Of a stretch of DNA of 64,000 nucleotides, positions 1-64,000 are shown in pieces. Position 1 is the stretch's first letter. Every line of letters begins with the position of its first letter. Both the position numbers and the translations under genes were made by a program. The stretch is from Parapedobacter defluvii (GTDB lineage: Bacteria > Bacteroidota > Bacteroidia > Sphingobacteriales > Sphingobacteriaceae), in contig NZ_BMIK01000003.1 in assembly GCF_014642075.1 (NCBI RefSeq), forward strand, positions 1-64,000. The letters are read 5' to 3'. Below the pieces are notes generated by a model. It saw only the letters and a program-made list of their open reading frames with translations. It made no database searches and was not told the DNA's origin.

Positions 1-40
1 CTAAACTTTCTTCTTGATTTCTTCATTCTCAACTGCTAAT

Positions 41-601
41 TTAAACATTTATGCAGTTGTCCAGTATTTGGGGAGTATCACATCCCTCAGATTTACTATG
101 AAAAATGACTTTATTTCCATATCGATTCAGGTCTTCGTATAGTTCATCGTCAATTTTCTTTTCGGAGAGGAATGTTCCATTGAGGTCAAAAAACAGTAGT
201 CTAGAATAGTCGTTGTAAATCAGTATTTGTTCAGATAATTCATCAAATGCGATATCAATGACCGATCGCGACTCTCCAGGGCCCCTTCCTACTCGGTTAA
301 TGCTTGATTGGATTTTCCCGGTTTTGGCATCGATAACAAAAACAGTACTGTTGCCACCAGAAAGCAATATGATTCTATCTTTATGTCTAATTACCTTTTT
401 TATATCTGCTATAAGCAAATCATCACCTGTCTCGATCTGTATGACATCGGCAATTTCAAAATGATCCTTAAAGTAACCCGCTATAGACGGCTTATCCGGT
501 GCAGTTAATATGATCTGCTTACGTTCCCTATCCGGTTGATTGGAGGTACAGGACAAAAGTAGGAATAATAAAGCGCAAAAGGGTATAAATGGTTTTATCA
601 T
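41..601 (-). CDS. Shortened six-bladed beta-propeller lipoprotein
   Basis: The N-terminus is a lipoprotein signal (MIKPFIPFCALLFLLLSC), with the lipid-accepting Cys near residue 18. The following sequence resembles the first half of the six-bladed propeller lipoproteins common in Bacteroidota: a DVIQIET-type strand, then a VFVIDAKTGKI strand and an RVGRGPGES blade motif. The complete relative in this window (20364-21407) has 347 residues, whereas this one stops at 186, so it probably holds only two or three blades. The start is firm because it gives a full signal peptide. It lies about 100 bp downstream of an NVEALA-like peptide gene on the same strand, the same order as at 21.6-20.4 kb. It may be a decaying copy; an alternative is that a frameshift close to the window edge hides the second half. 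Confidence 0.65.
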   Translation of the reverse strand: MIKPFIPFCALLFLLLSCTSNQPDRERKQIILTAPDKPSIAGYFKDHFEIADVIQIETGDDLLIADIKKVIRHKDRIILLSGGNSTVFVIDAKTGKIQSSINRVGRGPGESRSVIDIAFDELSEQILIYNDYSRLLFFDLNGTFLSEKKIDDELYEDLNRYGNKVIFHSKSEGCDTPQILDNCINV

Positions 602-658
602 GGTATTTTTGAAGGGAGTAGAATAATTTAAGCGGACTAAACAGTTTAAATGAACAAG

Positions 659-684
659 GGGGCATCATTACTTTGATGCACCCC
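659..684 (-). terminator. Hairpin between NVEALA-like gene and propeller gene
   Basis: GGGGCATC and GATGCACCCC form an imperfect stem (one bulged A) with an 8-nt loop. It lies between the stop of the NVEALA-like reading frame and the start of the propeller gene. There is no strong T-run on the minus strand, so it may act as a partial terminator or mRNA processing/stability element that lets the short upstream gene be expressed above the downstream one. That role is inference. Confidence 0.4.
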
Positions 685-704
685 AAGTTTAATGATTGTT
701 GGCA

Positions 705-974
705 TTAAGCGCCGCCGCAGCCTTGGCTTGAAGGCGTGTAAACGGAGTAATTACCTGGGGTACATTCGAAATCGCCTTCACCCTCGCAGGCTCTGTTGTA
801 GGAAACGACTTTATAGCCCACGCCATCGATACAAGCGTAGCTGCTTCCAGTTTGGGTTATCACAATCTTGCTGACGCCTTGGTCATTTTCATTCTGTGCC
901 AGCGCTTCATCGCTCTTTTTACAGCGAAGAAAGCCTGAATAGTCCCTATATGCTAATCGAGGTTTTTGCAATAA
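705..974 (-). pseudogene. NVEALA-like peptide gene lacking its leader
   Basis: The frame encodes an 89-residue product containing DEALAQNENDQG, which matches the NVEALA-x-NE region of the Bacteroidota NVEALA peptide family. The region after it carries four Cys (ACIDG, ACEGEG, FECTPG, QGCGGA) and ends in Gly-Gly-Ala. Family members normally have an N-terminal Lys-rich hydrophobic export segment before the NVEALA motif; here none is present. The in-frame upstream DNA is instead the duplicated 3' flank of the neighbouring small membrane-protein gene. The leader was therefore probably lost when that gene was duplicated. The ATG at 974 is the only in-frame start that avoids the upstream gene and has no visible ribosome-binding site. 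It could still be expressed by read-through, but I favour a remnant. Confidence 0.5.
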
Positions 975-1146
975 CATCGTAAATCCGTTTATACGGCATT
1001 CAAAAGTGTTGCCATCTATTTTCCGGATCGTAGGGAACCCGATTGGGTTCGATCTCTTTCCATGATTTATACTCAAAATCAACACTTTGAAATAAATAGT
1101 AAGACCATCGCCAAAAACATAATGGATTAATCCGATATAAGCGATA
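972..1146. repeat. Direct repeat copy 2 (3' end of small membrane gene plus flank)
   Basis: This stretch is nearly identical to 1403-1576. It covers the last about 50 codons of the small membrane-protein gene and about 30 bp beyond its stop (shared words include ATCGTAAATCCG and CGGATCGTAGGGAACCC). Homology stops abruptly near 972, exactly where the NVEALA-like frame becomes unique. Confidence 0.85.
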
Positions 1147-1392
1147 AACTTTTTGATTTTCAGGCGTTGGCTTCATTTCTTCTATAAAGAATTTGATAGA
1201 CTGTTGACTAAGGCGAGGATTTTTAAATCCAAACGTTTCGTGAACAGTAAAAGATGCATCCGCATTAGAATATTTAAAATGGTCGTTATCTATCTTATAT
1301 AGGATGTATGCATTTAGTATGGGTAAGTTGCTCAAAAGACCAATAATAAAATAGATTAGGACAAATCTTAACAAATATTTTCTCACTTTCAT
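1000..1392 (-). CDS. Small membrane-anchored protein, tandem copy 2
   Basis: The 130-residue product has a basic N-terminus and one hydrophobic segment at about residues 9-29, then a soluble domain. It shares the C-terminal block LYRINPLCFWRWSYYLF and YKSWKEIEPNR with the next gene upstream, while the middle is more diverged (YSNADAS is conserved). I do not recognise a named family. The pair arose by tandem duplication that includes the 3' flank. Position downstream of a secreted lipoprotein with a possible enzymatic C-terminus would suit immunity or chaperone genes, but that is inference only. The start is supported by the signal-anchor immediately following. Confidence 0.75.
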   Translation of the reverse strand: MKVRKYLLRFVLIYFIIGLLSNLPILNAYILYKIDNDHFKYSNADASFTVHETFGFKNPRLSQQSIKFFIEEMKPTPENQKVYRLYRINPLCFWRWSYYLFQSVDFEYKSWKEIEPNRVPYDPENRWQHF

Positions 1393-1402
1393 ATCAATTA
1401 CT

Positions 1403-1576
1403 GTTATCGTAAATCCGTTTTATACGGCATTTAAAAGTCTTGCCATCTATTTTCCGGATCGTAGGGAACCCGATTGGGTTCAATTTCTTTCCATGATTTA
1501 TATTCAAAATCAACACTTGTAAATAAATAGTAAGACCACCGCCAAAAACATAATGGATTAATCCGATATAAACGAT
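1403..1576. repeat. Direct repeat copy 1 (3' end of small membrane gene plus flank)
   Basis: Partner of 972-1146. The high conservation of the coding 3' ends and of about 30 bp of noncoding flank, against weaker similarity in the 5' halves, suggests a fairly recent duplication or gene conversion of the 3' parts. Confidence 0.85.
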
Positions 1577-1814
1577 ACAACGTTGAGTTTTCTTTAGAAG
1601 GCTTTTCCTCTTCAATAAACCGTTCTATTAGCTTAGGAGAAAAAAAACCGTCCTTAAAGCCAAACCCTTGAATTCTGGTATACGATGCATCTGCATTAGA
1701 ATATCTAAAATGGTCCCTACCATCAAATAGAACAATAAAATCTTTATTAATCATCGGTAAGTTGGTAATCACAATTATTACACTTAGCACGATCAATATG
1801 GGTTTCCATTTCAT
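1431..1814 (-). CDS. Small membrane-anchored protein, tandem copy 1
   Basis: The product has 127 residues with an N-terminal hydrophobic segment (residues about 5-18) and a soluble C-terminal domain nearly identical over its last 45 residues to the neighbouring copy. It begins 6 bp after the stop of the 486-aa lipoprotein gene, so the two are probably cotranscribed. No known catalytic motif is visible. The aromatic/basic block FWRWSYYLF followed by YKSWKEIE is the defining feature. Function unknown; a protein acting in the envelope beside the upstream lipoprotein is plausible. Confidence 0.75.
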   Translation of the reverse strand: MKWKPILIVLSVIIVITNLPMINKDFIVLFDGRDHFRYSNADASYTRIQGFGFKDGFFSPKLIERFIEEEKPSKENSTLYRLYRINPLCFWRWSYYLFTSVDFEYKSWKEIEPNRVPYDPENRWQDF

Positions 1815-1820
1815 AGCTAT

Positions 1821-3281
1821 TTAGTTACAATTTGTACTGATAGGTGGTCTTGAAGAAACATTGGACACACCTGAGTCGCCTCCGATTCTTTTTTGATCTA
1901 AGTAACCGTACAAACCTGCAGGTGTAGTATAACCAATGTTGCTATTGGGAACATCTAGTTCTTGGCTGCCTGTTTGTGTTGAATTAAAGACCTCAAGAGC
2001 GTAATCCGTACAATTATAATCATTTAAGTCGTATAATTTACCGCTTGATGTTAACGCCTGGCTTATGGCATTATTAAATTTGGTGGCAGTTATTGTACGG
2101 GTAAGTCTAATATCGCTCCTTCTGAGAAGATTAGAATATTCTTCTCCTATTCCACTTGCTATAGGAAGTTTATTTATTGAAACCCAGGTGTCCACTTTTG
2201 GGTAAAAACCAAAACTCAAACGCTGTATATTTGACCCGTTAGATTTCTCAAGCGTGATATAAGCGTGCCCAGGGTCGTCATCGCTAAACGAATACTCCAC
2301 TGCAGGAGATCCTTGAACAGCGGAATGTACGTGTATTGTTATTTTATATTGTGTAGAACTATTTGATGGAACGGAATTGAAACATTCTATTCTCGATTGA
2401 AGATTAATTGAACTTACTGGCGCAACGGCAATGTGATTGGTTGCACTTGCAGAACCACCTCCTCCGGGAGGCCAGGGATCTGGATCCGGATCTGTACCTG
2501 GTTCACCTGAGCAGTATGTTTGGCACGTTTGTCCCGTCTGTTGGGTTGAGCATTCAAGCGTAATAATGTTTTCGTCATCCAGATATGACTCACAAACATA
2601 TTGCCAAATCGGTGTACAAATGTTATAACAGTCAACACTGGCCGGAGACATTGTATCTTCATCTTCCGGTTGAACAATTTCTGCGCTTGCTGACGGGACA
2701 TAGCTCCTTACAACCACTCCATCCTCTATACGCAGCACACGGATCACCTCCATATCAATACTGCGATATTCCAGATATCCGCTGAAGCGGTCCTGCATTT
2801 TCCTGATTGTGTTCAGTCCCATCTCTGCTTTCCGCTCCATAAGGTATGCTTTATCCGGGATATAGGTCAATAGCCGTTCTTCCATCTTTCCAGAAGCATT
2901 CTTAAAAAAGAGTAGCCGCTGCATACTCCATTCACCCACCGACTCGTCTGGCTCATACTTTACACTATCAGCCGGAAAACGATACAACGCTATCTGCTTC
3001 CTTTTCGTCGAGGCCGGTACCTCCACATACCTTTTCCCCCGCTGTTCCGACTGGTACGCCCTAGACCATAGCAATTCCGTTAAAGTGGAGTCGAGCACCG
3101 GATTGGAACGTTTAGCTACCGATCTAGTAAGTTTGCGATAATGTGATTCGGCTACTTCAAGGCTGAGTTCTCTGGAATCATCTTCCGTTGACTCGAAGCC
3201 TATATCATTTTTCTGACACCCAACCGCTATAAGCACCGTCAGTAGCAATAATCGTGTTTGTGTGATTTTCATCTGATACAT
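1821..3281 (-). CDS. Large lipoprotein with Cys-rich middle and possible papain-like C-terminal domain
   Basis: The 486-residue product starts with a lipoprotein signal (LLLLTVLIAVGC). Residues about 25-200 form a soluble domain I do not recognise. A Cys-rich stretch follows (VDCYNICTPIW, YVCESYL, LECSTQQ, QTYCSGE), then a low-complexity DPDPDPWPPGGGG linker. The C-terminal part contains GHAYITLEK, a GFYP motif and YNCTDYALEVF. A Gly-His followed later by an Asn-Cys-x-x-Tyr/Phe-Ala helix is reminiscent of permuted papain-fold (NlpC/P60-like) peptidases and of some secreted toxin domains; this is inference from motif order only. The ATG at 3272 (MKITQ) is an equally good start. It leads an apparent operon with the two duplicated small membrane genes. 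Confidence 0.75.
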   Translation of the reverse strand: MYQMKITQTRLLLLTVLIAVGCQKNDIGFESTEDDSRELSLEVAESHYRKLTRSVAKRSNPVLDSTLTELLWSRAYQSEQRGKRYVEVPASTKRKQIALYRFPADSVKYEPDESVGEWSMQRLLFFKNASGKMEERLLTYIPDKAYLMERKAEMGLNTIRKMQDRFSGYLEYRSIDMEVIRVLRIEDGVVVRSYVPSASAEIVQPEDEDTMSPASVDCYNICTPIWQYVCESYLDDENIITLECSTQQTGQTCQTYCSGEPGTDPDPDPWPPGGGGSASATNHIAVAPVSSINLQSRIECFNSVPSNSSTQYKITIHVHSAVQGSPAVEYSFSDDDPGHAYITLEKSNGSNIQRLSFGFYPKVDTWVSINKLPIASGIGEEYSNLLRRSDIRLTRTITATKFNNAISQALTSSGKLYDLNDYNCTDYALEVFNSTQTGSQELDVPNSNIGYTTPAGLYGYLDQKRIGGDSGVSNVSSRPPISTNCN

Positions 3282-3349
3282 AATTTTGGTTTAATAATTA
3301 GTGTTTTCTACATACAGTTTCACCCCGATTACTACATAATTTAGAAGAT

Positions 3350-4719
3350 TCATAACCGCTGTTCAATTTTTTCCAACTCAGTAGTCACCGAGGTACGGAT
3401 TTTATCTACTTCTGGGGAAGGTATTTTGATAGGTAACCTCAAAATACCTTGTCCTTCCTCAAGCGCATCATGCCACCGTTCTGTTTGGGCATAATAAAGA
3501 AAGAGGCTTTTCCGGGTTCCAAACCGATTAGGAACCATAAATACTGCACGCTTGAAAGCATGCTCAGCATTTTCTGTATCTTGTAATGCTAGATAACTTT
3601 GACCTAAAAGCTCATAAAGTCGGTTGGACGGTTGTTGATAGATTGCTTTACATAAAACATCAACTGCCTCCTTATAGTCTTCATTTTTAATCAATTGATA
3701 TGCATAAAAGGTAAGATAAGGAACATGATTACCCATTGACTCCGAAAGATCATTCAGCATCTCCAAACCTTCATTCATAAAACCGGCATGGCATAGTCTT
3801 TGGGCCTCTTTCCATTGCTCCTCAACTTTACTCATCCAGAAAAATTGATGATAATTAGCAGCAACAAATGAGCCTATTCCCAGCACGGCTAAAATTAAAT
3901 ATGTTGAATTCTGAGACTTATTTAGACCATCGAGACTATAATACAGTATTACAAGTATGAATATGAGTACAAGCAATTGAATGATCGACCTTTCTATGAT
4001 ATGGGTAAAAAGTGCAGCTACGGCTAACGCGACCAAGGTTGTAAAGGAAAATACCAGTAATCAGGCATATTTCTTCCGTATTTTTTAAACAGAAAAATAA
4101 CTAACCTGATAACCACAGCTGAAATCGAAAGAAAAACTGCAATTCCGACCAATCCCTTTTCAACCATGAACTGCCAGTAGTCATTAAAAGCAAAATAAGT
4201 ATTATCCGCAAGTAGCAGTTCTTTTTCCGTAAATTTACCCTTCTCGAAGTAGTCAGCCTGATATTGTAGGAAAGTAGACTTAAAGCGTCCTTCCCCTACG
4301 CCAAAAGCGTAATTATCAGAAAATATAACGGACGAAATCTTATAGACTAACATCCTTCCCGCTGAAGAATCGGTTTTAAAAAGAAATATAAGTGCTAATA
4401 ACAAACAAGGGATAAATATTGAGATTCCATAAAAGACTTTTTGGAGACCCAATTTGGCGCGAAACCTCGAATATAGAAACAACAGTACCAAGCTTACGGT
4501 AAAACCAACTATAAGCGCCCTGCTTCCCACATAGACACTTCCCGTAAGGAGTATGGCATGTATAAGGATGCTTATTTGTTCTGGTTTATTTATTAGTATC
4601 TGCATAGTAAACGCGAAGCTATCAACACAAAACAAATATAGCACTATTAGTTGCAGCCCACTGCCTGATAAGAATTGAGTAAGAATTGACATGACCAACT
4701 TCAATCGTTGTTTATTCAT
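3350..4719 (-). pseudogene. O-antigen ligase-like/TPR membrane protein, frameshifted
   Basis: Two frames overlapping by 13 bp near 4030 together read as one Bacteroidota O-antigen-ligase-family protein with C-terminal TPRs. The 5' frame (4024-4719) has several membrane segments, an SRA motif (GSRALIVG), and the periplasmic stretch with GVGEGRF, YQADYF and LLADNTYFAFNDYW that is typical of the family. The 3' frame (3350-4036) resumes with two more membrane helices and TPR-like repeats ending in KIPSPEVDKIR. A one-base shift in the text reading YWYFPL then TTLVALAVAA breaks the gene. The joined product (about 455 aa) is also shorter than the roughly 550-600 aa I expect, apparently missing early membrane segments. 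It therefore looks inactive unless the shift is a sequencing error. Confidence 0.75.
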
Positions 4720-4835
4720 AGTTTTATTTCTTTAAACCAAAATAGCAACAATACAGGTTGCATTAACATTGGAACTGCAGACGCTGGGTTTTTGGGCAAA
4801 CTAAGTTTAATTAGGTATTAAATTTTTGACATGAT
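4664..4835. repeat. Divergent promoter/5'-end module, copy 1
   Basis: This segment is homologous to 18338-18520. Shared words are GATAAGAATTGAGTAAGA, AGTTTTATTTCTTT, ACAATACCAG/ACAATACAGG and TTAATTAGGTA/TTAATCAGGTA. It contains the 5' end of the O-antigen-ligase-like gene (minus) and runs up to the start of the transglutaminase lipoprotein gene (plus), so it is a shared intergenic control region. The 18.4-kb copy sits between a relic of the same gene and a TlpA lipoprotein gene. Confidence 0.75.
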
Positions 4836-6903
4836 AGTTGGTGATATATTTGGAAAACTGATGTGCTTCACGAGTGCCGTCTGCCTTTCTATGAGCGGAT
4901 GCCACTCAAATCATACGCATCCAGCGGAGGTGATGGAGGTATTGAAATCAGCAGGAAGAAATCGTAATCAATTAAGTCAGGTATTGAATCACTACTCTAA
5001 GGATCCATCCGATAGTCTTAAATATCAAGCCGCTTGCTTTCTCATTTCCGGAATGAAGGAGAGGTATTCTTCCTATCTGTTGAATGACGTTCCTCCGATA
5101 GTCCGCAAAGCGTATGTCGCGATGGATTCAGCTGTCAGGTCCAATTACTTCAACCCTTATTGGGGAGATACAGACACTAAAATCGATTCTGTGCACCTGA
5201 TTTATTCGGATTCTATTGCTACTTCACTATCGACAGGTAGCGTTTATAATTCAGGTATACAGTATGGTAATCATTTAGACCCTTTAACTATAGAATCAAA
5301 ATGGCTGATAGATCATATCGAGAATTCATTTTATGTATGGAACACTTCTAAGCTTGCTAACGGGCTCGATTTTGACGAATTTAAAGAACTGATTTTGCCC
5401 TATCGATATCGTAATGAAGCGCTTGATTTAACGTCGTCAAAATACCGTGAGTTGTATTGGGATATCATCCAAGCAGATTCTTCCATAGATTTAGAATCGA
5501 TTGTTAACAAGCTAAATACCTACTCGACGAAGATGAGTTGCATAGAAAAGACTGGGCCTCATATAGGTAACTTTGCATTCTACGATTTAATGCACTTTAA
5601 TACGCTGGGATGCGATAGGCATTCGGAATGGATGTGCAGGGTACTGAATGCATGCGGTGTTCCGGCAGCATTGGACTTTACCCCTTCGTGGAAAAATAGA
5701 AACCGTGGGCATTTTTGGGTTTCTGTAAGAGACAAAACCGGCAATTACCATCCCTTTACGCCTATGTGGCAACCATTACACGACTCTATATATTTTTCTG
5801 AAACCTCAAAGGTATTTAGGCTAACCTATACGAAACAGTCAAATCCTGCTACCTTAAATAAGGATGGAGAAGAAATTCCTTCAGCATTCTCTAACCCTCG
5901 CATACTGGATGTCACAGAATTATATCATAAAGTTACTAATTTGACCATTCCTGTAAATCAAACCGGAAACCGCAGAGAGCTGGGATACTTGTCAATTTTT
6001 AGTCCCGATGGATGGAAACCCATAGGGTGGGGAAAGTATGTTAATAAAAACAGTGCTCTTTTCTTCGAAAAAGTTCCGGTTTCTACCATCTACGCATCTG
6101 GTTTACAAGTAGATGGTCAGATTACTCCTAACACCCACCCTTTTTATGTTCAGGAGGATGGCCAGATTGTATATATCGTTCCGGATTCAACCAAGCGGAT
6201 AGATATTCATGTAAAAAGGAAATTTCATGAGAAGGGACATCTCATTGAGATGATGGAGAAAATGATTGGAACCAAAGTGCTGGCTTCAACTACTATAGAT
6301 TTTTCGGATTTTGACACTTTACATATCCTAACGCGCCAGGATTTGTCTGCTATGAGTACTAAATCAATACCAATGAAGTTAAAAAAAGCATACCGTTACA
6401 TTCGACTAATTCCCGAAGGTGAAAACGAACTAAATCTAACGGGTTTAAAAATATTTGCAAAATCTTCACAGGATTTCGAATCTAAAAGTATAAAATACAA
6501 GCCTTTGACAAATGACAATCGCTATGATGAGCTTCAAAACGACAATCCCGACACTTTTACTACTTTAAAAGTACTCGAAATAGATCTGATGCTACCTATG
6601 TTAATAGATGCTATTGAAATAACGCCAAGAAATTCAAATAATGGAATAGTACCTGGAGATACCTATGAGCTACTTTATTTTGACAAGCACTGGATTTCCG
6701 CGGGAATAACGCTTGCGTCAACTAATTCACTAACTTTTAAAAATATACCTGCCAATACATTGTACTGGCTTAGAAATCTAGACAGAGGAAGAGAAGAACA
6801 GGCTTTTCTTTATAATGGAGAAAGGCAAATTTTCATCAATGAAGACAACTACATCAACAATTCATGGGTACCATTTGGGGAATGCATGAAAGAACTTTAT
6901 TAG
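4831..6903 (+). CDS. Transglutaminase-like domain lipoprotein
   Basis: The 690-aa product starts with a short lipoprotein signal ending SMSGC. A transglutaminase-like core lies at about residues 255-315: NTLGCDRHSEWMCRVLNACG supplies the Cys-containing helix preceding a GVPA turn, and RGHFWVSV supplies the His strand. This is the Cys-His-Asp arrangement of bacterial papain-like transglutaminases, which act as peptidases or crosslinkers. The C-terminal half looks beta-rich and may contain carbohydrate-binding-like domains; no specific motif proves that. It is exported and lipid-anchored, with AT-rich codon use like the rest of the island. It is transcribed divergently from the broken O-antigen-ligase-like gene. 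Confidence 0.8.
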   Translation: MIVGDIFGKLMCFTSAVCLSMSGCHSNHTHPAEVMEVLKSAGRNRNQLSQVLNHYSKDPSDSLKYQAACFLISGMKERYSSYLLNDVPPIVRKAYVAMDSAVRSNYFNPYWGDTDTKIDSVHLIYSDSIATSLSTGSVYNSGIQYGNHLDPLTIESKWLIDHIENSFYVWNTSKLANGLDFDEFKELILPYRYRNEALDLTSSKYRELYWDIIQADSSIDLESIVNKLNTYSTKMSCIEKTGPHIGNFAFYDLMHFNTLGCDRHSEWMCRVLNACGVPAALDFTPSWKNRNRGHFWVSVRDKTGNYHPFTPMWQPLHDSIYFSETSKVFRLTYTKQSNPATLNKDGEEIPSAFSNPRILDVTELYHKVTNLTIPVNQTGNRRELGYLSIFSPDGWKPIGWGKYVNKNSALFFEKVPVSTIYASGLQVDGQITPNTHPFYVQEDGQIVYIVPDSTKRIDIHVKRKFHEKGHLIEMMEKMIGTKVLASTTIDFSDFDTLHILTRQDLSAMSTKSIPMKLKKAYRYIRLIPEGENELNLTGLKIFAKSSQDFESKSIKYKPLTNDNRYDELQNDNPDTFTTLKVLEIDLMLPMLIDAIEITPRNSNNGIVPGDTYELLYFDKHWISAGITLASTNSLTFKNIPANTLYWLRNLDRGREEQAFLYNGERQIFINEDNYINNSWVPFGECMKELY

Positions 6904-6929
6904 TTCTCAGAAGAACCCTGTCACCTCAT

Positions 6930-7895
6930 CTACCCACGCTCAATACCAACCCGACTAAGCACCCATCCTTTTATTTGGGTCGCATAGTCTTCCGATACTG
7001 TTACAGTCTCATCATCGGGAAATAGGGTCAATTCCAACTGTGCCCCGTGTGATACACAGCGCTTAAGCCGATGTTGTGGAATAGCCCGGTTACGGCCGAC
7101 CTTACGGAAATATCCGGCAGTAACAATCTCCACTTCCTTTAGGGACCGTTGTTTTGCCGTTTCCTTATCCTTGCCTTCCCTACAGATGAATACCATGTGT
7201 GCCTTCAACACAAACTCCGAGATATCACGGTAGTCCAGCAATTCGGTTTTAAACGGTGTGACATGCTGATATTTGCCATCCAATGGACTATCGGATAATA
7301 AGTCCGTCTTTTTGTCAAGAGTTGCTTTTCTATCCGGATGCACGGGATGGTCGGCAGAGCGCTGTCTTGACAGCTTAATTAAGCGCAGCCCCTGCTGCGC
7401 TTTCCGCTGCAAACGACGGCACAACGCAATAAAATACGCACACATGTATGCGATGTTGAAAGACAGCCCGAACGACAGCACAAGCACGGCAGCCGTTTCC
7501 CTGAAATCCGGGTTGGCACCGACCAAAGGCGCAAGCTGCGGCAAAGCCAGCACCGACCGGGCCAACCCATACACAAGTAAAACAGGTACCAACCAACAAC
7601 AGAACAATTGGAACACCAATCGGCTGTTCGGAAAACCCGGCCAGGGAAACCGACGGTCCAACCATATCGTAAAGACTTTTATCCAAGCCAAACCTACATA
7701 GGCAATAAAAAAGTAAATGGCCACCAACGCGAGAAAATTTGTTGTCTGAGTCTCCTCTCCAGCTCCCCTGGGATAAGCAGCTAAACCGGTTGCAACAGCC
7801 GCTATCAAAGCCGTAACAAAGCGCCACGGCTCATCTTGGTACCGGATGGCCAGTTGCCTGTTGATACGTTTGGTACGGGTAAAACGTGGTCTCAT
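6930..7895 (-). CDS. Membrane-anchored LytTR-type transcription regulator (putative)
   Basis: Residues about 25-165 of this 321-aa protein contain four predicted membrane helices (ALIAAVATGLAAY; FLALVAIYFFIAYVGLAW; LFCCWLVPVLLVYGLA; VLVLSFGLSFNIAYMCAYF). After a polar linker, the last 100 residues read like a LytTR DNA-binding domain: AGYFRKVGRNRAIPQHRLKR, then LELTLFPDDETVTVSEDY. In LytTR proteins the equivalent block binds DNA direct repeats. No receiver domain is present, so it belongs to the membrane-LytTR architecture common in Bacteroidota. The GC-rich codon use differs from the preceding island, marking the island boundary near 6.9 kb. An inverted repeat lies just upstream of its start. 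Confidence 0.65.
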   Translation of the reverse strand: MRPRFTRTKRINRQLAIRYQDEPWRFVTALIAAVATGLAAYPRGAGEETQTTNFLALVAIYFFIAYVGLAWIKVFTIWLDRRFPWPGFPNSRLVFQLFCCWLVPVLLVYGLARSVLALPQLAPLVGANPDFRETAAVLVLSFGLSFNIAYMCAYFIALCRRLQRKAQQGLRLIKLSRQRSADHPVHPDRKATLDKKTDLLSDSPLDGKYQHVTPFKTELLDYRDISEFVLKAHMVFICREGKDKETAKQRSLKEVEIVTAGYFRKVGRNRAIPQHRLKRCVSHGAQLELTLFPDDETVTVSEDYATQIKGWVLSRVGIERG

Positions 7896-7898
7896 AAT

Positions 7899-7971
7899 GG
7901 TTACCTTAGTACAAACTTACCACTGCCTTCCCGTAAATGCAACCCATCCATCTGCCGTATCTAAGGTTAAC
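7899..7971. promoter_or_regulatory. Inverted repeat upstream of LytTR-type gene
   Basis: GGTTACCTTAG (7899-7909) and CTAAGGTTAACC (7960-7971) are near-perfect inverted copies about 50 bp apart, directly upstream of the regulator start. This placement fits an autoregulatory operator, but it is unproven. Confidence 0.3.
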
Positions 7972-8149
7972 CATCGGATTCCCTGTAAAAAAAATGGTGA
8001 ACATCAAGCTCAGTGTGCATATTTCCCCCTTCCCTGCCGGAAATTCCACCTTCGGTGCAAATTCATCGAATTTGCTGAATCAACATCTGTCATCGCCGGA
8101 TTACCATCCGTTTTGTTGTAAGTTTATCTGAATAAAAAAAGAGATCGGT

Positions 8150-9133
8150 ATGAAGAATGTACATCGTCCCACGGCCACCTTTTCCGCACTGTTATTGATT
8201 GGTTCAGGGCTATTTGTCTGGACTGCGGTGCTATTGGCCCGCTTCTGGTACGCTGAATTTGCAACGAGGTATACAGACAATGTCGTGTCCATCAAAATCG
8301 GACAGGCCATCGCTTCTGTTATCTTTCTCAGCATCGTATGCGCGTTACTTTTAACTTCGTTGTGGCTCGTCAGTGTGGTAAGCGGTTGGCGGCCCTCCAT
8401 ATCGTATCCGCCGATAGTAGGAGAAGCCTACCGGGGAGCAGATAAGCTGATTGGTCTCCGCGGTAAAGACAGCATTGGGTTTCATTTGCTGTTAGCCGGA
8501 TGTCTCGGATCGTTTTGGATATTTTTCCTGCAAGATTCGCTGTGGATAACCATAAGCTGGAGCCTCTTACTCCCGGCATTAGCAGCTGTTGTACCCTATA
8601 CACCCGAAAGCCGGTATTATCCAAGAATGCTACTTTGCTGCTGTGTATTGATGATGATGGCAGGCATGAAAGCCCAGGTACTGTACGGCGGTTCGCTGCT
8701 ATATTTCTTTTCCGCTTTTTGGCTTTCCATGCTGATTACCCTCCCTGCTGTACTGACAATCGTCTGGATCAAAGTATCCACCACCGGCGAGCGTCACTGG
8801 CATTGGCGCCTGCTCCTCTCCCTTCCTGTGGGCTGTTTTATTGCCTTCTTCTATGCGGGGCCGATACTGGCGTTTTTCAACGTACATCTCGATCCGCAAC
8901 AAACAAGCCGGGTATATCCCGCGGTGGTGACGCAGAAATGCGCCCCCCACGAAGCACCATTATTGCGTGTGGAGGTGATCTATGAAGGCAAAAAAGCCGA
9001 ACACCTCATTGACTTCCGCCCGGAAGTGTTCGAAAACAGTGTGGATGGCGACACGGTCGACGTACGGATTTATAACGGCTACTTCGGCTGGCCATGGTTT
9101 AAAGCAGCACAGGACGAACCATTGCGACATTAA
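8150..9133 (+). CDS. Polytopic membrane protein of unknown function
   Basis: The 327-aa product has about six or seven hydrophobic segments (residues about 10-30, 50-78, 112-150, 158-178, 184-207, 222-245). A soluble, probably extracytoplasmic, C-terminus of about 80 residues is beta-rich (RVYPAVVTQK, LRVEVIYEGKK, DVRIYNGYFGW). I do not recognise a family. The ATG at 8150 is preceded by AAAAAAAGAGATCGGT, a plausible AG-rich ribosome-binding site. It is followed 27 bp later by the next gene on the same strand and is divergent from the LytTR-type regulator, which may control it. Confidence 0.7.
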   Translation: MKNVHRPTATFSALLLIGSGLFVWTAVLLARFWYAEFATRYTDNVVSIKIGQAIASVIFLSIVCALLLTSLWLVSVVSGWRPSISYPPIVGEAYRGADKLIGLRGKDSIGFHLLLAGCLGSFWIFFLQDSLWITISWSLLLPALAAVVPYTPESRYYPRMLLCCCVLMMMAGMKAQVLYGGSLLYFFSAFWLSMLITLPAVLTIVWIKVSTTGERHWHWRLLLSLPVGCFIAFFYAGPILAFFNVHLDPQQTSRVYPAVVTQKCAPHEAPLLRVEVIYEGKKAEHLIDFRPEVFENSVDGDTVDVRIYNGYFGWPWFKAAQDEPLRH

Positions 9134-9160
9134 TGACCTTTGCACTTAGCCACTTGGAGC

Positions 9161-10324
9161 ATGGAAATCACCGAAAGCCATATCAAGGAACTCCGGCAGT
9201 TCGTTTACGGACTGGCAACAACACCATTCCATCCATTGGCCCCGCATCATCTCCATCGCCTCAACGAGTGGATAGCCAACGGCAAACAGGCGTTGATGCA
9301 CACCATTGCTCATCTCGCGGCATCGCCCGTACACGAAGGCAGGGCCGATGAACAGCTCGTTGCTTGTCTCCTGGCCGTTGTCAATTTGGCCAACCGCACC
9401 TACCACACGATGCAGAATCAACAGGCAGGCCATCCCCAGCAACAGCAATTGCTCGCTTTGGTACTTTCCGGCATGCACGAACTGATCGACTACGCCGAAT
9501 TTGAATGCGGAGGCCAATTCCCGAAAGCGATCCCCATACCCACGAGCCTATTCCTTTCCCGGAAAAACAACATCCAGCGCAGATCCGATGCGGCCCTCCG
9601 TGCACTGGCCGGAAAGGATGTCTCCCCCGGCCTACTGGATGTACTCACCCGCTACCTCTCGGAGTTCCCCCTGCGCACGGGTATGACCTTCGCCCAAGAA
9701 GCCTATCACCGGAAATTGTGCAACAGTATCTGTTCATGGCTTACCGACAATACAGACGAAAGCGACGAATCCATCCTCCACCGGTTGCTGTGCTATTTCA
9801 ATTTCAACCGCATGGACTACTTTGACCATCTGCGTCAGCAATTTCAACAGTTGGTATTATCACCCGAAAGCTATGAAGTGCGCCTCACCGCGCTCCGGGA
9901 AGCATCCATCTTCCGGAAAACGCTGCTGCATGGCGTTAAATGGGCTTACGACCCCGGCCGTCCCGAAACCGTTTACCAGCATGCCAACACGCTGTTGGAA
10001 AATGTCATCGAGCAGGTCGAAAACGAACAGCGCACAATTGCCAAACCAACTACCGACTACCTGCAATTCACATTTGACCAGGGGGCCTGGTCGGTATTGC
10101 TGGATATATTAATGGAAAAAAAGCACTTCGGCGAGAAAACCAGTCGCCGCAAGGTAGCCTATTTCCTAGCCGGGCATTTCCGCACGGAACAAAACATGCC
10201 CCTCAACCCGGAAGTGCTCCGTCGATCCGACTACCCCCATTCCAGCAAAGATATTGCCGCCCTGGCTGCCTTTGCCGAGGAATGCCTCGATTGGCTCAAG
10301 GCCAACCACCCGCATCTCTTCTAA
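9161..10324 (+). CDS. Hypothetical cytoplasmic protein
   Basis: The start is set at ATG 9161, directly after CTTGGAGC, which provides a GGAG ribosome-binding site; a TTG at 9140 would add only seven unlikely residues. The 387-aa product has no signal or membrane segment and appears largely alpha-helical. Recognisable stretches are FNFNRMDYFDHLRQQF and QGAWSVLLDILMEKKHFGEK followed by a C-terminal helix. The layout loosely recalls RteC-type regulators of Bacteroides conjugative elements, but I could not find enough matching residues to assign it. It forms a likely two-gene operon with the preceding membrane protein. Confidence 0.6.
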   Translation: MEITESHIKELRQFVYGLATTPFHPLAPHHLHRLNEWIANGKQALMHTIAHLAASPVHEGRADEQLVACLLAVVNLANRTYHTMQNQQAGHPQQQQLLALVLSGMHELIDYAEFECGGQFPKAIPIPTSLFLSRKNNIQRRSDAALRALAGKDVSPGLLDVLTRYLSEFPLRTGMTFAQEAYHRKLCNSICSWLTDNTDESDESILHRLLCYFNFNRMDYFDHLRQQFQQLVLSPESYEVRLTALREASIFRKTLLHGVKWAYDPGRPETVYQHANTLLENVIEQVENEQRTIAKPTTDYLQFTFDQGAWSVLLDILMEKKHFGEKTSRRKVAYFLAGHFRTEQNMPLNPEVLRRSDYPHSSKDIAALAAFAEECLDWLKANHPHLF

Positions 10325-10375
10325 TTTCCAGCACCTCATTTTTCCAACTTTTTTGCCAACGCATTGGAAAGGAAT

Positions 10376-10391
10376 GCCCGCTTTTGCGGGC
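10376..10391 (+). terminator. GCCCGC-TTTT-GCGGGC hairpin
   Basis: A perfect 6-bp stem with a TTTT loop lies 52 bp after the end of the hypothetical gene and before the MauE gene. The T-run is missing on either side, so termination may be weak. Confidence 0.45.
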
Positions 10392-10445
10392 TATACTTGC
10401 AATGACAGGACAACAAATTATAGAAAAAAATAAAAGAGTCAGAAG

Positions 10446-10916
10446 ATGAAAACAGAAAAAAACATACGATCCATCGCTTACGCCTTCACCGCCCTCTGGG
10501 GCTATGCAGGCACCGTCAAACTCATTAGTTGGACACAGAGTCGGGCGGAGATGCACAAACAGCCTTTCCCAGAGACGGTGGCAGACGTCTTCTTCTGGGC
10601 TATTCCGTTACTGGAACTGGGCATTGTGGTACTGCTCCTCGTTCCCAAACTGCGGCTGTGGGGCCTGCGTGCCTCACTGGCGCTGATCACGGTGTTTACC
10701 TTATACCTTGCCCTCGTACTGGGCAGGGCTTTCGGCTCCATACCCTGTGCCTGCGGAGGCATCCTCAGCGGCATGGGGCATGCGGCACATCTCGTATTCA
10801 ACAGCTTTTTTGTCATCCTAGGATGCATCGCGATGGTATTGGCCCGTAAAGGCCGGCACGGGGATATCGCGAACCCCGGTGTCCGCAGGAAGGAGGGTAG
10901 GGTTTTCAGTGGATGA
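10446..10916 (+). CDS. MauE/DoxX-family redox-associated membrane protein
   Basis: The 156-aa product has four membrane helices and the motif GSIPCACGGILSGMGHAAH. A Cys-Ala-Cys-Gly-Gly with a following His near the third/fourth helix is characteristic of MauE-like proteins in Bacteroidota. The family is linked to disulfide handling in the periplasm, usually beside TlpA or thioredoxin-like partners. The ATG at 10446 follows an AGAGTCAGAAG purine-rich stretch. It is followed by a DUF6520 gene and is convergent with a TlpA-SusC-SusD operon, a recurring association in this phylum, so a role in redox folding of exported Cys-containing proteins is likely (inference). Confidence 0.85.
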   Translation: MKTEKNIRSIAYAFTALWGYAGTVKLISWTQSRAEMHKQPFPETVADVFFWAIPLLELGIVVLLLVPKLRLWGLRASLALITVFTLYLALVLGRAFGSIPCACGGILSGMGHAAHLVFNSFFVILGCIAMVLARKGRHGDIANPGVRRKEGRVFSG

Positions 10917-11063
10917 GCCAGCCGAGCAGGGAGCCAGCCTCCCCTGCGATCGTCAAACGGAGTATCCCGGCAGCTGTGGGCAAGAGGGGCAGCACGCCGG
11001 CAGGTCAAGTGCACGGACCTGTGTAAATCATGCACACGTAAACGTTTTTAATACTTTTCAGTT

Positions 11064-11438
11064 ATGATAAAGTTATTTAAAAATAAGGTTGATTTCACCG
11101 GCGTAGCCGTGTTGCTGATGGCGTTTTTCGTAGCTGTAGGTTTCAAAGCTGCAGAACGTTACCAAGGGCCTGATTGGTATGCCGTTACGGTAACTGATCC
11201 GTCACAGCCCAATAGCGAGGCTTTTCAGCAAATCCAGGGGTTATATCCAGGTGGAACACCTACCACTCCTTGTGACCAACCTACCGCAGACACCGTTTGC
11301 GCGGTTCAACTCACACTCGGAGAGGATGAGAGCCTGACATTTCGCGTCACGATCCAAGCCGTGAGGGATATGATCGACGATGACAATGCAGACATCTCGA
11401 TAGGTTCCAAGTTGTATAAACCAGAAGACGAGGATTAA
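11064..11438 (+). CDS. DUF6520-family small exported protein
   Basis: The 124-aa product has an N-terminal signal or anchor (GVAVLLMAFFVAVGFKA) followed by a small acidic domain. It has a paired-Cys block, TPCDQPTADTVCAVQLTL, which fits the spaced two-Cys pattern of DUF6520 proteins. Such genes usually sit next to MauE, as here (147 bp downstream). The two Cys could be substrates for the MauE/TlpA redox pair. Molecular function is unknown. Confidence 0.7.
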   Translation: MIKLFKNKVDFTGVAVLLMAFFVAVGFKAAERYQGPDWYAVTVTDPSQPNSEAFQQIQGLYPGGTPTTPCDQPTADTVCAVQLTLGEDESLTFRVTIQAVRDMIDDDNADISIGSKLYKPEDED

Positions 11439-11475
11439 GTTCTGTATGATTGTTTTATCGGGCTGGTACCATCGA

Positions 11476-11510
11476 TTAGCCCCGCACTTTTTCTAAAGTT
11501 GCGGGGCTAA
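11476..11510. terminator. Bidirectional intrinsic terminator
   Basis: TTAGCCCCGCA (11476-11486) and TGCGGGGCTAA (11500-11510) form a perfect 11-bp stem followed by TTTT on the plus strand. It lies between the convergent ends of the DUF6520 gene and the SusD gene and can serve both. Confidence 0.85.
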
Positions 11511-11513
11511 TTT

Positions 11514-12893
11514 TCATCGAGCATTCTGGATAAGCCCACTTAAATCCACTTCATTGTCCGGTATGGGCCATACCCACCTAGGGTCATTGGGTGGCAATTC
11601 ATAACGCTGACCATCAATGACACGGACCACCGTCCTGGCCAACCGGGGTTCTTTATTCAGGCGACGAAGGTCCTCCCACCGTGTTCCCCGCATAAACAGT
11701 TCCTTCCTCCGCTCAAGCAATATGATATCCAACGCTTCCTCAGCGTTAGAAGCGGTTAATGGTACAAATTGATTCCGGTCGTAACGATGGGCAAGAAGTT
11801 CGTTGAGATCTTCCATCGCCGCGGGCACATCTCCCGATCTCGCGCGGCATTCCGCCCGCATGAGCCACAATTCACTGCTTGTAAGTCCCGAAAAATAACC
11901 TGCGCTGCCCAGGTAAGAGCCCTTAAACAGTACACGACCATCGTCGTTGTCATAAAAATATGCGCTGCGACGCAGATCCTCCGGCGAATATGACTTTAAA
12001 AGGACGGAATCCGCATTAAATCTTCCGGTCGCAAGTAACGTCAGCGAAGTGGGGCGAGAATAAAACAGTACCTCCGGATTATTCTGACCATAATCCGCCG
12101 GAAAGGGATACCTGGCTGCGGTATCCACTTCGTTGAAATCGACCAACTCACCCCCTGATTCCAACCCGATGCTAACATAGTGTTCCACATTTTCATAACT
12201 ACCCCTTTGCAGAAAAACCCTTCCCAAGAGCACGCAAGCGGCCGCTTTCGATGGTCGATGCTTGTTTGCCGCCGTATGGGGCAATAAGTTTATTGCGGTC
12301 TCCAAATCGCTAACGATTTGACGATAAGTTGCCTCAAGCGATCCCCTAGTACTCGGTGTGGAGACATCGTAGTCCAACCGCAAAGGAATTCCCAGATCGG
12401 CGTTAGCGGAAACAGGATCATAAGGCTTGCAGAAAAGCTGCACCAAATGATAAAAATTCAATGCCCGGAAAAATAAAGCACTGCCGATAACGTTGTCCCA
12501 TGCTTGCCGTTCAGAGGGTTCGGGTGTGATATCCCGCACGCCAAGTGCCATGTTTGCATATAATATCCGCTGATAGGCTTGGTTCCAATCCTGTACCTCC
12601 GCGCCTTCGTAAACTTCTTTCGCCCAAACGTAGCCATTACGCTGGAAAGGTTGTGAAAGCGTAGACAGCCTGCCGTCAAGCAGGTAATACTCATCGGAGC
12701 CTATCAATGCCAGGCCCACGGAAGATGCCTCGTTCATTACCAATTGATAATCCAATATCGCCTGATAATCGGCTATTGTGGCCGGAACAACCTGTTTGGC
12801 GTCCTGTTTTATATTTAGAAAAGTCTTCCCGCATGAAAGCAGGCAGACAAGCGGCAATAAAGCCACTATGCTCCAGTTTATCGATTTCTTCAT
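11514..12893 (-). CDS. SusD/RagB-family outer-membrane lipoprotein
   Basis: The 459-aa protein has a lipoprotein signal (LLPLVCLLSCGK) and the SusD layout. An N-terminal TPR-containing part includes YQRILYANMAL and ALFFRALNFYHLVQLF, and the C-terminal part has LWLMRAECRARSGD, IILLERRKELFMRGTRWEDL and the WPIPDNEVD end motif. SusD proteins form the lid over a SusC TonB-dependent transporter and capture the ligand at the surface. It lies 22 bp downstream of SusC in the same operon. The TlpA gene upstream suggests a peptide- or Cys-linked substrate rather than a simple glycan; this is inference. Confidence 0.95.
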   Translation of the reverse strand: MKKSINWSIVALLPLVCLLSCGKTFLNIKQDAKQVVPATIADYQAILDYQLVMNEASSVGLALIGSDEYYLLDGRLSTLSQPFQRNGYVWAKEVYEGAEVQDWNQAYQRILYANMALGVRDITPEPSERQAWDNVIGSALFFRALNFYHLVQLFCKPYDPVSANADLGIPLRLDYDVSTPSTRGSLEATYRQIVSDLETAINLLPHTAANKHRPSKAAACVLLGRVFLQRGSYENVEHYVSIGLESGGELVDFNEVDTAARYPFPADYGQNNPEVLFYSRPTSLTLLATGRFNADSVLLKSYSPEDLRRSAYFYDNDDGRVLFKGSYLGSAGYFSGLTSSELWLMRAECRARSGDVPAAMEDLNELLAHRYDRNQFVPLTASNAEEALDIILLERRKELFMRGTRWEDLRRLNKEPRLARTVVRVIDGQRYELPPNDPRWVWPIPDNEVDLSGLIQNAR

Positions 12894-12915
12894 ATGTAAT
12901 CAGCGTTAGAAATAG

Positions 12916-15900
12916 CTAAATAGTCAGTTGAAGCCCCAATGCGACCGTACGCGGCGCCGGAAACTCCGCATCCGCAAAATCGGGGTCTATGCCGTCCCGG
13001 TTGGCTTTCCATAAAACACCCAGGTTACGGGCATAAGCATAAAACCTGATACGCTGAAAAGGAATGCCTAAACGCCGTGCGTCCAGCGTGTAAGAGAGAC
13101 TGACATCCTGCAACCGGATGAGATCCCCGCTTGATATAAGCGCCTGTGTATACCGATAGGCATATGATCCGGCCAATGTATTTGCGCCGGCCCCAGTAGG
13201 CACGTTGGTATGTTTTTCGTCCCCCGGTTGCTGCCAGCGTTTGAAATAATCCATATGATAATCCACCGCCCCGTGGGTTTCATATTCCCTGCCCGGAAAC
13301 ATCGACCCCCTCCGGAAAACATACCCCGCTTTCCAGCTGATCAGTGCGCTTAATGAAATGCCCCGCCAACTGAAATCATTCCGAATGGATCCGTGATAAG
13401 GAGGAACACTTACCCCGGCTACCAGCAATTGATCCGGCGTAAATGCATCCCAATAAGCCCTGTAGTCCGTGCTTTGCTCATCACCCACGTATATTACGGG
13501 CAATCCGGAATTATGGTCAAGTCCATGCCATGGCTGTGCGTAGACGACATCCCTGCTCCGGCCGATGACCGGCGGTGTGGTGGAAGGATTAAAGTAGCTC
13601 CCGAGTTCCAGCGTCTCATTGGTATTGTAGTGCGTGATTTCATTACGCACATAGTTGGCTAAAACCGTAGTCTGCCATGAAAACGCACCCTGGACGTTAA
13701 CGGACGTCAACTGGAAATCCAATCCGTGGGTCTGGAGGTTCGCATAGTTGATCAGGTTCGTGTTGCTGGCCAGTCCCCCGGTGATAATCCCTGTGCTTGG
13801 AGCCAGGTAATCGGCACCGATCAGGTCACTGGCATATTTGATGTAGTAATCAGCGCTTCCGCTGAACCGTTTATTCTTGGTCGAAAAATCCAGTCCGATA
13901 TTCAGCGTATTCACCTGCTCCCAGCGGAGTGACGGATTGCCCGCGCTACTGATCCATGCATTCTGCAGACCTGTAATCCAATCGGGCCCGGCGTGGAAAA
14001 TCGTAGGATATGTGCTCACCCGTTTGTTGATGTTGCCGGCGCTGCCATAGGTTACCCGCCAACGTAAATAGGGAATTAGCTCAAACCGATAAAACCCTTC
14101 TTTACTGGTCTCCCAGCTGAAACCTGCCGACCACAATGGCGTCCCTTTTTGGTTTGTCTTAACGCCGAACAGGTTACTGCCATCCCAGCGAGCCGATGCG
14201 GATAGGATATAACGTTGGCCATAACCATAACTCATGTTCGCGAAATATGACAGATAGCGATCGGTGTACCGATTCCGTGCAACCGAAGGGGGACTCACCC
14301 GCGCCCGTCCGATGGGTCTGATTTCATAATTCTGCGTATAGTTATAGTTTGCCGACCCCGTCAGGAGCTCGCTATCGTAGTTATAAATCGTATAACCAGG
14401 ATACTGCTCCTGAACACGTTGCCTGGCTTCGCCTCCCAATAATGCAACCAGTTCATGTACGCCACCGAATTCACGCCGGTAATTCAACTGCCCTCTTCCG
14501 GAATGCGAAGTGGTCGGAACTTCAGAGCCGCCCACCAATATTCCCCCGTGCGGGATGACTGTCGAACCGTTCGGTTGTGTAAACCGGTTAACCAAATTTC
14601 TTACATAGTAACTCTCCGGATCGTAGTAACTTGTACTACGGCCATTGTCCTGCACATATTGGTAGCTGGCCTCAACGGAAAAACCGATCTTCGTATTGAA
14701 GCGCAATCGGCCGTTCAGCCTCAGCTGGTTGGCAAGGGAACTATGGTCGGCAAGCCGTATTTCATCCAATGGCCGGTACTGCCAATCCAACAACCCACTT
14801 GCTGACTCTGATTCGGCATATGGCAATCGGTATTCATGTATGATGGGAAGCGGTGCCCCGTTTTCATCTGCCAATCGGATATAGGGCGACAGGTAGACTG
14901 CCCCTCCTCCGCGCAGGTTACTTAGTGTAAGCCCATTATTGGTACCGGTTGATTGGGTATACCACCCCCCGACGCTTAGTTCCAGTTCTTCTATTGGCTT
15001 GAAGGTGTTTTGCAGGCTTAGGTTTAGCCTGCTGTTGCCATTTCCGATCACTTCAGACCGGTTTTTATCGTATCCGCTTGATAGGTAATAACTGTAATTT
15101 TCGCCGCCACCGCTCACATTCAATGCGTACTGTTGGTAAAGCGACTGCTGATAGAGATATCTCAGGGCTTCTTCCCTCACATCGGTATTGCGCAGGACGG
15201 TTTCCATTGAATAGAACTCTTCCTCGGATAGTTCTCCTTCATCACGCTTAATCAGGAGTTCGACGTATTCAGGAAAAGGTGATTGGTTTTCAGTCGGAAG
15301 ATAATGCCCCCCTTGCTTGTACTTTTCCTCTTCAATCTGCATCACCACATCGCTGGGAAGCCTGCGCTGGGAGTAGAAAAGATCCGGTTTATCCCCCACC
15401 GTCACGTTGCTGTTGAATGAGATATGGGACCGCCGGTTGTAATGTCCTTGTTTGGTCGTGATGACAATGACCCCGTTACCAGCGCGTGCTCCCCAAATAC
15501 TGGATGCGGCAGCGTCCTTAAGCACGGTCACGCTCTCGATGTCGTTCGGGTTGATGGCATTGATATCGCCTTCATAAGGGAAGTTATCCACCACGATAAG
15601 CGGTTCTTCGCTGGACTCGATGGTGGCCAACCCGCGCACACGGATATCTGAGGGAGACGTGCCGTTTGCCTGCGTAAACTGCACGCCGGAGGCAATGCCT
15701 TCCAAGCGTTGCAGAATGTTGCCGCCCACGGAACGGTTCAACACGCTGTTATCCACATGGGTGAAACTGCCCGTAACACGTTCCCTGGGCACCCGGTAGA
15801 ATCCGGTATTGACTTCCACTTCCTCCAGGGTGTTTTCAACGCGTTCCAGGATTATCAGAAGCGGCTGTGGCATACCCGGGGTGACGGGGATGCGCGTTTC

Positions 15901-16158
15901 CCGGAAGGACATATGTGTGATGATCAGGGTATCGTTGGCCGATGGCAGGGCGATGCGGAAATATCCATTGGCATCCGACACGGTCGTTCTCGCTGCTTTC
16001 TCCAGCCGGACCCCGGCCCCTTGGAGCATTTCTCCCGACTGAGCTCGGATCTCCCCTTCGAGCACCGTCTGTGCCGAAAGGGGCAGCCAGCATACTGAGA
16101 ATAGTATGATACAAAAGATGATTCTTAGGCTTTTCATATTTTGGAAAAGGTTTAGCAT
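12916..16158 (-). CDS. SusC/RagA-family TonB-linked outer-membrane transporter
   Basis: The 1080-aa protein has a signal peptide (IIFCIILFSVCWLPLSAQ), a carboxypeptidase-regulatory-like domain at about 30-110, a variant SusC signature (EEVEVNTGFYRVPRERVTGS) and the plug domain (SDIRVRGLATIES, IVVDNFPYEG, ESVTVLKDAAASSIWG). A 22-strand barrel would follow. No N-terminal STN domain is present, so it is not wired to an anti-sigma factor. The ATG overlaps the TlpA stop as TAATG, implying translational coupling; a second ATG at 16137 begins directly at the signal peptide and is also possible. It imports an unknown ligand with the SusD partner. Confidence 0.95.
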   Translation of the reverse strand: MLNLFQNMKSLRIIFCIILFSVCWLPLSAQTVLEGEIRAQSGEMLQGAGVRLEKAARTTVSDANGYFRIALPSANDTLIITHMSFRETRIPVTPGMPQPLLIILERVENTLEEVEVNTGFYRVPRERVTGSFTHVDNSVLNRSVGGNILQRLEGIASGVQFTQANGTSPSDIRVRGLATIESSEEPLIVVDNFPYEGDINAINPNDIESVTVLKDAAASSIWGARAGNGVIVITTKQGHYNRRSHISFNSNVTVGDKPDLFYSQRRLPSDVVMQIEEEKYKQGGHYLPTENQSPFPEYVELLIKRDEGELSEEEFYSMETVLRNTDVREEALRYLYQQSLYQQYALNVSGGGENYSYYLSSGYDKNRSEVIGNGNSRLNLSLQNTFKPIEELELSVGGWYTQSTGTNNGLTLSNLRGGGAVYLSPYIRLADENGAPLPIIHEYRLPYAESESASGLLDWQYRPLDEIRLADHSSLANQLRLNGRLRFNTKIGFSVEASYQYVQDNGRSTSYYDPESYYVRNLVNRFTQPNGSTVIPHGGILVGGSEVPTTSHSGRGQLNYRREFGGVHELVALLGGEARQRVQEQYPGYTIYNYDSELLTGSANYNYTQNYEIRPIGRARVSPPSVARNRYTDRYLSYFANMSYGYGQRYILSASARWDGSNLFGVKTNQKGTPLWSAGFSWETSKEGFYRFELIPYLRWRVTYGSAGNINKRVSTYPTIFHAGPDWITGLQNAWISSAGNPSLRWEQVNTLNIGLDFSTKNKRFSGSADYYIKYASDLIGADYLAPSTGIITGGLASNTNLINYANLQTHGLDFQLTSVNVQGAFSWQTTVLANYVRNEITHYNTNETLELGSYFNPSTTPPVIGRSRDVVYAQPWHGLDHNSGLPVIYVGDEQSTDYRAYWDAFTPDQLLVAGVSVPPYHGSIRNDFSWRGISLSALISWKAGYVFRRGSMFPGREYETHGAVDYHMDYFKRWQQPGDEKHTNVPTGAGANTLAGSYAYRYTQALISSGDLIRLQDVSLSYTLDARRLGIPFQRIRFYAYARNLGVLWKANRDGIDPDFADAEFPAPRTVALGLQLTI

Positions 16159-16817
16159 TAATTTTCTTCGACGGTTTCGGCTTCTTGATATCGTTTATCG
16201 AAATAGGTAAGCAGGTCATTCATCTCGATACCCAGGGGCCTGTTGGTGATTGCTTTCGCGACCAGCGCCCGGTCCACATCTTTGCTTTTAGGGATAGCAA
16301 TGAGCTTTCCGTCCTTGATCCAGACCTGCCCGAAACTTTTGTATGCATAAAACAATCTATTGATGGTGGTATCTGCCCGGTTACCCAGCGCTATCGGAAA
16401 CTGCCAGCCCTTTCGCTGTGCGAACGGCAGCGCACTCGGATTGTCGCCATACAGGTGAACCGCGATGACGGCCACTTCCCTCGGAAATACCTTCTGCAAC
16501 GTATCCCATTTATCAAGTGATATGATACAGGCTGTACAGGCCGTGTTCCAAAAATCCAGCACCAAAAGCTGGTTTTTAAAGGATTCCATTTTTATGGTAG
16601 GACTGCCCCAGGGATGGTTTGCCACCCGGAGTTCCAAATTCCAGAATGCTTCCGGCAGGCTATCGCCGATTACAACACCCCCTTCTGGTATGGAAAGACG
16701 GACTGCGGACTGCTCAACACGGGCTTTGAGAATCGAATCCCGGCGAGCCTCTTTGCCGTGCGAATCGCCCTGCGCCCGCAGATGATTACCACAAAACAGA
16801 ATTAATAACATGACCAT
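16158..16817 (-). CDS. TlpA-like periplasmic thioredoxin-fold protein
   Basis: With the start at ATG 16817 the product is 219 aa and opens with a signal peptide (MVMLLILFCGNHLRAQG). The thioredoxin core has FWNTACTACIISLDKW, a Cys-x-x-Cys active site, then a VAVIAVHLYG strand and the FGQVWIKDGKL region. TlpA-like proteins reduce or isomerise disulfides in the periplasm. The frame stays open 155 codons further upstream, to 17282. That extension lacks a signal at its N-terminus, contains the 11-bp repeat array, and would bury the hydrophobic signal internally, so I reject it as coding. First gene of a TlpA-SusC-SusD operon. Confidence 0.85.
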   Translation of the reverse strand: MVMLLILFCGNHLRAQGDSHGKEARRDSILKARVEQSAVRLSIPEGGVVIGDSLPEAFWNLELRVANHPWGSPTIKMESFKNQLLVLDFWNTACTACIISLDKWDTLQKVFPREVAVIAVHLYGDNPSALPFAQRKGWQFPIALGNRADTTINRLFYAYKSFGQVWIKDGKLIAIPKSKDVDRALVAKAITNRPLGIEMNDLLTYFDKRYQEAETVEEN

Positions 16818-16880
16818 TCCCAAAGCGAGGCCCAGCCCACTACGGGCTGGAGCCTTCGCATGGGTCCAAACACATGTTTC

Positions 16881-16962
16881 TTCAAAATTTCTTCGACAGG
16901 TGTTCGACTGCTGTTCGAGACTTGTTCGACAATCCTTCGAGAGCGCTTCGACAAATGTTCGA
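16881..16962. repeat. Array of 11-bp repeats (TTCGA + 6 variable bases)
   Basis: TTCGA begins at 16892, 16903, 16914, 16925, 16936, 16947 and 16958, each exactly 11 bp apart. A degenerate unit (TTCAA) at 16881 is in the same phase. The six bases between cores vary (for example CAGGTG, CTGCTG, GACTTG, CAATCC). The array ends 64 bp upstream of the TlpA start. A period of about one helical turn would place every core on one face of the helix, which would suit cooperative protein binding; function is unknown. Confidence 0.9.
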
Positions 16963-17491
16963 CCTTCTCCCGACTTTCTCCTGACCTTGTTCTCCCATCT
17001 CGCATGCTGTGCGCGGGGCGTATGCGTGCTGTACCTGTGGTTTTCCCACATACGGGCCGCATACACCCCGATAGATTCACGGGATATGTCAGGAGAAAGG
17101 CAGAAAAAAGCACGAAGAAAGGCGGGACACGTTTGCGAGTTTCCTGCATAAGTATTCCGCTTATCCGGTACATATTGTGGGTGTATACGGTTAATAAGTT
17201 TTGTTTGCTTGAGGCAATACAGGCCCCCTAAGCGTAAATTTTGCTTCATTTTTATGCGATTTGTTAAGATTTGGGTTTGCAAATCCGTTTTGGCATTTAG
17301 CCAACCGAAAGGTAGGGAGTGACGTTAGATGGGGTTGCGTGGTTTCAGTGGGAATAACCGCTCAAAGGCCGTAAGCGATGCCTTGCCATATTTCGGTAAA
17401 GGGTAGGTGTACTGCATATCTTTTTATCAGTTGGTTAAACTCTTTGATTGCAGCGAGAGGAGGAATAAAAAAGCGGGCCTCTGCTCACTAC

Positions 17492-17614
17492 TCCTCCCAG
17501 ACATGTTTGGACATAGTGAGTGAGTGCCCGCACAAATTTACACTTATACAAGCGTAAATTCAAAATATGCGGGCTTCACTCATCTTTCTCGTGTCGCTAA
17601 TTTGTCTGGGAGGA
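17492..17614. repeat. Nested interrupted palindrome, about 123 bp
   Basis: Three inverted pairs are nested around one centre. Outer: TCCTCCCAGACA (17492-17503) with TGTCTGGGAGGA (17603-17614), 12/12. Middle: TGAGTGCCCGCA (17521-17532) with TGCGGGCTTCACTCA (17568-17582), with a small bulge. Inner: AATTTACACTT (17535-17545) with AAGCGTAAATT (17550-17560), 10/11, leaving a 4-nt loop. It is flanked by no gene on either strand. Options are a structured RNA, a nonautonomous mobile element, or a recombinase/attachment site. Confidence 0.85.
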
Positions 17615-17721
17615 ACGAGAAATGTGTTGTAAGCCTAATACGTTTTTCTTCTACTTTTCTTCATCACTCAACAAAACTCTACTTTTTCGTTTCCGAGAAT
17701 TAAACAAATTTATACATAAAT

Positions 17722-17762
17722 GTTGAATATTTCAAAATTTTTGTAGAATATTTTAAATTTTA
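17722..17762 (+). promoter_or_regulatory. 21-bp direct repeat, candidate operator of HTH gene
   Basis: GTTGAATATTTCAAAATTTT (from 17722) and GTAGAATATTTTAAATTTTA (from 17743) match at most positions and are spaced 21 bp (two helical turns). They lie immediately before the start of the HTH gene, a usual place for autoregulation. The AT-rich stretch may also contain its promoter. Confidence 0.4.
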
Positions 17763-18176
17763 TTGTATTCACTTCTAACTACCTTAGACAAAGTTGTTAA
17801 CGATACGATTGTGCATAGAGGTGAATTTTTAGACATTGTGGTTCGAAGGATGAATCTGAACAAAACGAAATTGGCTGAAAAAGCTGGTTATGACAGAACG
17901 ACTTACTATTTCCATATAAAGCAACCAAATCTCGATTTTCGTATTCTAAAGGCCTATGGAGATAAAATGCCATACAATTTTGCAAAGGATTTCCCGGAAA
18001 TGCTGAATGAATTTCCCGAGACCTACTTTCCCATTGATACATTCGAGGGCATGCGAAAAGACCGTGATTTTTGGCGCGATGAATATGGCCGGGTATTGAA
18101 AGAGAATAAGGTTCTCAGGGAAGAAATCGAAGTACTAAAAGCTGAAATTAAATCGCTATCCAGCAAAAGAAAGTAA
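17763..18176 (+). CDS. XRE-like HTH protein with C-terminal coiled coil
   Basis: The 137-aa product has a helix-turn-helix-like region at about residues 20-68 (FLDIVVRRMNLNKTKLAEKA, then YDRTTYYFHIKQP). A coiled-coil tail follows (LKENKVLREEIEVLKAEIKS). The ATG at 17850 would cut the first HTH helix, so an upstream non-ATG start such as the TTG at 17763 is more likely. It opens the second AT-rich island. The 3' end of the gene is duplicated at 19320-19415. It may regulate the island or its own promoter through the 21-bp direct repeat upstream. Confidence 0.6.
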   Translation: MYSLLTTLDKVVNDTIVHRGEFLDIVVRRMNLNKTKLAEKAGYDRTTYYFHIKQPNLDFRILKAYGDKMPYNFAKDFPEMLNEFPETYFPIDTFEGMRKDRDFWRDEYGRVLKENKVLREEIEVLKAEIKSLSSKRK

Positions 18177-18299
18177 CGAATACCTCACCTTCTTTAATTC
18201 CAATAGTTTTTGTATTATTTCCAAAGGCCTGGGTAGCGGATGAGAATGTGAGGAAGAAAGAGAAACAAGAAAGGAGATCAACATGTGTTATGCCTTTTT

Positions 18300-18395
18300 T
18301 TAAATGCTTACCGCATAGACACCTCTTGTAAGAAGTCCGCTCTTGGATAAGAATTGAGTAAGATTTGACAAGACCAACCGTAACCGTTGTTTCTT
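18300..18395 (-). pseudogene. Relic of the 5' end of an O-antigen-ligase-like gene
   Basis: On the minus strand the frame reads KKQRLRLVLSNLTQFLSKSGL before a stop. This aligns codon by codon with the N-terminus of the gene at 4719 (NKQRLKLVMSILTQFLSGSGL), but the ATG has been lost and nothing of the membrane domain follows. Together with the homologous upstream region it shows that a second copy of that gene once stood here. Confidence 0.7.
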
Positions 18396-18520
18396 TAAAG
18401 TTTTATTTCTTTGAACCCAATAAGCTACAATACCAGCAGTATTGGCTTGGAGCCATAAATGTAGGGTATTTAGTCATGGTAGGTTAATCAGGTAACTTTA
18501 ATATTTTGATAGTGATGAAT
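18338..18520. repeat. Divergent promoter/5'-end module, copy 2
   Basis: Homologous to 4664-4835 (see that entry). It makes up most of the gene-free stretch 18177-18655. The rest, up to the TlpA lipoprotein start, is AT-rich DNA in which I see no further gene or structure. Confidence 0.75.
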
Positions 18521-18655
18521 TGAACAGGCTGTATTTTTACGTGCTGCTACCAAATAATTTCGTAACGTCGATTTTTATTTTACAAAAGGAAATTCCATTT
18601 AGTACTGACAACTATCTCCAGCGTATTAAAAAACTTTTACTTTAAACTTTCAATA

Positions 18656-19315
18656 ATGATCAGATTGATACTTGTACTTTCGGTGTTGTCTCTGGTTTCC
18701 TGCAAAGCGACCATGATGAACATGGCTTTGAAGACTTTCAAGAAAGATGCCGGAAAGACATTCCCCCAAGTGTGGTTGGAAGATACGGTGGGTAACAGGG
18801 CACCCACCGACAGTATTTTCACCACTGAGGTCGCGTTTTTAAATATGTGGGGCACATGGTGCAGCCCGTGTTTAAACGAAATCGATGACTTAAACGTACT
18901 GATGGATCGAATGGCGCACAACCAGGATGTTTCTTTCATTAATATCTGTGCGAGGAGTACTCGGGAAGATTGGCTTAGGGTAGTGAACGAGAAGAAGCTG
19001 CAGGGAAAAAATTACTTTATTAGTGATGCTGAATTTGAAAGAATGTCGCAGCAGATTGACTCGCCGCTGGAAGGCTTTCCGATGCATTTAGTCGTCTCGG
19101 GCAACTGTGAGATTTTGGGGAGTAATCTTGGTGTTTCGTCGGTCGAACAGCCCATTACCGTTTATGTACTGTTGCAAGGGCAGAAAGGAATGCACGCATA
19201 TCAGGCGGCAAAAGAGTTTCTTGCCATGGCAAGCCCCCTTAACACCAGTCAGAAATTTGACGATTCCAATCCGCTCATAAACATTATGAAGACGTACTTT
19301 CCGGATAGCTTCTAA
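18656..19315 (+). CDS. TlpA-like thioredoxin-fold lipoprotein
   Basis: The 219-aa product has a lipoprotein signal (LILVLSVLSLVSC) and a thioredoxin-fold core with NMWGTWCSPCLNEI, a Cys-x-x-Cys redox site, plus the cis-Pro-type segment GFPMHLVVSG. It would act as a membrane-anchored thiol-disulfide reductase in the periplasm or at the outer membrane. It lies just after the duplicated divergent promoter module, in the position taken by the transglutaminase lipoprotein at 4.8 kb. The nearby NVEALA peptide with two Cys is a conceivable client (inference). Confidence 0.9.
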   Translation: MIRLILVLSVLSLVSCKATMMNMALKTFKKDAGKTFPQVWLEDTVGNRAPTDSIFTTEVAFLNMWGTWCSPCLNEIDDLNVLMDRMAHNQDVSFINICARSTREDWLRVVNEKKLQGKNYFISDAEFERMSQQIDSPLEGFPMHLVVSGNCEILGSNLGVSSVEQPITVYVLLQGQKGMHAYQAAKEFLAMASPLNTSQKFDDSNPLINIMKTYFPDSF

Positions 19316-19319
19316 AAAT

Positions 19320-19415
19320 ATATATGGTCGGGTATTAAAAGAAAACAAGAAGCTGAGAGAAGAAAACGAAACATTGAAATCGGAAATCCAATCGCTATCA
19401 AGCAAACGCAACTAA
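19320..19415 (+). pseudogene. Duplicated 3' fragment of the HTH/coiled-coil gene
   Basis: The frame reads YGRVLKENKKLREENETLKS and ends SLSSKRN before a stop, matching the end of the gene at 17763-18176 (YGRVLKENKVLREEIEVLKA ... SLSSKRK). No start or HTH part is present. The flank GGAATGTGAGGAAG also recurs downstream of both copies. It follows the TlpA stop directly. Confidence 0.8.
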
Positions 19416-19554
19416 CGACGCAGCCTAAACCGCATTATATATCCGATACTTTTCTTATTTTTGTAAGAAGCTAATACAACACTCCGAATCATTGGTGATA
19501 GAGGGGAATGTGAGGAAGATTAAGGGGAAATAAAAACGGAATAGGAATAGGATT

Positions 19555-19803
19555 ATGACAACGTTAACTGTAAATGTCGATAATGAAAAGGACTTGCCGG
19601 TATTGAAAGAAATCCTTAATCGGTTTGGTTTGAAATATAAAGTAGACAAACAAGCGGAATTGAACGAAGAAGGCGAAGTTCTCTATAAACGATTTAAGAA
19701 GACATTTAAGGAGATAAAAGATTGGGAAGCGGGAAAAGTGAAATTACAACCTGCAAAAGAGGCATTAGCCGAAATCGAAGCCGAATTGAACAATGGGGTT
19801 TGA
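19555..19803 (+). CDS. Antitoxin of a RelE/ParE-type toxin-antitoxin pair
   Basis: The 82-aa, charged, helical protein begins MTTLTVNVDNEKDLPVLKEI, a short strand-helix N-terminus as in dimerising antitoxins, followed by a long acidic/basic helix. It has no membrane segment. Its stop overlaps the toxin start by 11 bp, the usual arrangement for such pairs. It would neutralise the toxin and repress the operon. Assignment rests mainly on the gene pairing and size. Confidence 0.75.
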   Translation: MTTLTVNVDNEKDLPVLKEILNRFGLKYKVDKQAELNEEGEVLYKRFKKTFKEIKDWEAGKVKLQPAKEALAEIEAELNNGV

Positions 19804-20124
19804 GGTATTTTTTTCTTCCACTTTTAAAAGAGAGCTAAAGCGAATTGCAAAAAAACACCGGCAAATCCTTAAAGATATCAACCAACTAATTGACGACCTT
19901 GCCGAAGACCCGGCCCTGGGCACAGATCTAGGTCAAAATGTCTATAAAATTCGCCTTGCTATTTCCGGCACATCAAAAGGAAAATCTGGTGGTGCAAGGG
20001 TTATAACCTACATTAGATTTACCAATGAATCCGTTGTACTGCGGAAATATACCTAAAAAACGAGCATGACACCGTGGACGTGGACACGGTCATTGATCGG
20101 TTGAAAAATGAAGGTTTATTGTAA
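19793..20124 (+). pseudogene. RelE/ParE-family toxin with a C-terminal frameshift
   Basis: The uninterrupted frame gives 87 residues (19793-20056) with the RelE/ParE features FKRELKRIAKKHRQILKDI, YKIRLAISGTSKGKSGGARV and ITYIRF. The expected C-terminus is in another frame: restoring one G between 20040 and 20041 gives VVLAEIYLKNEHDTVDVDTV then IDRLKNEGLL and a TAA at 20122-20124, a 110-aa protein of normal length. A single-base deletion has therefore replaced the last strand and helix. These RNA-interferase or gyrase-poison toxins need their C-terminal strand, so this one is probably weakened or inactive. Confidence 0.8.
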
Positions 20125-20363
20125 TAGCCTCATGCGAAGGCAAAGAATAATTATGAAACAGACATCAGTTATTTCAACTGAAACTGTCATTTACCATGGC
20201 CATACTTTGATTTAATTACTTCTCAGTTAGTCTAACCATCCGCCTTCCTGATAACTTAGTAGGGAAAATGATGGAAGTACCGACCTTTGAACTAGAGACG
20301 CCGGCGGAAAAGCCAGCTGTGGTGATGGCCCAGGAAATGATAACCAAAACAACAAAATCGACG

Positions 20364-21407
20364 CTAAGGTAAATACGTGTATTCGACAAGGGGTTGATCC
20401 GCATTCACATCTAACCCGATAATTTTCTTGTTTTCTTCGTCGATGTGGAACCCAGTGATATACCTATCCAACACATATTGCCTTACGGGGTTACCCTGCA
20501 AGTCAAACACATGGATGTAGCGACCGCCTTCCCTGATCTCTTTTTGTTGCTTAATATCATCAAACGAACGCCCCCAAAATATAGCGTAGATGTGCTTTTT
20601 GCCGATGTGGACATCGCTGTATCCCATAATGCCTGTAGGCACCGCGTAATCTCCCCGCGTCACGAACTGCGGTTCCATACCCGTTGGTTTGACGATGTTG
20701 AGGGTACGCTCATTACGGATATCATAAATTTCCAGCACTTGCCCCAATTGCGTGACCATAGCTAAAATCCCATGATCGGCGTTGTAATGTAAGAACGATC
20801 GCCATGCCTGCGCAAGTGGAAAATCAGCATCACGAGTGTTGTTATGGGAAGCTGCAGGAATGTTGAATAAGCTGCGGACAACCCTGCCATCTCGGTTCAC
20901 AAATAACAATCGATGCAATCCGGTATAATCCGGAACAACAAACGTCGAATCGTTTAACAGATCAAAATCCAATGTCCGGATGAGTCCTTCATCCAACGGT
21001 ATGGCCTCCTCCGGAGCGGACACATCGGCCTCGCCAAAACGAGCTATTTTTTTCCGGTTGGCATCCAAGACCCAAAAACGTCCCTGATTGTCTAAGCGAA
21101 TATTCTCCGCATCCAGAAACTCATTGGGAGCTTCCCCCCGCTTTACAAAACTGCGTTTATGCTCCATAGAGGGGTATGCAAACTCATGGCAATAGTAGTC
21201 AATGGGATGTATGTCCATAATGTACAGCGAGGTGCCATGGAGCCGCACCCGGAATGGATACTTGAGGTAAACATCGGGTATCGTCCTTTCTTTACCTATC
21301 AGTGAGATGGTTTCCGGAAATTTAACATCACTGAAACTCTCAGATTTACCGCAGGAGTTAACTATTGATAATACGAAGAGTCCGAGTGTAGGTATGACGA
21401 TATTCAT
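20364..21407 (-). CDS. Six-bladed beta-propeller lipoprotein
   Basis: The chosen start (ATG 21407) lies 5 bp after the stop of the NVEALA gene and gives a lipoprotein signal (IVIPTLGLFVLSIVNSC); the frame extends upstream but would overlap that gene. The 347-aa protein has repeated blade motifs (FVKRGEAPNEFLDAENIRLD, RFWVLDANRKKIARFG, YIHVFDLQGNPVRQYVLD) and ends PLVEYTYLP. Bacteroidota propeller lipoproteins of this kind frequently accompany NVEALA peptides; their ligand is not known. It probably works at the envelope with the peptide encoded directly upstream. Confidence 0.9.
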   Translation of the reverse strand: MNIVIPTLGLFVLSIVNSCGKSESFSDVKFPETISLIGKERTIPDVYLKYPFRVRLHGTSLYIMDIHPIDYYCHEFAYPSMEHKRSFVKRGEAPNEFLDAENIRLDNQGRFWVLDANRKKIARFGEADVSAPEEAIPLDEGLIRTLDFDLLNDSTFVVPDYTGLHRLLFVNRDGRVVRSLFNIPAASHNNTRDADFPLAQAWRSFLHYNADHGILAMVTQLGQVLEIYDIRNERTLNIVKPTGMEPQFVTRGDYAVPTGIMGYSDVHIGKKHIYAIFWGRSFDDIKQQKEIREGGRYIHVFDLQGNPVRQYVLDRYITGFHIDEENKKIIGLDVNADQPLVEYTYLP

Positions 21408-21412
21408 CAATT

Positions 21413-21628
21413 CTACCGTATATATAAAACCTTTATAGCGGAATGGGGACAATCAACACTACCCAATAAAAAACATTTCGTATCGGAATCCTCCCCACTA
21501 GCTAAAGCTTCGATATTGTTCAATGTGACACCCATCATACCCGCTTTTCCCCCATCAAATTTCAGATTAACATTTAGGCCAATACTTGTCGATGCAACTA
21601 TCGCAATTGATGTTAAATATTTCTTCAT
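21413..21628 (-). CDS. NVEALA-family exported peptide
   Basis: The 71-residue precursor has a Lys-initiated hydrophobic leader (MKKYLTSIAIVASTSIGLNV) and the motif NNIEALASGED, equivalent to the family's NVEALA sequence. After this comes a short tail with two Cys (TKCFLLGSVDCPHS). The motif sits where a maturation or cleavage site could lie. Family members are small secreted Bacteroidota peptides of unknown function, often beside propeller lipoproteins, TlpA and O-antigen-ligase-like genes, as in this window. First gene of a two-gene unit with the propeller. Confidence 0.85.
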   Translation of the reverse strand: MKKYLTSIAIVASTSIGLNVNLKFDGGKAGMMGVTLNNIEALASGEDSDTKCFLLGSVDCPHSAIKVLYIR

Positions 21629-21845
21629 GATTTAGTAAACTGGAGTTTTAAATTTCACGCTAAGCTACGGCAATGCCTTTCCATCTGATGCTATTTTTCG
21701 CCACTCAATCCTTATGCAATTCTTTCACAAGCTTAAAAGAATTAAGAAACGAACTGCTGCAATCGAAAATATGTTAGGATTAGATTCTGAAAAATTCTTA
21801 TGTTTATACGCAATAAAACCTTGTCTTGAAATTTTTGAAACAAAC

Positions 21846-23228
21846 ATGAAACTGGAATCTAAGCAGATCAGCATATGCATTGCAGTTATATTGTCCGCTG
21901 TCGTCATTGGTCAGGGAATCTGGATTTACAATATGTACAACATATATCATTACCAGCTTTCTCAAGCAAAAGAGACCGCTATAGAAGCCGCTATATTAAA
22001 AGAGTACAACGTTAGATACGAGCGATTAGGAGGCACAATTGTACAGGCTCCTGTAAGCCACAATTTGGATACAGCCAGATATGTTACCAAAACCGTACAA
22101 TCCCGAGATACATCCTTTGAAGTTACATTTGATCGCTTCGATCCTTATGCAGATACAAAGCTCAGCCAATTTATGCTAAAGCATCTTCAACCGGTCGACA
22201 TAGATATGTTAAGCCAATTTTTCAAAGAAGAGCTCGCTACAAGAGGGTTTCTAAATGTGGATACATACGTCGAGTACATAGATGTTAAAAATAACCTCGT
22301 AATTGAGCAGTCAGACCCCAATCCTGCTTACGACGACTATGAAGCGTCTGAATTGAAAGTAATCGATATTTTCGATACCATCGGCATCAGAGCATATGTA
22401 CACATTTCCGCATTTGCCATTGTCAAAAAAATGACTTTTCAGCTCATCCTATCCGTTATCTTAATTGCCATCTGCATATTCCTGCTATTTACGGTCATCC
22501 GGACGTTTTTCTGGCGGGAACGCATCGAACAAATGCGACAGGATTCGGTCAACGCCATGACGCATGAATTTAAACGCCCGATTTCCAGTGCCGTGGCGCA
22601 GGCGGCATTGATTCCTTATTACCTGCAAAAAGACCAAACGGAAAAAGTGCAGCAATATGCAGGTAATGTGCTGTTGGAACTAAATAAGCTGACCGCCTAC
22701 ACCGAAAGAATACAGAAGCTGAGCAACAACGACAAAAATCGCGTTGTGCTGAACAAAGAAAATATCGAAATAAAGGATTTTTTTGAGGGCATTGTGAAAA
22801 AATACCGGAATGTTGAGGAGAAACGTGTGGATATATCCCTCTCGTTACCAACCGCTTTGAAATATATTCAGGCCGATCACATCCATTTTTCCAACATCAT
22901 TGAAAATCTCATCGAAAATGCGATCAAGTATTCGGACCAGGCAGTATCCATTGCGGTCACGGTATCAGAACCCGGCACCGCTGGCAGCGTAAAGATCAGC
23001 ATAGCCGATAATGGCTTCGGTATACCAGATACTGATATCCCCCGTATCTTTGATAAATTTTACCGGAGTTCCGATAAAACGGTTCAGCAACGGGTAGGTT
23101 TCGGCCTTGGGCTTACGTATGTCAAAGCGATCATAGAAGCCCACGGAGGAGAAATAAAGGTAAAAAGTAAATTTGGTGAAGGGTCTGAATTCATTGTATT
23201 GATTCCAGTGAAAAGCGATGCGCAATAA
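21846..23228 (+). CDS. Sensor histidine kinase
   Basis: The start is set at ATG 21846, which begins the N-terminal transmembrane helix (SICIAVILSAVVIGQGIWIY); the frame is open further upstream but adds an implausible polar stretch. A periplasmic sensor domain (about residues 40-190) and a second helix (LILSVILIAICIFLLFTVI) precede a HisKA domain (MTHEFKRPISSAV) and HATPase domain (NIIENLIENAIKYSD; DNGFGIP; GFGLGLTYVKAI). It autophosphorylates the H-box His and passes phosphate to the response regulator, whose gene overlaps it by 11 bp. The signal sensed is unknown; the neighbouring peptide genes are one possibility. Confidence 0.95.
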   Translation: MKLESKQISICIAVILSAVVIGQGIWIYNMYNIYHYQLSQAKETAIEAAILKEYNVRYERLGGTIVQAPVSHNLDTARYVTKTVQSRDTSFEVTFDRFDPYADTKLSQFMLKHLQPVDIDMLSQFFKEELATRGFLNVDTYVEYIDVKNNLVIEQSDPNPAYDDYEASELKVIDIFDTIGIRAYVHISAFAIVKKMTFQLILSVILIAICIFLLFTVIRTFFWRERIEQMRQDSVNAMTHEFKRPISSAVAQAALIPYYLQKDQTEKVQQYAGNVLLELNKLTAYTERIQKLSNNDKNRVVLNKENIEIKDFFEGIVKKYRNVEEKRVDISLSLPTALKYIQADHIHFSNIIENLIENAIKYSDQAVSIAVTVSEPGTAGSVKISIADNGFGIPDTDIPRIFDKFYRSSDKTVQQRVGFGLGLTYVKAIIEAHGGEIKVKSKFGEGSEFIVLIPVKSDAQ

Positions 23229-23886
23229 TATTCTGCTCATAGAGGATGATCTGGGGTTGGCCATACCGCTAAAAGACTTCTTTGAAGACCGTGGCCTGAA
23301 CGTCTTGCTTGCTACAACCGGCGAGGAGGGGTTGCTGCAATATAAAGAACATTCTCCCGACCTGATTGTGCTGGACATCATTTTACCCCAGAAAAACGGA
23401 TTTGAAGTGATCTCTGAAATCAGGAATACCGACCTCAGAACACCGATTATCCTCATGACCGGCACGGAGGTGGGGCCCGAGAGCCAGATAAAAGGGTATC
23501 AATTGGGGGCAATTAACTACATGCAAAAGCCGATATTGCCGCAGGCGTTACTGTCTCTGATTCAAAATATCCTTTCACTTCCCGTAGATCTCAAGCAATA
23601 TCATTTGGGTAGGTACTGCATCCGCATACATTCCCAGTCCATAGAGATAAACACCGACACCCATACGGTGAGGGATAAAGATGCGCTTTTGTTGGAGTTT
23701 TTATTGGAAAGGAAAAATCAAATTGTTTCCCGATCGACCATGCTCAAACAAATCTGGCGGGATGACCATCCTGACATGAACAACCTGTTGGACGGAGCCA
23801 TATATAGAATCCGGCAGCTGGTTGCGCGTTATCCTGGTATCCAAATAAAGACAGTTTATGGTGAGGGGTACACGTTAAGTGGCTAA
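23218..23886 (+). CDS. OmpR/PhoB-type response regulator
   Basis: The 222-aa protein has a receiver domain with acidic pocket residues (LIEDD), the phosphoacceptor Asp in LIVLDIILPQKNG, Thr in ILMTG and Lys in NYMQKPIL. A winged-helix output domain follows (LLLEFLLERKNQIVSRSTML; IYRIRQLV; TVYGEGYTL). It is translationally coupled to the kinase upstream. Its 3' end overlaps the convergent helicase gene by 12 bp. Confidence 0.95.
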   Translation: MRNNILLIEDDLGLAIPLKDFFEDRGLNVLLATTGEEGLLQYKEHSPDLIVLDIILPQKNGFEVISEIRNTDLRTPIILMTGTEVGPESQIKGYQLGAINYMQKPILPQALLSLIQNILSLPVDLKQYHLGRYCIRIHSQSIEINTDTHTVRDKDALLLEFLLERKNQIVSRSTMLKQIWRDDHPDMNNLLDGAIYRIRQLVARYPGIQIKTVYGEGYTLSG

Positions 23887-26094
23887 TGACGCCTGTGCAA
23901 TCCGTATTTCAATGTATTCCACGTCATTGCCCAGCATCGCCTTGATGACGGATGATGGTTTTCCCGGATGTTGCTGCAGCACCTTGCGGACAGTTTCCAA
24001 TTTACCCGCATCCATTAACTGATGGGCTTCCACCCCCCGGCCTACAAAATCGATGAGGTGCCCAAGGATGGTGTTTCTGGTCAGGCTACGTTCCGCAGCA
24101 ATGTCATCAACGGTTTTACCCGATTGGAACAAATCAAAACTGATGCGTTTGGTTTCTCCTTTGACGGCCTTCGGCTTACTGGTATTTCCCGGAAGCTCTT
24201 CGGGTTTTATTTCAATGGCATTTAACCGCTCGGCTTTGCTCATCACCTCCGGTAAGGCATCGCCTTTGGCGAGTGCTTCTGCAATGATCAGACATTGGGT
24301 CAACTGTTCCTTTTTCCGCTTGAAGTCAACGTACAGTCCCTTTAATTCCTCCACATATTTTTTTGTACGTTTTTTGATTGCCCACGCAGTAATGTGAGCG
24401 TCCAGCGCAGCGATCAATTCTTCTTCAATCCGGGGCAGAAACCAAGCCACTGCCTTTTCCGTACGTTCATGAATCAGGGGATAATCACTCTCCCCGTCTT
24501 TATTCAACAGTCCATTTAACTGGTTCCGGAATTTATCCGCCACTTCCCGTTGGGCGCGACAGGCGATTGACACTGCCTGCAGAAATTGATAGGCAGCAGT
24601 TTGATCGGCAATGTTCCGGCTTTTCAGATCGGTCAGTGCAGTTTGGCTCGCCTCCACCAGCCTATCCCATTTAAAGCTCTGGAGCAGAATATGGCCCAGG
24701 TAGCTGCGTTGCGAAGCTTCCAATATCTTGGGCATATCATCTTCAGCGGGTGTAGCCTTTGAGAAGTCGGCTACCTGCCGGTCTGTGCGGATGCTGTGGG
24801 GCGGAATCCGCGAATACAGCACCAGTCCGTCCAATTTCCGCAAACGGCTCAGCGCCACGTACACCTGCCCTGCTGCAAAAGAAGCGCCGGCATCGATGAT
24901 GGCTTTGTCAAAGGTAAGTCCTTGGCTTTTGTGGATGGTAATGGCCCAGGCCAAGCGCAGGGGGAATTGGGCAAAGGTACCCAGCACTTCTTCCTCAATC
25001 CTGTCCTGCACCTTATCGTAATGGTAACGAATGTTTTCCCATTCCTCCCGTTTTACCTCCACCGGATCCGTTCCGTCTTTAAACTCAACAATCAGCACAT
25101 CTCCGGTGGAATCGATGTGTTTCACATAACCGATTTTACCGTTGTAATACCGCCGTTCGTCGCCACTGTCGTTGCGGATAAACATGACCTGGGCACCAAC
25201 CTTTAGCACCAGCTCCAGCTCGGCTGGATACAGCGTTTCCGGAAAATCTTTCGACACTTTCGCCTCTAGCGTCATCATCTGTCCGGGCAGTGCATCCAAC
25301 TCACGCCTGTTGATCGCGTCCGCCCGGTGATTGTGTGTCGTAAGGGTGATGTACGGTTCGTCTTTCGCAGGTACAAAATCCGGGTTGTAATAGCTGTTCA
25401 GCACATCCAGTTGCTCCGGGGTACAGCAATTGTTGCGGATGTCGTTCAGTATGCGGATAAACGTCTGTTCACTCTGTCGGTATATCTTCTTGAGTTCCAA
25501 CAAAACGGGCGGGTGTTCACGAAGCACTTTGGCATCGAAAAAAAAAGGACTTGGGTAGTAGCGGCTCATGACTTCCCACTCGCGTTCTTTGACAACGGGT
25601 GGCAATTGGTACATATCGCCGATAAATAAGACCTGCAGACCGCCGAACGGGCGTGCATCGCGCCGTACATTTTTCAGGATGGTGTCAATCGCATCCAGGG
25701 TGTCTGCCCGGAGCATGGAAACTTCATCAATGACCAACAAATCGATTTCCTGCAACAGCGCCCGCCGTTGCTTCGTCAGCTTTACCTTACCAAACAAACG
25801 GCGGCGGTTGTAGATATGGCTGTCGTCATCATTCCAAGCCAGCTCATAATCTTCAATGTACATACCAAATGGGAGCCAAAACAGGGAGTGCAACGTGGTT
25901 CCCCCGGCATTCATGGCGGCCACCCCGGTGGGCGCAGCCACGGCCATTTTTTTATAGCTGTGCTGCTGGATGTATTTTAGAAAAGTCGTTTTCCCCGTTC
26001 CGGCTTTTCCCGTCAGAAACAGGCTGCGATTGGTGTGGTTCACAAACGAAACCGCTTGCAGGAAAGCCGTGTTTTGCACATCTAATGCTGCCAT
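23875..26094 (-). CDS. Pif1-like SF1 helicase with C-terminal HTH domain
   Basis: The 739-aa protein has Walker A (GKAGTGKTTFLKYI), Walker B (DLLVIDEVSML), GDMYQLPPV and the UvrD-like C-terminal motif WAITIHKSQGLTFDKAIID. These are hallmarks of the Pif1/RecD2 branch of superfamily 1 helicases, which unwind DNA 5' to 3'. The last about 110 residues (SFDLFQSGKTVDDIAAERSL, TRNTILGHL) form a helix-turn-helix of the kind found at the C-terminus of RecQ and Pif1-like bacterial proteins. Length and architecture match a common Bacteroidota helicase. Convergent with the response regulator. Confidence 0.9.
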   Translation of the reverse strand: MAALDVQNTAFLQAVSFVNHTNRSLFLTGKAGTGKTTFLKYIQQHSYKKMAVAAPTGVAAMNAGGTTLHSLFWLPFGMYIEDYELAWNDDDSHIYNRRRLFGKVKLTKQRRALLQEIDLLVIDEVSMLRADTLDAIDTILKNVRRDARPFGGLQVLFIGDMYQLPPVVKEREWEVMSRYYPSPFFFDAKVLREHPPVLLELKKIYRQSEQTFIRILNDIRNNCCTPEQLDVLNSYYNPDFVPAKDEPYITLTTHNHRADAINRRELDALPGQMMTLEAKVSKDFPETLYPAELELVLKVGAQVMFIRNDSGDERRYYNGKIGYVKHIDSTGDVLIVEFKDGTDPVEVKREEWENIRYHYDKVQDRIEEEVLGTFAQFPLRLAWAITIHKSQGLTFDKAIIDAGASFAAGQVYVALSRLRKLDGLVLYSRIPPHSIRTDRQVADFSKATPAEDDMPKILEASQRSYLGHILLQSFKWDRLVEASQTALTDLKSRNIADQTAAYQFLQAVSIACRAQREVADKFRNQLNGLLNKDGESDYPLIHERTEKAVAWFLPRIEEELIAALDAHITAWAIKKRTKKYVEELKGLYVDFKRKKEQLTQCLIIAEALAKGDALPEVMSKAERLNAIEIKPEELPGNTSKPKAVKGETKRISFDLFQSGKTVDDIAAERSLTRNTILGHLIDFVGRGVEAHQLMDAGKLETVRKVLQQHPGKPSSVIKAMLGNDVEYIEIRIAQASLAT

Positions 26095-26201
26095 AGTGGT
26101 ATTGAAGGTTTAAATTTAAATGCCAACCGGCAAGGTAAACAGCAAATATAGGATTTTTTTGTTATTCGAAATTCCGTTCATTTAGATTCATTGTAAATTA
26201 G

Positions 26202-26209
26202 TACTTTTG
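26202..26209 (+). promoter_or_regulatory. Bacteroidota -7 promoter element for feoA
   Basis: TACTTTTG matches the TAnnTTTG consensus and lies 25 bp before the feoA ATG. No clear TTTG -33 element is visible at the usual spacing. Confidence 0.45.
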
Positions 26210-26234
26210 GAGTTTGATATTAATTGAGCGAACA

Positions 26235-26477
26235 ATGTCCCAACATAAATCCATTAACCAGCTGCAAAACGGAGAAACCGCCACGATTGTGGGATACCTA
26301 TCGGACGAAATACCCATCAAAATCTACGAAATGGGGCTTCTACCGGGGGTAACCCTGACCAAGAAGCAACAACTTCCGTTCAATGGCCCGGTGTATCTCC
26401 GCATCCAGGACAATCCCAATGCCATTGCGTTACGGAAATCCGAAGCAGATCTTATCTTAATCGAATCGATCCTATAA
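26235..26477 (+). CDS. feoA: FeoA, ferrous iron transport accessory protein
   Basis: The 80-aa product is an SH3-like FeoA domain (LPGVTLTKKQQLPFNGPVYL and the end RKSEADLILI). FeoA is a small cytoplasmic protein that supports FeoB. The start is placed at ATG 26235; an upstream TTG in frame would add seven residues that overlap the promoter area. Followed 3 bp later by feoB. Confidence 0.9.
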   Translation: MSQHKSINQLQNGETATIVGYLSDEIPIKIYEMGLLPGVTLTKKQQLPFNGPVYLRIQDNPNAIALRKSEADLILIESIL

Positions 26478-26480
26478 AGC

Positions 26481-28565
26481 ATGACGGAAATCAAGATTGC
26501 CCTGGTGGGCAACCCCAACGTTGGAAAATCTACGGTATTTAACCGGTTGACCGGATTACGGCAAAAGGTAGGTAACTATCCGGGAATCACCGTGGAAAAG
26601 AAAACGGGGAGCTTCACTCATCAGCAAACCCGATATCACGTCATTGACCTGCCCGGCGCGTATGGCATCCATCCTTCGTCATTGGATGAAGAAATCGTCT
26701 ATGACGTATTGGTTGACCAGACGAATCCCAATCACCCCGAATTGGTTGTGGTGATCGGGGATCCATTTAATATCAAGCGGGCAGTTTTTCTGTATCAGCA
26801 GATCCGTGAAATGGGGCTGCCTGCCATATTTGTGGTTAACATGATGGACGAAGCCGAGCGCTCAGGAACGTCCATAGATGTCAGTAAGCTGGAAAACGTG
26901 CTGTCCACGAAGGTTGTGCTCACCGACGCGCGTTCAGGTAAAGGCATCGATCAACTGAAGGATGCATTGGCTTTTAAACCCAATGGATATGCGCCTTCTT
27001 TTGTCATCCCCGAAGAATTTACTGCCGCCACCCAATACATCAGGGAACATACCGGACAACGGAATGAATACATCGCCTGGCTATATCTATCACAAAAGCA
27101 GAATAAGCACCTGAATAACAACCAGGTTGAAGAAATAACAACCGCCCGCCAAACCCACGGCCTCAACTATCATCGCCTCCAGATCCGGGAAGCCCTGGCA
27201 AGGCATGCGTCACTGGAAAACCAGTTAACCGGTGTGATTAAAGATCCGGCAAAGAAAAAACAGTATGCGACGGAGCGTGCAGACCATGTGCTGACGCATC
27301 CCGTTTGGGGATATGTCATCTTTTTCGCCTTGTTACTGCTGATTTTCCAGGCCATTTATACCTGGTCGGGCCCGTTCATGGATGCCATTGACAATGCCTT
27401 TGCCTGGCTGGCTTCCAGTGCGGGCGAATGGCTGCCGGCGGGCCCAATCAACGGACTGATAACGGACGGCATCATTGCCGGGATCGGTGGGATTGTCATT
27501 TTCATTCCGCAGATTGCTATCCTCTTTATTTTCATCTCATTGATGGAAGAATCAGGCTATATGAGTCGTGTGGTGTACCTGATGGACCGCTGGCTGCGTC
27601 CCTTTGGCCTTAGCGGCAAAAGCGCCGTTCCCCTGATGTCTGGCGCTGCCTGCGCCATCCCGGCGGTTATGTCTGCACGGACCATCGAAAACGACAAAGA
27701 GCGGCTGATTACCATTCTGGTAACCCCTTTTATGACATGCTCTGCACGCTTGCCGATTTACATCGTCATCATCGGGCTGGTCATTCCGTCCGAAAAAATC
27801 CTTGGCCTGGACCTGCAGGGACTGGTTCTATTCGGCATGTATGCGTTGGGTATCGTGGCCGCATTGGGAAGTGCCTGGGTGCTTAAACAACTGATGAAAT
27901 CGAAGTACAAAAGTTACCTCATTTTGGAGCTGCCCACTTACAAATACCCGGTAGTGCGCAATGTGCTGCTGAATGTATGGGATAAAACCAAGGGTTTCGT
28001 GTGGGGTGCGGGGAAAATCATCCTCGCCATCAGTATCATCCTGTGGGTTTTGGGCTCGTTTGGTGTGGATGAGCGATTTACGAATGCGGAAGACGTGGTA
28101 CGGTCGGAAAAGCCGGGGATCAGCGAAACTGATTTCGAAAACGAGGTGCAGTCCCAAAAACTCGAATATTCATTCCTTGGCACCATGGGTCGCTTTATTG
28201 AACCTGTAATTGAGCCGTTGGGTTATGACTGGAAGATGGGCATCGGGCTGATTTCGTCGTTTGCTGCCCGGGAAGTGTTCGTGAGTACCATGGCTACCGT
28301 GTATAGCCTGGGTGGTACGGACGACGAGCTGACCATCCGTGAACGCATGGCTGCAGAGATCAACCCCAATACCGGCAAACCGGCTTATAACTTTGCTTCG
28401 GGCATATCCCTGCTCCTGTTCTATGCGTTTGCCATGCAGTGCATGAGTACGATTGCCATTGTCAGGAAAGAAACAAATTCCTGGAAATGGACGTTTATCC
28501 AATTGGCATTTATGACGGGTTTTGCGTATATTGCCGCTTTAGTGGCATACCAACTTTTGAAATAA
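26481..28565 (+). CDS. feoB: FeoB, ferrous iron transporter
   Basis: The 694-aa protein has an N-terminal GTPase domain with G1 GNPNVGKSTVFN, G3 DLPGAYG and G4 VVNMMD. The membrane domain has the two Gate regions (FIPQIAILFIFISLMEESGY with MSRVVYLMDR, and the later AAREVFVSTMATVY). It moves Fe(II) across the inner membrane using nucleotide hydrolysis. Second gene of feoA-feoB plus a Cys-rich partner. Confidence 0.97.
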   Translation: MTEIKIALVGNPNVGKSTVFNRLTGLRQKVGNYPGITVEKKTGSFTHQQTRYHVIDLPGAYGIHPSSLDEEIVYDVLVDQTNPNHPELVVVIGDPFNIKRAVFLYQQIREMGLPAIFVVNMMDEAERSGTSIDVSKLENVLSTKVVLTDARSGKGIDQLKDALAFKPNGYAPSFVIPEEFTAATQYIREHTGQRNEYIAWLYLSQKQNKHLNNNQVEEITTARQTHGLNYHRLQIREALARHASLENQLTGVIKDPAKKKQYATERADHVLTHPVWGYVIFFALLLLIFQAIYTWSGPFMDAIDNAFAWLASSAGEWLPAGPINGLITDGIIAGIGGIVIFIPQIAILFIFISLMEESGYMSRVVYLMDRWLRPFGLSGKSAVPLMSGAACAIPAVMSARTIENDKERLITILVTPFMTCSARLPIYIVIIGLVIPSEKILGLDLQGLVLFGMYALGIVAALGSAWVLKQLMKSKYKSYLILELPTYKYPVVRNVLLNVWDKTKGFVWGAGKIILAISIILWVLGSFGVDERFTNAEDVVRSEKPGISETDFENEVQSQKLEYSFLGTMGRFIEPVIEPLGYDWKMGIGLISSFAAREVFVSTMATVYSLGGTDDELTIRERMAAEINPNTGKPAYNFASGISLLLFYAFAMQCMSTIAIVRKETNSWKWTFIQLAFMTGFAYIAALVAYQLLK

Positions 28566-28567
28566 CA

Positions 28568-28741
28568 ATGGATGCATTTTTAATTCAATACATTGCCATA
28601 GGTGCATTATTTTTAGTGGCAGTCGTATTTTTGATCAGGCGGACACGCCGGTCTTTCAGGAACAAGGGAGGCTGTTCCAAGGGTTGTGGGTGTGAATTCT
28701 CTGAAACCAGCATGGAGAAACCAAAAAAAGCAATATATTAG
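28568..28741 (+). CDS. FeoB-associated Cys-rich membrane protein
   Basis: This 57-aa gene starts 2 bp after feoB. It has one N-terminal membrane helix (YIAIGALFLVAVVFLIRR) and a cytoplasmic Cys cluster, GGCSKGCGCEF. This matches the small FeoB-associated Cys-rich family, thought to deliver or receive iron at FeoB. Short and easily missed. Confidence 0.85.
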   Translation: MDAFLIQYIAIGALFLVAVVFLIRRTRRSFRNKGGCSKGCGCEFSETSMEKPKKAIY

Positions 28742-28761
28742 CCGCTTCAAAAGATAAGCCA

Positions 28762-29262
28762 ATGACTTACCAAGCAAAGGAAGAACTTTTCAAGGAAATA
28801 GAGGGAATTCTTACAGACCAAGGATTTCAGGTTGTACAACAAGACCAGACACGCCCATGGGGTGGGTTTTTCGTCATCGAGGAATCACAGGCCCAACAGT
28901 TTGCCAACACGTATTTCAACGGGATCGATGTGCAGGAGCTTAAGATATCTGGCAAGCTCAGCCCGAAAATTCTCGTGGTAGCACCTGGTAAGCGTCTATC
29001 CTGGCAATACCATCACCGTCGTGCCGAAATCTGGCAGGTAGTACGTGGCATCGTGGGTGTCGTAACCAGCGATACCGATGAGGAGCACGAACTGCAAATT
29101 CTGAATCCGGGTGATGTAATCCGGCTGAATCAGGGAGAGCGTCACCGCCTGGTAGGGTTGGATGAATGGGGAGTTCTCGCTGAAATCTGGCAGCATACCG
29201 ATGCGGGCAACCCATCGGATGAGGATGATATCGTCAGGGTACAGGACGACTTCGGACGTTAA
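28762..29262 (+). CDS. Cupin protein, phosphomannose isomerase type II-like
   Basis: The 166-aa product carries a cupin fold: RPWGGFFVIEE at the N-terminus, PGKRLSWQYHHRRAEIWQVV with the His/Glu metal ligands, GVVTSDTDEEHEL, and NPGDVIRLNQGERHRL with the second-motif His. It resembles the C-terminal cupin domain of mannose-6-phosphate isomerase/GDP-mannose pyrophosphorylase proteins, without the nucleotidyltransferase part. It may bind or isomerise a sugar phosphate. Its stop overlaps the convergent GH76 gene by 4 bp. Confidence 0.75.
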   Translation: MTYQAKEELFKEIEGILTDQGFQVVQQDQTRPWGGFFVIEESQAQQFANTYFNGIDVQELKISGKLSPKILVVAPGKRLSWQYHHRRAEIWQVVRGIVGVVTSDTDEEHELQILNPGDVIRLNQGERHRLVGLDEWGVLAEIWQHTDAGNPSDEDDIVRVQDDFGR

Positions 29263-30467
29263 AAGACGCCCGCAATCCGGGCATACATTTCGGCCATGGC
29301 CGCTTGGTCTAACAGCCATTTAAGGGGCTTGGATTTCTGTCCGGCCCCTTTCCATTCCTGGCCAAACAGCCCCTCTTGGGATCGCGCATGTTCCCACGCA
29401 TAATCCAGGCTTTCGCGGAACGCCTCCAGGTAAGACCGGTTGCCGTCAATGCCGAAGAGTTCGACATAGCCCCGCAGCATCACGGCAATGAACCAATTAT
29501 TACTCCGTTTTAACAGCTTACGTGATTTTCCATCCCTCCCCGTAACATCTTCGAAAAAGAATCCGTAGCCGCTTTCCGCAATCCGCTGTGCATCTACCAG
29601 GTAGCTGCGATCTTCCGTTAAGCGGTATAACAATGCCGCTGCCTGCAGCATCTGCCCGCTGTTGTAGGGATATTTGTGCTTATCAACCTTTTCTTCGAGA
29701 CTCACGTTGTCCCAATACAGCCCGTCTTCCGGATCCTGCAACCACTTTTTCGTCCAGGCGTACCATTCCCTGCCTTGGTGGAAGTAAAGGCTATCGCCCG
29801 TAGCTTCAAACAAGCGCAGTGCAAAGACGGCCGCAGGTGCATTGGAACAGGCGTTCTTAGATTCCTTCTTCTGTTCACACCAGTAGACCCCACCCCCCAG
29901 CAGAGCATCCTGCCCACTCGTTACAAATGCCCAGATTTCCTCCGCTTTCGTCAGGTATTCGTGGCGTCTGCCTTGGAGGTACAACTCAGCAAAATCAATC
30001 CCCAGCCAGATATTGTCATCGTAAAAGCGGTCAGAGAGTCCTTCCGAGCGGATATAAGAGGCGTAGGCGGCCGGTTGCCGGCTATCGTCATAATAGGCCT
30101 GTAAGCCCGGCAGTATGCGGCTGTCTATCAAACGGAGATACGCTGTATCACCCGTACGCTCGAAAAGCACATTGGCCGCAGAAAGCGTTCCTGAGAACGG
30201 CCAGAGGTAAGCGTAGGCATTTGTGGTCGAATTGGGATCACTAGCCAGGTAGTCAGCCCGATACGTGCGGTCATAGGGATAGTTTTCACGAAGTAAAAAA
30301 GTATGATCTGCAGCATACTTCGCGTAAATCGTGTCCAATACAGTCTGTGCCCGATGAAGCTGCACGCGGTCGGCAGACGCGTATTCCTGACACAAACCTT
30401 GTGCCGGCTGAAAGACGGCAAGATTTCCGATCAAACAGGCCGAGTAAACAATTGAACGTATCCGCAT
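29259..30467 (-). CDS. GH76-family glycoside hydrolase (alpha-1,6-mannanase type)
   Basis: The 402-aa protein has a signal peptide (VYSACLIGNLAVFQPAQG) and an (alpha/alpha)6-type sequence with FYDDNIWLGIDFAELY, which includes the paired catalytic Asp of GH76. It also has GGGVYWCEQKKESKNACSN and PYNSGQMLQAAALLYRLTED. GH76 enzymes cut alpha-1,6-mannan, and the family also includes alpha-1,6-glucan hydrolases. It lies last in a minus-strand locus with GMC oxidoreductase, FAD oxidoreductase and SusCD, suggesting a mannan- or related-glycan-processing role. Confidence 0.85.
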   Translation of the reverse strand: MRIRSIVYSACLIGNLAVFQPAQGLCQEYASADRVQLHRAQTVLDTIYAKYAADHTFLLRENYPYDRTYRADYLASDPNSTTNAYAYLWPFSGTLSAANVLFERTGDTAYLRLIDSRILPGLQAYYDDSRQPAAYASYIRSEGLSDRFYDDNIWLGIDFAELYLQGRRHEYLTKAEEIWAFVTSGQDALLGGGVYWCEQKKESKNACSNAPAAVFALRLFEATGDSLYFHQGREWYAWTKKWLQDPEDGLYWDNVSLEEKVDKHKYPYNSGQMLQAAALLYRLTEDRSYLVDAQRIAESGYGFFFEDVTGRDGKSRKLLKRSNNWFIAVMLRGYVELFGIDGNRSYLEAFRESLDYAWEHARSQEGLFGQEWKGAGQKSKPLKWLLDQAAMAEMYARIAGVF

Positions 30468-30493
30468 ATTCGCTAAGCTATTATTTCCGGCAG

Positions 30494-32209
30494 TTACAGA
30501 TTTCCTTTTTTCATTTCATCTATGGCGTAATTTGCGGCCCTTGCTGTAAAAGCCATGTACGTCAGTGTCGGATTTTGTGTAGACGTAGACGTCATGCAGG
30601 CCCCGTCGGTGACGAATACATTTTGGCAGGCATGCAACTGGTGCCATTTATTCAACAATGAGGTTTTCGGATCATGCCCCATACGCACCCCACCCATTTC
30701 GTGAATGTCGTTGCCCGGTCTCCGGTTGTCGTCGCGCGTCTGAATGTTGGTAAAACCTGCTTTTTCGTACATCTCGGTCATCTGTTCGTAGTAATCCTGC
30801 CGCATCTTCCGGTCGTTTTCGTCGTAGTCTATCGAAATACGCAGCAATGGAATGCCCCATGCATCTTTTTGATCGGCATCCAGGCTCACGAAATTTTCCT
30901 CTTTCGGAATAGTTTCCGCCATCATGTGCGAATGTACCCGCCACGTACCCAATTTGGCATTCAGCATGCCTTCTTTCAACGCGCTGCCTACACCCGACGT
31001 GTCCCGTATTTCGGCACGGCCGGCACCGAAACCGGCTGCCCAACCACGCAGGAAATCCGTCTCTTGCCGATACACATTCCGAAAGCGGGGAATATATCCC
31101 CCACCAGCCGGGTTACGGCCATCGGTACGGTATTGCAGCAATCCGTCGTATTCGGCACCAATGGTGGCCGTATAGTTATGGAATGCGACATATTTGCCCA
31201 TGAGGCCGTTATCATTTCCCAGCCCCTGCGGAAACCGGTTGGAAATGGAATTCAGCAAAATCAGGTTGGTATTCAAAGCCGATGCATTCACAAAAATCAC
31301 CTTTGCAAAAAACTCCATTTCTTCCTTTGTATTGGCATCAATTACCTTAACACCGGTCGCTTTGCCCTTGGTTTCGTCGTAAAGGATGGAGTGCACCACC
31401 GAATGGGGCCGCAAGGTGAGGTTGCCCGTTTTCTGCGCCCAGGGGATGGTCACCGCATTGGCACTGTAGTAGCCGCCGAATGGACAGCCCCGCTGGCAGA
31501 GCACCCGGTTCTGGCACTGTACCCTACCCTGCTCAATGTGGATGGGGTTGGGTTTTGACAGGTGTGCGCACCGTGCGCTGATTACATGACGGTTTTTATA
31601 GTGTTTCGCTACTGACTTGCTGAAGTGATCTTCCACGGCATTGAGCGGGAATGCAGGTAAATGCTCACCGTCGGGCAATTCCGGAATCCCGTCGTTGTTG
31701 CCCGACACGCCGACGAATCGTTCCACATAACTGTACCAGGGTGCAATATCTTTATACCGGATGGGCCAATCGACGGAAAACCCGTCACGCGCTGGTCCTT
31801 CGAAATCAAAGTCGCTCCAACGCTGCACCTGCCTGGCCCATAAAAGAGATTTGCCACCCACCTGGTAGCCGCGTATCCAGTCAAAATCTTTCACCTGGAT
31901 ATACGGATGCTCATCGTCCTTTACGAAAAAATGCTTCGAATCCTCCCGGTAGTTATAACAACGGTTTGCAATGGGATTCTTTTGCTTGTCTTCATACGGC
32001 ATTTCCAGCCGGTGTTCAAATTCGTAGGGATATAGGTTGGTGGTTGGGTAGTCTTTCACGTGTTCCACGTTACGCCCCCGTTCCAGCAGCAAGGTCTTTA
32101 ATCCTTTTTCCGTAAACTCTTTGGCAGCCCAGCTGCCACTTGCACCGGAGCCGATCACAATGGCATCAAATGTCCGTTCCTTAATACTGTCTATTGCCAG
32201 GTTTGCCAT
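30494..32209 (-). CDS. GMC-family oxidoreductase (sugar dehydrogenase type)
   Basis: The 571-aa protein has an N-terminal Rossmann FAD motif (VIGSGASGSWAAKEFTEKG, then LLLERG) and a C-terminal GMC end with HEMGGVRMG, DGACMTSTSTQNPTLT and a terminal helix. GMC enzymes oxidise alcohols or sugars with FAD. It lacks its own signal and follows a twin-arginine small subunit by about 44 bp, the usual arrangement of gluconate 2-dehydrogenase/glucose 3-dehydrogenase-like complexes, in which the large subunit is carried out bound to the small one. Confidence 0.92.
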   Translation of the reverse strand: MANLAIDSIKERTFDAIVIGSGASGSWAAKEFTEKGLKTLLLERGRNVEHVKDYPTTNLYPYEFEHRLEMPYEDKQKNPIANRCYNYREDSKHFFVKDDEHPYIQVKDFDWIRGYQVGGKSLLWARQVQRWSDFDFEGPARDGFSVDWPIRYKDIAPWYSYVERFVGVSGNNDGIPELPDGEHLPAFPLNAVEDHFSKSVAKHYKNRHVISARCAHLSKPNPIHIEQGRVQCQNRVLCQRGCPFGGYYSANAVTIPWAQKTGNLTLRPHSVVHSILYDETKGKATGVKVIDANTKEEMEFFAKVIFVNASALNTNLILLNSISNRFPQGLGNDNGLMGKYVAFHNYTATIGAEYDGLLQYRTDGRNPAGGGYIPRFRNVYRQETDFLRGWAAGFGAGRAEIRDTSGVGSALKEGMLNAKLGTWRVHSHMMAETIPKEENFVSLDADQKDAWGIPLLRISIDYDENDRKMRQDYYEQMTEMYEKAGFTNIQTRDDNRRPGNDIHEMGGVRMGHDPKTSLLNKWHQLHACQNVFVTDGACMTSTSTQNPTLTYMAFTARAANYAIDEMKKGNL

Positions 32210-32253
32210 AGAAATTCCGTTATTTGTTTAGTTTTCTGTAGTTAGATTCGTTG

Positions 32254-32769
32254 TTATGCCGGAGCATACCCATTGTACCGGCCCGGTACGAGTTCATATT
32301 TCACCAGATTGGTCATCACATACTGGGAGTTCAGATAACCCTGTGTGGTCCGGCGTTTCGTGATAGAGAAGAACTGTTTCAGGTCTTCGTCGGTACTTTC
32401 GCCGATTTTACCGAGCAATTCCGTGCGGCTATTCGCGTCAGCAATGGTAAATCCGGTGCCTAGCTCTTGCTTCGACCATACCGAAAATGCCGATAGTCCC
32501 TTTGTAAATTGTTTCTGTTCTTCTGGGGTATGGCAGTCATCGACCATCTTCAGGACAAAGAGATGTAATAGCAATTCCTTGCCACCGGGTGTGTCGGTAG
32601 CCGGAATCAGGGTTTCCGTCACCTCGGCGAGCAGGTGCTCATCGTCCTCACTGATCGAGAGATTCGTCAAATCAATGCTGGCTTTTCCAGATTCCCGGAA
32701 ACAGGCCGGAAGTACCAAGGTACCTCCGGCAATGTATAAGAATGTGCGTAAAGCAGTTCTACGGTTCAT
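32254..32769 (-). CDS. Gluconate 2-dehydrogenase subunit 3-family protein
   Basis: The 171-aa product begins with a twin-arginine-like signal (MNRRTALRTFLYIAGGTLVL) ending in PAC, possibly lipidated. The soluble part has LLAEVTETLIPATDTPGGKE and the C-terminal RTTQGYLNSQYV then YELVPGRYNGYAP, typical of subunit 3. It exports and anchors the GMC subunit encoded directly downstream. It has no haem motif; a cytochrome partner is not visible here. Confidence 0.9.
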   Translation of the reverse strand: MNRRTALRTFLYIAGGTLVLPACFRESGKASIDLTNLSISEDDEHLLAEVTETLIPATDTPGGKELLLHLFVLKMVDDCHTPEEQKQFTKGLSAFSVWSKQELGTGFTIADANSRTELLGKIGESTDEDLKQFFSITKRRTTQGYLNSQYVMTNLVKYELVPGRYNGYAPA

Positions 32770-32856
32770 TATGATCTCCTATAGTGTCGTCTGTTAGTTC
32801 AACCGTCAATATTACTGAAAACAATTGATCAATGCAACGGATATACCGCTATAGGC

Positions 32857-34500
32857 TTATTGAATTCGAAGAACCTGTCCTTGTTCGATCAGCGATTTAC
32901 CCAGTTGATCATAGGGAACATCCTGAACGGCACAACGGCGATCGACTGTCAACGCCGCGGCTGTGGCAGCTGCCTGACCCAATGCCATAAACGTAAATTC
33001 AATCCGGATGGCACCGTAGGCGATGTGGCTTGAAGATGGACAGGTCGGCGCGATTAAATTGGTACATTCACTTCGCCTAGGTACCAATGCCCGATAGGAA
33101 ATGCCAAATGGCTGCCACCAATCGCCCCCAAAGACAAATCCTTCATTGTAAGCATATCCATCCTTGACGATGGTCCGGACATTGTGCACGTCGGGCGGCC
33201 AGAAGGCCACGGCAACCGGATCTGCTACCGGTGTTGGATTCAGCTTATCCGCATGATGTTCTGTGATCACGTAATCGGATACCATACGGCGCGCATCCCT
33301 TACATAAAATATCCGGGGCCATCCCCCGTTGTCCTGAAATTCGTCTTTAGGCAATCCCCAGTTCGACCATGCTTTCTGCAAGTCGGGATCTAGCTGCCCT
33401 ACCTCAGTATCATTGGCCAAAAAATAAAATAGTCCTTGTGTGAAATCCCGGTGATACGCCAGAATCTGTTGCCGTTGGTTCCGATCACCTGCTGGGTAAC
33501 CGTAGTTCATCCCATTCAGGTTATGGGACACATCGCTACCGCCGTTGAAATCAGTTTTCCGGTTGGGAAGACCGACACGGGGCCGGTAGATTTGTCCCCC
33601 CGCTTTTAGGTACCGAATGAACAACTCATAGTGACTTCGATCGTAGTTTTCCGGTTTTGGAAGCGGAAGGCGATTTTCGGCACTATCTGTCAGGCAGACC
33701 CTGAAACAATACGCTTGAAGGCGGTGATCGGCGGTGCCCGGTGTACCCAATGATTCATCCAATACGCCATGGATTGTACCGCTTTCCGGACGACCGGGCT
33801 CCCGGTACGGATCGACTTTGACAGCAAACTGGCAATGTGTAGTGTGTTCTCTAATCCCGTTTTTTGTCTCTTCATACTCCGCATTTGCCTCACGCCCGAT
33901 CACTGTGGATACGCCTACCGCAGCCAACACATCACCTTCTAGGGTTGCATCAATGAACACCTTTCCATTGATCACACCTTTTTCGGTACGGATGGAACGA
34001 ATGGTCCCGTTTTCCATAATTGCAGGCGTTTCACCCTCAACGAGCGGCGCTTCCAAAAGTACGGTAATCGGCAATTCCCTAACCCAATCATTAATAACCT
34101 GTTCAGCAACGTGCGGTTCAAACCGCCACATACGCGGATTTTTTAACTTTTGTTGGACTGCACGGTCGAATGAATCACGTATACCATATGCGTCGGCTAT
34201 CCGTCGATAAAATTCCAGGGCAAGTCCACCCACCGCCGGACTGTTCTGAAATTCGTGATGGTTGTCGATATCCGTTCCGCCCAATCCTTCAACGTTGATG
34301 CCGCCCAGGTGGTTGCCGGGTTCCACAAGTACCACCGATTTCCCCAACTTTGCCCCCTGAATAGCTGCGATGAATCCAGAAGATCCGCCGCCGTAAATTA
34401 CAATATCGTATTCGCGCTCTTGGGTACATCCTCCGGCAATTGCCCCGAGGAGGCCCATTGCTAGGCTTAAAAGAAGTGTTCCCAACTGATGTCTTTTCAT
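32857..34500 (-). CDS. FAD-dependent oxidoreductase, exported lipoprotein
   Basis: The 547-aa protein has a lipoprotein signal (LAMGLLGAIAGGC) and an FAD-binding N-terminus (DIVIYGGGSSGFIAAIQGAK, then VVLVEPGNHLGGI). The later part has VFIDATLEGDVLAAVGV and a C-terminal IRIEFTFMALGQAAATAA helix. This is the FAD_oxidored type, common in Bacteroidota polysaccharide- and sugar-related loci. Lipid-anchored outside the cytoplasm, it probably oxidises the substrate taken up by the neighbouring SusCD pair (inference). Confidence 0.88.
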   Translation of the reverse strand: MKRHQLGTLLLSLAMGLLGAIAGGCTQEREYDIVIYGGGSSGFIAAIQGAKLGKSVVLVEPGNHLGGINVEGLGGTDIDNHHEFQNSPAVGGLALEFYRRIADAYGIRDSFDRAVQQKLKNPRMWRFEPHVAEQVINDWVRELPITVLLEAPLVEGETPAIMENGTIRSIRTEKGVINGKVFIDATLEGDVLAAVGVSTVIGREANAEYEETKNGIREHTTHCQFAVKVDPYREPGRPESGTIHGVLDESLGTPGTADHRLQAYCFRVCLTDSAENRLPLPKPENYDRSHYELFIRYLKAGGQIYRPRVGLPNRKTDFNGGSDVSHNLNGMNYGYPAGDRNQRQQILAYHRDFTQGLFYFLANDTEVGQLDPDLQKAWSNWGLPKDEFQDNGGWPRIFYVRDARRMVSDYVITEHHADKLNPTPVADPVAVAFWPPDVHNVRTIVKDGYAYNEGFVFGGDWWQPFGISYRALVPRRSECTNLIAPTCPSSSHIAYGAIRIEFTFMALGQAAATAAALTVDRRCAVQDVPYDQLGKSLIEQGQVLRIQ

Positions 34501-34518
34501 AATTAATAGCCTCCGTTA

Positions 34519-35988
34519 TTAATAGCCTTCGTTTTGTATCAATGCTGCATTTGCATCGATCTCCCGCTGCGGAATGGGAAGATAACGATTGAAATCTTTT
34601 ATATTGGCATCACGTGAAAAACTGTTTTCGGCCTTCACTGCTTCAATCAGACGGTCGCGACGCACTAAATCAAACCACCGGTTGGCTTCGAAACAAAATT
34701 CTAGCCTTCTTTCTTTTAACACAGCCTCCCTGAACCTAGTCAGGTTCAATCCATCCAATGGTTGCAATCCGGCGCGCATCCGCACGCGATTCAGCGCCGC
34801 ATACGCATCGTCGGTTGGCCCACCGTTGCTTTCATTTAACGCCTCGGCATAAATCAGCAAGATATCCGAAAACCGAAGATAAGGAAAGCTTTTACCCGCC
34901 TGCCCAGACAAGGTCGCAGTCAGGTCGGCAAGCTTCCAGAAAGAAACTGCAAGTGCTGGATCGGGATTGTCGATGGATAGATTGACAACAGCACCCGTAT
35001 TGGGATGAATATACGAAGTCAAAAAAGTAACCGCTTTCCGTTCATCGTTCGCTTCATAACCAGCAAAAAGACTTTTGGTAGCGCGTAAAATACCGCTTCC
35101 TGTTCCGGGCACGATCGGTGCTCCACGCGGGGCATAGCCTGTCGCCAGGTTATTGCCAGACAGATCCGTAATGTAGAGTATTTCAAACAACGATTCCTTT
35201 CCACATCGGTTTGCCATATCGTACACTTGTTCATAGTCTTCCCATAGGTCATAAAGCCCCAGATCGATAACCTCTTTTGCTTTTGCCGCGGCCTGCGCCC
35301 AATAGGGTGAAGCAGAATTGTTACCTGCGCGTGTAAGCAGCACCTTAGCAAGGAGGCCCATCGCCGCACCACGTGTGGCGCGACCGACATCGTTACCCGT
35401 ATACGATGTTGGAAGCAACTGTCCAGCCGTGTTAAGATCGTCAATGATGGTTTCGAACACCTGATCAGAAGGCTGTCGTGGCACCTCAATCCCATTTAAG
35501 GAGGTTACCTCTTCCAACACCAGCGGCACATCTCCAAAGAAGCGCACCAGATTGAAATAATGAAACGCACGAAGAAAGTGAGCTTCACCGAGGTATTGGT
35601 TCTTTAACTGGTCATCCATCTCTATACTAGGTACGCGAGCCAACAGGACGTTTGATCGCTGTATACCCGAATATGCGGTGGCCCAAATGTTTCCGACGAA
35701 CGTATTCTCCGGCGTCAGGTTGTAATTCCATAGGGCTACACGGTCTGCATTCCCGGTTAAAAATGGAATTGCGTCATCTGAAGCAACATTATTGGGCGTA
35801 TTAATCACCTCGTCTCTGTAAAGATCTCGAAGCTGTCCGTATAATGCAATGGCTGCCGAATTTGCATCTTCGGGTGTCCTGTAGAACGTATTAACCGACT
35901 TCGAATCTACGCGTTCCAAATCAAGATCGGGTACGCAAGAGGAGTAAACGAGTGAAGTGATCGCCAAAAGTTTTATAATCGTTTTCAT
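34519..35988 (-). CDS. SusD/RagB-family lipoprotein
   Basis: The 489-aa protein has a lipoprotein signal (LLAITSLVYSSC) and the typical SusD features AHFLRAFHYFNLVRFFGDVP, LLAKVLLTRAG, FPYLRFSDILLIYAEALNES, VLKERRLEFCFEANRWFDL and RYLPIPQREIDAN. It is the surface lid and ligand-binding partner of the SusC encoded just upstream, and stands after an STN-type SusC and an ECF-sigma/FecR pair, so it is substrate-regulated. Confidence 0.97.
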   Translation of the reverse strand: MKTIIKLLAITSLVYSSCVPDLDLERVDSKSVNTFYRTPEDANSAAIALYGQLRDLYRDEVINTPNNVASDDAIPFLTGNADRVALWNYNLTPENTFVGNIWATAYSGIQRSNVLLARVPSIEMDDQLKNQYLGEAHFLRAFHYFNLVRFFGDVPLVLEEVTSLNGIEVPRQPSDQVFETIIDDLNTAGQLLPTSYTGNDVGRATRGAAMGLLAKVLLTRAGNNSASPYWAQAAAKAKEVIDLGLYDLWEDYEQVYDMANRCGKESLFEILYITDLSGNNLATGYAPRGAPIVPGTGSGILRATKSLFAGYEANDERKAVTFLTSYIHPNTGAVVNLSIDNPDPALAVSFWKLADLTATLSGQAGKSFPYLRFSDILLIYAEALNESNGGPTDDAYAALNRVRMRAGLQPLDGLNLTRFREAVLKERRLEFCFEANRWFDLVRRDRLIEAVKAENSFSRDANIKDFNRYLPIPQREIDANAALIQNEGY

Positions 35989-36099
35989 CTAATTATTTTT
36001 TTAATCGGTTGATGAGCGCTCGATGTAAATAATGATTGCCTTGTGTGTCAATATTATTTACTTCTCGGTTTCATATTATGTTAGTCAACGCATGATTAG

Positions 36100-39000
36100 C
36101 TATAAACCGATATTCAATCCTACCAAAAATGTTTTAGCTGCGGGATATCCCCCATAATCCATGCCCTGGCTAATTGATGTCGTACCGAAACGGCTCACTT
36201 CGGGGTCATATCCTTCGTATTTTGTCAAGGTCCAAACGTTCTGTGCTGCGACATAAATCCGGATAGACCGTCCATCGATCTTACGCAAAAACGACATAGG
36301 AAGCTGATAACCCAAGGAAATATTTTTCAATCGGAGGTAAGAGCCGTCTTCGATATGGAAGGTGGAAAGAATCCGCTGACCGCCCGAAGCATTCGCTCTT
36401 GGAATTGTGCTTGATGGATTTTCGGGGGTCCATCGGTTCACCACGGCTCCAGCCTGATTATTATTTCCGTTGAGGTTATATAGATCAAAGCGCCCATAGT
36501 TCAGGATCTCGTTGCCATAGCTTCCCTGTACAAAAACATTCAGATCAAATCCCCGGTAGCGGAATGTGTTGTTGAAGCCGCCAAAAAATTTCGGATAGCC
36601 ATTGCCTATGACGGTTCGATCTTCATCGTTGATCGTGTTATTACCATCCAAATCTTGGTAACGGATATCCCCCGGTTTGGCATTAGGCTGGGCAGACCCT
36701 ACAATTTCCGTTTCGTTCTGGAAAATGCCATCCATTACTCGTCCATAAAAATTACCTAAAGGTTCACCCACCTTCAGTTGGATGGGATTGGAAACCTGGA
36801 GGTGGCCCACTCCAGAGCCCGTTAGGTATTCAGGCCGGCCATCCAGCCGAAGCACTTCATTTTTATTAAAAGCGATGTTAATGTCCGCATCCCATTGAAA
36901 ACTTTCCGCTGACCCCACATTACTTCCGAGTGCCACTTCCAACCCCGAATTCCGGATTTTCCCGATGTTCTGCAAGGACGTGCTGTAGCCTGTGGTCTGC
37001 GGAACATTTACCGAAAAGAGTAAATTGGCCGTTACTTTATTATAGTAATCGACTGTCAATCGCAGCTGATTATTCAGAAAAGACACATCGGCACCCATGT
37101 CCAATTGACGGTTGCTTTCCCAACCCAGATCGAGGTTACTGATAATTCCGGGCACTCCACCGAGGCGGAGGATAGGGTTTGCCCCACCCAGAATAGCCGT
37201 GCTCTGCGCGATCGTAGACGAGTAGGCATAGTCGGAAATTCCCTGGTTGCCGGTCAACCCATAACTGATGCGTAACTTTGCATCGCTCACCCACCTTCCG
37301 GTGGTGAAAAACGGTTCGTTGGAAATGCGCCAGGCAAACGCTCCCGATGGGAAAAATCCATATTTTTTGTTTGGGCCAAAGCGCGACGATCCGTCGCTCC
37401 GCGCGGTCAGCGTCAGCAGATACCGGCTATCGTATCCATAGTTGACCCGTGCCAGAAAAGAGATCAATGCCCAATCCGCAGCGCCGGAGGATGGCTGACG
37501 TAGCGTAGCTCCAGCACCGAGGTTGTTATACATTGCGAAGTCGTCGTTAAAGTTAACAGCGGAAGCGCCCACACTTTCATTGTGGCTGGCCTGTGCCGTA
37601 TATCCCAACAAGCCGGTCACGTCGTGCTTTTCAGCAAATACGCGTTGATATGTGAGTGTATTCTCGTTCAGCCAATTGTATCCTGAATTTGATGAGACAC
37701 TCGCGGAGCCGTTCGAGTTCGCCCCCAAGGAGATCAGGCGTGTTGCATAGTAATTGGATTTATTATTAGCCACATTAGCCCCGATGGTTGTCCGAAACGT
37801 AAAATAGTTCAGAAAGTAAAGTTCGGCGTACCCGTTAGCAAGGAACCGCATGCCATTGTTGATGTCTGTTACCTCTTTGGCGATGCCCAACGGATTATCT
37901 ACCAGATTTCCGTTCAGTTGTCCTACCTCTCGGTAATACACACCATTCGTATCGTAAATTGGAAAAACCGGGGCATAGTTAATCGCCGCGTTGGTTACAC
38001 CACCACTAGCTCCTCCCTCGGTTTCCGTCCGCGCATTGTTCGTTTTTGTATAGGCTCCTTGCATGCTTAAGCCTACTTTTATCCACGACCGCACCTCACG
38101 ATCCACATTTGCCCGAAGCGTATACCGTTTAAAAGCCGAATTGATAATGATTCCTTCTTGATCGTAATAGCTTCCGGATAATGCATAATTCATTTTATCA
38201 TCCCCACCATTGAATCCCAATTGGTAATTTTGGATGGGCGCATCGCGGAACACAAGATCTTGCCAATCAGTTCCGCTACCCAGCTCGGAGACATTCGGCC
38301 GATCGGGCGATGAACCATCGAAATAAGCACCGCCTCCTGCGTTGATGCGTGCCTCATTGATAAACGCTGCGTATTCGCGTGCGTCCAATAGATCAATCTT
38401 CTTGCTTACCGACTGACTTCCATAATAGCTTTCAAAATTGATGTTCGACTGTCCGCTCCTGCCGCGCTTCGTGGTAACCATCACAACACCATTGGAACCC
38501 CGGGAGCCATATATCGCCGTAGCGGAAGCGTCTTTCAACACCTCTATGGATTCAATATCCGATGGATTGATGGAGTTCAAGTCGCCTGTTGGATACCCAT
38601 CAATGACATACAGGGGCTCGTTGGAAGCATTAACGGAGCCCGTTCCGCGTATGCGAACGGTTGTCTCTCCGCCAGGTCTCGCTGAATTGGTGGTCACCTG
38701 CACACCTGCCGTCCGTCCCTGCAACGCGCGGTCAAGCGCTACAATAGGAGTCGCTTTAATATCGGCCTCTTTCACGCTTGAAACCGCCCCAGTCAGATCA
38801 CTTTTACGTTGTGTACCATAGCCCACGACAATCACCTCGTCCAAATCGCTAACTGCGGATTTTAAGATGACCGCTACTGCCAATTGGCCATTGAGTGGCA
38901 GTTCTTGGGTTTCAAATCCGATCGCGGAAAATATCAGCGATTTATTCGCATCCTCCACAGTTAATTGAAATTCACCGTTGGCAAGGGTGGTAGTCACGGT

Positions 39001-39492
39001 TGACGTACCTTTCAACGTCACCGTCACCCCTTCCAGCGGCTCCCCTTTTTCATCGTTTACCTTTCCACTGATAATCTTTTGCTGCGAATTGCTACTTCCA
39101 ATGTCCGGCGGAAGCTCATTGGATTCAAGAGGCCGGATCACAATCGTATTATCCTTCATGTAATACGTTAGCGATTGCGGCACTAACAGTTTGTTCAACA
39201 CTTCTTCCAGCGGCCTATTAGTAGCTTGTACCGATACTATTGCACGTGGATTCACATACCGATCATTGTACATAATATGATATCCGGTTTGTTGTTTAAT
39301 GGACATCAATACTTGTGATAGGGACTGTTTCTTAACTTTTAACGTGACCGTTTGGGAAAAAGTTGCGGCACTTAGGTGCATACTCGTCCAAAAAAGCAGC
39401 AGCGATAATAGTTTCATTATGCGCATTAATTGGTCTATCTCTCCCTTGGGGCTTTCTCTTTGCCTCAATAAGGGAAATACATAATTTATCAT
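36100..39492 (-). CDS. SusC/RagA-family TonB-dependent transporter with STN domain
   Basis: The 1130-aa protein has a long basic N-region before the signal helix (MKLLSLLLFWTSMHLSA), an STN domain at about residues 45-115 (SLSQVLMSIKQQTGYHIMYN), a carboxypeptidase-like domain (ISGKVNDEKGEPLEGVTVTL), the SusC signature (DEVIVVGYGTQRKSDLTGA) and a plug with YVIDGYPTGD and IEVLKDASATAIYGS. The STN domain signals to the FecR anti-sigma factor encoded upstream, so import and gene induction are coupled. Energy comes through TonB. Start near 39417 is also possible. Confidence 0.97.
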   Translation of the reverse strand: MINYVFPLLRQRESPKGEIDQLMRIMKLLSLLLFWTSMHLSAATFSQTVTLKVKKQSLSQVLMSIKQQTGYHIMYNDRYVNPRAIVSVQATNRPLEEVLNKLLVPQSLTYYMKDNTIVIRPLESNELPPDIGSSNSQQKIISGKVNDEKGEPLEGVTVTLKGTSTVTTTLANGEFQLTVEDANKSLIFSAIGFETQELPLNGQLAVAVILKSAVSDLDEVIVVGYGTQRKSDLTGAVSSVKEADIKATPIVALDRALQGRTAGVQVTTNSARPGGETTVRIRGTGSVNASNEPLYVIDGYPTGDLNSINPSDIESIEVLKDASATAIYGSRGSNGVVMVTTKRGRSGQSNINFESYYGSQSVSKKIDLLDAREYAAFINEARINAGGGAYFDGSSPDRPNVSELGSGTDWQDLVFRDAPIQNYQLGFNGGDDKMNYALSGSYYDQEGIIINSAFKRYTLRANVDREVRSWIKVGLSMQGAYTKTNNARTETEGGASGGVTNAAINYAPVFPIYDTNGVYYREVGQLNGNLVDNPLGIAKEVTDINNGMRFLANGYAELYFLNYFTFRTTIGANVANNKSNYYATRLISLGANSNGSASVSSNSGYNWLNENTLTYQRVFAEKHDVTGLLGYTAQASHNESVGASAVNFNDDFAMYNNLGAGATLRQPSSGAADWALISFLARVNYGYDSRYLLTLTARSDGSSRFGPNKKYGFFPSGAFAWRISNEPFFTTGRWVSDAKLRISYGLTGNQGISDYAYSSTIAQSTAILGGANPILRLGGVPGIISNLDLGWESNRQLDMGADVSFLNNQLRLTVDYYNKVTANLLFSVNVPQTTGYSTSLQNIGKIRNSGLEVALGSNVGSAESFQWDADINIAFNKNEVLRLDGRPEYLTGSGVGHLQVSNPIQLKVGEPLGNFYGRVMDGIFQNETEIVGSAQPNAKPGDIRYQDLDGNNTINDEDRTVIGNGYPKFFGGFNNTFRYRGFDLNVFVQGSYGNEILNYGRFDLYNLNGNNNQAGAVVNRWTPENPSSTIPRANASGGQRILSTFHIEDGSYLRLKNISLGYQLPMSFLRKIDGRSIRIYVAAQNVWTLTKYEGYDPEVSRFGTTSISQGMDYGGYPAAKTFLVGLNIGL

Positions 39493-39651
39493 TACGTTTG
39501 TACGTTTGGATACGTTAAATAACTGGTTTTAAATACGTGGTTTACGACTGGTTCTGTCCAGACATCGGGGAGGTGTTTGCCGCACTTCCCTTTTTGTTTT
39601 ACGAACGATTGAGTGTCATATTTTCTTCATTTGGTTCCCTCCTTTCTTTCA

Positions 39652-40830
39652 TTATTCAACAATCAATTGTTTATCGATCAGGCGTAGTTGGACATTCGGA
39701 ACGTCAGAAACATTCAACAGTTCCAAAACGGTCATTAACGATAAATTCCTACTCATCGTTCCTGTAAATGTATCATTAGGTATGGCTTTGGCATAGACGA
39801 CCTCTACATCATACCACCTGGATATTTGCCACATCATATCTTCAAAAGAGGTATTCTGGAAATAAAATAACCCTTCTTTCCAAGCAATATATTGCTCGAT
39901 AGCTATTTTTTTGACATTCAGAATCCCATTTTTTTGCAGGGTGCTTTGTTGTCCCGGCACGAGTCTGTTTGTGGTATTTGTGCGTGAGTCCACAACCTGC
40001 ACGCTCCCCTCGACCAACGTCGTCCGGGTTGCAGGCTCATCCGGATACGCCGATATGTTAAAAGTGGTACCCAATACTTCTACGGTTTGCCCTGCACTGC
40101 GCACGCGGAAGGGAACGGTTGATTTACTCACTTCAAAAAAAGCTTCGCCTTCAAGTTCCACCAAACGTTCACGCTTGCCAAATCCCGATGGATAGGTTAA
40201 GGTCGAACCGGCGTTGAGCCATACACGGGTCCCATCGGACAGCGTCAATTGGTAGGTGCCTCCCTTTGGTGCAGCCAAAACCAATTGTTGCACACCGCTG
40301 ACGGGCAGATCGACAACTTCACGCAAGTCATCATGATACGCGATGCGATCGTCCTTAACAACAATACCTGATTCCGATTCGCTTAAGTCTATGATACGGC
40401 CATCGGCCAATGTCAGGGTCGCTTTGTTGGTTCCCGGGGGAACATCAGCGACAGCAACGATAGCGACACTTTGATCGCTTTGAATGGTATATCTATCCCT
40501 CACTGAATAAATAATCAAGGTGACCGCCAACACCGCAACCAATATAGCAGCAACATAAGGTAGCCAAGGACGTACCTTTTTTGATTTCAGGGTTGTGACG
40601 CTGTCTTGATAGCCAAAGATGTGGGTAAGTAGCTGCTGTTGTTTAGCTTTGCTCAGGCTGACGGGTACGTCTTCCTGGTCAAATCTTTCGGATAGAAGCT
40701 GCTTGATGGTTTGCTCAAAAGCCGGATCATTCAGATAATCTCGGAATTCTTGCTGATCCAGCGAAGATAGCTTTCCTTCCAAATGATCCGAAAATAGTTC
40801 GTGTATCCGACGATGCTTTGGGTTCATCAA
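39652..40830 (-). CDS. FecR-family anti-sigma factor
   Basis: The 392-aa protein has a cytoplasmic N-terminal domain (HELFSDHLEGKLSSLDQQEF), one membrane helix (PYVAAILVAVLAVTLIIY), a FecR domain (GGTYQLTLSDGTRVWLNAGS, TLTYPSGFGKRERLVELEGE) and the C-terminal DUF4974-like region (FEDMMWQISRWYDVEVVYAK, TGTMSRNLSLMTVLELL). It holds the ECF sigma factor and releases it when the STN domain of the SusC transporter binds ligand. Located between the sigma and SusC genes. Confidence 0.95.
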   Translation of the reverse strand: MMNPKHRRIHELFSDHLEGKLSSLDQQEFRDYLNDPAFEQTIKQLLSERFDQEDVPVSLSKAKQQQLLTHIFGYQDSVTTLKSKKVRPWLPYVAAILVAVLAVTLIIYSVRDRYTIQSDQSVAIVAVADVPPGTNKATLTLADGRIIDLSESESGIVVKDDRIAYHDDLREVVDLPVSGVQQLVLAAPKGGTYQLTLSDGTRVWLNAGSTLTYPSGFGKRERLVELEGEAFFEVSKSTVPFRVRSAGQTVEVLGTTFNISAYPDEPATRTTLVEGSVQVVDSRTNTTNRLVPGQQSTLQKNGILNVKKIAIEQYIAWKEGLFYFQNTSFEDMMWQISRWYDVEVVYAKAIPNDTFTGTMSRNLSLMTVLELLNVSDVPNVQLRLIDKQLIVE

Positions 40831-40908
40831 TGCCTTTTATTAACATTGACACATGTGAAAAAAAATACGGGGTATTCAAAAATATCTTTTTTTGTTTTTC
40901 AACGGATA

Positions 40909-41499
40909 TTAACTGAACAGTGCCATAAAAAACGCAACATAAGAAACCGCGTAGTTCTTAAAATGTGCTCTAATTTTGCGCAAAGCTTCTTTCATATAGG
41001 CGTGCACAGTTTGCGGCGACAGGTTTAACCGTTCCGCCGCTTCTTCATACTTCAACCCCTCCTGATGACAGAGTTGATACACCCGCTTTTGTTGGGCCGG
41101 AAGAGATTCCACGGCTTCATCCAGTATCCGCTTAACGTCTTTGTAATCCAGATTTTCTACGGTGCTGTGGTCAGCCTCCTCAAAACCTACCAGATGTTCG
41201 GCCATGTGTTTAGTCTCAGAAGCCAATTTACGAAGCACGTTAAAGCAATGATTTCTGACAATCCGGTTAAGATACGCCGGGAAATGATCGACCGTATTTA
41301 AACGTTCACGGTCTAACCAAATTTTCAAAAATACATCCTGTACAATCTCTTCCGCCAGTTCTTCCGAATGTGTAATCCGACGACTAAACGCATAAACGAA
41401 AGGATGGTATCGCTCAAAAAGAAGTCTGAAAGCCAGCTGACTCCCGTACTGTATTTGCGCAAGTAATTCTTTTTCGTTCTTATCTTCGTCGGTATTCAA
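40909..41499 (-). CDS. ECF sigma factor of the FecI/SusC-associated type
   Basis: The 196-aa protein has sigma region 2 (AFRLLFERYHPFVYAFSRRI, EELAEEIVQDVFLKIWLDRE) and region 4 (LPAQQKRVYQLCHQEGLKYE, ERLNLSPQTVHAYMKEALRK). It would transcribe the FecR-SusC-SusD locus that follows, on release by FecR. Ends 78 bp before FecR. Confidence 0.95.
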   Translation of the reverse strand: MNTDEDKNEKELLAQIQYGSQLAFRLLFERYHPFVYAFSRRITHSEELAEEIVQDVFLKIWLDRERLNTVDHFPAYLNRIVRNHCFNVLRKLASETKHMAEHLVGFEEADHSTVENLDYKDVKRILDEAVESLPAQQKRVYQLCHQEGLKYEEAAERLNLSPQTVHAYMKEALRKIRAHFKNYAVSYVAFFMALFS

Positions 41500-41524
41500 G
41501 GTACGTTCCGCAAATTGGTGCCGA

Positions 41525-41532
41525 CAAAACTA
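41525..41532 (-). promoter_or_regulatory. -7 promoter element for the sigma/FecR genes
   Basis: On the minus strand this reads TAGTTTTG (TAnnTTTG consensus), 26-33 bp before the sigma-factor ATG. About 20 bp further upstream is TTTT, a weak -33 element. Confidence 0.4.
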
Positions 41533-41657
41533 AGGATAAATGGACGAATCTAAAAATTTCAAGTATTCACTTCCCGCCAACGAAAAGACACCCTATCCCT
41601 ACACATTTGTACTTTCATAAGTGGCTTCAACAGGTTTGGAATTGACGTTATCCACCA

Positions 41658-41685
41658 TAAAAAAAGCTGCCTGAAAGGGCAGCTT
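41658..41685 (-). terminator. Intrinsic terminator of the cold-shock gene
   Basis: On the minus strand the stem AAGCTGCC/GGCAGCTT with a short loop is followed by a run of T. It begins about 30 bp after the cold-shock stop. Confidence 0.85.
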
Positions 41686-41714
41686 CAATGAAAACCAATC
41701 CAATTGACTTTCTG

Positions 41715-41906
41715 TTAGATGAGCTTTACGTTCACCGCATTCGGACCTTTTTTGCCTTTCGCAATTTCAAAAGACACATCGTCTTTCTCACGAATTTGGT
41801 CAATCAGACCTGATACGTGAACGAAAACATCCTCACCGCCACCAATCGGAGTGATGAAGCCGAAACCTTTGGTCTCATTGAAGAATTTTACTACGCCTTC
41901 TTGCAT
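41715..41906 (-). CDS. Cold-shock domain protein
   Basis: The 63-aa protein is a single cold-shock domain with both RNA-binding motifs, KGFGFITP (RNP1) and VFVHVS (RNP2). It binds single-stranded RNA or DNA as a chaperone. It is monocistronic, with a terminator just downstream and an upstream untranslated region of unknown regulation. Confidence 0.95.
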   Translation of the reverse strand: MQEGVVKFFNETKGFGFITPIGGGEDVFVHVSGLIDQIREKDDVSFEIAKGKKGPNAVNVKLI

Positions 41907-42125
41907 TGTGGTATAAAAATAAAAAATTAAATAATAGCGAAGCTACGCATTATTTATGCCAAAAACATTGGAAACTAAAAATTCTTTTTTTGCAACCCCT
42001 CCTGACGGTAAAGGCTTTAAGAATATAATCACACTTTTTTTAAAACAGCTTATGGAATTTTCCCTCCTGTAGCATCCGTGGGGGACAATGCGTCCATATC
42101 CTGTATAATGTGGCGCAATTTTAGT

Positions 42126-42133
42126 TAAGTTTG
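42126..42133 (+). promoter_or_regulatory. -7 promoter element for the alpha-2-macroglobulin gene
   Basis: TAAGTTTG (TAnnTTTG) lies 35 bp before the ATG at 42169. No obvious TTTG at -33. Confidence 0.45.
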
Positions 42134-42168
42134 CGCAAGCACATCGAGGGACATTAATTTCTAACAGC

Positions 42169-45100
42169 ATGATTCGTAGCATCTTCTCTTTTGTTTTGGT
42201 CTTTTCCATCACAACCGCCATGGCACAAAAACAAACACTCCCCGCTTCATTTGAAAAAGAATGGCAGCTGATTGATTCCCTCATTGAAAAAGGACGTCCG
42301 CAATCGGCAGCAGAAATTGCCCAAAAGATTGTAACCACAGCGCAGCAAAAGTCTGACGCCCCGAATGCCATCAAGGCACAACTCTTTTTGATGGGCGTAG
42401 ACGAAACTGTACAAGATGATGCAACAGTACACAATATCCGGAAGATTGACTCACTCATCCAAACAAGCCAGGGTGCGGAAAAAGCACTTTGGCAAAGTAT
42501 CAACGGCGAATTGTACTGGCAGTATTACCAACGCAACCGCTGGTCGATATTGAGCCGGACACCCCTGGCTGGAGAGCCGCCGGCCGACCTTGCAACCTGG
42601 GACGCTGCGACCCTGATTCACAAAGCAAGTGAGCTGTATCAGGCATCCATACTGGAAAGCGAACTACTGAAGAAGATACCGGTAGCGCATTATGCCCCGG
42701 TCATTGCCAAAGGCGAAAACACCCGGCATCTGCGCCCTACGCTATACGATTTCCTTGCATTCCGCGCAATTGATTTTTTTCAAAACGATGAAAAAGATGT
42801 CATAAAGCCAGCTTACCAATTCCAGATTGATGGCACCCTATGGTTTGAACCCGCAAAGCGGCTCGCTGATGTGAAGGTAAATCCTGCACATCCGGAGGCA
42901 CTGCATTTCCGGGCGCTGCATACGTACCAACAGTTGCTGGATTTCCACCTTCCTGACGCACAGCCCGATGCACTCATCGATGCCGACCTCCAACGGCTTG
43001 CTTTTGTCCATCAATATTCGATACATCCCGACAAGGACAGTTTGTATCTACACGCTTTGCAGGCCTTGGAAAAACAGTACCCAAACGCACAGGCAAGTGC
43101 ACAGGTTTCTTATACAATCATCCAGTTTCTGTACGACAATCGGTCAACCGATTCGCAGCAAAAAACGGATCTCCCCGCACTTAAAAATCGGCTGGAGGCC
43201 CTTATTGCACGTTTTCCAAATACCGAGGGAGCAGCAAATGCTTCGAACCTGATGCAACAACTTACCAACCCTTCCCTCTCCGCTCAGACGGAAGAAGTAG
43301 TGCTTCCCGATGAAAACAGTAAGGCATTGCTTACGTATCAGAATCTAAATAAGGTATATATCCGTCTATATAACGACCTATTGCCAATGTCCCCCCGGCA
43401 AAACCAGTTGACCGACGAGCAGCAAACCAGCTTACTCCAAACAAAACCGATCCGATCCTGGGAACACACACTTCCTGCCGCGGGTGACCATTACGAGCAT
43501 CGTACGGAATTAAAAATAGATCCCCTGCCCGTGGGCGCATACGTATTGGTGATTTCCGCAACACCCGATTTTCAGCATACAAAAAATATCCTGCACGCTA
43601 CATCTTTTCAAGTGTCTGCCATCAGCATGGCAACTCATCATACCGAAAACGGCACATGGCTGTTTGCCTTGCACCGTAAATCGGGGATGCCGCTGCGTGG
43701 TGCTTCAGTCACCTATTGGGAGAGCCAATGGGATGGCCGTAAAAGGGAATATAAATATACCAGGCTGAGCAAAACAAAAACGGATGAAGATGGCAAAGCA
43801 TTGATTTCTCCCAAACAGGTGGCGCTTATTACAATCGCCCACCATAACGATTCCCTGCAATTGCCCGGCCATTACTATTCATTCCGCAAGGATGGCAACG
43901 AACCCAAAACCAGTGATCATCTCTTTTTCTTTACCGACCGCTCCCTCTATCGCCCCGGTCAAACGATCCACTTCAAGGGCATCTTCGTACAACAGGGCAT
44001 TAAAAGCAAAACCAATAAGGTGCTGCCCAATAAACAAACAACGGTAACCTTATACGATGCCAACGGTCAGGAAGTGACTTCAACAGACCTGACTTCCAAT
44101 GAATACGGCTCTTTCTCCGGTACATTCACCGCACCGGAGAGCGGCCTCACCGGCCAAATGCGCCTCGGCAATGAACTGGGTTCCGCTTATTTCTCTGTGG
44201 AAGAATACAAACGGCCGAAATTTCAGGTACAGTTTGACTCACTGAAAGCAAACATCGCGCTCGGCGAAGCCGTAACGGTAAAGGGGAAGGCCCAAGCCTA
44301 CGCCGGAAACAACATCGATGGTGCAGAAGTCCGCTACCGGGTAGTAAGACATGCACGCTTCCCTTATTTCTGGGCATTTTACCGTTGGGGGCAGCCCAAT
44401 TCTCCGGAAATGGAAATTGCCAATGGTACGCTGACCACCGATGCCGAAGGTACATTTGAAATCCCGTTTACCACCATACCCGATAAGCAACTCAATCCGG
44501 ATACCCGGCCAATATTTACCTATACCGTGTATGCCGATGTAACGGATGTCAATGGTGAAACACAGAGCGGCAATCAAAGCGTCCACGCAGGCTATCGCTC
44601 CCTGCAGATCGTGGCGTCAATAAATGAGCACCTCAACCGTAAGCAGCCGGAAAAATTGGCCATCAGCACCGAAAACCTCAACGGTGTCCCGACACCTTCG
44701 GACGTTTCCATATCCATCCGTCCGCTGCAATTTCCGGGAAAACTTTACCGGAAACGATTGTGGGAAAAACCCGACCAGTACCTGATGTCCGAAGCGGAAT
44801 TCCGGGCCGCATTCCCGGACGATGAATATGGCGATGAAGCAGATTACCTCCAATGGTCCGAAGGGGAAGCCACCTGGGACACCTCCATCCATACGGCCAC
44901 AACTCATGAGGTGGTGCTACCGTCCAACGGCTGGAAACAGGAAGGTTGGCATGTAATCGAACTGCGCGCAAAGGATCCACAGGGCAACGAAATCATCGAA
45001 AAAAAATACACCTACGTACTGGATCCCGCCTCGGAAATGAGACCACAGGAACCCTTGCTCGTGTATACAAATAAAACCTCGCTGGAACCCGATGAGTCGT

Positions 45101-48100
45101 TGGAGATGGTGGTAAAAACAGGGCCGGACAGTACGTATGTATTGGAAACCAGCACCGACATTACCCCCGAATTTACAGCCTTCACTTCTTCGCAGCGGAT
45201 CAGCCGCCTGTTAACGGAAAAAGACCGGGGTGGAGTTGATTTCTCGTGGTTGTATGTGCATAATAACCGTGTTTATCAAGGCAGGCAGCGCATCACAGTT
45301 CCCTGGTCCAATCGTGACCTCCAGTTGGAATGGGCCACTCACCGGGATAAGTTGCTACCGGGTGAGACGGAGGAATGGCGATTGACGATCAAAGGCAATA
45401 AAAAAGAGATGGTTGCAGCAGAGCTGCTGGCGGGCCTTTACGATGCATCCCTGGATGCACTGAAATACCATGGATGGCAACGACCTACATTGGCAAGAAC
45501 GAATAACTTAACCGGGAATTGGAATGCCAATCCGGGATTCGGAAGTTCTACCGGAAACACCTGGCTTGATAACCTACAGGAGGTGGTTCCGATTTCCTTT
45601 GAGAAACGCTACGATGCGTTGGATGGTCTGGCCAGCCTGATTTATCCGGCTCCGCAACAGCTGATGCTCCGTGGCATTTCCGGCCGCGTGCAGGGGGCAG
45701 CCGCCCCCGAGGCAAGTGCAGGCGTTGCGGATGCGGCCCTGGAAGAAGTGGTCGTAGTAGGCTATGGAAACCAGAAAAGGAAAAGTGTTACCGGCTCCGT
45801 CGAAACGGAAGCCTCCGAGCCGGCGGACGCCTCTGCCGAACAGGCGAGAGACGAAATCGAAACAGCCCCCCCTGTACGAACCAATTTACAGGAAACGGCT
45901 TTCTTCCTTCCCCACCTTCAAACAGACGCAGATGGAAATGTAACCTTCAAATTTACCCTGCCTGAGGCCCTCACCGAATGGAAGTTCATGGCCTTTGCGC
46001 ATACAACGGATTGGAAAACGGGTTACCTGCAAGGTGAAATAAAAACGCAGAAAGACTTGATGGTAATGCCCAATCTGCCACGTTTTCTACGTCAGGGCGA
46101 CGATGTCCGCATCAGCAGCAAAATCAGCAACATCAGTGCGGGCGACCTACAGGGGATAGCCAACCTGCAATTATTGGATGCGGCAACTCTTGAACCCTTA
46201 ACCGGTTTCAGTGAAACCCTTATTCAAAAAGAATTTACGGCCCGTGCCAGTCAAAGCACCACCGTCGACTGGGTGATTCACATCCCCGAAAATCACATCA
46301 GCCCGGTCGTGGTCCGCATTACCGCCAAAGCCGGCAACTTTACCGACGGCGAAGAAAATACACTGCCTGTCATCACCAACCGCATGTTGGTAACGGAAAC
46401 GCTGCCGCTACCCGTACGGGGCAATGAAACCAAAACCTTTACGCTCGAAAAACTGACTGACCAACCCAGCAATACCTTGGTAAACCATGCCCTGACGGTG
46501 GAGTTTACCGGAAATCCCGCCTGGTATGCCATACAGGCATTGCCCTACCTGATGGAATATCCGTACGAATGTGCAGAACAGGTGTTCAACCGGTTTTATG
46601 CAAACGCACTGGCTGCGCACATCGTGGGGCAATCGCCAAAAGTTAAGGCCATCTTTGACCAGTGGGCAACCCGCGATACGGCAGCGCTACTATCCAACCT
46701 GGAGAAAAACCAGGAATTGAAATCGGCGCTGCTGGAAGAAACTCCCTGGGTGATGGAGGCCAAGAATGAAACCGAGCAAAAACACCAGATCGCCCGATTG
46801 TTTGAAAGCCATAAGCTGGCAAAGGGATTGCAACAAAACCTTTCTAAACTAGGCGAAATGCAATTGCCGGAAGGTAGCTTTCCCTGGTTCCGGGGAATGA
46901 TGAGCGACCGTTACATTACGCAGTACATTGCCACGGGCATTGCCCGTCTTCGCCACCTTGGTGTTGAGGCTGCCTCTTCCAAAGCGGCAACGGAGATACT
47001 GACAAAAGCAATGGATTACCTCGATCGGCAGATTCAGGCCGACTATGACAACCTGTTGAAGAACAAAGCAAAATTGGCCGACCCCCACATCAGCTATCCT
47101 CAGGTTCAATACCTTTACCTGCGCAGCTTCATCAACAACCCGGCTATACCCAAAGAAAGCCAAATGGCATATGATTATTATGTTACGCAGGCCGTAGCAT
47201 TCTGGCCCCAATTTAACCCTTACTTAAAGGGGCAGCTTGCCCTTGCCTTGCATCGTGGTAACAACTCAGAAGCCGCAGCCGAAATCATGACTTCTCTTCG
47301 TGAAACTGCCATTCACAACGACGAACTGGGTATGTATTGGAAATCCATGCCCCGTGGATACCGGTGGTATGAGGCCCCCATCGAGGCACAGGCGTTGCTG
47401 ATCGAAGCCTTTGCAGAAGTGACTCAAGACACCCAAGCGGTGGATGACCTTAACGTATGGTTGATCAAGCAAAAACAAACCCAATATTGGAATACCACCA
47501 AGGCTACTTCCGATGCCATCTACGCGTTGCTTTTGCACGGTAGCGACTGGCTGGTCAATGAGCCGGTGGTAACGCTCTCGCTCGGCAAGGAAACCATTCG
47601 GTCTACCGAGATAAATACCGAAGCGGGCACGGGTTACTTCAAAAAGCGCTATGAGGGCGATGCCATCACGGCCGACATGGGCAATATTTCCGTAAAGGTG
47701 GAACAAGCCCAAAACGAAGGGGTAGCTTGGGGTGCCGTCTATTGGCAATATTTTGAAGACCTGGATAAAATCACCGGAGCGGAAACGCCGCTACGCCTGC
47801 ACAAGCAGCTTTTCATCGAACGCAACAGCAGCAACGGGCCGGTATTGGAAAAAATCACTTCCGATAATCCGCTAAAAGTAGGCGATAAGGTTACCGTTCG
47901 TATCGAATTGCGGGTAGATCGCGACATGGAGTACGTCCACCTGAAAGACATGCGGGCGGCTTGCTTTGAACCCATTAACGTGTTGAGCGGCTACCGTTAC
48001 CAAGGGGGGCTGGGATACTATGAGAGCACGCGCGATGTGGCAACCAACTTCTTTTTTGACTACCTGCGCAAAGGAACTTATGTGTTTGAATACCCTGTAT

Positions 48101-48210
48101 TTGTTTCGCAAGTGGGCAATTTCTCCAATGGCATCAGCACCATCCAGTGCATGTATGCTCCGGAGTTCAGCAGCCACAGCGAGGGAATCCGGGTAACCGT
48201 ACAAGAATAA
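42169..48210 (+). CDS. Alpha-2-macroglobulin-family protein with embedded SusC signature
   Basis: The 2013-aa protein has a signal peptide (FSFVLVFSITTAMAQ). An MG2-type domain lies near residues 583-690 (FFFTDRSLYRPGQTIHFKGI) and the A2M region near 1240 (FFLPHLQTDADGNVTFKFTL). The thioester site is YECAEQVF with Cys about 1468. Bacterial alpha-2-macroglobulins trap proteases or act in envelope defence. Unusually, residues about 1188-1205 read EEVVVVGYGNQKRKS, the signature normally found at the start of the SusC plug, flanked by Ala/Glu-rich linkers. It lies in the loop before the A2M domain, where a protease bait region could be. Monocistronic, followed by a WYL regulator gene 23 bp later. 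Confidence 0.93.
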   Translation: MIRSIFSFVLVFSITTAMAQKQTLPASFEKEWQLIDSLIEKGRPQSAAEIAQKIVTTAQQKSDAPNAIKAQLFLMGVDETVQDDATVHNIRKIDSLIQTSQGAEKALWQSINGELYWQYYQRNRWSILSRTPLAGEPPADLATWDAATLIHKASELYQASILESELLKKIPVAHYAPVIAKGENTRHLRPTLYDFLAFRAIDFFQNDEKDVIKPAYQFQIDGTLWFEPAKRLADVKVNPAHPEALHFRALHTYQQLLDFHLPDAQPDALIDADLQRLAFVHQYSIHPDKDSLYLHALQALEKQYPNAQASAQVSYTIIQFLYDNRSTDSQQKTDLPALKNRLEALIARFPNTEGAANASNLMQQLTNPSLSAQTEEVVLPDENSKALLTYQNLNKVYIRLYNDLLPMSPRQNQLTDEQQTSLLQTKPIRSWEHTLPAAGDHYEHRTELKIDPLPVGAYVLVISATPDFQHTKNILHATSFQVSAISMATHHTENGTWLFALHRKSGMPLRGASVTYWESQWDGRKREYKYTRLSKTKTDEDGKALISPKQVALITIAHHNDSLQLPGHYYSFRKDGNEPKTSDHLFFFTDRSLYRPGQTIHFKGIFVQQGIKSKTNKVLPNKQTTVTLYDANGQEVTSTDLTSNEYGSFSGTFTAPESGLTGQMRLGNELGSAYFSVEEYKRPKFQVQFDSLKANIALGEAVTVKGKAQAYAGNNIDGAEVRYRVVRHARFPYFWAFYRWGQPNSPEMEIANGTLTTDAEGTFEIPFTTIPDKQLNPDTRPIFTYTVYADVTDVNGETQSGNQSVHAGYRSLQIVASINEHLNRKQPEKLAISTENLNGVPTPSDVSISIRPLQFPGKLYRKRLWEKPDQYLMSEAEFRAAFPDDEYGDEADYLQWSEGEATWDTSIHTATTHEVVLPSNGWKQEGWHVIELRAKDPQGNEIIEKKYTYVLDPASEMRPQEPLLVYTNKTSLEPDESLEMVVKTGPDSTYVLETSTDITPEFTAFTSSQRISRLLTEKDRGGVDFSWLYVHNNRVYQGRQRITVPWSNRDLQLEWATHRDKLLPGETEEWRLTIKGNKKEMVAAELLAGLYDASLDALKYHGWQRPTLARTNNLTGNWNANPGFGSSTGNTWLDNLQEVVPISFEKRYDALDGLASLIYPAPQQLMLRGISGRVQGAAAPEASAGVADAALEEVVVVGYGNQKRKSVTGSVETEASEPADASAEQARDEIETAPPVRTNLQETAFFLPHLQTDADGNVTFKFTLPEALTEWKFMAFAHTTDWKTGYLQGEIKTQKDLMVMPNLPRFLRQGDDVRISSKISNISAGDLQGIANLQLLDAATLEPLTGFSETLIQKEFTARASQSTTVDWVIHIPENHISPVVVRITAKAGNFTDGEENTLPVITNRMLVTETLPLPVRGNETKTFTLEKLTDQPSNTLVNHALTVEFTGNPAWYAIQALPYLMEYPYECAEQVFNRFYANALAAHIVGQSPKVKAIFDQWATRDTAALLSNLEKNQELKSALLEETPWVMEAKNETEQKHQIARLFESHKLAKGLQQNLSKLGEMQLPEGSFPWFRGMMSDRYITQYIATGIARLRHLGVEAASSKAATEILTKAMDYLDRQIQADYDNLLKNKAKLADPHISYPQVQYLYLRSFINNPAIPKESQMAYDYYVTQAVAFWPQFNPYLKGQLALALHRGNNSEAAAEIMTSLRETAIHNDELGMYWKSMPRGYRWYEAPIEAQALLIEAFAEVTQDTQAVDDLNVWLIKQKQTQYWNTTKATSDAIYALLLHGSDWLVNEPVVTLSLGKETIRSTEINTEAGTGYFKKRYEGDAITADMGNISVKVEQAQNEGVAWGAVYWQYFEDLDKITGAETPLRLHKQLFIERNSSNGPVLEKITSDNPLKVGDKVTVRIELRVDRDMEYVHLKDMRAACFEPINVLSGYRYQGGLGYYESTRDVATNFFFDYLRKGTYVFEYPVFVSQVGNFSNGISTIQCMYAPEFSSHSEGIRVTVQE

Positions 48211-48232
48211 AGAGAGCAAAAAAAAGACTCAG

Positions 48233-49207
48233 ATGGCCATAGATACCGCCAAAAGGTTCGATCGGATTGTCAATATCTACATCCAGCTACAATCCAAGCG
48301 CGTAGTAAAAGCGCAGGAGCTTGCCGACCGATTCGGCGTGAGCCTGCGTACTATTTACCGGGACATCCGCAGTCTGGAGCAGGCAGGTGTCCCCATTTTC
48401 GGTGAAGCAGGCGCTGGCTACAGCATTGTGGAGGGATACCGATTGCCACCGGTGCTGTTTACGAAAGAGGAGGCACTTAGTTTTGTGGGGGCACAGAAGC
48501 TGATGGGAAAATTCATGGACCAGAAGCTGCAAGAACATTACGAAGCCGCGCTGTACAAGATCAAAGCAGTACTCCGGATCACGGAAAAGGATTGGCTATC
48601 CAATATCGAGTCGAAAATTGTGATGGCTAAGCCGAGTTACGAAATTTTCAATGCCGATGTTCCCCATGCATTAAGCACGATCTTCGAAAGCATTGCACGG
48701 CGTCTCCAGGTTACATTGTCTTATAAGGGCCTGCGCGACGAACTGCCGCAGCAACGGGTAATTGAACCCGTAGGCATGTTCCACGAAATGAACTATTGGT
48801 ACATCTATGCGTATTGCCATACGCGCAAAGCGTATCGCCAGTTCCGTGCAGACCGCATTACCCAGTTGTGGTTAACGGGCGAGTCATTCACCCAGGAACA
48901 TCCTCCGTTAGGTCAATTCATGGAGGAACGGGAGCAGGCCCGCAATCAAACCCCTAAAACAACGGTCCGCATCCACGTAACGAAAGATCTGGCCCCCTAC
49001 CTGAAATGGCAACGTGGCCACTACGGCTTTGTAGCTGAACGCGATTGCGGACCACACCTGGAAATGGAATTTGAAACGCATGACGTCCACGATGAGTTTC
49101 CCCGCTGGCTGCTGATGTTTGGCGACGGCACACAGGTGATCGAACCGGACAGCCTGCGTCAGCGCATCGCCAAAATCCTTAAAGCCGCGGCCGCTAATTT
49201 TTGCTAA
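48233..49207 (+). CDS. HTH/WYL-domain transcription regulator
   Basis: The 324-aa protein has an N-terminal HTH_11 winged helix (VVKAQELADRFGVSLRTIYR, DIRSLEQAGVPIFGEAGAGY) and a C-terminal WYL-type ligand domain (GMFHEMNYWYIYAYCHTRKA, YRQFRADRI). WYL proteins respond to small ligands or nucleic acids. Just downstream of the alpha-2-macroglobulin gene and convergent with a DinB gene. Confidence 0.92.
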   Translation: MAIDTAKRFDRIVNIYIQLQSKRVVKAQELADRFGVSLRTIYRDIRSLEQAGVPIFGEAGAGYSIVEGYRLPPVLFTKEEALSFVGAQKLMGKFMDQKLQEHYEAALYKIKAVLRITEKDWLSNIESKIVMAKPSYEIFNADVPHALSTIFESIARRLQVTLSYKGLRDELPQQRVIEPVGMFHEMNYWYIYAYCHTRKAYRQFRADRITQLWLTGESFTQEHPPLGQFMEEREQARNQTPKTTVRIHVTKDLAPYLKWQRGHYGFVAERDCGPHLEMEFETHDVHDEFPRWLLMFGDGTQVIEPDSLRQRIAKILKAAAANFC

Positions 49208-49229
49208 GCCGCGGCGTCTCAGCCTGGTT

Positions 49230-49724
49230 TTAGCGCTCCCAGAAAAACGGAGGCTGGATTCCCAGTGCACGGAGGTACACATACCCCTGCGCACGGTGGT
49301 GAATTTCGTTATCGATGAAATACAGAATGTTTTGGATGATCGGGAAATTGTACTGCCCGAAAAGATTAAACGACACGTGAAAGTCTGCCTCCGGAATCTG
49401 ATCGAAAAGCGCGTCGATATGCGGTGTAGCTTCGTCCCACCGAAGCAACAATTGCGCTTTCGTTTTGATATCGGGCTGGCTTTCTTCGTAATCACTTTCG
49501 GTGCGGTCCACGATGCCCTGCAAGCCCGGAACCGCTATCGCCAACATTTCTTTAGCCAAATCTGCAAACGGCCGCATCCCCCCTACCGAAAAGGTAAACA
49601 ATTGATCCCCGGGAAATGCCTCGATTACCTTACGTGTCAGTCTGCGGTGTCCTTGCCAATGATTCAATAACTCCGCTTTACTTAAAATTTGTGAAGTACC
49701 CATAATTTGATGTTTTTGATCCAT
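49230..49724 (-). CDS. DinB-family protein
   Basis: The 164-aa helical protein has the DinB pattern of metal-coordinating His: NHWQGHRRLTRKVIEAFPGD, YNFPIIQNILYFIDNEIHHR and AQGYVYLRALGIQPP at the end. DinB/YfiT-like four-helix proteins are putative metal-dependent thiol transferases. Substrate unknown. Confidence 0.85.
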   Translation of the reverse strand: MDQKHQIMGTSQILSKAELLNHWQGHRRLTRKVIEAFPGDQLFTFSVGGMRPFADLAKEMLAIAVPGLQGIVDRTESDYEESQPDIKTKAQLLLRWDEATPHIDALFDQIPEADFHVSFNLFGQYNFPIIQNILYFIDNEIHHRAQGYVYLRALGIQPPFFWER

Positions 49725-49850
49725 GACACAAAGAAACCACCCAAGGATGACAACAGTTTGTCAGCAACCTTCAAAGAAAAAATCAACAAAATTCCGTATA
49801 ATTGCGTGGCTTTTATATGGGCATAGCCATTCAACGACTCGCATGTACGG

Positions 49851-49884
49851 TCTGATGTCTCATGTCTGATGTCTCATGTCTAAT
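49851..49884. repeat. 14-bp tandem repeat
   Basis: TCTGATGTCTCATG occurs twice in tandem (49851-49864, 49865-49878), followed by TCTAAT, a partial third unit. It lies in the 171-bp gap before the ParE gene. Likely a minisatellite without function. Confidence 0.8.
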
Positions 49885-49895
49885 AGCTAAAAAAA

Positions 49896-51761
49896 ATGAC
49901 TGCATACAACGAAGATAGTATCCGTTCGCTCGACTGGAAAGAACACATCCGTCTGCGCCCGGGAATGTATATTGGCAAATTGGGCGATGGTTCCGCCTAT
50001 GACGACGGTATCTATGTGCTGCTCAAAGAAGTGGTAGACAATTCCATCGACGAGTTTGTCATGGGCGCTGGCAAGACCATCGAAATCACCGTAAACGAAC
50101 ATAAAGTGTCCGTACGCGATTATGGACGCGGCATTCCAATCGGCTCCGTGGTCGATGTGGTTTCCAAAATCAATACCGGAGGAAAGTACGACAGCAAGGC
50201 ATTCCAGAAATCAGTAGGCCTTAACGGTGTGGGTACCAAAGCGGTAAATGCACTTTCCACTTCCTTTGTGGTGCAATCCTACCGCGATGGCAAGACCCGT
50301 ATCGCCGAATTCAGCAAAGGCGAATTGGTTAAAGACGAAGAAAAAACCACTACCCAGCGGAACGGAACGGCGGTAACGTTCTATCCCGACGACAGCATTT
50401 TCCGTAATTACCATTACCGGTTGGAGTTTGTGGAAAACATGATCTGGAATTATGTGTTTCTCAACTCGGGCCTGACCGTCAATTTTAACGGGCAGAAATT
50501 TGTTTCCGAAAACGGCCTGAAAGATCTTCTTGAGCGTAACATTGACACTGAGTCGATGCGCTACCCCATTATCCACCTCAAAGGAGACGATATTGAAGTG
50601 GCCATCACGCACGGCCAGCAATACGGAGAGGAATATTATTCGTTCGTGAACGGGCAACATACCACGCAGGGAGGCACACATCAGGCGGCATTCCGGGAAG
50701 CGGTGGTCAAAACCGTCCGTGAATTTTATAAAAAGGATTTCGATGCTTCCGATATCCGCGCCTCGATTATCGGAGCAATCGCCATTAAGGTACAGGAGCC
50801 GGTATTCGAATCTCAGACTAAAACCAAATTAGGATCCCAAAACATCGGCCCCGAAGGGCCTACCGTACGTACTTTTATCAATGACTTCGTCAAAAAGGCG
50901 CTGGACGATTACCTGCACAAGCATTCGGATACGGCCGAAGCCCTGCAAAAACGTATCCTGCAGTCCGAGCGTGAACGCAAAGACATTGCCGGCATCAAGA
51001 AATTGGCCAACGAACGGGCTAAAAAAGCCTCGCTGCACAACCGGAAACTGCGTGACTGCAAAATCCATTACGGAGAAAATCACGAATTGGCTCAGCAAAC
51101 CACGCTATTTATCACCGAGGGCGATTCTGCGAGCGGTTCCATCACCAAATCGCGCGACGTACAGACACAAGCGGTATTCAGCCTCAAAGGCAAGCCGCTG
51201 AATGCATTCGGCCTTACCAAAAAGGTGGTGTATGAAAATGAAGAATTCAACCTGTTGCAGCACGCCCTCAACATTGAAGACGGATTGGATGGATTACGCT
51301 ACAACAACATCGTTATTGCTACGGACGCCGATGTCGATGGAATGCACATCCGGCTGTTATTGATGACATTCTTCCTCCAGTTTTTTCCGGACCTGGTCAA
51401 GGCAGGCCATGTGTCCATCCTGCAAACCCCCTTGTTCCGTGTACGTAATAAAAAGGAAACCATCTACTGCTACAGCGATGAAGAGCGGCAGCGCGCCATA
51501 CTGAAACTGGGTGGTAAACCGGAAATTACCCGCTTTAAAGGGTTAGGAGAAATCTCACCGGAAGAATTTGGATTGTTTATCGGTAAAGACATGCGGCTGG
51601 ATCCCGTCATTCTTTCGAAAGAGCAGAAAATCATCCAATTGCTGGAATATTACATGGGCAAAAATACGCCGGACAGACAAAAACACATCGTTAATAACCT
51701 ACGCATCGAAGTAGACATTGCGGAAGAACAAAAAATAGCGGAAGAGGAGCTTGTAGCTTGA
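49896..51761 (+). CDS. parE: DNA topoisomerase IV subunit B (ParE/GyrB type)
   Basis: The 621-aa protein has the GHKL ATPase part ([38 protein letters not shown]) and the TOPRIM part ([27 protein letters not shown]), ending in a [18 protein letters not shown] helix. Its length fits ParE better than the longer GyrB. It unlinks daughter chromosomes with ParC. No parC gene follows, although Bacteroidota often keep the two adjacent. Confidence 0.9.
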
Positions 51762-51768
51762 CAATAAA

Positions 51769-52611
51769 ATGACGAACCAAACCCTTATTCTTATTCAATG
51801 CCGCGACGCCGTTGGCTTGGTGGCCACTATATCAAATACCGTCGCAAATCATAACCTTAACATTGTCACCATGCGGGAATACGTGGATGAAGCAGCCAAC
51901 CGCTTTTATGTACGTATCGTGTGTGCCGGCGAGGCGGAAGAAAGCGACCGGCTCACTGCGGACTTAACCGCTGCATTGCCCGAAGGGGCCACCGTTGTGG
52001 TAAATCCGCCGCAGCAAAAACGGCTGGCAGTCCTGGTAACCAAGGAACATCATTGCTTGGGAGACATCATTGTCAGGCACTTTTTCAATACCCTGGCGGC
52101 AGAAGTTTGCTGTGTGGTGGGCAACTATGATATATTACGCGGGTTTACCGAACGGTTTGACATCCCCTTCCACTACGTCAGCCACGAGGATAAATCAAAG
52201 GAGCAATTTGAAGCCGAGCTGGCAGAAACCATAGAGACCTATCAGCCCGACTACCTTGTTCTTGCTAAATTCATGCGCGTTCTTTCTCCTGATTTCGTGG
52301 CACACTATCCCGGGCGGATCATCAACATCCACCATTCCTTCCTCCCGGCATTTATTGGCGCCAACCCGTATAAGCAGGCGCACGCAAGAGGGGTAAAACT
52401 GATCGGTGCTACGGCCCACTTCGTGACCGACGATCTTGATCAGGGCCCCATCATCGCACAGGATATTAAGCCCGTGAATCACAGCTTTACGGTAAAAGAC
52501 ATGGTACGGGCGGGAAAAGAGGTAGAAAAATCCGTACTCAGCAAAGCACTTCGAATGGTCATCGAAGACCGGGTAATCATCACCGGGAACCGGACGGTGG
52601 TGTTCGAGTAG
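51769..52611 (+). CDS. purU: Formyltetrahydrofolate deformylase
   Basis: The 280-aa protein has an N-terminal ACT domain (LILIQCRDAVGLVATISNTV) and a formyltransferase-fold domain with INIHHSFLPAFIGANPYKQA and VTDDLDQGPIIAQD, which carry the catalytic Asn-His-Asp residues. It frees formate from 10-formyl-THF, feeding purine synthesis. Starts 7 bp after parE; its 3' end overlaps the convergent methyltransferase gene by 32 bp. Confidence 0.93.
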   Translation: MTNQTLILIQCRDAVGLVATISNTVANHNLNIVTMREYVDEAANRFYVRIVCAGEAEESDRLTADLTAALPEGATVVVNPPQQKRLAVLVTKEHHCLGDIIVRHFFNTLAAEVCCVVGNYDILRGFTERFDIPFHYVSHEDKSKEQFEAELAETIETYQPDYLVLAKFMRVLSPDFVAHYPGRIINIHHSFLPAFIGANPYKQAHARGVKLIGATAHFVTDDLDQGPIIAQDIKPVNHSFTVKDMVRAGKEVEKSVLSKALRMVIEDRVIITGNRTVVFE

Positions 52612-53497
52612 CTGTGCGGAATTTACCAAAAACCCCTAAAGGCAACTTACTACCTGCGGATGCTTGCAGGTAAAGTTCCCCCGTTTCCAGGTTTTGCGCA
52701 TCCGGCATGGCTGATTTAACCAAGTTTTCCACGATTACGGAGGAAAATCCCAATGAATAGGTATTGAGGATCAGGAAATGTTCCTGGGGGTCCAGCAATT
52801 GAACGACATCCCGCATCATTTCCGCGATATGGTCTTCCAGTTTCCACTTTTCCCCCTTCGGGCCGTGCCCATACGCCGGAGGATCAAGAATGATCCCCTG
52901 ATACCGGTTTCCTCGTTTGAGTTCTCGCCTTACAAATTTGAGTGCATCTTCCACGACCCACCGGATATCGGCAAGTCCCGACAGTTCCTGGTTTTCGTTC
53001 GCCCAGGTAACCACCTGCTTGATGGAATCCACATGTGTCACATCGGCCCCCGCGGCCCGCGCAATTAATGACGCCCCGCCGGTATAGGCAAAAAGATTTA
53101 ACACTTTGGGTTGTCTCGCAGAGAATGACTGAAGGGTCTCCGAAATGTAATCCCAATTCACGGCCTGCTCGGGAAAAACCCCCACATGCTTAAACGAGGT
53201 CAGTCCCAGCCGGAATTGAATGGCAACTTCCGGATTTTGATACCGAATGTGCCAGCGATCGGCTAGTCTGGGATTCTTTTTTATCCAATCGCCGCTGGTT
53301 GCCGATCGCCCCCGGAAACGGATATCGTGCCGCTTGGTCCACTCCGACTCACTCAGTCCTTTCGGCCATACGGCCTGTGGTTCGGGGCGGATCAGTATGA
53401 CGTTGCCAAAGCGTTCCAGCTTTTCGAAATCACCGCAATCGATTAGCTCATAGTCTTCCCAATGCTGGGGAGTAAGAAGTTGGATGCTGTTTGCCAA
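52580..53497 (-). CDS. Class I SAM-dependent methyltransferase (RlmI/RlmK-like)
   Basis: The 305-aa protein has a SAM-binding motif (PKVLNLFAYTGGASLIARAA), an acidic loop (VTHVDSIKQVVTWANENQEL) and a catalytic loop (IILDPPAYGHGPKGEKWKLE). This resembles the methyltransferase domain of the 23S rRNA m5C/m7G enzymes RlmI/RlmK, without an N-terminal PUA-like domain. Probably an rRNA methyltransferase. Confidence 0.85.
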   Translation of the reverse strand: MANSIQLLTPQHWEDYELIDCGDFEKLERFGNVILIRPEPQAVWPKGLSESEWTKRHDIRFRGRSATSGDWIKKNPRLADRWHIRYQNPEVAIQFRLGLTSFKHVGVFPEQAVNWDYISETLQSFSARQPKVLNLFAYTGGASLIARAAGADVTHVDSIKQVVTWANENQELSGLADIRWVVEDALKFVRRELKRGNRYQGIILDPPAYGHGPKGEKWKLEDHIAEMMRDVVQLLDPQEHFLILNTYSLGFSSVIVENLVKSAMPDAQNLETGELYLQASAGSKLPLGVFGKFRTATRTPPSGSR

Positions 53498-53585
53498 AAT
53501 ACGCGTTACTTTCAGGCAAAGGTGCTATGTTTAGAGCGTAAAAACAAGGAAGTAAGTGAAAATGGTCAATAGTAAGAAACACCTC

Positions 53586-54077
53586 TTAGCGTCCATATTC
53601 AGCAAGGCCACGTATACGGATGCCTCCTTGAGCCGACTTTCGGTCCGCTTCGAAGGTCTCGATACGATATGCGGTCGACCCACCCTTACGATCGAACGAA
53701 ATCGCTGCCGATTTAATCACTTCCGGCCATATGATCGAGTGGGAAGGATCATTGACCAAGGTCCCGTTTACAAACACTTCCTTACTGGAACCGCGCTGGT
53801 AATTCTTAAAACGCTTGCGCAGATACCGGTCTAATGTAACCACCTTCTTAATCCTTCCGGCGGTATATATTTTGACCGCCCCAAGTTCTTTGTCAACTTC
53901 CACTCTTTCAATCTCCTTCGGGTTAAGCGAATCTACAGGGCCAAAGATTTCGCGGTCATTCAGGAAGATGCGCGGTGCAGTAGGTTTGTCGGCTTTCTGC
54001 ACGGCATCTACCTGAGCAAAAACAGGCATTCCGATCCATAACGTAACCAGTAACAGAAAAAATCTTTTCATCGTCAT
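53586..54077 (-). CDS. Exported small protein with TonB-plug-like motif
   Basis: The 163-aa product has a signal peptide (FFLLLVTLWIGMPVFAQ) and a region (RIFLNDREIFGPVDSLNPKE, IERVEVDKELGAVKIYTAG) that resembles the name-strand and IEVLKD-type segments of TonB receptor plug domains. There is no barrel. It follows MlaF by 12 bp, so it is probably cotranscribed with MlaE-MlaF. Function unknown; a plug-like periplasmic adaptor is possible. Confidence 0.65.
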   Translation of the reverse strand: MTMKRFFLLLVTLWIGMPVFAQVDAVQKADKPTAPRIFLNDREIFGPVDSLNPKEIERVEVDKELGAVKIYTAGRIKKVVTLDRYLRKRFKNYQRGSSKEVFVNGTLVNDPSHSIIWPEVIKSAAISFDRKGGSTAYRIETFEADRKSAQGGIRIRGLAEYGR

Positions 54078-54089
54078 CCGCGTTCGATC

Positions 54090-54842
54090 TTAAAACCGCT
54101 CCTTGGCCGCTTTCATAAAAGGGCTCGCAAAAACGAAATTATTCAACTCTTCCACATCCGTATGAGCAATTTCCTTGTTTGATCCTTCCCACCATTTTTG
54201 GCCTTTATAGAGAAAGAGAATGTAATCCCCGATACCCATTACTGAATTCATATCGTGGGTCACCACCACCGTAGTACATTGATATTCATCCGTTAGCTCC
54301 GAAATCAGTTCATCAATCAGAATGGCCGTTTCCGGATCAAGGCCTGAATTGGGCTCATCGACAAACAGATACTTAGGACTCATGCTGATCGCCCGGGCTA
54401 TGCCCACACGCTTCTTCATCCCTCCGGAAAGTTCCGCCGGATACAGTTTATTGCGGCCTGCCAAATTTACCCGCTCTAAGCAGTAATTGGCCCGGTCTAT
54501 CTTCTCATTCCGGCTCATGTCGCTGAACATTTCCAGCGGAAAGATAATGTTCTGCTCGACAGTCATCGAATCAAATAACGCCGAATTCTGAAACAGCATC
54601 CCGATTTCCTTCCGGATGGGAATCCGTGTTTCGAAGTCCATCCGTGTAAAATCTTCCCCGTTATACAGCACCTTACCTTGCTCGGGGGCATGCAAGCCTA
54701 CCATGCACTTCAACAGGGTACTTTTGCCCGAACCCGAACCACCAATGATCAGGCTGATTTTACCCGGCTCAAAGTTGGCATCGATGCCTCTCAATACATG
54801 GTTATCGCCAAACGATTTATGGATATTTTGAACTTCTATCAT
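54090..54842 (-). CDS. MlaF-like ABC transporter ATP-binding protein
   Basis: The 250-aa protein has Walker A (GGSGSGKSTLLKC), signature (LSGGMKKRVGIARA) and Walker B (KYLFVDEPNSGLD), plus VVTHDMNSVMGIGDYILFLY. It powers the MlaE permease for phospholipid transport between the membranes. Ends 12 bp before the plug-like gene. Confidence 0.92.
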   Translation of the reverse strand: MIEVQNIHKSFGDNHVLRGIDANFEPGKISLIIGGSGSGKSTLLKCMVGLHAPEQGKVLYNGEDFTRMDFETRIPIRKEIGMLFQNSALFDSMTVEQNIIFPLEMFSDMSRNEKIDRANYCLERVNLAGRNKLYPAELSGGMKKRVGIARAISMSPKYLFVDEPNSGLDPETAILIDELISELTDEYQCTTVVVTHDMNSVMGIGDYILFLYKGQKWWEGSNKEIAHTDVEELNNFVFASPFMKAAKERF

Positions 54843-54863
54843 ATGAAGTAACGGTAAAAATGG

Positions 54864-55598
54864 CTAAAGCATCAACGCAGTGACAATATAGTCGGCCACC
54901 AAAATGGAAATACAGCTGATTACCACGCCGCGCGTACTGGCCTGCCCGACTTCCAATGCTCCCCCTCGTACATAAAACCCCTTGAAAGCCGAAACAGAAG
55001 TGATAATAAACCCAAACACAAACGCTTTTACCAACGCCACAGCCACCGTATAACCGATAAATCCATCTGTAATTCCGTTAATATAATCTGCAGGGGTAAC
55101 AGCGCCCGAAAGTGACCCTCCGGCAAGTCCCCCCACCAGCGCAAGAAAAATCGACATAATCACCAATACGGGTATCATGGTGATGCCGGCCAGTATTTTG
55201 GGAAGAATCAGGTAACCAGGTGCGTTAATGCCCATAATTTCAAGTGCATCGATCTGCTCGGTTACGCGCATGGATCCGATTTGAGAAGATATGGACGAAC
55301 CTACCTTTCCCGCCAAAACCAATGCCGTAATTGTCGGGCTCAGCTCCAGTATACTGGAATCGCGGTTGATCTGCCCAATGACCGAGGTAGGGATCAAATC
55401 TGAAACCAGCTGAAAAGCAATCTGCATGGTCATAACGGCACCGACAAACGTCGAAATAATGGCAATAAGACCCAAGGAACCTACACCGATTTCATTCATT
55501 TCGTGAATGATTTCTTTCCAATAAATATTCCACTTTTCGGGCCGCCTAAAGACTGCTTTCAGCAGTAATAAATATTGTCCGAAGTAGGTAAAAAACAT
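54864..55598 (-). CDS. MlaE-like ABC transporter permease
   Basis: The 244-aa protein has several membrane segments and the conserved MlaE elements EIGVGSLGLIAIISTFVGAV, VLAGKVGSSISSQIGSMRVT and EALEIMG-type text (ALEIMGINAPGYLILPKI). It forms the membrane part of the lipid transporter with MlaF downstream. No MCE-domain (MlaD) gene follows in this window. Confidence 0.92.
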   Translation of the reverse strand: MFFTYFGQYLLLLKAVFRRPEKWNIYWKEIIHEMNEIGVGSLGLIAIISTFVGAVMTMQIAFQLVSDLIPTSVIGQINRDSSILELSPTITALVLAGKVGSSISSQIGSMRVTEQIDALEIMGINAPGYLILPKILAGITMIPVLVIMSIFLALVGGLAGGSLSGAVTPADYINGITDGFIGYTVAVALVKAFVFGFIITSVSAFKGFYVRGGALEVGQASTRGVVISCISILVADYIVTALML

Positions 55599-55620
55599 AG
55601 TTACTGATGCAATGTTTACT

Positions 55621-55628
55621 CAAATGTA
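55621..55628 (-). promoter_or_regulatory. -7 promoter element for mlaE
   Basis: On the minus strand this reads TACATTTG, 23-30 bp before the mlaE ATG, with TATTTAG about 20 bp further upstream. Confidence 0.4.
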
Positions 55629-55692
55629 TAACGCAATGGCACGGCTAAATATACATCTTTTACGGATATGAACGAAAATAAGGGAATCATTG

Positions 55693-55726
55693 TTTGACCA
55701 TCCCGGTAATAAACTTCTTAACTTTG
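55693..55726 (+). promoter_or_regulatory. Two-element Bacteroidota promoter for the SDR gene
   Basis: TTTG (55693-55696) and TAACTTTG (55719-55726) are the -33 and -7 elements, with a 22-bp spacer, slightly longer than usual. The ATG follows 10 bp later. Confidence 0.55.
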
Positions 55727-55736
55727 ACATCCAAAC

Positions 55737-56465
55737 ATGATAATCATGCCACTTTTAACAAATCAAACCGCACTGATTACCGGCGCAACGAAGGGAATGG
55801 GACTCGCCATCGCCGAAAAACTTGCGGAATGCGGCTGCAATCTGTTGGTTTCGGCACGCCATGCCGAAGCGCTTGAGGCGTTGAAAATCCGACTGGAAAA
55901 AAGCTATCCGGGTATTACGGTGCAGTACTTCACCTGTGATTTTGCAGACAGCGAGCAGCTTACCCGACTGATTCACTGGATAGAACAGCAGATACTTCCG
56001 ATAGACATCCTGATTAATAACGTAGGCATATTCAGACCCGTTTCCCTGTTGGATGAATCCGACGAAGACTTCGATCTGCAGATGCGCATCAATTACCATA
56101 CTCCTCATCGGCTATCTCGGTCCATTGCCCGTAACATGTGCAAAAACGGTAAAGGTCACATCTTCAATATCAGCTCCATAGCCAGCAGAGAACCGGTTTC
56201 ATCCGCCGGCACCTACACTGTAACAAAATATGCAGTAAGGGGTCTAACTCAGGTATTGCGGGACGAAGTAAGACCGCACGGCGTAAAGGTAACTGAAATT
56301 ATACCCGGCTCTACATTGACTTCGTCATGGGAAGGCACCCCGGTTTCTGCCGACCGGTTTATAATGCCGGCAGACATCGCCATGGCGGTTGTAATGTGTT
56401 TACAGCTCAGCGCAGGTGCCCATGTCGATGAAATTGTGATAAAACCTCAGTACGGTAACAGCTAA
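55737..56465 (+). CDS. Short-chain dehydrogenase/reductase
   Basis: The 242-aa protein has the NAD(P)-binding TGATKGMGLAIAEKL, NNVGIF and catalytic ISS with YTVTK (Tyr-x-x-x-Lys). It would reduce a keto group or oxidise an alcohol with NAD(P)H. Substrate is unknown. ATG 55746 is an alternative start. First gene of a four-gene plus-strand group ending at 58613. Confidence 0.92.
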   Translation: MIIMPLLTNQTALITGATKGMGLAIAEKLAECGCNLLVSARHAEALEALKIRLEKSYPGITVQYFTCDFADSEQLTRLIHWIEQQILPIDILINNVGIFRPVSLLDESDEDFDLQMRINYHTPHRLSRSIARNMCKNGKGHIFNISSIASREPVSSAGTYTVTKYAVRGLTQVLRDEVRPHGVKVTEIIPGSTLTSSWEGTPVSADRFIMPADIAMAVVMCLQLSAGAHVDEIVIKPQYGNS

Positions 56466-56478
56466 AAATGGATGGATC

Positions 56479-57042
56479 ATGGAAAAGAAACTTCAACGGA
56501 TACCCTACGAGGGGGCAGTAGCCGGTGTCTGCGCAGGATTGGGAGCTTATTTCGGAATAGACAAAACCTGGGTACGACTGGCATTTGTACTTAGCGTTTT
56601 CTTTTCAGGTTACATGGGGATCGGATTATTGGGACCGATTATTTACATCGTTCTGTGGATCGTCCTCCCCATTAAGACCTTCTCGTTGCCTCAAGACCCT
56701 TTTGATGTTGACTACCGTGCAAAAACGGATCAGGAATTTATGGCGCATGACCGCTATACACCGCCTTCTACCAACCAACGGGTTTCAAAAGACAGGTATA
56801 TCGCCGGACTTATCCTGCTGGCAGTCGGCATATTTTTCCTGTTGCATCAACTGGATGTGTTTTATTGGCGGGATTTTGCACGCTACTGGCCGGTATTGAT
56901 TATCCTTATGGGATTGGCAAGCATTGTGGGGGCCTTCAACAGCCGAAATCCCTCGTTTCAGAACAAGGAAAAAAGCGGCACAGACCCTGAACCAGAACCA
57001 CCGGCAGATGACAGCAATGGAGAACCGTCATACACTAAATAA
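56479..57042 (+). CDS. PspC-domain membrane protein
   Basis: The 187-aa protein has an N-terminal PspC domain (EGAVAGVCAGLGAYFGIDKT) and a second pair of membrane helices (YIAGLILLAVGIFFLLHQLD) of the LiaI/LiaF-like type, with an acidic tail. PspC-type proteins act in envelope-stress responses. The next gene has the same LiaI-like helices, suggesting a shared membrane complex. Confidence 0.88.
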   Translation: MEKKLQRIPYEGAVAGVCAGLGAYFGIDKTWVRLAFVLSVFFSGYMGIGLLGPIIYIVLWIVLPIKTFSLPQDPFDVDYRAKTDQEFMAHDRYTPPSTNQRVSKDRYIAGLILLAVGIFFLLHQLDVFYWRDFARYWPVLIILMGLASIVGAFNSRNPSFQNKEKSGTDPEPEPPADDSNGEPSYTK

Positions 57043-57051
57043 GTCAAGGTC

Positions 57052-57999
57052 ATGAACAAAGAAAAATTGAGTTGGGGACTTATCCTACTGTTTGTGGGCG
57101 GTGTCCTGTTATTGAGCAATTTGGATGTCATTAATTTCTATTGGCGATCTGTATTCAGCATGTGGCCAGTTATCTTAATTGTCGTCGGTGTAAATCTGCT
57201 CGTACCCAGGCAGGGTATTGGAAGCGCCGTGTCCATTATCGTTACGATAGCTGCCCTGGCTTTTCTTACATACCGTGGCATGTTTCCACCGCATAACGAT
57301 TGGTGGGGGTTCGACAACAAAAGCTGGCATAGCGAAAAAGAACCCTCTTCAAAAGAAAGAAAGCAGCCGAACAGCCCCAGAGGTACATTTACACATGAAT
57401 ACGACAGTACCATTACGACTGCACACCTGACCATCAAAGGAGGAGCGGTAGCCTATGAGATTGAAGGCGCAACCGACAAACTGTTTAGTGCGGAATCTGC
57501 CAGTACCATTGGCACCCACTACCTGGAAACCACAACCAATGGCTCCGATGCGCAACTTTCCTTTCGGATGAAAGATCAGAAAAAAGGCAATTGGAACGGC
57601 GATGAAAACTGGGCTAAAATTAGCTTAAATACCAATCCGACCTGGTATATCAGTCTCGACATGGGGGCTGGCTCAGCAGAATTCGACCTGACGACATACA
57701 AAGTCGCCAGTCTGAATTTTAAAGGAGGGGCTGCCTCATTCGAAGCTAAAATGGGCATGCCTTTGGAGGAAACAGTCATCACCGCTGAATCTGGCGTAGC
57801 CAGTGTGGAAATTGAAATCCCGAAGGCTGCCGCATGCCGCGTTGTGGTCAAATCAGGTCTTTCTTCGCGGGATTTTCCCGGCTTCACGAAGCAGAGCGAT
57901 GGCTCGTACACAACCGAAGGGTACGATCAGGCAAGCAATCGGTTCACCGTTAATCTTCACGGTGGGCTCAGCTCCTTCACCGTAAAACGGTACGAGTAG
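57052..57999 (+). CDS. LiaF-like membrane protein with beta-rich soluble domain
   Basis: The 315-aa protein begins with LiaI-LiaF-type helices (WGLILLFVGGVLLLSNLDVI, WPVILIVVGVNLLV). A beta-rich domain follows, with alternating strands (TAHLTIKGGAVAYEIEG, WYISLDMGAGSAEFDLTTYK, ASVEIEIPKAAACRVVVKSG) of the toast-rack type. Stress-sensor role inferred. Its stop overlaps the next GTG start as TAGTG. Confidence 0.85.
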   Translation: MNKEKLSWGLILLFVGGVLLLSNLDVINFYWRSVFSMWPVILIVVGVNLLVPRQGIGSAVSIIVTIAALAFLTYRGMFPPHNDWWGFDNKSWHSEKEPSSKERKQPNSPRGTFTHEYDSTITTAHLTIKGGAVAYEIEGATDKLFSAESASTIGTHYLETTTNGSDAQLSFRMKDQKKGNWNGDENWAKISLNTNPTWYISLDMGAGSAEFDLTTYKVASLNFKGGAASFEAKMGMPLEETVITAESGVASVEIEIPKAAACRVVVKSGLSSRDFPGFTKQSDGSYTTEGYDQASNRFTVNLHGGLSSFTVKRYE

Positions 58000-58613
58000 T
58001 GAATCCTTCGGATCGATATGAAGTAGTGGTTCAGGGGAAGCCAAAGGGGCCTTTTTCGCTGGATGAGCTCCGTACGATGAACCTTCGTCCCACAGATTTT
58101 GTCAAACCCGTAGGCTATCCGGAATTCAAAGAGCTGCGGGAAATGGAGGCATTGAGCAAGGAACTGAACGTTGCCCACCAATCCACCCTGCCACAGTACT
58201 TCGCTTCGCTGGACATGCGTCTTTTGTCCACAGCCATCGATTACTTTTTTGCGTTTTGTGGCTATGCGGTCTTAGCAGCCATTTACCTTGGCGGCACATC
58301 GAACATGGAAACACGTATTCCCACACTCCTTATCGGTTTGGTACTTGTTCCTATTTTAAAGTTCCTAACAAGCGTGATCCTGGAAGGATCCAAGAAACAG
58401 GCTTCCATTGGCAAAATGTTGATCGGTGTAAAGGTAACAGACGAACAAGGTAAGCCTATCGGCTATGGCAGGTCAATCGCACGTAATCTTGCCAAACTGA
58501 TCGGCATTGTAACGCTGGGAATCGGTTTCCTATCGGGCTTCTTTGACCGGAGACAGCAATGTCTGCATGATAAAATTGCAGGTACGTTGGTAATTAAGGA
58601 TAGACTGATTTGA
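57999..58613 (+). CDS. RDD-family membrane protein with GYF-like N-terminus
   Basis: The 204-aa product starts at GTG 57999, inside the TAGTG overlap. The first about 50 residues (YEVVVQGKPKGPFSLDELRT) look like a GYF_2 domain; the rest is an RDD domain with RLLSTAIDYFFAFCGYAVLA, KQASIGKMLIGVKVTDEQGK and RRQQCLHDKIAGTLVIK. RDD proteins have unclear membrane roles, often in stress or cation handling. Confidence 0.85.
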   Translation: MNPSDRYEVVVQGKPKGPFSLDELRTMNLRPTDFVKPVGYPEFKELREMEALSKELNVAHQSTLPQYFASLDMRLLSTAIDYFFAFCGYAVLAAIYLGGTSNMETRIPTLLIGLVLVPILKFLTSVILEGSKKQASIGKMLIGVKVTDEQGKPIGYGRSIARNLAKLIGIVTLGIGFLSGFFDRRQQCLHDKIAGTLVIKDRLI

Positions 58614-58685
58614 TGGGGACGAACGACCGTTCCGTGCGTCTATCAGCTGCGTCTATCCGCACCGACCCACCGTATCGCTTTTTAT

Positions 58686-58752
58686 GCCACATGGGAGATC
58701 CTGCGGGACGCAGTGGGATGCACTACCAACCGTAGCAGGATCTCCAAGTGGC
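58686..58752. other. Long interrupted hairpin
   Basis: GCCAC...GGAGATCCTGC (58686-58704) pairs with GCAGGATCTCC...GTGGC (58735-58752), giving 16 base pairs with a small internal loop around a 30-nt loop. It lies in the 342-bp gap after the RDD gene. It may be a terminator-like or REP-type element or a small RNA; no T-run follows. Confidence 0.75.
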
Positions 58753-58818
58753 GAGGTTATTCACGCTTGTGTTTTTGTTTTCATCGGTATTCATGAACTC
58801 ACTTCGTTCGGTTTGCCA

Positions 58819-58854
58819 ACTTTTGCGGTCAAAAGTGGGATGCCTGTCCGGCAT
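58819..58854. other. Two adjacent short hairpins
   Basis: ACTTTT/AAAAGT (58819-58836) and ATGCC/GGCAT (58840-58854) form short stem-loops in the same gap, forming a cluster of structures with the longer hairpin upstream. They might be one repetitive extragenic element. Confidence 0.4.
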
Positions 58855-58939
58855 AGAGGACAAGAAAGCCCCACGCGCTAACGCCAAAAAGCTCTTGCGG
58901 CAACTGAGCAAAAAAAAGCCTCTGCAAATATTTAATCCT

Positions 58940-58947
58940 TATCTTTG
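58940..58947 (+). promoter_or_regulatory. -7 promoter element for ispG
   Basis: TATCTTTG (TAnnTTTG) ends only 8 bp before the ATG at 58956, so transcripts would begin with almost no leader. Confidence 0.4.
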
Positions 58948-58955
58948 TACCGGAT

Positions 58956-60962
58956 ATGGACACAAAAATCGGAAACATCCTACCGGGAGGGTATTGTAAT
59001 TCGCTGACGGAATATTCCAGATGGCTTACCCGCGAAGTGGCCATCGGCGATGTGCCCTTGGGTGGCACCAACCCCATCCGTATTCAGAGCATGACCACGG
59101 TAGATACGATGGATACCATTGGCTCTGTGGAACAAACCATCCGCATGGTAGATGCGGGCTGCGAATATGTACGTATCACCGCGCCCAGCATCAAGGAAGC
59201 CTACAACTTGGCAGAAATCAAAAAAGAACTGCGAAAACGCGGTTACAACGTGCCGTTGGTTGCTGACATCCACTTTACCCCAAATGCAGCGGAGGTGGCT
59301 GCACGCATTGTAGAAAAGGTACGCATCAATCCCGGCAACTACGCCGACAAAAAGAAATTCGATCAACTGCACTACACGGAAGCAGCATATAAAGCCGAGT
59401 TGGAACGGATTTACACCAAATTTGCTCCACTCGTTAAAATTTGCAAAGAGTACGGAACGGCCATGCGAATCGGCACCAACCATGGTTCCCTTTCAGACCG
59501 CATCATGAGCCACTATGGCGATACTCCGGAAGGCATGGTTGAATCCGCCATGGAATTTATCCGCATTTGCGAAGATCTCAAGTATTACGACCTCGTCATT
59601 TCCATGAAATCCAGCAACCCGCAAGTAATGGTACGTGCATACCGCCTCTTGGTTGAAAAAATGGTAGACGAAGGCATGAATTATCCCCTGCATCTCGGCG
59701 TGACCGAAGCAGGAGATGGTGAAGATGGACGCATCAAATCGGCCGTCGGTATCGGCACATTGCTCGAAGATGGATTGGGCGACACGGTCCGCGTGTCACT
59801 GACCGAAGAACCGGAGTTCGAAGCCCCGGTAGCCATTGCAATGGTAAATAGGTACACAAAACGACAGCAGGAGGCAGCACGTCAAAAGGCAGAGAGCAAC
59901 CCTATCTTGCCGGCCGCAATTCAACCCGTCATCAGACCTTATGTATCTGCCGAAACGAATGCATTCATCGGCGGTTCGTTGGTCCCCCGGGTAGTCATTG
60001 ACATTTCGCGGACAACACTGAAGGATCCCACCATTCTTACGGATGTGGGGTATAAATATGACTGGATGCTTGACAAATACCACATGGGCGAGCAGTCGGT
60101 GGATTTCGTCTATTTGGCCGACAAGCTCCCGTCATTCAACATGCCTGGAAACCTCAAGCAATTGTATGATTACCCTACTTGGAAAACCCTTACAAATAAA
60201 GCCAATATTCACCCCGTATACACCCTGCATGAATTTATAGAAGCCGATCTGAAAGACTCCGGCCTCAATATGGTACGGATCAGCTATGCCGATCTGACCA
60301 CCTCCGAGTTTGAAGCCCTGCCGATAGACCGGACGATCGTTTTTTTGCTGGAAACAAATGCCTTGCATGGGATGGCAGACCAGCGTCTGTTCTTTTCCAC
60401 GCTATCAGAACTGGGGTTGAACAATCCGGTCATTATTTGCCGGCACTATCCGGCCGAAGAGTTTTCCGCCACACCTGGTGACCTCATGGATCCCGAAGAA
60501 CCCTTATCCAAACTGCAGCTTTATGCAGCGACAGACATGGGTGCATTGCTGGTGGATGGAATGGGCAGTGGCATATGGATTGATTCGCCAGCCACACCGA
60601 TCGATAAGCTGGTATCTGCTTCTTTCGGGATTCTACAGGCTACCCGCTCCCGGATTTCTAAAACGGAATACATCTCCTGCCCAAGCTGCGGCCGCACACT
60701 TTTTGACCTGCAGGAAACTACGCAGATGATACGCAGCCGTACGAACCACCTGAAAGGGCTTAAAATCGGGATTATGGGATGCATCGTCAATGGCCCTGGA
60801 GAAATGGCCGATGCTGATTACGGCTACGTGGGTGCCGGACCGGACAAAATCACGCTTTACCGTGGCAAGGAAGTCGTTAAACGAAATGTTCCCTCAGCAA
60901 ATGCCCTAGATGAACTCATCGAAATCATACGGGAAGACGGTCGTTGGATTGATCCGGAATAA
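58956..60962 (+). CDS. ispG: 4-hydroxy-3-methylbut-2-enyl diphosphate synthase
   Basis: The 668-aa protein is the long IspG form found in Bacteroidota and plants, with a TIM barrel (PIRIQSMTTVDTMDT; VPLVADIHFTPNAAEVAARI), a middle insert domain, and a C-terminal [4Fe-4S] domain (YISCPSCGRTLFDL; GIMGCIVNGPGEMADADYGY) with three Cys and a Glu. It makes HMBPP from MEcPP in the MEP isoprenoid pathway. Confidence 0.95.
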   Translation: MDTKIGNILPGGYCNSLTEYSRWLTREVAIGDVPLGGTNPIRIQSMTTVDTMDTIGSVEQTIRMVDAGCEYVRITAPSIKEAYNLAEIKKELRKRGYNVPLVADIHFTPNAAEVAARIVEKVRINPGNYADKKKFDQLHYTEAAYKAELERIYTKFAPLVKICKEYGTAMRIGTNHGSLSDRIMSHYGDTPEGMVESAMEFIRICEDLKYYDLVISMKSSNPQVMVRAYRLLVEKMVDEGMNYPLHLGVTEAGDGEDGRIKSAVGIGTLLEDGLGDTVRVSLTEEPEFEAPVAIAMVNRYTKRQQEAARQKAESNPILPAAIQPVIRPYVSAETNAFIGGSLVPRVVIDISRTTLKDPTILTDVGYKYDWMLDKYHMGEQSVDFVYLADKLPSFNMPGNLKQLYDYPTWKTLTNKANIHPVYTLHEFIEADLKDSGLNMVRISYADLTTSEFEALPIDRTIVFLLETNALHGMADQRLFFSTLSELGLNNPVIICRHYPAEEFSATPGDLMDPEEPLSKLQLYAATDMGALLVDGMGSGIWIDSPATPIDKLVSASFGILQATRSRISKTEYISCPSCGRTLFDLQETTQMIRSRTNHLKGLKIGIMGCIVNGPGEMADADYGYVGAGPDKITLYRGKEVVKRNVPSANALDELIEIIREDGRWIDPE

Positions 60963-60973
60963 GAGAATATAAC

Positions 60974-61486
60974 TTATAATACTGAAATACGCTTTACGAC
61001 GGTTTCTGTACCTGCGGATACACGGATAAAATAGAATCCATTGGTCAATTTGTTGCTGGTATCGAAAACATGGCTTTGGGGGCCTGCGTCAAGCTCTTGA
61101 CTCAAGAGGGTCATCACCTCATTTCCCAAAGCATCCATTACCTTAATGGATACCGGACTTTGCTTACTGAGCCGATAGGAAAGGCTAATCTGATCAACAA
61201 TCGGATTAGGAAATACTTTAACACTGCTTAACAACTTCTCATTTTCCGCAGCATTATTACCAATACGGAATGGAAAGAAATTGCGGAAAGAGGAAAAGAA
61301 TGACCGCTGTGCCCGTTTCTCTGAATCTGACAGGAGCGGAACATTGGACCTAACTTCCTCTTGCTTCACCACACGGGTAGTATCCATCGCAGCGGCTGTA
61401 GACCGCTGTATAGCTTCAGCATTCCCCGCAAAAACCGTGGTGCTTACTACTAGGATAACAACGATGTAGTGTAAAAACTTTCTCAT
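60974..61486 (-). CDS. Small protein with T9SS type A sorting domain
   Basis: The 170-aa product has a signal peptide (FLHYIVVILVVSTTVFA) and a C-terminal sorting domain (VKVFPNPIVDQISLSYRLS; GNEVMTLLSQELDAG; GFYFIRVSAGTETVVKRISVL). Only about 65 residues separate them, so it has almost no cargo. Exported through the type IX secretion system. Convergent with ispG, 11 bp apart. Confidence 0.88.
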   Translation of the reverse strand: MRKFLHYIVVILVVSTTVFAGNAEAIQRSTAAAMDTTRVVKQEEVRSNVPLLSDSEKRAQRSFFSSFRNFFPFRIGNNAAENEKLLSSVKVFPNPIVDQISLSYRLSKQSPVSIKVMDALGNEVMTLLSQELDAGPQSHVFDTSNKLTNGFYFIRVSAGTETVVKRISVL

Positions 61487-61696
61487 ATAGTATCTGGTTC
61501 GACAATGGCAAAATGACTTGGTTTAATCTAAGTTAATCATTAACCCGTCCCAACTTGTATTACAAAGGTAGAATAAAAGCGTCTAAACTGTGTAAACAAA
61601 TGTATCAATTTTTTATTAATTTAACAATTTTTAACACGTTTTGACGTTAAAAAACACACAATTACCGATACGGCGCCCGCTCCAACCGTTTGTCTG

Positions 61697-63391
61697 CTAT
61701 CCGGCGGCATTATTATTCAGTTTGGAATGCCGGTAACCATACCCGAAATATACCAACAAACCAATCAGCAACCATACGATAAAAATAAGCCAATTGCTTG
61801 CGCCAAGCTGCGACATTAAATACAGATTAATCAGAATTCCCGCAACCGGCAGCAGTGAAAACCGGTACCGATAGCCCATCACAGAAAGCGCGATCCAAAC
61901 AAACCAAAACACAATGACAAGCAATTTATGCTCAATGATTTCCGCTACCGATAAGTTACGCCATTCCGAAATGGTTTCCTGGCCATAGTAGTAAACGGCA
62001 TATGCAGCGATGAAGAGCCCGATGGTAATCAGATATTTCCCATTGATATAGGGAACCCGGAAGCGGGACTGCTTGGAAATACCTGTATGATCCATATAGA
62101 GAACGCCCGCACACACCAATATAAAAGCAAAAAATGTACCTACACTTGTGAGATCCACAAAAAAGTCCATTTTGAAAAATAGCGCCGGAACCGCCACTAA
62201 AACTCCCGTTACAACCGTGGCAAAGGAAGGTGTTTTATATTTCGGATGGATGGTCGCAAAACGTTTCCAAAGCAGGCCATCACGGCTCATCGTCATCCAT
62301 ATACGCGGTTGCGCAAGCTGGAAAACCAATAGTGCACTCGTGATGGCAACCACCGAAGTCACTGAAACGATTCCTGCCATATAATCCAGGCCCACATATT
62401 CAAACACATAGGCCAATGGGTCCTTGACGTTCATTTCGGTATAATTCACCATGCCGGTTAGCACCAGGGTAATCAACACATACAGTACCGCACAGATCAA
62501 TAAACATAGAATCATGGCTTTAGGCAGATCCCGCTGCGGGTTTTTACATTCTTCGGCCGTAGTGGAGATGGAATCAAACCCGATAAAGGCAAAAAACACC
62601 GCAGCTACACCGCTCAGTACTCCCTCGATGCCATTCGGCGCAAAAGGTGTCCAATTTTCCGGTTTCACAAAAAAAGCACCGCCTAAAATGACGAATAAAA
62701 TGACTCCGATCTTGATAGCCACCATGACGTTGCTTGCTGTACGCGATTCCTTTATGCCGATATAAACCAACCAAGTCACCAAAAAGGTGATAAGCCCTGC
62801 GGGCAGGTCGAATATAAGGGGAAGATCACCCAACCGGGGGGCTTGCTCATAGGCTGCTGCCGCGCTCCGTTCAATACCCGACAACGAGCCCACTCCCTGT
62901 TCCTGCAATTTCACGTAGGCTTCTACGGCATACCCCGGTGCCATGGTAAGCCATCCCGGCAGGTGGATACCGAACCCCTCAAGCATGCTGACAAAATACT
63001 GCGACCATGAAATGGCCACCACCATGTTCGACACCGCATATTCCAGAATCAGTGCCCACCCGATGATCCAAGCGAACAACTCCCCAAATGCTACATAAGC
63101 ATACGTATAGGCGCTTCCCGAAACGGGTACGGTGCTGGCAAACTGTGCGTATGACAGCGCCGTAAACACACAGGCAACCGCTACAAACACAAACAGCAAC
63201 GAGACTGCCGGCCCACCGTTGTAACTTGCTAACCCGATTGTGCTGAAGATTCCGGCACCGACAATAGCGGCTATTCCCAACGAGACAAGATCACGAACAC
63301 CCAATACTTTCGCAAGCCCTCCGCTCCCGTCAGACAGCGATGCACGGATAATTTGATCTACGTTTTTTTTGCGGAAAAGTTTATTTGCCAT
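61697..63391 (-). CDS. APC-family amino-acid permease
   Basis: With start at ATG 63391 (MANKLFRKKN) the product is 564 aa; the in-frame ATG at 63412 lies inside the promoter. About 12 membrane helices follow, with VSLGIAAIVGAGIFSTIG and FAFIGFDSISTTAEECKNPQ, typical of cationic amino-acid transporter-like APC members. It imports amino acids with protons or Na+. Confidence 0.92.
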   Translation of the reverse strand: MANKLFRKKNVDQIIRASLSDGSGGLAKVLGVRDLVSLGIAAIVGAGIFSTIGLASYNGGPAVSLLFVFVAVACVFTALSYAQFASTVPVSGSAYTYAYVAFGELFAWIIGWALILEYAVSNMVVAISWSQYFVSMLEGFGIHLPGWLTMAPGYAVEAYVKLQEQGVGSLSGIERSAAAAYEQAPRLGDLPLIFDLPAGLITFLVTWLVYIGIKESRTASNVMVAIKIGVILFVILGGAFFVKPENWTPFAPNGIEGVLSGVAAVFFAFIGFDSISTTAEECKNPQRDLPKAMILCLLICAVLYVLITLVLTGMVNYTEMNVKDPLAYVFEYVGLDYMAGIVSVTSVVAITSALLVFQLAQPRIWMTMSRDGLLWKRFATIHPKYKTPSFATVVTGVLVAVPALFFKMDFFVDLTSVGTFFAFILVCAGVLYMDHTGISKQSRFRVPYINGKYLITIGLFIAAYAVYYYGQETISEWRNLSVAEIIEHKLLVIVFWFVWIALSVMGYRYRFSLLPVAGILINLYLMSQLGASNWLIFIVWLLIGLLVYFGYGYRHSKLNNNAAG

Positions 63392-63409
63392 ACATCGGTA
63401 ACTATCGGT

Positions 63410-63417
63410 CAAACTTA
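63410..63417 (-). promoter_or_regulatory. -7 promoter element for the permease gene
   Basis: On the minus strand this reads TAAGTTTG (TAnnTTTG), 18 bp before the ATG at 63391, which supports that start. Confidence 0.45.
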
Positions 63418-63445
63418 GGGAAAAATACCGAAAGCTTAGGCAGGC

Positions 63446-64000
63446 TTAGGAAAGTTTGGACTGCACTTCCTCAAAAATAAGCGGAAATTTACCATCCAGT
63501 TCTGCGGTATAGGCACTAATAACGGCTGTTATCTGACTGTATTGATGCTCATCCAACCGTACATCCCATAAACGACGGCAGATTCCGACCATCGCATGCG
63601 TAATCTGACCGAAATCCCGGTAGCTGGCTACATATTGCGCACGCATAAAACTATTGAAATACGTGAAGAAGAACGCTGTATCCTGAACACCGCATAGCTT
63701 CAGGAACCGGTCGGTTACTTCCCGGTCTGCCGCGGCCAGGTATTCATAAAAGTCCGACTCATGCACCCATTTATGATGAAGCAAGAGGTGGTCAAGAAGC
63801 AGTTCCAGGGTAATATGTGAGAGGAACGAAGGGCGGATCACCGTGGTTTCTACAATGGGTGCAAGCAAGATCCTCAACCCATGCGTATGGTCATAAAAAA
63901 AAGCGGAACTGTGAAAACAACGATCTACTTCCACGTGGCGCATCCAGCCCTGGTAAATGCTCTGAAGTTTAGGATTATTACCAAAGCGGTCTTCATACTT
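63446..64000 (-). CDS. Acyl-carrier-protein phosphodiesterase-like protein, 5' end outside window
   Basis: The frame is open to the right edge; an internal ATG at 63943 would give 165 aa, but the upstream codons (KYEDRFGNNPKLQSIYQGWM) keep the same pattern, so the start lies outside. The visible part (HVEVDRCFHSSAFFYDHT; SFLSHITLELLLDHLLLHH) resembles the helical ACP phosphodiesterase-like family, with paired His residues. Activity unproven. Confidence 0.65.
   Translation of the reverse strand, partial: KYEDRFGNNPKLQSIYQGWMRHVEVDRCFHSSAFFYDHTHGLRILLAPIVETTVIRPSFLSHITLELLLDHLLLHHKWVHESDFYEYLAAADREVTDRFLKLCGVQDTAFFFTYFNSFMRAQYVASYRDFGQITHAMVGICRRLWDVRLDEHQYSQITAVISAYTAELDGKFPLIFEEVQSKLS

What the first reader, a model, noticed from the sequence alone, without database searches (positions are those of the whole stretch)
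1..21628. Two AT-rich islands share a paralogous peptide/lipoprotein cassette
Islands at 1-6.9 kb and 17.5-21.7 kb both carry an NVEALA-type peptide (one intact, one without leader), a six-bladed-propeller lipoprotein (one complete, one half-length), an O-antigen-ligase-like gene or relic, and a redox or transglutaminase-type lipoprotein. The divergent promoter regions at 4664-4835 and 18338-18520 are homologous. They look like two copies of one cassette in different states of decay. A system linking small exported Cys-containing peptides, propellers, TlpA and an O-antigen-ligase-like membrane enzyme has, to my knowledge, no assigned function.
Basis: partly seen in the sequence, partly recalled or inferred. 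Interest (0 to 1): 0.72.

Follow-up and report, generated by a model that had tools for sequence, protein, structure and literature searches.

The report
Variable secreted peptides with matching propellers
The window holds part of an apparently unstudied gene system, also found in many gut Bacteroides and Parabacteroides, that seems to make small disulfide-linked peptides whose variable part changes together with a partner propeller protein, under a dedicated sensor and DNA switch; it may be a bacterial peptide weapon or signal, but no function has been tested.

Summary
The genes are real, but the two "islands" are not two copies of one cassette. They share an 88-bp stretch (84% identity), one adjoining 32-bp match and no protein pair. 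The stretch holds an operator: AAGAATTG repeated at an 11-bp period. The islands are pieces of one locus, split by a 10-kb segment. The "half-length" propeller is broken by an IS-like repeat at a contig end; its other half begins contig C37, which carries most of the remaining genes.

In 66 NVEALA regions (20 control regions) and 79 named loci (13 overlapping), an architecture recurs: a regulator divergent from a conserved peptide (NA), TolB-like propeller, CxxC lipoprotein, pairs of variable peptide (NB) and propeller, transglutaminase-like lipoprotein, signal peptidase, O-antigen-ligase/TPR protein, and in a minority RND exporter genes. NB leaders are 72% identical within loci, cores near chance. 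Cores track adjacent propellers (r=0.66, 0 of 500 permutations; replicated). Two-component and one-component regulators share a sensor domain.

Best reading: a regulated secreted-peptide system, NA an inducer candidate, NB peptides effectors, propellers cognate binding or immunity proteins. Anatomy is shown; function is inferred. No paper in the held library contains "NVEALA".

The parts
1..82 (.). End of an IS-like repeat that interrupts the propeller gene; also a contig end
   Evidence: Identical 82 bp at the ends of contigs C1, C8, C15 and C18; imperfect inverted repeats, 19 of 26 alike, and a 3-bp GGA target duplication read by eye from both sides. The body of the element was not found or read
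83..601 (-). N-terminal half of a DUF5128-type six-bladed propeller lipoprotein; the C-terminal half starts contig C37
   Evidence: Matches residues 13-171 of the P. koreensis propeller L035_16 at 62%; C37's first ORF matches 171-374 at 57%
705..911 (-). Leaderless relic of a variable (NB) NVEALA peptide with a Cys-containing core
   Evidence: translation; PF14055 below cut-off, 11.9 bits
3350..4719 (-). Relic of the Wzy_C/TPR protein (WZY) in two frames, N-terminal part missing
   Evidence: PF04932 E 7.1e-10 and TPR matches; aligns to C37 WZY residues 218-342 and 426-614 of 624, no NPGP motif
4669..4689 (+). Operator: direct repeat of AAGAATTG, 11-bp period, upstream of TG
   Evidence: motif found de novo in other loci
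4831..6903 (+). TG: transglutaminase-like lipoprotein with carbohydrate-binding-like C-terminal domains; Cys261 and His294 kept
   Evidence: Member of a family of 57 in 45 of 66 regions; Cys and His invariant in 44 of 44; matches to carbohydrate-binding modules; transglutaminases top the fold search but weakly
18348..18368 (+). Operator, 308 bp upstream of the TlpA-like gene
18656..19315 (+). TlpA/ResA-like thioredoxin lipoprotein with CSPC, not a member of the system's own CxxC family T2
   Evidence: PF08534 E 5.6e-7; NCBIfam ResA model E 2.4e-8, below cut-off; no T2 match
20364..21407 (-). TolB_like propeller lipoprotein, partner of NA
   Evidence: PF15869 E 4.6e-77; 73% to P. koreensis; model pLDDT 85.2, beta-propeller fold
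21413..21628 (-). NA: conserved-type NVEALA peptide, core with CxxxGSVDCP...KV
   Evidence: PF14055 over cut-off; NA type
21705..21725 (-). Operator between NA and the histidine kinase, 78 bp before NA
   Evidence: 3 mismatches to the pattern
21846..23228 (+). Histidine kinase whose periplasmic sensor is shared with the one-component regulators of Bacteroidales (start set by orthologues)
23218..23886 (+). OmpR/PhoB-type response regulator, proposed to bind the operator
   Evidence: PF00072 and PF00486; co-occurs with the operator

Best explanation
This is one locus of a regulated secreted-peptide system. SHOWN by sequence: (1) peptides share an N-terminal hydrophobic leader ending in N[VI]EALA or close to it, followed by a short, usually Cys-containing core; (2) two kinds exist, a conserved NA next to most regulators and hypervariable NB peptides most of which are followed by a propeller lipoprotein; (3) many loci also encode a CxxC lipoprotein, a transglutaminase-like lipoprotein, a signal-peptidase-I homologue with Ser/Lys dyad and a Wzy_C/TPR membrane protein, and a minority of the fetched regions an RND/HlyD/TolC set; (4) a tandem operator marks promoters where the two-component form of the regulator is present. 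INFERRED: the leader takes the peptide to the inner membrane, the dedicated signal peptidase cuts after EALA, the CxxC protein sets the disulfides, the Wzy_C and transglutaminase-like proteins modify or anchor the product, and the RND set exports it. Each propeller binds its own peptide core and acts as carrier or immunity protein. NA or its complex is sensed in the periplasm and switches the locus on, like the inducing peptide of a bacteriocin locus, while NB peptides are effectors against competitors. The copy in this genome is incomplete in the window but has a processing and export set on contig C37.
For: Neighbours: in 66 regions chosen for NVEALA, propellers occur in 65, T2 in 50, TG in 45, REG in 40, SPI in 39, WZY in 38, HlyD in 22 and RND in 17; each in 0 of 20 random control regions. 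T2 follows NVEALA across 65 genomes of one family (f12, Parabacteroides among them): 32 of 37 with against 3 of 28 without, p 8e-10. NB leaders 72% identical within loci, cores 28% (NB cores in general 27%, shuffled 24%); even Cys number in 121 of 142, one of them with none. NB followed by a propeller in 128 of 156. Core-propeller similarity r 0.66 against within-locus permutation mean 0.31, maximum 0.54, 0 of 500; leader-propeller r 0.11; replicated on 58 pairs from loci that share no DNA with the first set, r 0.67, mean 0.32, maximum 0.60, 0 of 500. Nearest peptide within 700 bp is NA for 40 of 52 regulators by the stricter typing (43 of 52 have an NA by the looser one) and for 54 of 64 in the non-overlapping second set, against the NA motif in 6 of 92 other peptides. 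HK and REG share a sensor, hhalign probability 98.8, E 1.4e-16. Operator found de novo in HK loci: AGAAT at period 11 in 17 of 55 upstream segments, 0.0 expected; in 21 non-overlapping HK loci 24 upstream sites against 2.0 in shuffles, in 35 REG-only loci 2 against 2.3. SPI dyad 39 of 39, T2 CxxC 97% of 58.
Against: No activity, secretion, processing or binding was tested. Core-propeller correlation could come from the pair being copied as a unit without binding; the permutation draws only on loci with more than one pair (25 of 61 and 15 of 41). NA-sensor correlation (0.53) is hardly above NA with the DNA-binding half (0.48); partial 0.27 against 0.10. RND, HlyD and TolC are in a minority of regions (17, 22 and 7 of 66; many regions are cut by contig or fetch ends). 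T2 is only weakly thioredoxin-like by Pfam (Redoxin E 0.035). NVEALA is rare in the window's own family (4 of 151 genomes) and in 2 of 9 genomes of its genus. 8 of 52 regulators (two of them unrelated kinases) and 8 of 64 have no peptide within 700 bp. 5 of 37 NVEALA genomes lack T2 and 3 of 28 without NVEALA have it. 27 of 66 regions have no NA by the stricter typing.
Confidence: 0.42

Rival explanations
1. The peptides are building or decorating parts of the cell surface: NB cores dock into outer-membrane propellers, the Wzy_C protein attaches a glycan and the transglutaminase-like lipoprotein with carbohydrate-binding-like domains fixes them. Variation evades phages or host immunity rather than kills competitors.
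For: TolB-like propellers, T2 and TG carry lipoprotein-type signal cysteines (Cys19 in 18 of 18; T2 Cys20 98% of 58 and TG Cys24 44 of 44); TG matches carbohydrate-binding modules; Wzy_C and TPR; exporter genes missing from most fetched regions.
Against: The RND/HlyD/TolC set, where present, and the inducer-like place of NA are not explained; mostly even Cys counts and small cores suit soluble disulfide peptides as well.
Confidence: 0.25
2. All peptides are signals: each propeller is the periplasmic or surface receptor of its own peptide, giving a kin-recognition or multi-channel quorum system with no toxicity.
For: Cognate core-propeller tracking, one sensor shared by two output types, NA beside the sensor.
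Against: 52 regulators in 66 regions against up to nine NB peptides in one region; no signalling domain in the propellers annotated.
Confidence: 0.15
3. No functional partnership: pairs are passive hitch-hiking cassettes in a variable genomic island and the correlation is inheritance as a unit.
For: The locus sits at different genomic places in the genus and NVEALA is absent from 7 of 9 genomes.
Against: Leaders in the same genes do not track the propeller (r 0.11); catalytic residues conserved across families; shared operator across genera.
Confidence: 0.12
4. One reading: two paralogous copies of one cassette in different states of decay.
For: A shared 88-bp stretch and a similar list of gene types.
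Against: No other homology between the islands but one adjoining 32-bp match; the parts complement rather than repeat each other, and the missing half-gene is on C37.
Confidence: 0.02

Closest known systems
Pheromone-regulated class II bacteriocin loci of Gram-positive bacteria (recalled)
   Same: A conserved inducer-type peptide beside a sensor, several leader-sharing hypervariable Cys peptides, a cognate partner gene after most of them, one shared operator
   Different: No C39-peptidase ABC exporter among the 13 recurrent families and no double-glycine leader; partners are propeller lipoproteins; signal peptidase I, Wzy_C and transglutaminase-like proteins of its own
Pfam NVEALA PF14055, TolB_like PF15869, DUF5128 PF17170, DUF4221 PF13970
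   Same: The peptide and propellers are members of these families by score
   Different: Pfam lists them singly, without a function in the descriptions returned; 4RAA (a DUF5128-type relative, E 1.6e-63) and 3S9J (listed as DUF4221) are solved, without a role named in the listings
BfUbb toxin region of Bacteroides fragilis (PMC5705921, abstract and passages read)
   Same: A small secreted antagonistic protein encoded beside propeller genes that vary between strains
   Different: In two B. fragilis genomes the mutL-side propeller row has no NVEALA peptide found; ubiquitin likeness is not a feature of NVEALA peptides
RiPP clusters of Bacteroidales (PMC10352776, listing and a six-term search of its main text)
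   Same: Leader-core peptide genes in the same order of bacteria
   Different: No modifying enzyme of a known RiPP class is among the recurrent families here; the paper's main text has none of: propeller, TolB, signal peptidase, O-antigen, transglutaminase, double-glycine
PglL/WaaL-type Wzy_C ligases (recalled)
   Same: WZY carries the Wzy_C domain (PF04932) plus TPRs
   Different: Recurrent place in a peptide operon; acceptor unknown

Membership tests
Pfam NVEALA (PF14055) | Score over the curated cut-off of 27 bits | tested here: met
   21413-21628 31.9 bits, C37 peptide 51.8 bits; the relic in 705-1085 has 11.9 bits and is not a member by score
Pheromone-regulated class II bacteriocin locus | Leader-conserved, core-variable peptides with cognate partner genes | tested here: met
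   By sequence only:
Pheromone-regulated class II bacteriocin locus | C39-peptidase ABC transporter that cuts a double-glycine leader | tested here: not met
   None among the 13 families that recur in 5 or more of 66 regions, by one or more representatives each (REG had no Pfam match); leader ends EALA. Rarer neighbours were not annotated
Pheromone-regulated class II bacteriocin locus | Killing of related strains, and immunity | not testable with these tools
   needs culture work
RiPP biosynthetic cluster | Dedicated post-translational modifying enzyme of a known RiPP class | tested here: not met
   No such family among the 13 recurrent families annotated; the transglutaminase-like protein remains an untested possibility
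Signal peptidase I (S26) | S26 domain with catalytic Ser and Lys | tested here: met
   PF10502 E 9e-30 and 1.1e-28; TIGR02227 over cut-off; Ser43 and Lys116 in 39 of 39 (that these are the catalytic pair is recalled)
Transglutaminase-like superfamily | Cys-His-Asp triad | tested here: inconclusive
   Cys261 and His294 in 44 of 44; an Asp column in 37 of 44 and kept in the window protein; Pfam match below cut-off for a relative and none for the window protein; fold search weak
OmpR/PhoB-type response regulator with tandem operator | Receiver plus Trans_reg_C domain and direct-repeat sites at about 11 bp | tested here: met
   (binding itself not tested)
   Only one adjoining 32-bp match, E 0.007, and no protein pair

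The most novel reading that the evidence does not exclude
A Bacteroidota-specific peptide warfare and recognition system: one inducer peptide (NA) is read by a periplasmic sensor that evolution has fitted to either a kinase or a one-component regulator, and it switches on an expandable array of hypervariable disulfide peptides, each neutralised or presented by its own beta-propeller lipoprotein. Its peptide, propeller and processing families are not those of known bacteriocin, RiPP or toxin-immunity systems, and it is carried by human gut Bacteroides and Parabacteroides.
Probability: 0.3. Interest if true: 0.95.

Novelty: categorically new. Interest (0 to 1): 0.8.

Why it matters
The parts list recurs in Bacteroides, Parabacteroides, Tannerella MAGs, Sphingobacterium and Parapedobacter, including two B. 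fragilis genomes with several clusters each, yet 'NVEALA' is in no paper of the held library. If the reading holds, it is an unstudied layer of competition or communication among gut bacteria with new peptide scaffolds, a new partner fold and a predicted DNA switch. Each step is directly testable by gene removal.

Tried and rejected
Rejected: two-copy cassette. Rejected: the half-length propeller as simple decay. Tried as a functional clue: B. fragilis BfUbb toxin region. Its propeller row has no NVEALA peptide found in the two genomes looked at, so it is not used as evidence. Tried: a lookup of named relatives with the peptide alone, which found none; the propeller alignment worked. Tried: the operator in one-component (REG) loci; the motif is not enriched there (26 hits, 22 in one shuffle, 4 upstream, non-overlapping: 19 hits, 17.0 shuffled, 2 upstream, 2.3 shuffled), and the best tandem motifs in REG loci are few and each in 2 to 4 loci. 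Tried: NA-sensor co-variation, which is suggestive only. Fold search of the transglutaminase-like model gave weak long alignments, and of the TolB-like model a general propeller match topped by an amidating lyase; I do not claim lyase activity. Paper searches: PF14055 returned only five papers on Plasmodium or enzyme profiles, apparently other identifiers (listing); PF15869, PF17170, PF16288, DUF5128 and DUF4934 nothing; structure and gene codes only noise; Parapedobacter with bacteriocin three unrelated papers. First peptide typing mixed leader sequence into some cores and was redone on cores; under it one plain NA beside the kinase in L037 is counted as NB. In one search two NA-like peptides (L147_12, L148_10) are among the NB pairs, and its '22 of 22' counts many pairs in both directions. 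The pattern was written after seeing HK-side peptides, so their NA counts are partly post hoc. Corrected on checking: my notebook says that everything right of W_29 is conserved in G093; one search shows this only for W_29 to W_36. The second set of loci was first treated as independent; 13 of 79 share DNA with the first set and were removed.

Full report
OBSERVATION. The AT-rich stretches, the intact NVEALA peptide (21413-21628), the leaderless relic, both propellers, the Wzy_C relic, the TlpA-like gene and the transglutaminase-type gene are present. The repeat is real but short: 4667-4754 against 18346-18433, 84% over 88 bp. Beyond one adjoining 32-bp match (E 0.007) only chance-level DNA matches remain, and the best protein pair has E 0.51. 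In the genome the same stretch has one further partial match of note, C37:757-781, E 0.02, 89 bp upstream of the T2 gene there.

ONE LOCUS, NOT TWO COPIES. The window starts at the end of contig C3. The propeller at 41-601 matches residues 13-171 of its Parapedobacter koreensis relative (62%), and the first ORF of contig C37 matches residues 171-374 of the same protein (57%). The first 82 bp of the window recur, identical, at the ends of contigs C1, C8, C15 and C18. Reading both sides gives imperfect inverted repeats (19 of 26 bases) and, by eye, a 3-bp GGA duplication. So an IS-like element probably sits in the propeller gene and broke the assembly there; its body was not seen, and the join of C3 to C37 is inferred. 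C37 carries T2, a variable NVEALA peptide, a DUF5128 propeller, signal peptidase, Wzy_C/TPR, HlyD, RND and TolC genes. Taken with the window's kinase, regulator, NA, TolB-like propeller and TG, the genome has one set of the families. The 6.9-17.3 kb between the islands is of another kind (SusD-type and MauE genes among those annotated). In the closest relative without NVEALA (G093), W_29 to W_36 (23.9-32.8 kb) are conserved at 90-96% (W_34 75%), then only distant matches follow; of the proteins W_08 to W_28 of 80 aa or more, none but a SusC-type paralogue (23-30%) is found in the about 60 kb examined around W_29. In P. koreensis the locus lies elsewhere on its contig. NVEALA is in 2 of 9 genomes of the genus.

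CONSERVED ARCHITECTURE. I took 66 regions with NVEALA (60 chosen by me from the listings, plus the window, C37, and four regions from three other genomes; some genomes give two regions and many regions are cut short) and 20 regions at round coordinates of long contigs in the same genomes as controls. Recurrent families: peptide 66 (by construction), propeller 65, T2 50, TG 45, REG 40, SPI 39, WZY 38, HlyD 22, DUF4221 propeller 19, RND 17, TolC 7, each 0 of 20 in controls. The HK family shows 6 members, but two of those kinases are only remotely related, so 4 count. The usual order is REG or HK/RR divergent from NA, TolB-like propeller, T2, then NB-propeller pairs, TG, SPI, WZY, HlyD, RND, with many variations. 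79 named loci found with the TolB-like propeller (the best 80 of 125) repeat the order in the 18 that I printed: Parapedobacter koreensis, Sphingobacterium, Bacteroides, Parabacteroides, Tannerella and others. 13 of the 79 share DNA with the first set; in the other 66, T2 is in 49, TG 46, REG 40, SPI 35, WZY 32, HlyD 13, RND 10 (propeller 66 by construction). T2 tracks NVEALA across 65 genomes, 32 of 37 against 3 of 28 (my cut E<1e-40, chosen after seeing the list, separates T2 from its DUF1573 tail).

PEPTIDES AND PROPELLERS. Leaders end in or near N[VI]EALA, a median 23 (NA) to 25 (NB) residues after the hydrophobic core. That is far longer than the usual distance to a signal peptidase site (recalled), which a dedicated SPI with full Ser/Lys dyad (39 of 39) may explain. 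NA cores have 2 Cys in 38 of 44 and 3 in 6. NB cores have 4 Cys in 72 of 142 and an even number in 121 of 142 (14 of 200 peptides could not be split and were left out). Within a locus NB leaders average 72% and cores 28% identity over 142 pairs; 72 of 82 pairs with leaders at 70% or more have cores under 35%. NB is followed by a propeller in 128 of 156; NA in 21 of 44, otherwise by T2 (11), NB (8), TG (1) or nothing near (3). Propellers keep the type of their peptide in best hits: NB 122 of 128, NA 18 of 21. Core and propeller similarity correlate over 104 pairs, r 0.66; shuffling propellers within loci gives mean 0.31, maximum 0.54, none of 500 reaching it; in 22 of 22 strong core matches (many counted in both directions) the propeller matches too (8.3 expected); the leader does not correlate, r 0.11. 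In 58 pairs from non-overlapping loci r 0.67, permuted mean 0.32, maximum 0.60, 0 of 500 (with overlap, 61 pairs, r 0.66). This shows transmission as a matched unit; binding is inferred.

REGULATION. The window's kinase (HK) and the Bacteroidales one-component regulator (REG; no Pfam match; sensor outside and a winged-helix-like end inside by eye) share their sensor half: hhalign probability 98.8, E 1.4e-16, 189 columns. An NA lies within 700 bp of 43 of 52 regulators by the looser typing (8 without peptide, 1 with NB only); the nearest peptide is NA for 40 of 52 by the stricter (8 none, 4 NB). In the non-overlapping second set it is 54 of 64 (8 none, 2 other), against 6 of 92 peptides away from regulators. 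NA is usually single: 35 regions have one, 3 two, 1 three, 27 none. In the own genome five sites fit with up to 3 mismatches, four of them in this system (two by construction), against two for the reversed control. In six regions of the four founder genomes, 18 of 21 hits lie upstream of system genes or the TlpA-like gene, 3.0 hits expected. In 24 second-set loci with an HK match, 50 hits with 36 upstream, 11 expected; without overlap, 21 loci, 37 hits with 24 upstream against 12.0 and 2.0 in shuffles; in 35 REG-only loci, 19 hits with 2 upstream against 17.0 and 2.3. Without any motif given, tandem AGAAT, GAATT and AATTG at period 11 top the list in 19 HK loci (17, 15 and 13 of 55 segments, 0.0 expected; two loci repeat founders). 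OmpR-type regulators binding such tandem sites is recalled knowledge.

FUNCTION. The most likely working is a regulated secreted-peptide system with an inducer candidate, variable effectors and cognate propellers. Processing, disulfide formation, modification and export are assigned from family and conserved residues, none tested. TG keeps Cys and His and matches carbohydrate-binding modules. The TolB-like model is a confident propeller (pLDDT 85.2) with general fold matches only. Rivals are surface decoration, pure signalling, and hitch-hiking.

LITERATURE. 'NVEALA': 0 papers. PF14055: five papers, on Plasmodium or enzyme profiles by their listings. Other family names: 0. Combined searches: nothing on this system by titles and abstract starts. 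The library lacks most subscription papers and preprints, and supplements were not searched. PMC5705921: abstract and passages read. PMC10352776: listing seen, and main text searched by six terms, none present.

Noticed in passing
window 1000-1814: Two tandem membrane-anchored-looking proteins of 127-130 aa, 64% identical; the one scanned has no Pfam match, and neither has a relative outside the window among the 66 regions and controls.
   Followed up: partly
window 1821-3281: A 486-aa lipoprotein-like protein inside island A with no Pfam or NCBIfam match and no relative among the 66 regions; its C-terminus has a YNCTDYALEVFN stretch that looks papain-like by eye.
   Followed up: no
window 19555-20056: A small gene pair whose second protein matches RelE/ParE toxins lies between the TolB-like propeller and the TlpA-like gene.
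   Followed up: partly
window 10446-17249: Between the islands: MauE-like gene, a 124-aa small exported-looking protein, SusD- and (by eye) SusC-type genes and a second thioredoxin-like gene, perhaps another small-peptide system.
   Followed up: no
L297 and L298 (B. fragilis mutL region): A row of six and five genes matching my propeller profile beside mutL, the region where the BfUbb toxin sits in other strains, without any NVEALA peptide found (PMC5705921 passages).
   Followed up: partly
contigs C1, C3, C8, C15, C18 ends: The same 82-bp repeat ends five contigs, so an IS-like element probably has several collapsed copies in this assembly.
   Followed up: partly
REG loci: Loci with the one-component regulator show tandem motifs of their own at 10-12 bp, each in a few loci, as if each regulator had its own operator.
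   Followed up: no
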